Positions 1 to 18,801 of a DNA stretch of 18,801 nt are shown here, in pieces. The translations under genes and the position numbers were made by a program. Position 1 is the first letter of the stretch; every line of letters starts with the position of its first letter. Origin of the DNA: Patescibacteria group bacterium (GTDB lineage: Bacteria > Patescibacteriota > JAHJAL01). The notes beneath the pieces were generated by a model. The model worked only from the letters and a program-made list of their open reading frames with translations, searched no databases and was not told the DNA's origin. Where the stretch lies: contig JAHJAL010000154.1 of the NCBI GenBank assembly GCA_018814055.1, positions 1 to 18,801 of the forward strand, in the 5' to 3' direction.

Positions 1-73
1 TAAAAAGAAAATATTGATGATGATAATAATAATTCACACAATATCTTAATTATTCATTATAATTCATTATAAA
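1..73. other. AT-rich end of the gene series, no gene seen
   Basis: This is the sequence downstream of the last minus-strand gene, up to the window edge. It is almost entirely A and T. I see no GC-rich hairpin followed by a T-run on the minus strand, so no rho-independent terminator can be called here. The series could therefore continue past the left edge. Confidence 0.5.
52..71. repeat. Two tandem copies of a 10-bp AT-rich unit
   Basis: The unit ATTCATTATA occurs twice with no gap, directly downstream of the stop codon of giant protein B. It is short and of low complexity, so it may be a chance or slippage product. No function can be assigned. Confidence 0.5.
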
Positions 74-3000
74 TCAAAAACTGACGTGGATGTATTCCTG
101 GCAGGTGGAGAGATATTCGTTGTCGAGGTCGGCGCAGTCGTTGACCCAGATATCATTGTTGAGGTTTTGCTGGGAGAATTGGGTGTCGTCTTTGGGCCAG
201 ACATAATCAAATGTTTCTACCGCTTTGTCAGTGATAATATCTACGATGTCATCGATGAAATCGGAGAATATTTGGTGGGGGAAGAAATTTGATAGTTTGG
301 TATCAGCGTCAGGTTGATCCTCGTCGAGTAATTCTCCGTCTGAGTCGTAATCTATCTCATAATAATTGAGGGTGCGTTTGTTTTTGTAGAAAGAAATAAT
401 TATGTCAGATAGGTGAACCAGGTTGTCCTGGGCGATTTTCTGGCGGCATTTTTCAAAAATTATGTTGGGGGGAGGGGTGTCATTGAAATTAAACGAAGGG
501 AAGTCTTTTGGTTTTTTTCGGCGCAATCTTTGATTTATTTGTTGCGCCTGTGGATTTCCCGATGGATCAAAGGTATTGATAAAATTGGTGGTAAGGTTGA
601 TGGCTTGCGGCAGGGTAAGTTTACCCTGAAGCAGTTGTTTGATTTGGTTTATTAGCTCATTTTTCTTTGCGTCATCAGTTATTTCAGAAAGGATATTTTG
701 TTGCAGGTATTCCATGGCGGCATCGTCGGTATATTCATCGGGAGTTAAATTTAACAGAGGAATTGTTGAGTCGCTGTTTTGGCATGATCCGACGATTGTT
801 ACCAGCCGTGAGGAAAGATTCTGATAATCTGTTTTGTTTTGGACGGACAAAGTGAGTTCAAGCAAATTATCATATGGCTGGATAAATTCTGGGTATTTAT
901 CCGGGGTGCAGTTCTGGTTGATGAGATTGCCGGCGGAAATCATATAGAGGCCAAGGTGGTAATTGGTTTGGTTGGTAGCGATGGCGGAGAGTATGGCTTG
1001 AATGTCGATTAAATACTGGGGATGGTAGCTGGGCAGCAGGCGGCTGATATCCGGTAGGGAAAGTAGTTTGTAAATGTATTGAGGGTTGTTTTCAATCAGC
1101 GGGCTGACGATGGAAAAACTATATTTTTTGTCCAGGCCGCCATTGGTACTGATGGTATCGGAAATAATGGTTTTGATAGCTGACAAAGTGGATGCCAAGA
1201 ATGGCTGATCAACAAATTTTTCGATGAAGTTATTGAAGTCATAAGAATCTGCCAGATCGGAGGTGTCTTGGTAGTGAAGTCGGGCGGTGAGTATTTGGGA
1301 AATTTGGTTGAAGAAGTTGTTTTGATTGATGAAGTCGATAATCTGATTGATGTCGGAGCTGGGATCTTTGCCGGCGGTGAATATTTGATTGTTGGTGACA
1401 AAGGTGATAATTTCATTTTTACTTTGCTCGGTGTTGTTGTTGATCCAATCCTGGATGATAATCATGGTGTTGATGATGTCGGTAATGTTGGCTGAATTGA
1501 GATCCCGTCCAGTAATGGGGTCTGTGCCGTTGATTCGATGAGATAGGGTGGAATTACCAATCAGGGCCAGGTTTTTGATGGTGGTATCATAGTCGGTTGG
1601 CGTGAAAATTGTCCGATAGATGAATTCGGTTCCGCCATAAGGGGATAATATATCAGTTTGGCTGGTGGTGTATTTGTCTTGCATGGCCAGCAGCAATGGC
1701 TCGCCGGTGGCGGTAGGTGGAAGTATTCCGGGGAAAGCTGCGGTAGTACTGATTTCGATTGGTTTTGTCTGGGAATAGTCGATAATATTGGTGGTATAAT
1801 CCAAAAGAAGAAATGCGCCCAAATTGTTACGAAAAGAGGCACTTGGCCCAATTCCTGGGAAAATTATTTCAGGTAAGTTGATTTTGGGGTAAGCATAGTA
1901 TATCTGATTTGGTATCATTGAGGAAACGGGATTGACTTGATTGTTTAAAAAGTCTTGTTCGGAAATGATGGTCAGATCAGCTATATCGATACCGACTGAG
2001 TTGAGCAGGTTGGGCAGTGGTTGCGGTGTTTGGAAACCGTAGGTTGGATCAACCGAAGTGATGTAGGAATTATCTTGATATTCTTCTATTTCAGAAAGTT
2101 GGTTGATAAATGATCGGCTGGTTATCTTGATAGGACGGATGGTGTACAGGTATTGGTTGGTGATTTTTTGGTGTAAACTGGAATTATAAATCATGTCGAT
2201 CAGCCGTTGACGGAATGATGCCAGTGATTCGGTTGAACCCGTGTCTTGGTAGTATTTTGATTCCAATTGAGTTATTTCCGGCGGGTGGAAGCCGGGGATA
2301 GAAAAGGGTAGATTGGTGTTACCGGGATTGAGATTGTATATGTTGTCGAGGGCAATGTATTCCAACAGATAGGGAATTTTTTGGCTGTCTTCGTAGGTTA
2401 GGTCAACTCCAATTCTGTCCAGAATAATGCTGGCGGAAATACTGGCCAGGGCAAATTCGTCGCCGATGTTTTGGCTGGTGCCTTTCTGGATAATTGTCTG
2501 GATGGAATTGGGTTCGAGGTATGGAGTGATGGTTTCCAGATAATCGGTGTCCGTGTTTTGATATAAGTCATTGAGAAAGGAGTTATGGCCGCCGGGATAT
2601 GAAGAATTATTTGTGATATATGAGTAAAACATCTCAGAGGATTCCGGGTTGGCAAACAACTGGTTGATATCGTTGATGTTGAGTGTTTGGAGGGCTGTGA
2701 ACAGGTCGGCAGTTTGGTTGTTGGCGATTTGATTGGAAACATAATAGTTGATTTTTTGGCTGGCAAAAACTTCAGAAAGGATTGCGGCTGATTTGGAGGA
2801 ATAGGTAATTTTTGGATTGTCCGGATCAACGTGGTAATTGGTGGGTAGGCCGAGAATTCTATTCAAAGTCAGGTCATTTAACCGACTGGTGATTGAACCT
2901 AGATTGTGATTGGAGATATCCTTTGGGTCGATAACATCATCGATCCAGGTAAATATCGAGTGATTGATTTCTTGGATGCCGAGGTTGGCCAGAGATAGTG

Positions 3001-5320
3001 AAATAGCTTGGGAATTATTATCAGAAGAGATAGAGTTGATAAGGTTGGTTAGAATATTGGGCGAAAGATGAGTGTTGGGGGTGTAGTAGATTAGTTCGAG
3101 AGCTTCCGCCTGGTATTGGGCGGGAAGTTTGGTGGCTTGAATAATGCTGAAGGAGTGATTGAATAATTGATATAGTTCATTGACATAACCGCTGGCAAGG
3201 CTGATAGTGGACGTGTTTGGTGATTGGTTGTTCAAAAAAATATAGTCAATGGTTTGTTGGGGTAGGCCCAGGGTGGAATATATGCTGTTGATTTGAAAGT
3301 TGGCGATGGTATTGAGAAGGGTGTGGGTAGTAGTGTTGGATATCTGCCCAAAGTTGTATGTTCCCGGATCTATGTTGAGGTGGAAAATATTGTTGAATTG
3401 ATTGAGTGAGTTTTCGCCAAAAATACTTTGGGGACTGAAATTGTTGGGGTTGGCAAGAATGTTGGAGAATGTATCGGTGATGCTACTAAATACATCCAAG
3501 CCAATTTGGCTGTGTGACCATTTGATTTCGACAGGTTTGTATTCATCTTGGGCCAGATCGAGAGTGATGGGGGTAAAAGGACAACATTTCGGCGGGTCTT
3601 CCAGCAAAAGACAGCTGGAGGGGTCTGATGGGCAGATGTCAAGACCTTGGCAAGCGGCGCAATCGAGCCGTTCATTGTACAAACCAATTTCCATAATATC
3701 GATCGCTCTGAGGAAATAATGAGTATTATTAATATCTTTGCCGGTTTTTTCAAAATCTTGGGGAAGTTCATCGGTGGTTAAGGGCGCATCCAAACCAAGC
3801 CATATTTTGAGGTGGGCGCGGTCTTTGTAGGGTACGCCGAGATTGTCCAGGTCTCCATTGAGCCAGTCGGCGGCATATAGAATTTGTTTGACTCCACATT
3901 TGTCTTCTGTTTTGTTGCATTTTTCGGGATCATTCTCCAGTTTGTCACCGCAGAGATCCTCGATGTCTTGGGGGGTTTCGGGTTCCTGCAGAATATCTTT
4001 GATATAAGTGTCATAATCCTCACCGGTCATCTCCAGCACGTGAAAAATATAATTCAGAAGGTAATAGACACGACTGTCAACGATATAGCCCAAGGCGGCA
4101 TATTCTTCATAGTCAGCTTTGGTCTGGGGCAGCAGCATGTACAGTTCGTCCGGGTTGGCAAATTCCAGGGCGGGCGGGAATTTCTCATCGCGTTCTTTGG
4201 TTTCTTCCTGGAGGGTGGCCAGGATAATGTCTTGCTGGTTTTGCAGGCGGTCGGTGGTGTTACTGATTGATTGATCGTCAGCCTCGAAAGTGTGCAGGTT
4301 TTTGATTTTGCGGGAGGTGACGAAGTGCAGCATTTCCGGTAGATTGTTTTGACGCGATTGCCGCAGTTGTTTGTCGTCAGCCATACTACCGTTGATTTCG
4401 GCACCTTCTCCGGTTTGGATGAGCAGGTATTCGAAGATTTCGTTGAAATCGGCAAGTTCGAGGATAACGCTGTCTTGGCCGAGGTAGTGTGATCGCAAGT
4501 ACCGGTAGTATTTGGGTTCGTCATTGTCTTGGTTGACGCTGTCGGCGTGGTCGATGATGTTGTCAACTATGTCGGCGTTGGCTTTGAGCAGTTCGATGGT
4601 TTCTTCACTGGTATCCGTTTTGATGATTGTGTCATAGGCCAAACTGTTAATTTCTTCATCCATGCTTTTGATTTGTCCGGCCCAGTTTTTGAAGCTGCCG
4701 GATACACTTTTTTCGGAGGCGTTTTCAATGTATTCAAAGGTGGTCCGGCTGTCTGTTTCGGGAGAGTCCGGGTCAAGAACTGTGCCTCCCGGGTGGCCGG
4801 TGGGAGTAGATACCGGGTGAACTTGAGCGGCAATAATTGGTATTTGAATTTCGCTGGAGCCACCGGGTCCGTAACTGGCAAAGTGGGTCAGTATTGCCAA
4901 AAATGGGGGGGCGATGGTAGCACCGCCGGCCAGAAGGGTGGTGATAATGGCAATATACAGGGCCGGTTTACCGGGCATAACTTGGCCAGCGATATTGAGC
5001 ATTGATTTACCAAGGGAACCGAGATTTGGAAAATTTTTGAGTAATTTTTGGCCCAGATTCGCCAGGTTGGTGCCGGTGGGGAGAGCCGATTGCGTTGGTG
5101 GCGGTTGCTGCCGCGCCGGCGGCTGTTGCAATGGTTTTGGTATTCGGTATGTAGGTCTGGTGGTAAAAGAGGTGCGGGCGGATTGGTATGGGGAGGTCCC
5201 GGTAGTTGATTTTTTGGTTTTTGATTTGGCTGATTTGGACGTAGTTTTCTTGGGTGGAATTGATTCCACTTTGAGTTTGGGATTTTTCTTTGGGTTGTTT
5301 TGTTTATCTTGTTTGGCCAT
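74..5320 (-). CDS. Giant single-pass surface protein, copy B (1748 aa)
   Basis: I recognise no family. It is a paralogue of the 1859-residue protein encoded at 8667-14246. Residues 1-118 form a Lys/Arg-, Pro- and Gln-rich tail with about 22 basic and 2 acidic residues. One membrane segment follows at about 119-147, then about 1,600 hydrophilic residues with no further obvious membrane segment. This predicts a cytoplasmic N-terminus and a huge external domain. Twelve cysteines align with copy A (457, 468, 475, 554, 557, 563, 570, 579, 580, 1625, 1729, 1740), and two more are unique (1471, 1513). Other blocks shared with copy A include RILGLPTNY, LPEIIFPGI, SPYGGTE and the C-terminal EYIHVSF (EYVHINF in A). 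There is no LPXTG sorting signal. It starts 16 bp after propeller B, without a Shine-Dalgarno sequence. A surface or channel part of a VirB4-linked machine is inferred from context only; an adhesin is the main alternative. Confidence 0.9.
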   Translation of the reverse strand: MAKQDKQNNPKKNPKLKVESIPPKKTTSKSAKSKTKKSTTGTSPYQSARTSFTTRPTYRIPKPLQQPPARQQPPPTQSALPTGTNLANLGQKLLKNFPNLGSLGKSMLNIAGQVMPGKPALYIAIITTLLAGGATIAPPFLAILTHFASYGPGGSSEIQIPIIAAQVHPVSTPTGHPGGTVLDPDSPETDSRTTFEYIENASEKSVSGSFKNWAGQIKSMDEEINSLAYDTIIKTDTSEETIELLKANADIVDNIIDHADSVNQDNDEPKYYRYLRSHYLGQDSVILELADFNEIFEYLLIQTGEGAEINGSMADDKQLRQSRQNNLPEMLHFVTSRKIKNLHTFEADDQSISNTTDRLQNQQDIILATLQEETKERDEKFPPALEFANPDELYMLLPQTKADYEEYAALGYIVDSRVYYLLNYIFHVLEMTGEDYDTYIKDILQEPETPQDIEDLCGDKLENDPEKCNKTEDKCGVKQILYAADWLNGDLDNLGVPYKDRAHLKIWLGLDAPLTTDELPQDFEKTGKDINNTHYFLRAIDIMEIGLYNERLDCAACQGLDICPSDPSSCLLLEDPPKCCPFTPITLDLAQDEYKPVEIKWSHSQIGLDVFSSITDTFSNILANPNNFSPQSIFGENSLNQFNNIFHLNIDPGTYNFGQISNTTTHTLLNTIANFQINSIYSTLGLPQQTIDYIFLNNQSPNTSTISLASGYVNELYQLFNHSFSIIQATKLPAQYQAEALELIYYTPNTHLSPNILTNLINSISSDNNSQAISLSLANLGIQEINHSIFTWIDDVIDPKDISNHNLGSITSRLNDLTLNRILGLPTNYHVDPDNPKITYSSKSAAILSEVFASQKINYYVSNQIANNQTADLFTALQTLNINDINQLFANPESSEMFYSYITNNSSYPGGHNSFLNDLYQNTDTDYLETITPYLEPNSIQTIIQKGTSQNIGDEFALASISASIILDRIGVDLTYEDSQKIPYLLEYIALDNIYNLNPGNTNLPFSIPGFHPPEITQLESKYYQDTGSTESLASFRQRLIDMIYNSSLHQKITNQYLYTIRPIKITSRSFINQLSEIEEYQDNSYITSVDPTYGFQTPQPLPNLLNSVGIDIADLTIISEQDFLNNQVNPVSSMIPNQIYYAYPKINLPEIIFPGIGPSASFRNNLGAFLLLDYTTNIIDYSQTKPIEISTTAAFPGILPPTATGEPLLLAMQDKYTTSQTDILSPYGGTEFIYRTIFTPTDYDTTIKNLALIGNSTLSHRINGTDPITGRDLNSANITDIINTMIIIQDWINNNTEQSKNEIITFVTNNQIFTAGKDPSSDINQIIDFINQNNFFNQISQILTARLHYQDTSDLADSYDFNNFIEKFVDQPFLASTLSAIKTIISDTISTNGGLDKKYSFSIVSPLIENNPQYIYKLLSLPDISRLLPSYHPQYLIDIQAILSAIATNQTNYHLGLYMISAGNLINQNCTPDKYPEFIQPYDNLLELTLSVQNKTDYQNLSSRLVTIVGSCQNSDSTIPLLNLTPDEYTDDAAMEYLQQNILSEITDDAKKNELINQIKQLLQGKLTLPQAINLTTNFINTFDPSGNPQAQQINQRLRRKKPKDFPSFNFNDTPPPNIIFEKCRQKIAQDNLVHLSDIIISFYKNKRTLNYYEIDYDSDGELLDEDQPDADTKLSNFFPHQIFSDFIDDIVDIITDKAVETFDYVWPKDDTQFSQQNLNNDIWVNDCADLDNEYLSTCQEYIHVSF

Positions 5321-5336
5321 AGTATGTGGCAGTGAG

Positions 5337-6833
5337 CTATGGTTTTACTGGCAGTTGAAATAAGAAGTTGCTGGAATCTTGGAAGTATAGATAGTCGTTA
5401 TCAGAAAAGATATTGTGAACGTTGATTAGCTGTTGAAAGTTTTGGCCGAATAGATCAGTTTTTTGGCCGGTATTGAGATTGAAAAGGTAAAGTATGTCGG
5501 TGGTGGGATAATCCGTTTGGCTATAATAATTGGCGGGAATAGTTGGTGGAGATGGTAAAGCGACCAATAGTTGTTGGGCGTTTATCCAATGAGTTTTGGA
5601 GGGGATAGTGTTGAATCCGGTATTTTGGATATTTTGGTTTTGGATGTTGTAGATTTGGAGAGTGGGTGTATTGTTGTTTTGATTATCAAGATGAGCGAAT
5701 AATATTTGGTTGCCGTCGGGTGACCAACTGGCTTGGAAGCTGCCGGGTTCGGTGAGGATGGTTACGTTTTTTTCTTGGATATTTAGTAAATGAATGGCTG
5801 TTTTGATCTCTTGTCCGGTTTCAAATGGCTGGGGGAGCAATAAAACCAGATTGGGATCGGTCGGTGATGGGATGATCTCGGAGAGGGTAAGGGGGGAGTT
5901 TATCAAATTATATATTTCCCGCCAATCTTGACCGGTGAAGAGGGCGGTATTGATGGAATTGGCCGGGATAAAATCCGGATTGCCAAAACTGTCGGTGGTG
6001 AAGTTGGAGTATTCATAGATAATATTATTATCATCCAACCAGGCGATATTTTTGGTAAAATCACTCAGTTGGTAGTATTGTTTGCTGGTAAAATCATAGG
6101 ACCAGATAGTGGTTTGGCCGTCGGGGGTTCCCGGGCGGTAAAATACACTAACCGGCGAGGAGGCGGTTGTTTTCTGGGGATCTGACGGGTCGGTTTTGAA
6201 GAATCCACCGGAAAAAGCTAGATTATTATTGGTAACTTTGAGGATAACTTTGGTTTTGTTTGGTGAATAAATAATCTGGTTTACGCCAAACCAGGAGTTT
6301 TCTTCGATGATTTCGGTGGTTTGGGTGATGAGATTGTATTTGGTTGGATAATTATTGGTGTTGTCCAGATATATTATTTCGTTGTTTTTGGAGGGAGTGG
6401 GGTGGGAAATTTTGGTATTGATTAGTGGTTCGAATAGCTGCGGCTCAAAAGCATATGTTTGGAAAGCTTCGGCGAAAAATGTTTGGGTGTAGCGGCTGTA
6501 ATTGTCTTTGGTAACTACGATCTGATAGTAAAAGTTGGGTTTGAGGCGTGTTTTGAGCTTTTCGACGTTGGTTTGATCAATGATGATTTTCTCGGTGATC
6601 TCGGGTGATTTTTCCCTGGTAAATGCTTGATCGGACTGTTTGATTTCTATGTTGACGTTATCGGTATTGGGTTTGATTTGTAATATGGATTGGCTGAAGT
6701 ATTGCCAAGCAATGGCCAAGATTATCAAGCCGGCTATTACTATACAGGTGATTATCAGGTTTCTTCTGGTTAAATATTTGTCAACTGGATTAACAATGAG
6801 TTCTTCTTCCTCTTTTTTGATTTCTTGAGCCAT
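5337..6833 (-). CDS. Membrane-anchored PEGA-like/TolB-like beta-propeller protein, copy B (498 aa)
   Basis: Residues 1-24 are charged and probably cytoplasmic. A single membrane helix spans about 25-43, followed by the juxtamembrane motif WQYFSQS. The next ~80 residues (IKPNTDNVNI up to about residue 135) look like a small beta-sandwich of the PEGA type. The rest resembles a TolB/WD40-like propeller. The clearest blade is ASWSPDGNQILF, a PD40-type signature, and YSPNKTKVILK and IIPSPTDPNLVLLL are weaker blade-like stretches. PEGA and PD40 modules usually act outside the membrane in binding protein or envelope polymers; no catalytic residues are seen. It is the paralogue of the gene at 14251-15783. 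It lies 53 bp after hydrolase B and 16 bp before giant B, so co-expression is likely. A scaffold that links the hydrolase to the giant protein is an inference. Confidence 0.85.
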   Translation of the reverse strand: MAQEIKKEEEELIVNPVDKYLTRRNLIITCIVIAGLIILAIAWQYFSQSILQIKPNTDNVNIEIKQSDQAFTREKSPEITEKIIIDQTNVEKLKTRLKPNFYYQIVVTKDNYSRYTQTFFAEAFQTYAFEPQLFEPLINTKISHPTPSKNNEIIYLDNTNNYPTKYNLITQTTEIIEENSWFGVNQIIYSPNKTKVILKVTNNNLAFSGGFFKTDPSDPQKTTASSPVSVFYRPGTPDGQTTIWSYDFTSKQYYQLSDFTKNIAWLDDNNIIYEYSNFTTDSFGNPDFIPANSINTALFTGQDWREIYNLINSPLTLSEIIPSPTDPNLVLLLPQPFETGQEIKTAIHLLNIQEKNVTILTEPGSFQASWSPDGNQILFAHLDNQNNNTPTLQIYNIQNQNIQNTGFNTIPSKTHWINAQQLLVALPSPPTIPANYYSQTDYPTTDILYLFNLNTGQKTDLFGQNFQQLINVHNIFSDNDYLYFQDSSNFLFQLPVKP

Positions 6834-6886
6834 GGATATTGATTAAATAAAGAATGTTGAAATAAAGTTTGTGTAATTATTTGTTA

Positions 6887-8599
6887 TTAATTACAGGCAA
6901 TAGGCCGGGCGTAGATTTTTTTGTCCCAGGGGCCTTCGGAAAATTCACGGATAATGACTCGTGATTGATGGCCGCTAGCTTCAACCACAGCGTTTTGATA
7001 GAATTGGCCGTTGTGGGTGGTAGGGCCAATATATACTCCCATGTGTTGATAGTCGGTGTTGGCGGACGCTTCCCCATGATAGGTGCCGCCAAAGACTGCG
7101 TCACCGGGAAGTATTTCGGATAAAATATTTGAAGATGGGTGGTAAATGTTGATATCACCGTTGTTTTCAAAGCTGGGGATGTAGCTATGATAGTAGCGGG
7201 AATTGTTGGTGGCGTAATACCAGGCGGAACCAAATAAGCCGGCGGCGTCAAAACTGGTGGCATTGATGTCGCCAATATTGTTGTCGGGGCTGAAATCTTT
7301 GCCGATTTGGGCTATCAGGAATTCTTTGACTTGGTCGGCCTGGTCCTGGCACTGATAAATGCTGCAACTGGAGAGCGGCAGATTTTGGGGATCAATGGCT
7401 TCGGCGTTGTATCTGACTTCGAAATGAAGATGATCTCCGTCTGAGTTGCCGGAACTGTCGATATCGGCTAATTTTTGTTTTTTGACGACATTTTGTCCGG
7501 GCTGGACCAGGAGGGTATCTTTTTGCAGGTGAGCATAGATACTGATATAGCCGTTTTGGTGGTCAATTTTGACGAAGTTACCAAAGTACTGTCCACAACT
7601 GTCGTTTCTGGAACCGCGGGGGCAGGTGTTGTTGGTATCGATTACCAGTCCACCGCTGGTGGCGAAAACCTCATATTCATCGTCGATACCTGGTGTGGGG
7701 GCGAAGTCAACTCCAAAGTGGTCATAGCCAAGGATTCTTTTGTATTCGGGATCTTTGAAAGTAGCGGTGATGGTGGTAGTGGTGGTGGGGAGGCACCACT
7801 GGCCGCCGGTGGGGCGGGGAGGTGCCAGGTAGTTACATTGGGTAGACACTTCATCAAAGAAGCGGGTGACGTTGCCGATCCAGTACTGATTTACTTTATG
7901 CGGGTCGTGACTGTCGTCATTGTCAGTACCGTATTCACGACCATCGGTGGTTGTACCGCAAGGGCAGTAGGCATAGGTGCCGACTTTGGCTTGGTTGCAG
8001 TTGTTGGCCGCATATTTGCTGGCGTCAAGCGGGATATAGTTTCCTCCGGCGCCGTTACCAATGGTGACGATAGTATTTTGCCCACGTTCGAAATAGTTTT
8101 TCAAAGTGCCGGTATGGGTTTCGATGGAATCTTCCCAGTCGGAGAAATTATAGGGTGGGAGTAGATTCCAGTAGTTATAATTGCCACTGGTAATGTTTAC
8201 ACCAAGGCCACTTTCTGCCTCAGCGATAGCGATGACAAAGGCGGGATTTAAATCATTGTCTTGGCTATAGGTGGTGATAGTTTCACCTTGTCCATAAAGT
8301 CCTCTTTCGCCGATTTTGGAACTTATATATTCGTCGAGACAATTACCAATTTCTACGGTGGGTATGTTGATAGCGATTGAGGGGAAGTTGAGTTCGAAAT
8401 CAAAAGAAGAGGTATAAGAGGTGCTCTTGGAGACTTGACTGAGTCGTTTATCATTGGGGATTGGTATGTAGTCGAAGATGGCTCCCAGGGAGGGGACATA
8501 TACGTAGGCCATGGGGAGAGCTATGGAAAATAACAATAGGGCCAAAATGGCACCTAGTTGCCAAAGTGTGTTGTTTGATTGTGAATTATCGTCGGGCAT
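6887..8599 (-). CDS. Membrane-anchored peptidoglycan hydrolase, copy B: glucosaminidase-like + M23 + inactive NlpC/P60
   Basis: A membrane anchor lies at about residues 12-35. Residues ~88-250 resemble a lysozyme-fold glycosidase, with candidate catalytic Glu129 in AEAESGLG and the YNYWNL and SDWEDSIETH motifs. This is closer to the GH73/glucosaminidase style than to the transglycosylase of copy A. An M23 (LytM) metallopeptidase follows, with zinc ligands His294 and Asp298 (HFGVD) and His392 of HLHFE, and the active-site His357 in YAHL. It should cut peptide cross-links. The C-terminal NlpC/P60 fold (about 420-570) keeps HMGVYIG but reads SFDAAGLFGSAW. Ala452 replaces the nucleophilic Cys, so this domain should not be a peptidase and may only bind wall peptides. 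Several Cys pairs, for example around the M23 insert, suggest disulfides outside the cell. PrgK of plasmid pCF10 is a known multi-hydrolase T4SS analogue. Translation starts 67 bp after giant A. Confidence 0.9.
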   Translation of the reverse strand: MPDDNSQSNNTLWQLGAILALLLFSIALPMAYVYVPSLGAIFDYIPIPNDKRLSQVSKSTSYTSSFDFELNFPSIAINIPTVEIGNCLDEYISSKIGERGLYGQGETITTYSQDNDLNPAFVIAIAEAESGLGVNITSGNYNYWNLLPPYNFSDWEDSIETHTGTLKNYFERGQNTIVTIGNGAGGNYIPLDASKYAANNCNQAKVGTYAYCPCGTTTDGREYGTDNDDSHDPHKVNQYWIGNVTRFFDEVSTQCNYLAPPRPTGGQWCLPTTTTTITATFKDPEYKRILGYDHFGVDFAPTPGIDDEYEVFATSGGLVIDTNNTCPRGSRNDSCGQYFGNFVKIDHQNGYISIYAHLQKDTLLVQPGQNVVKKQKLADIDSSGNSDGDHLHFEVRYNAEAIDPQNLPLSSCSIYQCQDQADQVKEFLIAQIGKDFSPDNNIGDINATSFDAAGLFGSAWYYATNNSRYYHSYIPSFENNGDINIYHPSSNILSEILPGDAVFGGTYHGEASANTDYQHMGVYIGPTTHNGQFYQNAVVEASGHQSRVIIREFSEGPWDKKIYARPIACN

Positions 8600-8609
8600 T
8601 TATATACAT

Positions 8610-8635
8610 AAATTGAAAAATGAAAATTGGAAATT
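8610..8635 (-). repeat. AT-rich intergenic repeat upstream of hydrolase B
   Basis: On the minus strand this 26-bp element begins AATTTCCAATTTTCA. It matches the right arm of the inverted repeat upstream of hydrolase A (17646-17671) at 25 of 26 positions. Both copies lie in the gap before a hydrolase gene and in the same orientation. The second arm found upstream of hydrolase A is missing here. It may be a relic of the cassette duplication or a genome-wide intergenic repeat; the window alone cannot decide. Confidence 0.7.
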
Positions 8636-8666
8636 AATAAGCTGGTTAGAAAAAATTGTTTTTGGG

Positions 8667-11600
8667 TTAAAAGTTGATGTGAACGTACTCTTTGCATGAC
8701 TGCATATAAGGATTGTCCCGGTCTTGGCAGTCATTGCGCCAGACGTCGTTGTTGAGATTGATTGAACTTTTTTCTCGGTCTTTTGGCCATAAGTAGTCGA
8801 ATATTCGGTTGGTCTTGACGGCAATTTTTTCAAAAACATCATCGGTGAATTCTGAAAATATTTGATGTGGTGATAGTTGGGCAAGAATAAGACTGGCATT
8901 GTTTTGGTCTGACGACAGTAGTTCCCCCCATTTGTCGCTGGAGATATTATAGTAATCCTGGATTCTCTTATTGAGGTAGAAGCTTGCCAATATGTCGGTG
9001 AGATGAGTAATATTATCTTTGGCAATGGTTTGTTTGCACTTGGAAAATTTATTATCCAGTGGTATGCCGAGAGAAATATTGTTTAGCTGAAGTTGGTTGG
9101 GGAAGTTAATTGACTGGGCGATATTGTTTAGTCCTAATTTGGGATTAGCGTTGATGATGCTTTGGAGATTGGGAATGATTGTGTTGATGTATTGACTATA
9201 GTCAAGTGTTCCGAAGTTTAGACTATTGAATAAATTGGAAAGTTGGTTTTGCAGGTCGGAGGGTAGATTTGATAGAAGGAAGTTGTTAATGGAATTGGAG
9301 GTTGAATCTAAGATAAAATTGGAGATGTTCGGGTTGAATAATGTAGATAAGTTTTGTCCAAATATATTGTCCAGGTGATTCTGGTTTAGCCAGTTTGCAA
9401 TGCTGTTGGAGAATTCTTGATTTATCGCGGGGATAATATCTTGGATGTTGGTGTTTAAGGCGGCGTTGGAAAGTCCTCCGAATTGGGAGTAAAAATTGTT
9501 AACTTGGTCAAAACTGGAAATATTTTGCAACGTGTTACTGGTGGCAATTTGGGCCAGTCCTTGATTGAGATTTGTGTTGTTATGTAAAATATTGTCAAAA
9601 ACACTACCAATCTCGTTGAGGTATTGAGGATTGAAATTTTGAAGAACATTGTTTTGGATTGTCTGATTGGTGATTAGTTGGATGAGATTATTTGAATTGA
9701 GTGTCAATGTCTGATTTAATTCATTGTTGATAAGGTCATAGTCAACACTGGAATTGTTGGATATGTTGCTTGACATTATATTCTTGCTGATGGAGAAAAT
9801 TTTGTCGGGGGTATTTGTTTGAGGTTTGATCAGATTGAAAAATTCAGAAGATGTAATGTTCCCAATTTGAGGCGCGTATTGGTCAAAGTTGTTTAATATG
9901 GATGGTATGTTTTCGAAAGAGTTGAAAAAATTTCCATTGAATATGATTTCTTGTATGTTGTTGATGTTGATGTTTGGATTTTGAGCAGTTATTGTTTGGA
10001 AGACGTCGTGTGTTTGAGAGAATGAAGTGGCGTTGTGAATGCCGTCAATCAGACTGTTATTTGGCCAGCTTTCAATTAATCCAAATGTATTGATGATATT
10101 GTGTACCAATGGTTCATTGAAGGTAGTATTATCTAGTGCGATTGGGTTGATACCGTTCATTCGCCATGCCAGGGAAAGGGCGCCAAGACGCGAGAGGTTG
10201 TTGTACAATTCGTCTTGGTTGGAGCCGATCTGGTTAAGAGTGTGGAAGATGTATTCTGTGCCTCCATAGGGGCTGAGGGTGTCATGAGTGGGATCGGTGG
10301 TGAATTTATTTTCCATGGCAGTTAATAGGGAATCTTGGTCGGGTTGAAAGGATTGAGGAGGTATAAATGGCAAATTGGAATTGGTGTAAACTGTTAGTTC
10401 GATGGGATTTGCTAGTGATTGTTCGGCTGAATTGGTAAATGCTTGTAGAGTTTCAAATGGGCCGATGTTGTTATGATATTGATAATTTGGCCTGATACCA
10501 GGGAATATTATTTCTGGTAGATCAATTGATGGGAAAGCATAGTATGTTTGGTTGGATTGCAAAGTGGCTTTGGCGTCAGAGTTTTGGTTGTTTTCAAAAT
10601 TTGACTCAGGAATGAATTCGAGGGAATTGATATCTATCTGGACTGCTCCTAACACGTTATTGACAGTGTTTGGATTGGTTTGGTTGGCGGAAACAAGGAA
10701 GGTTCTATCAAAATAATGATAATTATTTGAGTGATTGTTTTGGGTATAGTCATTTGAGAAGTTGAACAAATCTGATGTTTGGCTAAATTTGATTTTGAGT
10801 GGTTTGACAGTATATAGGTAGTAAGATGATATTTCGTTGTACCGTGCAGCATTTTCTATCAACTCAATAATTCTTTGTCGGAATTGATTGATTGATTCAG
10901 TTGAGCCGGTGGAATTCCTAAATTTTTGGTCGTAGGCCAGAAGCTCGGGATGGGTGGTGGGGAATACAAGTTCTGTGGTTGTGTCTTGACCAAGTGATTT
11001 TTCCAGATCAAGGTATTCAACCAAGTAAGGTATCTTTTTGGCATCGTCGTGGGAAATGTTGGTGCCTATTCTTTCAAGTACTATTTGAGGGTAAATAGAG
11101 CTAAGAGTGTATTGATCGCCCAGAGAGGGACTAGTGCCTTGCTCAATTATTAGGTTAAGAGCATAATTGTTGAGGTTAGGATAATTAGATATTATTTTAT
11201 CTGAATCAATTTTGTTTTCGAAGTTGCTGACGAAAGAAGTATGGCCGGATGAGTTGTCTGGATTATTAATGTAGTCATATATTTCTTGGCCGTGATTATT
11301 GGGGCTGGCAAATAATTTGGCAAAATCCTGTTGTTTGAATGATGATAGTAACTGGTTTAGACCTGGTGATTGGTTATTATTTAATGCCTCGTTGATTATT
11401 GAATTTGGATAAATGTTACCAATTGAATCAGTTATTATGGCGGTTGATTTTGATAATAGTAAATTAAATTGTTTGTCCGTATTGGAGATGTAATTAGTTG
11501 GAAGTCCAAGGATTTGAGAGAAGGTTATATCACTTTGACGATTGGTGATAGATGCGAAGCCGGTCAGTGAAGAAATATCGTTGGTGTCAATGCTATAGTC

Positions 11601-14246
11601 GGTGAGGCCAAAAATTTGGTGGGTGAGTTCCTGTAGACCGATGTTTGCTAAAGATATTTTGCTGGCCAAGTTGTGATTTTCTGAATTAATAGCTGAAAGA
11701 AGGTTTTGGTGGAGAGAAGGTGATAAGGAGAGGTGGGGATATTGGTTAATTAGATCTAACATGTCTGATTTGTATTCCGATGGGAGCAAACTGGACATTA
11801 GGGGGGTAAAAGAATGGTTGGTAAGGTTGAAAACTTGATTTAGGTAATCTGAACCGATAGCGGTGGAGATAATATTGTGATTATTTGACAAAAGAATATT
11901 GGGATTAAATTGCAGAGGTAAACCAAGTTGTTGATAAATATTGTTGATTAATTGGTTGCCGGCAAATGACATGAGAGTTGTATAATTGCCATTTATAAGC
12001 TGGAATATGTCAAAATTGCCAGTGACTATATCAATATTGAGCAGTTGCTCTAACGGGGAGATTAAAATTTCAGCTATACTGGATAGAATATTGAAAACAT
12101 TTGAGTTGGTATAGGGTGAAATAATCGAGGTAATATCCGTATTATCGAATGGAGTATCAAGGTGCTGCCACTGGACTTGTACCGGTACGTATTCGTCCTT
12201 GGCACTGTCCAATTCGGTGGGGCAGCAGTGGGTTAAATTGCATTCTCCGCTGCAGACAGATAGGCCTTGGCAGGAGGTGCAATCCAGCCGCTCGTTGTAT
12301 AAGCCGAATTCGATGATATCCATGGCGTCAAAATCATAGTGGGTATTGCGATATGTAATGTTTGATCCGGGTTGGTTATCTGATACGGCGGCTTCATCAC
12401 TGTTGAGCGGCGCATCTAATCCGAGCCATATTTTGATGTGAGATCGGTCTTTATATGGCACACCAAGGTTATTTACGTTGTTAGAAAGGATGCTGGTGTA
12501 AAATAATATTTGTCCTATACCACAGAAGTTGGTGGGGCTTTGTCCGCAATATTCCGGATTGTCTTCTAGATTTTCTTGGCACATTTGTAATATATTCCCT
12601 GGGGTGGAGGGATCTTGGATGAAATTACTATGTTGATATATTTCGAAATCTTCCCCTGTCTTTTGCAAGGTACGAAATATATAAGAGAGGATGTAATAGA
12701 TATTGCGGTTAATTTGACCATTGGTGTATTTGTATTCTTTGTATTCTTGAATATTTAGGGGTAGTAATAGTCTAAGTTCGTTTTCATCGGCAAATTCCAG
12801 GGCATATGGCCATGATGGGTCTCTTTCGGTGGTTTCTATCTCAAGGGTAGAGAGCATACGGTCAACTCGGTTCTGGATTTTGTCAATTTTGGTTTGCTTA
12901 CTTGATTCGTCTTGGCCGGATCGATTTATATAATCTATTTGTTTACTGCTTACGTATTCCATTAACTTTGGAAGGTTTTCCCGACGAGATTGACGGAGGG
13001 TTTGATCATCGGCAATGTTGCCGGCTATTTGTCCCCCTTGCCCAGTTTGGATGAGGAGGTATTCAAATATTTCGGCGTTGAAATAAGCCAAATTGATTAA
13101 TTTGGAGTCTTGGTTAAGGTAATGATTAATCAGGTGATTTTGATAAATTTGTTCATCGTTGTCAGTGGCGAGGTTGTGGTAAGAGGAAAGTGCATTTAGA
13201 ATTTCATTGTTTTTTTGGAGCAGGTTTAAGTTGTCGGCTGAGTTATTCACGCCAGAATATTCTTCGGTATAGAGTCGGACAATTTCATCATTCAACGGTT
13301 TGATTTGGCTTTGAATAAATGTCTTATAGTCATTACTTAGAATATCTTCTTGGGCTTGTTCGATATAGATAAACGTGGTTTGTTCGGGGGTTTGTTGGTT
13401 GTCGTTGGTGAGTGTGAGGGGGGGTAATCCAGTGGGGCTGGTAATGGCATTTTCGTACATTGCGTTTAATTCATTGCCAGGTGATTCTTGGCTGCCTTCT
13501 GATCCCCACATGGCCTGCCAGTTGTAAAATGAAAAAATAACTCCCAGAGCGATTGCGGCGAGAATTAGTCCTGCTATGAGGAAACATCCCCAGAGTTTTT
13601 TGAATATATAATAGATAAGCTGTAGTATGTCCCAGACGTTTTCGGCTCGTCGCCAGGCCTGAAGGATAGCGGGGATGATACCTGTTTCGGCGAAAATGAT
13701 TGACAAGGCATCGGCAAATGTTTCTTTGGCTGCTTCTTTGGCGACTTTTTCTCCGGCTTTTTTGCCGGTTTCAACGGCCACTTTGCCTGCTTCCTCGGCG
13801 GCTTTGGCGGCTGCTTGTTTTTTTGCTTCATCACTGGCTTTTTTGGCCGGTTCGCCGGAGGGGGGTGGTTTGGGTTTGGTGTCCGTTGGTGGTATGTGGG
13901 GGGTGGTTGTATCGGGCTTTTTCTCTTTTGGCTCTTCCGGTTTGTCGGGTGGTTTGTCAGATGGCGATTCGGAGGGTTTTTTTGATTCAGGTATATCTGT
14001 TTTTTGGTCTTTTTCGTCAGTCGGCTCACTGGCTGGTGAGGTAGTATCGGTGTCTTTATGGTCTGAAATGTCTCGACTGGGTTGGGCTGATGGTTCGGAC
14101 GGGGTGCTCTCATCGGGGGATTTTCCGGCAGTTTGGCCAGATATGCCCGGCTCTTGAGAACTAGACGACTCAATATCTTCAAAGGTTATTTCCTCGGTGG
14201 ATTGTTCAACTGTTTCTTCGTCTGGTTGTTGGTTGGATTTTTGCAT
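8667..14246 (-). CDS. Giant single-pass surface protein, copy A (1859 aa)
   Basis: I recognise no family. Residues 1-132 are a low-complexity tail rich in Glu, Asp, Ser, Thr and Pro (about 32 acidic, 15 basic). Residues 133-178 form an Ala/Lys/Glu-rich segment that is probably one long charged helix. The only clear membrane segment is about 219-241, so some 1,600 residues should face outward. Twelve external cysteines occur: 556, 567, 575; the cluster 656, 659, 665, 669, 674, 675; and 1737, 1840, 1851. All align with copy B, and the even number suggests disulfides. A further Cys221 lies in the membrane. The last third before residue ~1730 is Asn/Leu/Ser/Gln-rich with motifs like LNNI and FNSLNF, and it is more AT-rich than its neighbours. 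There is no LPXTG motif. It starts only 4 bp after propeller A, so translation is probably coupled. A surface or conduit role in the VirB4-linked machine is inferred; adhesin is the alternative. Confidence 0.9.
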   Translation of the reverse strand: MQKSNQQPDEETVEQSTEEITFEDIESSSSQEPGISGQTAGKSPDESTPSEPSAQPSRDISDHKDTDTTSPASEPTDEKDQKTDIPESKKPSESPSDKPPDKPEEPKEKKPDTTTPHIPPTDTKPKPPPSGEPAKKASDEAKKQAAAKAAEEAGKVAVETGKKAGEKVAKEAAKETFADALSIIFAETGIIPAILQAWRRAENVWDILQLIYYIFKKLWGCFLIAGLILAAIALGVIFSFYNWQAMWGSEGSQESPGNELNAMYENAITSPTGLPPLTLTNDNQQTPEQTTFIYIEQAQEDILSNDYKTFIQSQIKPLNDEIVRLYTEEYSGVNNSADNLNLLQKNNEILNALSSYHNLATDNDEQIYQNHLINHYLNQDSKLINLAYFNAEIFEYLLIQTGQGGQIAGNIADDQTLRQSRRENLPKLMEYVSSKQIDYINRSGQDESSKQTKIDKIQNRVDRMLSTLEIETTERDPSWPYALEFADENELRLLLPLNIQEYKEYKYTNGQINRNIYYILSYIFRTLQKTGEDFEIYQHSNFIQDPSTPGNILQMCQENLEDNPEYCGQSPTNFCGIGQILFYTSILSNNVNNLGVPYKDRSHIKIWLGLDAPLNSDEAAVSDNQPGSNITYRNTHYDFDAMDIIEFGLYNERLDCTSCQGLSVCSGECNLTHCCPTELDSAKDEYVPVQVQWQHLDTPFDNTDITSIISPYTNSNVFNILSSIAEILISPLEQLLNIDIVTGNFDIFQLINGNYTTLMSFAGNQLINNIYQQLGLPLQFNPNILLSNNHNIISTAIGSDYLNQVFNLTNHSFTPLMSSLLPSEYKSDMLDLINQYPHLSLSPSLHQNLLSAINSENHNLASKISLANIGLQELTHQIFGLTDYSIDTNDISSLTGFASITNRQSDITFSQILGLPTNYISNTDKQFNLLLSKSTAIITDSIGNIYPNSIINEALNNNQSPGLNQLLSSFKQQDFAKLFASPNNHGQEIYDYINNPDNSSGHTSFVSNFENKIDSDKIISNYPNLNNYALNLIIEQGTSPSLGDQYTLSSIYPQIVLERIGTNISHDDAKKIPYLVEYLDLEKSLGQDTTTELVFPTTHPELLAYDQKFRNSTGSTESINQFRQRIIELIENAARYNEISSYYLYTVKPLKIKFSQTSDLFNFSNDYTQNNHSNNYHYFDRTFLVSANQTNPNTVNNVLGAVQIDINSLEFIPESNFENNQNSDAKATLQSNQTYYAFPSIDLPEIIFPGIRPNYQYHNNIGPFETLQAFTNSAEQSLANPIELTVYTNSNLPFIPPQSFQPDQDSLLTAMENKFTTDPTHDTLSPYGGTEYIFHTLNQIGSNQDELYNNLSRLGALSLAWRMNGINPIALDNTTFNEPLVHNIINTFGLIESWPNNSLIDGIHNATSFSQTHDVFQTITAQNPNININNIQEIIFNGNFFNSFENIPSILNNFDQYAPQIGNITSSEFFNLIKPQTNTPDKIFSISKNIMSSNISNNSSVDYDLINNELNQTLTLNSNNLIQLITNQTIQNNVLQNFNPQYLNEIGSVFDNILHNNTNLNQGLAQIATSNTLQNISSFDQVNNFYSQFGGLSNAALNTNIQDIIPAINQEFSNSIANWLNQNHLDNIFGQNLSTLFNPNISNFILDSTSNSINNFLLSNLPSDLQNQLSNLFNSLNFGTLDYSQYINTIIPNLQSIINANPKLGLNNIAQSINFPNQLQLNNISLGIPLDNKFSKCKQTIAKDNITHLTDILASFYLNKRIQDYYNISSDKWGELLSSDQNNASLILAQLSPHQIFSEFTDDVFEKIAVKTNRIFDYLWPKDREKSSINLNNDVWRNDCQDRDNPYMQSCKEYVHINF

Positions 14247-14250
14247 ATAT

Positions 14251-15783
14251 TTATTGGATTATATCTTGTGAATAGTCAATGGAAAATAATTGATCTTCTG
14301 CGTTGAGAAAGAATATTGATTCGTTATTTGAGAAGATGTGATTGATGTTTACTATATAATCGAAAATATCAGTAAACTGGTTGGATAGTTGATTGCTGTT
14401 GATGTTGAATATGTATAATACATCATTTGTATCTGTATCGGGTTTTGCATAGTAATTTGGCGGGATAGTTGATCCTGAGAGATTATCTGGGCTTGATATC
14501 TGGATAGGTAGGGCAATGGCGATGTTGTTGTTTGATACCCAGTGAGTTTTGGAAACGAGGGTATGAATGTCTAAACTTCTTTTGTTTTCTCCATTTTGAT
14601 CCATAATCCAGAGAGTAGGGAGGTTTGATAGTTTTGGATCGAGTTGATTGTATAATATTTTTGTACCGTCTGGTGACCAAGAAGCATCATAGCTACTTTT
14701 GTCGGTGAGTTGTTTGACTTCTTTGTTGGCGATGTTTAGCGAATAGATGGCTGTATTGAGTTCTCGACCGGGTTCGATCGGGATAGTTGCAAGTAGGACG
14801 GTGTTGTTCTCGATTGGAGATGGGAGAATGATGGAGTATTGATATATGGTATTTTTTAGATCAAATATGCTTTGCCAACCGGTTCCATCAAATTTACTGG
14901 TGTTTAGTGTGGAAACTTTGTCTGGGCTATCGGTATCAAGGTCAAATATGGTGAAGTTTTGGTATTTGTAAATGATTTTTTCGTTGTCAAGCCAATTAAT
15001 GTTTTCTATGTGGTATCCGAGATAATAGAGGTCTTTGGTGTCGATGTCATAGGCAAATGTCATCAGTTCTTTGTCTGGTATGTCTGGTTGGTAAAAGATG
15101 CTGGGTGGGAAGTATTTGGTGGTCTGTTCCGGATGGTTTGGGTCTGGTTGATTACCTCCACCTTGGAATATGTATGCAAAGTTGCGGACTTTCAAAATAG
15201 CCTTGGTTTTGTCGGGTGAATAGATGACCTTTTCTATTCCCAGCCAGTCGTTTTCTTCCAAAGTAATAGTTTCTCTTGTTTGAATATTGGTTGAACTGAA
15301 GTGAAATTTTTGTGAGTCTTGAGTGGTTTGATTGACGAAATATATATCTTGGTTATTGGGGCTAATAGCTGGGAAGGTTGTGTTTTTCTGTGAAAATGGT
15401 TTTTGAAGATTGGGTTTGTAGGTGACTGTTTCTCGGGGTTGGAGATAATAGTATGTGTTGATAGTAGTATATTCTGGTTTGGAGATTGTGATGTAATAGT
15501 ATTGATTGGGTTGGACTTTAATATTGATGTTGTTGACTGTTTCGTTTTCGTACAAGTAGATTCGATTTAGACTGGTGGTTTCTTCGCGGTTGTCTTCAGA
15601 GGGTAGTGAGTAGAGGGTAATTTGTACATTGTCTATATTTGGTTCGATAATTATTGTGGATTGGCTAAAGTATTGCCAGATGTAATAACCAGTGATTGGT
15701 AATAGAATTATCAATATTAGGGCAATAATGTATTTTGGCCGGATGAAATCTTGTTTTGTTTTGTTGGGAGTTTTATTGTTCAT
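14251..15783 (-). CDS. Membrane-anchored PEGA-like/TolB-like beta-propeller protein, copy A (510 aa)
   Basis: The start chosen is the ATG at 15783 (MNNKTPNK), 25 bp after the hydrolase A stop. An in-frame ATG at 15843 would add 20 residues and overlap hydrolase A by 35 bp. Those extra residues are not matched in the paralogue at 5337-6833, so I reject it. A membrane helix lies at about 17-38, followed by WQYFSQS, the same juxtamembrane motif as in copy B. Next comes a PEGA-like beta domain (EPNIDNVQI; PNQYYYITISKPEY). A TolB/PD40-type propeller follows, with FPAISPNNQDIYF, YSPDKTKAILK and ASWSPDGTKILY as visible blade motifs. No enzymatic site is apparent. Its stop is 4 bp before the start of giant A, which suggests fixed expression ratios and possibly a complex of the two. 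An external scaffold or binding role is inferred from the fold types. Confidence 0.85.
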   Translation of the reverse strand: MNNKTPNKTKQDFIRPKYIIALILIILLPITGYYIWQYFSQSTIIIEPNIDNVQITLYSLPSEDNREETTSLNRIYLYENETVNNINIKVQPNQYYYITISKPEYTTINTYYYLQPRETVTYKPNLQKPFSQKNTTFPAISPNNQDIYFVNQTTQDSQKFHFSSTNIQTRETITLEENDWLGIEKVIYSPDKTKAILKVRNFAYIFQGGGNQPDPNHPEQTTKYFPPSIFYQPDIPDKELMTFAYDIDTKDLYYLGYHIENINWLDNEKIIYKYQNFTIFDLDTDSPDKVSTLNTSKFDGTGWQSIFDLKNTIYQYSIILPSPIENNTVLLATIPIEPGRELNTAIYSLNIANKEVKQLTDKSSYDASWSPDGTKILYNQLDPKLSNLPTLWIMDQNGENKRSLDIHTLVSKTHWVSNNNIAIALPIQISSPDNLSGSTIPPNYYAKPDTDTNDVLYIFNINSNQLSNQFTDIFDYIVNINHIFSNNESIFFLNAEDQLFSIDYSQDIIQ

Positions 15784-15808
15784 TGCAATATTTATATAAT
15801 AGTTGTTT

Positions 15809-17539
15809 TTATTCAAGACAGACGGTTGGGCGTCCGAATTCATCGGCCCAGTCTTGATCGCGATATTCGCTAATATTTATATTATAACTGCCGGCTGGGT
15901 ATCTGGTTAGTCCTGCTCTGGTGCCGCCGCCGGCTTGTATGACAGCATGTTCAAAAAATATTCCGTTGTATGATAATGGGCCGGCATACATGGCCATGTG
16001 TTGGTAGTCGTGATTGGAGGATACATTGTCGTCGCCGCCGGAGCCGGTGATTGTACCAGTGACGGTACCTCGCATGAGAGCATCGCCCGGCTGAAGCAGA
16101 TTGAAGTGGGCAGCTTCGTTGCCGGAAGGCAGGTTGAAATATGTAAGTTGGTTGTAGCCAAGTGGGCCAAATAGATGTACGCCGCTATGGCAGAATTGGG
16201 TATCATATGGCTGAACGGTCGGGGGGACGCATGTGTTGTTTAGCCCCCAACTCCAAGCACTGCCGAACAAACCGGCACAGTCAAAGCTGTTTTGTTCTAT
16301 TCCGCCCACGCCGCCTGATTCATAGTCGTTGCCAAGTTTGGAATAAGCAAATTGGACTGCTTTTTGTCCGGAATCAAGACAACTGGTAAATGATCCTGGG
16401 CTACAGACTTTGATGATTGGTTCGGGGTCGGTGGCAATATTGTTGCGCCTGATTTCAAAATGCAGATGTGGCCCGTTACTGTTACCTGAATTATCGATAA
16501 TACCAAGTTTCTGTCCCTGGCTGACTGTGTCTTCTGTTTCAACTAGAATTCCTGGTTCGAGGTGGGCATATAATGAGGTGTATATGGTATTGTCGCTAAG
16601 TTGGTGTTCAATCAAGACATAGTTGCCGTATCCTCCGCAGCTATTGTCGTTTTTGGCGCAACTATCAATTACTCTTATGATTTTACCGTTTCTTGATGCT
16701 ACCGCGTGACCGGATTCGTTGATTTCCGGAGCGATATCGATGCCGCTGTGGTAATGATCACCTCTGTCCTCTCCATAGTGTGATGTGATGGTGGTGATGA
16801 CTGGATCAGTTGGCCAGCACCATTGGGCGGTGGCGATTTGGGAGGTGGGGTAGCTTAGGCAGTCTTTGTATAATTCGTAATAGTATAATACATTTTTGAC
16901 GTAATCCTGAGTTTCAGTATATGGTGGAATGCCATTGTAGTCTTGGACAGCGCCGGGTCCGGCGTTGTAGGCGGCAATTTTGTTTTCCAGGGTAGTCAAA
17001 TTGCCCAATTCATTGGGAATGCTGTTGGTGAAATAATATGTACCGGCGAAAATTCCGTCCCAAACTCCGTAGGGATCTTTGGTGCCGTTCTTGTCACCGT
17101 CAGTGGCATCGCCAGCGGTTTCAATATCTATTTGGGTCCATGTACTGGGAATTATTTGCATATAGCCCCTGGCACCGGCGGATGAAGTTTGGTCGGGTTG
17201 GAAGCCGCTTTCTTGCTTGACTATTGCGGCGATTAGGGCTGGGTCTTCAGAGTATTTGGTAGCGGCAGCATTGATGGCTGTGAGGATATCTTTGTCGACA
17301 TCTTCTAGTTCGGGGCAATCATCGGATAGGTATTCGTTGATATTATCAAATATACCTTGTCCGGTTTGTTTGGCAATTTCCCATACACTTTTTTTGAGGT
17401 CTATGGTTTTGAGAGAGATACCGGCACCAAATAAAATAAACCCGAGCAGTATGATAAACAAACAGCATCCGCAGCAAATCATGCATGGGAGCATTGTTAG
17501 GAATTTCTTGATTGGGTCGTCTTGTTCGTTATCGCTCAT
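15809..17539 (-). CDS. Membrane-anchored triple peptidoglycan hydrolase, copy A: lytic transglycosylase + M23 + NlpC/P60
   Basis: I start it at the ATG at 17539 (MSDNEQDD). An in-frame ATG at 17596 would add 19 residues encoded by the AT-rich repeat, which is unlikely. A Cys-rich membrane segment spans about 17-41. Residues ~83-228 are a lytic transglycosylase (SLT) domain with catalytic Glu110 in KQESGF, then GYMQIIPSTW and AAYNAGPGAV; it cuts glycan strands. Residues ~245-370 are an M23 metallopeptidase with His264 and Asp268 (HSGID), His326 (YAHL) and His360 (HLHFE). Residues ~390-576 are an NlpC/P60 Cys peptidase with Cys421 (SFDCAGL), His514 (HMAMYAG) and a possible third residue, His531. 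All three sites look intact. Such enzymes open the wall for secretion machines (VirB1; PrgK of pCF10 combines SLT, LytM and CHAP). Its position directly after virB4 supports that role. A cell-division or remodelling hydrolase is the weaker alternative. Confidence 0.93.
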   Translation of the reverse strand: MSDNEQDDPIKKFLTMLPCMICCGCCLFIILLGFILFGAGISLKTIDLKKSVWEIAKQTGQGIFDNINEYLSDDCPELEDVDKDILTAINAAATKYSEDPALIAAIVKQESGFQPDQTSSAGARGYMQIIPSTWTQIDIETAGDATDGDKNGTKDPYGVWDGIFAGTYYFTNSIPNELGNLTTLENKIAAYNAGPGAVQDYNGIPPYTETQDYVKNVLYYYELYKDCLSYPTSQIATAQWCWPTDPVITTITSHYGEDRGDHYHSGIDIAPEINESGHAVASRNGKIIRVIDSCAKNDNSCGGYGNYVLIEHQLSDNTIYTSLYAHLEPGILVETEDTVSQGQKLGIIDNSGNSNGPHLHFEIRRNNIATDPEPIIKVCSPGSFTSCLDSGQKAVQFAYSKLGNDYESGGVGGIEQNSFDCAGLFGSAWSWGLNNTCVPPTVQPYDTQFCHSGVHLFGPLGYNQLTYFNLPSGNEAAHFNLLQPGDALMRGTVTGTITGSGGDDNVSSNHDYQHMAMYAGPLSYNGIFFEHAVIQAGGGTRAGLTRYPAGSYNINISEYRDQDWADEFGRPTVCLE

Positions 17540-17554
17540 GGTAATAAATAATAA

Positions 17555-17672
17555 AAATTTCCAATTTTCAATGAATTTCCAAATCACAATTTCCAATATA
17601 TCAAGTTTGTTTTTGTTTGAAAATTGAAAATTGATTATTCAATGGAAATTGAAAATTGAAAATTGGAAATTT
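17555..17672. repeat. AT-rich imperfect inverted repeat in the virB4-hydrolase gap
   Basis: The left arm at 17555-17580 starts AAATTTCCAATTTTCAAT. The reverse complement of the right arm at 17644-17672 starts with the same 18 bases, and both arms end in AATTTCC. A further related stretch (TTTGAAAATTGAAAATTG) lies at 17616-17633. The transcript could form a long AU-rich hairpin between virB4 and hydrolase A. The right arm overlaps the virB4 stop codon at 17671-17673. The element might be a small non-autonomous mobile repeat, a processing site or an attenuator. It lacks the GC stem and T-run of a standard terminator. Confidence 0.75.
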
Positions 17673-18801
17673 ATAAACCGCCGCGCATGGCCAGAATTTC
17701 TTCAGGGTTGGAGGTGATAAGCCGATGTTCGGTGTAGGAGGCGACTATTTTTATCAATACGTGATTGAGGCCGGCAAAGAAGATGCCTTCACCGACATTT
17801 GATTCCAAGAGGGCCATTTTTTCGCCGTCGGTGAGGTTGAAAGTGCGGCCGATGAGGTCGATGGAGGCGGGGGATTGTTTGAGCAGGATCTGCATGGCCG
17901 AGTTGGAGATCATGGCTTTACCCCATTTGGAGCCTAAGAAGTCTTCAACGTCCTGGGAAATGGTGGTAACACCGAGATAATATTTACGAGAACGTTTGGC
18001 CAGGTTGTGCAAGAAGCGGGCGGAGTCTTCGTATTGCATTAAGTTCCAGGCCTCATCGATGACCATGATGCGGCGTTTGAGCTCAGTGCGGATTTTGGTC
18101 CAGACGAAGTTGGTGATGACGTACATGGCGATCGGGCGGAGGGATTCTTCAAGGTCACGGACAGAGAAAACGATGAAGTTTGATTTGAGGTCGATATTGG
18201 TAGGATGGTTGAGCAGGCCGGCGTAACTGCCTTCGGTGTATTTTTGCAGCCGTTGAGCCATGGATTCGCCGCCGGACATGTTGGTCAGGACATTGTATAA
18301 ATCTTCCAGTAGTGGAGCGGGGTTTTTGTGAGTGGCCGGATCTTCGGTGATGTCTTTGAGGGCATAGGTTTCTTTGATGGCTCGGTCCATGATGGCACTT
18401 TCCTCGGGGGTGAGGTTACCGAGCATGATGTTCATGATGCCGGATATGGTGATGATGGCGCTCCGAAAGGCGCTTTCTTCTTCGCCTGGTGAGGTGTCCG
18501 GCATGTCCAGGGGATTGATTTTGCGGTCGGAATTGATGGAGACGGGGATAAAGGTACCGCCGACGGCCTCGCAAAGGGTTTGGTATTCGTTTTCCGGGTC
18601 GATAATGATGATGTTGGTGCCGAGCATGAGGTATCGCAGGCACTCGAGTTTGACGGTATAACTTTTACCGGCGCCGGAAGTGGCAAAGATAGTGCAATTG
18701 GGGTTGGGCAGGTCAAAGCGGTCAAAGATAATTAGTGATTGATTGTGGCCGTTGAAACCGTAGAATATTCCGTTGTCACTGGTCAGATCAACGGAGGTAA
18801 A
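17671..18801 (-). CDS. virB4: VirB4/TraC-family conjugation ATPase, C-terminal part (cut by the window edge)
   Basis: The frame stays open to the right edge, so the 5' part is missing; 376 codons are present. An internal ATG at 18627 should not be taken as the start, because the Walker A motif lies upstream of it in frame. Walker A reads ATSGAGKSYT (18661-18684). Walker B reads RRIMVIDEAW (about 18046-18075). The family motifs ITSDN-like TSDNGIFYG before Walker A, VTTISQDVEDFL after Walker B and LLESNVGEGIFFAG near the end also fit. VirB4 proteins are hexameric, inner-membrane-associated ATPases that power type IV secretion and conjugation. In the family this gene typically lies close to VirB6-, VirB8- and VirB1-like genes. 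Here it is followed by the PrgK-like hydrolase after 131 bp. No VirB6- or VirB8-like gene is visible downstream; these may lie upstream, outside the window. The ATPase sites appear intact. Confidence 0.93.
   Translation of the reverse strand, partial: FTSVDLTSDNGIFYGFNGHNQSLIIFDRFDLPNPNCTIFATSGAGKSYTVKLECLRYLMLGTNIIIIDPENEYQTLCEAVGGTFIPVSINSDRKINPLDMPDTSPGEEESAFRSAIITISGIMNIMLGNLTPEESAIMDRAIKETYALKDITEDPATHKNPAPLLEDLYNVLTNMSGGESMAQRLQKYTEGSYAGLLNHPTNIDLKSNFIVFSVRDLEESLRPIAMYVITNFVWTKIRTELKRRIMVIDEAWNLMQYEDSARFLHNLAKRSRKYYLGVTTISQDVEDFLGSKWGKAMISNSAMQILLKQSPASIDLIGRTFNLTDGEKMALLESNVGEGIFFAGLNHVLIKIVASYTEHRLITSNPEEILAMRGGL

Follow-up and report, generated by a model that had tools for sequence, protein, structure and literature searches.

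We found that the 18,801-nucleotide stretch of DNA analysed here (the window) is probably the downstream half of a patescibacterial T4SS locus with two copies of the surface module. The window is the entire contig of a Patescibacteria MAG (81.7% complete, 173 contigs). All of the genes lie on the minus strand, in the order VirB4-type ATPase (17671..18801; truncated by the contig end, leaving the C-terminal 376 aa), wall hydrolase H2 (15809..17539), membrane-anchored propeller protein P2 (14251..15843), the 1859-aa giant G2 (8667..14246), wall hydrolase H1 (6887..8599), propeller protein P1, also membrane-anchored (5337..6833), and the 1748-aa giant G1 (74..5320). The successive gaps are 131, −35, 4, 67, 53, and 16 bases. 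The sequence-only reading had described two hydrolase–propeller–giant sets following VirB4 in the same order on one strand, and the gene coordinates confirm this arrangement. In the assembly, at its 81.7% completeness, we found a single VirB4 together with two each of giants, propellers, and hydrolases of this kind.

The VirB4 fragment matches the NCBIfam CD1110 VirB4 family at E 7.7e-80 and 269 bits, obtained with 376 aa against a cut-off of 325 bits that applies to the whole protein. Of 116 Patescibacteria genomes, 106 match this family at E 1e-40, 104 of them over the cut-off. Over query residues 217–593, the fragment is 59% identical to VirB4 from contig L073 (Candidatus Berkelbacteria). 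When the assembly was searched with a VirB4 query, the window fragment was the sole match (query residues 217–593 of 607); no match covered the N-terminal part. Because the contig ends inside VirB4, the genes upstream of it, including VirB3/VirB6 neighbours, lie outside our view.

The members of the two sets are paralogues. All three pairs are homologous by BLASTP, far beyond chance: G1 and G2 share 36% identity over 1687 aa (855 bits, E 0), P1 and P2 share 37% over 467 aa (299 bits, E 7e-100), and H1 and H2 share 30% over 523 aa (163 bits, E 1e-47). Most of the shared motifs from which a duplication had been read are present as described, namely WQYFSQS in both propellers (at 43 in P1 and 56 in P2), LPEIIFPGI in both giants, and QWCxPT in both hydrolases; RILGLPTNY occurs in G1, and G2 reads QILGLPTNY. 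The proposal of an old split with conserved gene order is also supported.

The two hydrolases differ in their domains. H2 has an N-terminal membrane segment at residue 19, followed by an SLT transglycosylase domain (Pfam, 67 bits) and an M23 peptidase domain (74 bits), both above cut-off, and by an NlpC/P60 domain with Cys421; catalytic motifs are present in the protein. The NlpC/P60 domain was called by alignment with a related hydrolase, P0023, whose own Pfam NLPC_P60 score is 18.4 bits, below the cut-off of 23. The triple-domain description thus holds for H2, with the NlpC/P60 part by alignment only, and does not extend by Pfam to H1, in which M23 alone is matched. H1 has an N-terminal membrane segment, a glucosaminidase (GH73)-like stretch (8060..8335, minus strand) in place of the SLT domain, intact M23 motifs, and an NlpC/P60 domain in which the Cys is replaced by Ala (residue 452, bases 7244–7246). 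Across the first domain, 30 of 152 columns (20%) are identical between H1 and H2, and Pfam SLT gave no match in H1 at E up to 10. The GH73-like stretch was identified by BLASTP against the hydrolase beside VirB4 in locus L094, which bears Pfam Glucosaminidase (E 2e-4 in a one-subject search); Pfam itself gave no Glucosaminidase match on H1. H1 was not among the matches listed, the best 120 of 969, from the search for hydrolases. These comparisons suggest that both the first and the last domain of H1 have changed relative to H2. P0023 is 56% identical to H2 and 20% to H1 in its first domain (SLT), and 54% identical to H1 and 42% to H2 in its NlpC/P60 domain (bootstrap 0.986). Its likeness to H2 at the first domain and to H1 at the last is what would be expected had a single ancestral hydrolase decayed in a different part in each copy. 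P0023 is one protein only, from a 3.8-kb contig, and may not itself be ancestral-like.

The propeller assignment comes from matches near or below family cut-offs. P2 reaches 20.7 bits for PD40 against a cut-off of 20.9 and matches part of a TolB propeller at 28 bits, against a cut-off of 343 for the TolB equivalog; P1 scores 18.2 bits for PD40, below cut-off, and has no NCBIfam match. The database version of P2 is 510 aa long and starts at 15783. Pfam PEGA was found in neither P1 nor P2, and is present in the homologous proteins of loci L052, L063, and L094.

The giants were delineated from their open reading frames, an alignment of four giants (G1, G2, P0002, and P0003), and a hydropathy scan. 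G2 has a low-complexity N-terminal tail, one or more membrane segments near 177–228, and a C-terminal part of ~1600 aa that we take to be outside the cell. The earlier description of both giants as single-pass proteins is fair for G1, while in G2 a simple hydropathy scan picks up two weak segments (177 and 210). An HxxxxAxDI motif is invariant across the four aligned giants (H636, A641, and D643 in G2, 12315..12341; H534, A539, and D541 in G1, 3695..3721; both minus strand). The four-giant alignment also places CKEYVHINF at the C-terminus of G2 (8670..8696, minus strand) and CQEYIHVSF at that of G1 (77..103, minus strand), and the last His of this segment (H1856 in G2) is invariant. The exact family is rare: P0002 and P0003 are its two further members, and neither GTDB contigs nor IMG/VR yielded a relative when searched with giant alignment A1. 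The weak A1 matches to the N-terminal part of the giants, in five other genomes of 379 (their own included in the 379), rest largely on sequence that is of low complexity or membrane-spanning, and by themselves they were not taken as homology. Alignment A4 matched 37 of the 379 genomes, partly through low-complexity tails or insert repeats. A known plasmid or phage origin was unsupported, as G2 has no match in PLSDB plasmids or INPHARED phages.

M15/LAS peptidases carry a zinc motif, SxHxxGxAxD, and a final His. In other patescibacterial giants the motif reads SAHxxGxAxDI and the last His is invariant, and hhalign pairs the HxxxxAxDI of G2 with this motif. The window giants keep the motif His and Asp, lack its Ser and Gly, and have the two motif pieces separated by an insert of ~1000 aa. 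The N-core of the giants matched the pooled patescibacterial N-core with a probability of 55% (E 1.2e-4), with HxxxxAxDI and PVQVxWQ aligned in the expected places; the match was not robust, falling to 23% in the reverse direction, to 44% against the long forms alone, and to 6% against the short forms alone. In match-column form the probability was 16% and the score 27.2 (34.5 untrimmed), which none of 200 column shuffles reached (maximum 25.7). The reversed profile scored 13.6, a propeller profile 10.3, and a hydrolase profile 12.5. In the untrimmed control, two of 200 shuffles scored above 130, which is unexplained, and restriction to match columns removed such scores. The C-terminal profiles of the giants did not match (probability 0.9%); their score was equalled or exceeded in nine of 150 shuffles, of which six or more lay above 130. 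A first profile comparison with shallow alignments had aligned the membrane segment alone and was set aside.

Pfam M15 was matched neither in G1 or G2 (E up to 1) nor in P0002 or P0003 (E up to 10), and the related giant of locus L052 scores 16.9 bits for M15_2, below the cut-off of 27. Two VanY domains, compared by hhalign with the other patescibacterial giants, align at the two motif pieces alone (probability <4%), and with the window giants' own profiles they gave no motif alignment. The AlphaFold models are both of low confidence (mean pLDDT 39 and 48), and the rows of one fold search on an AlphaFold model fell mainly on its helical part. The weak profile match links the window giants, on sequence grounds, to patescibacterial T4SS giants with an M15/LAS-like motif, and suggests that the base of the giant may resemble an M15/LAS-type peptidase split by a ~1000-residue insert. 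Short relatives include an 836-aa Berkelbacteria protein (L072, 9001–11511); those in another VirB4 subclade have lost the zinc-motif residues, so catalysis is not general.

It is possible, if on the doubtful side, that the second set is a xenologue: instead of duplication in place, a resident hydrolase–propeller–giant set would have been joined by another taken up from a related Patescibacterium. G1 and G2 are 34.9% identical, whereas either of them is 35.8–39.2% identical to the single giants of two other genomes (38.5% for G1–P0002 and 39.2% for G2–P0002), and only one giant each was found for these two relatives, P0002 and P0003. The tree with G1 and G2 as sisters had the lowest likelihood of three (AU p 0.087 vs 0.52 and 0.58, with too few replicates flagged by the program), but it was not rejected. 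Identity is 35–39% for every one of the six pairs that the four giants form, so the signal is nearly saturated, and a duplication that predated the lineage split, followed by loss elsewhere, would give the same picture as an acquisition. The common order and strand of the two sets also speak against acquisition.

We then compared the locus with other VirB4 loci. In the window's VirB4 clade, with a divergent-layout group excluded, 10 of 12 loci from seven family-level groups read VirB4–hydrolase–propeller and then a large tethered protein, a sample in which eight loci had been fetched for giant-like profile matches and a ninth, L052, was already known to hold one. No second full set was seen among these 12 loci. 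The idea that the arrangement matches no T4SS layout is not supported, as single sets of this kind recur beside VirB4 in other Patescibacteria. From this recurrence the set looks like an accessory module of the lineage's T4SS, and the unusual feature of the window is its doubling, not the set as such.

The alternative that the sets are wall-remodelling or adhesion genes merely lying beside VirB4, and do not serve the secretion machine, appears unlikely. Across 57 fetched VirB4 loci, the co-directional runs that follow VirB4 comprise 145 genes, of which 28 match propeller profiles, as against seven of the 603 other genes. The 28 include six propeller seeds, and 10 of them are proteins of 124–234 aa, too short for a whole propeller. 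Hydrolase matches account for 12 of 145 as against two of 603, with four hydrolase seeds included. Twelve loci, belonging to nine family-level groups, have a hydrolase, a propeller, or both after VirB4, and a hydrolase (VirB1, PrgK) is described as a common T4SS component in the texts of PMC12102498 and PMC11323569. In favour of mere proximity, the linkage is looser in one VirB4 subclade (L062, L081, and L083–L085), where the propeller and a short tethered relative are encoded on the opposite strand, upstream of the T4SS genes; hydrolase chemistry differs between the VirB4 loci of different lineages; and the text of PMC12102498 reports that VirB1 homologues are not highly associated with VirB4 in most classes. 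A chimeric contig joining the loci of two strains is very improbable: the genome is a 173-contig MAG, yet all six reading frames of the sets are intact, the sets are joined by a 67-base gap, GC skew keeps one sign along the window (GC 35–50%), and an identity of ~35% is not strain-level.

Returning to the doubled surface module, we propose that the membrane-anchored wall hydrolase would open the peptidoglycan, that the membrane-anchored propeller would tie wall, hydrolase, and giant together, and that the membrane-tethered giant would reach outwards through the wall towards the host cell. Both sets would serve the same VirB4 machine, and the copies may be specialised: H2–P2–G2 would keep the usual wall-opening role, and H1–P1–G1 would use another kind of sugar-cutting domain alongside an NlpC/P60 domain that has lost its catalytic activity, possibly to deal with a second wall layer or a second type of host, or as part of a mixed complex. 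Taken as a whole, with the LAS-like base, the shared machine, and the specialised copies, this explanation is to us the reasonably probable one, judged from the sequences. A bolder version, which we consider a long shot, is that the tethered giants are LAS-type enzymes that were split and became extracellular arms, in place of missing outer T4SS parts, with one VirB4 motor and two outlets; if true, there would be two arms with different wall-cutting heads, for example for the cell's own wall and the host wall, or for two hosts. A module that travels with VirB4 points to outer parts of the patescibacterial T4SS that can be put to the test, and the doubling allows a retained copy to be compared with an altered one within the same genome.

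In Southlakia, a T4SS cluster is described as essential for epibiotic growth (PMC10633639), and essential peptidase and lysozyme homologues are described just downstream of virB4 (PMC12102498); for Saccharibacteria, PMC11665869 states that the part played by the T4SS is completely unknown. In full-text searches of open-licence papers, judged by titles and the openings of abstracts, none of the papers listed was on a hydrolase–propeller–giant module. In the main text of PMC12102498, figures and supplements aside, the terms propeller, PEGA, WD40, PD40, M15, and duplicat have no occurrences, and the same holds for propeller in the main text of PMC10633639.

As described in these two papers, the patescibacterial T4SS (monoderm, MPF-FATA-like) resembles the window in its CD1110-type VirB4 and adjoining wall hydrolases; the window differs in carrying the downstream set twice, with giants of 1748 and 1859 aa. 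H2 is, in the manner of VirB1 and PrgK, a membrane-anchored protein with several wall-hydrolase domains beside VirB4. PrgK of enterococcal pCF10, in the account of PMC11323569, likewise joins three wall-hydrolase domains (LytM/M23, SLT, and CHAP), some of them inactive, in one T4SS-linked protein, whereas the window has the order SLT–M23–NlpC/P60 and two unequal copies. The dead domain also differs, being NlpC/P60 in H1, where the M23 motifs are intact; the LytM site of PrgK is degenerate, and its LytM and CHAP domains are reported to be without activity (PMC11323569). Two other hydrolases, P0041 and P0097, have by alignment the same SLT–M23–NlpC/P60 order as H2, to which they are only ~29–31% identical. 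VanY-type M15/LAS zinc peptidases share their motif and final His with other patescibacterial giants, and differ from the window giants, which lack the motif Ser and Gly and carry the ~1000-aa insert between the motif pieces.

The seven genes of the window, a complete contig (C96) of a 925-kb Patescibacteria assembly in 173 contigs (81.7% complete), lie on the minus strand in the order VirB4, H2, P2, G2, H1, P1, G1, that is, two hydrolase–propeller–giant sets after the C-terminal 376 aa of the VirB4 ATPase. Intergenic gaps from VirB4 through G1 are 131, −35, 4, 67, 53 and 16 bases, an operon-like packing. The assembly shows one VirB4, two giants, two propellers and two hydrolases of the H1/H2 kind. 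Corresponding members of the two sets are alike by BLASTP, with 36% identity over 1687 aa for G1/G2, 37% over 467 aa for P1/P2 and 30% over 523 aa for H1/H2, which bears out the paralogy proposed in the sequence-only reading. The motifs named there are present in the window proteins, except that RILGLPTNY is confined to G1 rather than shared by both giants.

Both hydrolases had been described as triple-domain enzymes. This holds for H2, which contains Pfam SLT and M23 domains and an NlpC/P60 domain bearing FDCAGLF, but in H1 the sole Pfam domain is M23, with its motifs HFGVD and HLHFE intact. In the NlpC/P60 motif of H1, FDAAGLF, alanine stands in place of the catalytic cysteine. The first domain of H1 agrees with that of H2 at 30 of 152 columns (20% identity); it instead matches a glucosaminidase domain that Pfam recognises in a hydrolase encoded next to VirB4 at another patescibacterial locus (L094), with E 2e-4 in a one-subject BLASTP search; hhalign gives this pair a probability of 17.5%, and a Pfam scan of H1 itself returned no match in the first domain. 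A third hydrolase, P0023 (542 aa, on a 3.8-kb contig), has an SLT domain 56% identical to H2 and 20% to H1, together with an M23 domain (47% to H1 versus 38% to H2; bootstrap fraction 0.935) and an NlpC/P60 domain (54% to H1 versus 42% to H2; bootstrap fraction 0.986) closer to H1. The simplest reading of these alignments is a single ancestral three-domain hydrolase whose two descendants would have retained different parts.

P1 and P2 each have a single N-terminal membrane segment and weak Pfam PD40 matches (18.2 and 20.7 bits; cut-off 20.9). A profile of their alignment directly matches proteins encoded in the run after VirB4 at L067 (E 5e-13), L066 (2e-11), L090 (1e-8) and L024 (3e-4), as well as proteins in L080, L058, L076 and L064. 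A PEGA domain precedes the propeller in some homologues.

G1 and G2 each combine a low-complexity N-terminal tail and membrane segment(s) with a long C-terminal part. Among 7982 candidates scored from a collection of 5.8 billion proteins, only P0002 (1874 aa, 40%) and P0003 (1904 aa, 37%) join them, both from MAGs labelled Patescibacteria group bacterium; no member was found in the GTDB contigs, IMG/VR, plasmids or phages searched. Common to all four are an invariant HxxxxAxDI motif, a stretch reading VxxxWxH, conserved cysteine residues and, near the C terminus, a last His. Every pair is 35–39% identical; the split of the two sets is old. Quartet trees gave AU p values of 0.087 for G1+G2 and 0.52 and 0.58 for the alternatives, the program flagging too few replicates. 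The doubling may have arisen by copying in place or by acquisition, which these comparisons do not tell apart.

CD1110-type VirB4 is present in 106 of 116 sampled Patescibacteria. The genomes drawn for comparison share only the phylum with the window's assembly. Two VirB4 matches carry in-frame stop codons (G070:C1:105952-107985, five; G112:C6:331-2259, one) and are possibly decayed or differently coded copies. Across 57 fetched neighbourhoods with a readable VirB4, propeller-profile matches account for 28/145 genes in the co-directional run after VirB4 versus 7/603 elsewhere, and hydrolase matches for 12/145 versus 2/603; this enrichment is partly built in, because six propeller and four hydrolase seeds sit in these runs, and short proteins of 124–234 aa make up 10 of the 28 propeller matches. 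Among 54 loci selected from the list of VirB4 matches, 20 have a propeller match at E<1e-10 at any position in the stretch.

A VirB4 tree built from the window and 69 loci puts the window in a clade (support 0.93) with 20 further loci, which come from 19 genomes. The group nearest to the window (support 0.65; L015, L020, L022, L062, L081, L083, L084, L085) has a divergent layout: in L062, L081 and L083–L085, all chosen via matches to giant profiles (A1, the giant alignment, or A4, which includes an insert), the opposite strand carries a propeller and a 618–700-aa tethered relative, upstream of the T4SS genes. L081 and L022 come from one genome, and the upstream stretches of L015 and L020 fall outside the comparison. 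In L020, the second gene after VirB4 (L020:11283-13031) encodes a T2SSE-type, pilus assembly-like ATPase (Pfam, 400 bits); genes of similar size (546–580 aa) occupy this slot in L015, L022 and L062.

The remaining 12 loci span nine family-level groups (f26, f37, f48, f68, f76, f82, f85, f88, f118). VirB4–hydrolase–propeller order is found in 10 of them (L046, L052, L060, L061, L063, L070, L075, L089, L090, L094), spanning seven groups, which goes against the earlier reading that the layout matches no known T4SS; eight of the 12, all except L046, L052, L060 and L070, were fetched for A1/A4 matches, and L052 was already known to hold a giant-like match. L092 has VirB4–propeller–hydrolase order; in L093, a gene resembling a hydrolase gene occurs along with one for a 1471-aa protein. 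In the 11 loci other than L093, there follows either a membrane-tethered protein of 836–1531 aa or one of 401–587 aa with a giant of 1856–2943 aa, after intervening genes in L046, L061, L063, L070 and L075. The first-slot hydrolases differ: SLT+VanY (L052), NlpC/P60 (L061; below cut-off in L060), SLT+M23 (L063), glucosaminidase+amidase (L094), CHAP (L089), amidase_3 (L090) and, in L075, 3D together with a CHAP match below cut-off; for L046 and L070, an in-house profile gave the hydrolase call.

Third-slot tethered proteins carry a wall-hydrolase domain in L089 (M23) and L094 (NlpC/P60); a domain scan found none in that of L092. In these three loci and L090, a 2065–2943-aa giant with repeats matching the A4 insert follows. 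Two successive full sets were not seen in the inspected VirB4 loci, where annotation is partial. Several loci have two propellers (L046, L048, L063, L067, L070, L075). Of these, L046 and L070 partly parallel the doubled set: their VirB4–hydrolase–propeller genes are followed by a tethered protein, a giant (1856 or 1993 aa) and another propeller, interspersed with genes on the opposite strand.

Among the giants of L052, L060, L061 and L063, phmmer links five of the six pairs (all but L061–L063). These giants have SAHxxGxAxDI in common, as well as a last His that is invariant and forms part of HxH in two of the four, a pattern known from M15/LAS zinc peptidases. Weak, below-cut-off Pfam matches are M15_2 on the L052 giant (E 0.0054) and M74 on another large VirB4-adjacent protein, in L019 (E 0.0068); two hydrolases encoded next to VirB4 have VanY domains, and these align with the giants only at the two motif pieces (probability <4%). 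In the short relatives of the divergent-layout group SA[FY]xxGQ replaces the motif, so the zinc residues are lost. The N-terminal conserved part (N-core) of the window giants matches an N-core profile pooled from these families at 55% probability (E 1.2e-4), HxxxxAxDI falling on SAHxxGxAxDI and PVQVQWQ on PIQVxWQ; the score of 34.5 compares with 10.3 and 12.5 for unrelated propeller and hydrolase profiles. The match is fragile, since the probability is 44% against long forms alone, 6% against short forms alone, 23% in reverse and 16% in match-column form, where 0/200 shuffles reach the score by a small margin (27.2 versus 25.7), and since 2/200 shuffles of the untrimmed form exceed 130, scores without explanation. 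C-terminal profiles do not match across families. Common descent of the window giants and the other patescibacterial giants is likely, though not proven, given this weak match, the shared slot after hydrolase and propeller and the shared topology. Separately, L077:8653-10407 encodes a 584-aa protein in which Pfam finds a PHP domain (29.9 bits; cut-off 26.4). The stretch at its end, RGNSGMWANDRMWDRIHIGY, closely resembles the C terminus of the 2022-aa giant that this genome encodes in L076; the C-terminal unit can thus occur apart from giants.

In L052, L060 and L063, genes flanking the cassette have starts that resemble DnaA, DnaN and RecF. Such flanks agree with the published proximity of patescibacterial T4SS to the replication origin (PMC12102498).

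From this anatomy, the hydrolase would open the wall, the propeller act as a scaffold and the giant extend outwards. The second set (H1–P1–G1) seems to have changed its cutting chemistry, which would point to a second target or to a complex of mixed composition. According to PMC12102498, patescibacterial T4SS are of the monoderm type and lack a relaxase in most genomes; VirB1 homologues are not highly associated with VirB4 in most classes, Paceibacteria excepted, which weakens a tight hydrolase–VirB4 link (PMC12102498). In Southlakia, the T4SS gene cluster is reported to be essential on the host (PMC10633639), with essential peptidase and lysozyme homologues immediately downstream of virB4 (PMC12102498). 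The pCF10 T4SS has the wall hydrolase PrgK, whose inactive domains are reported to regulate the active one (PMC11323569).
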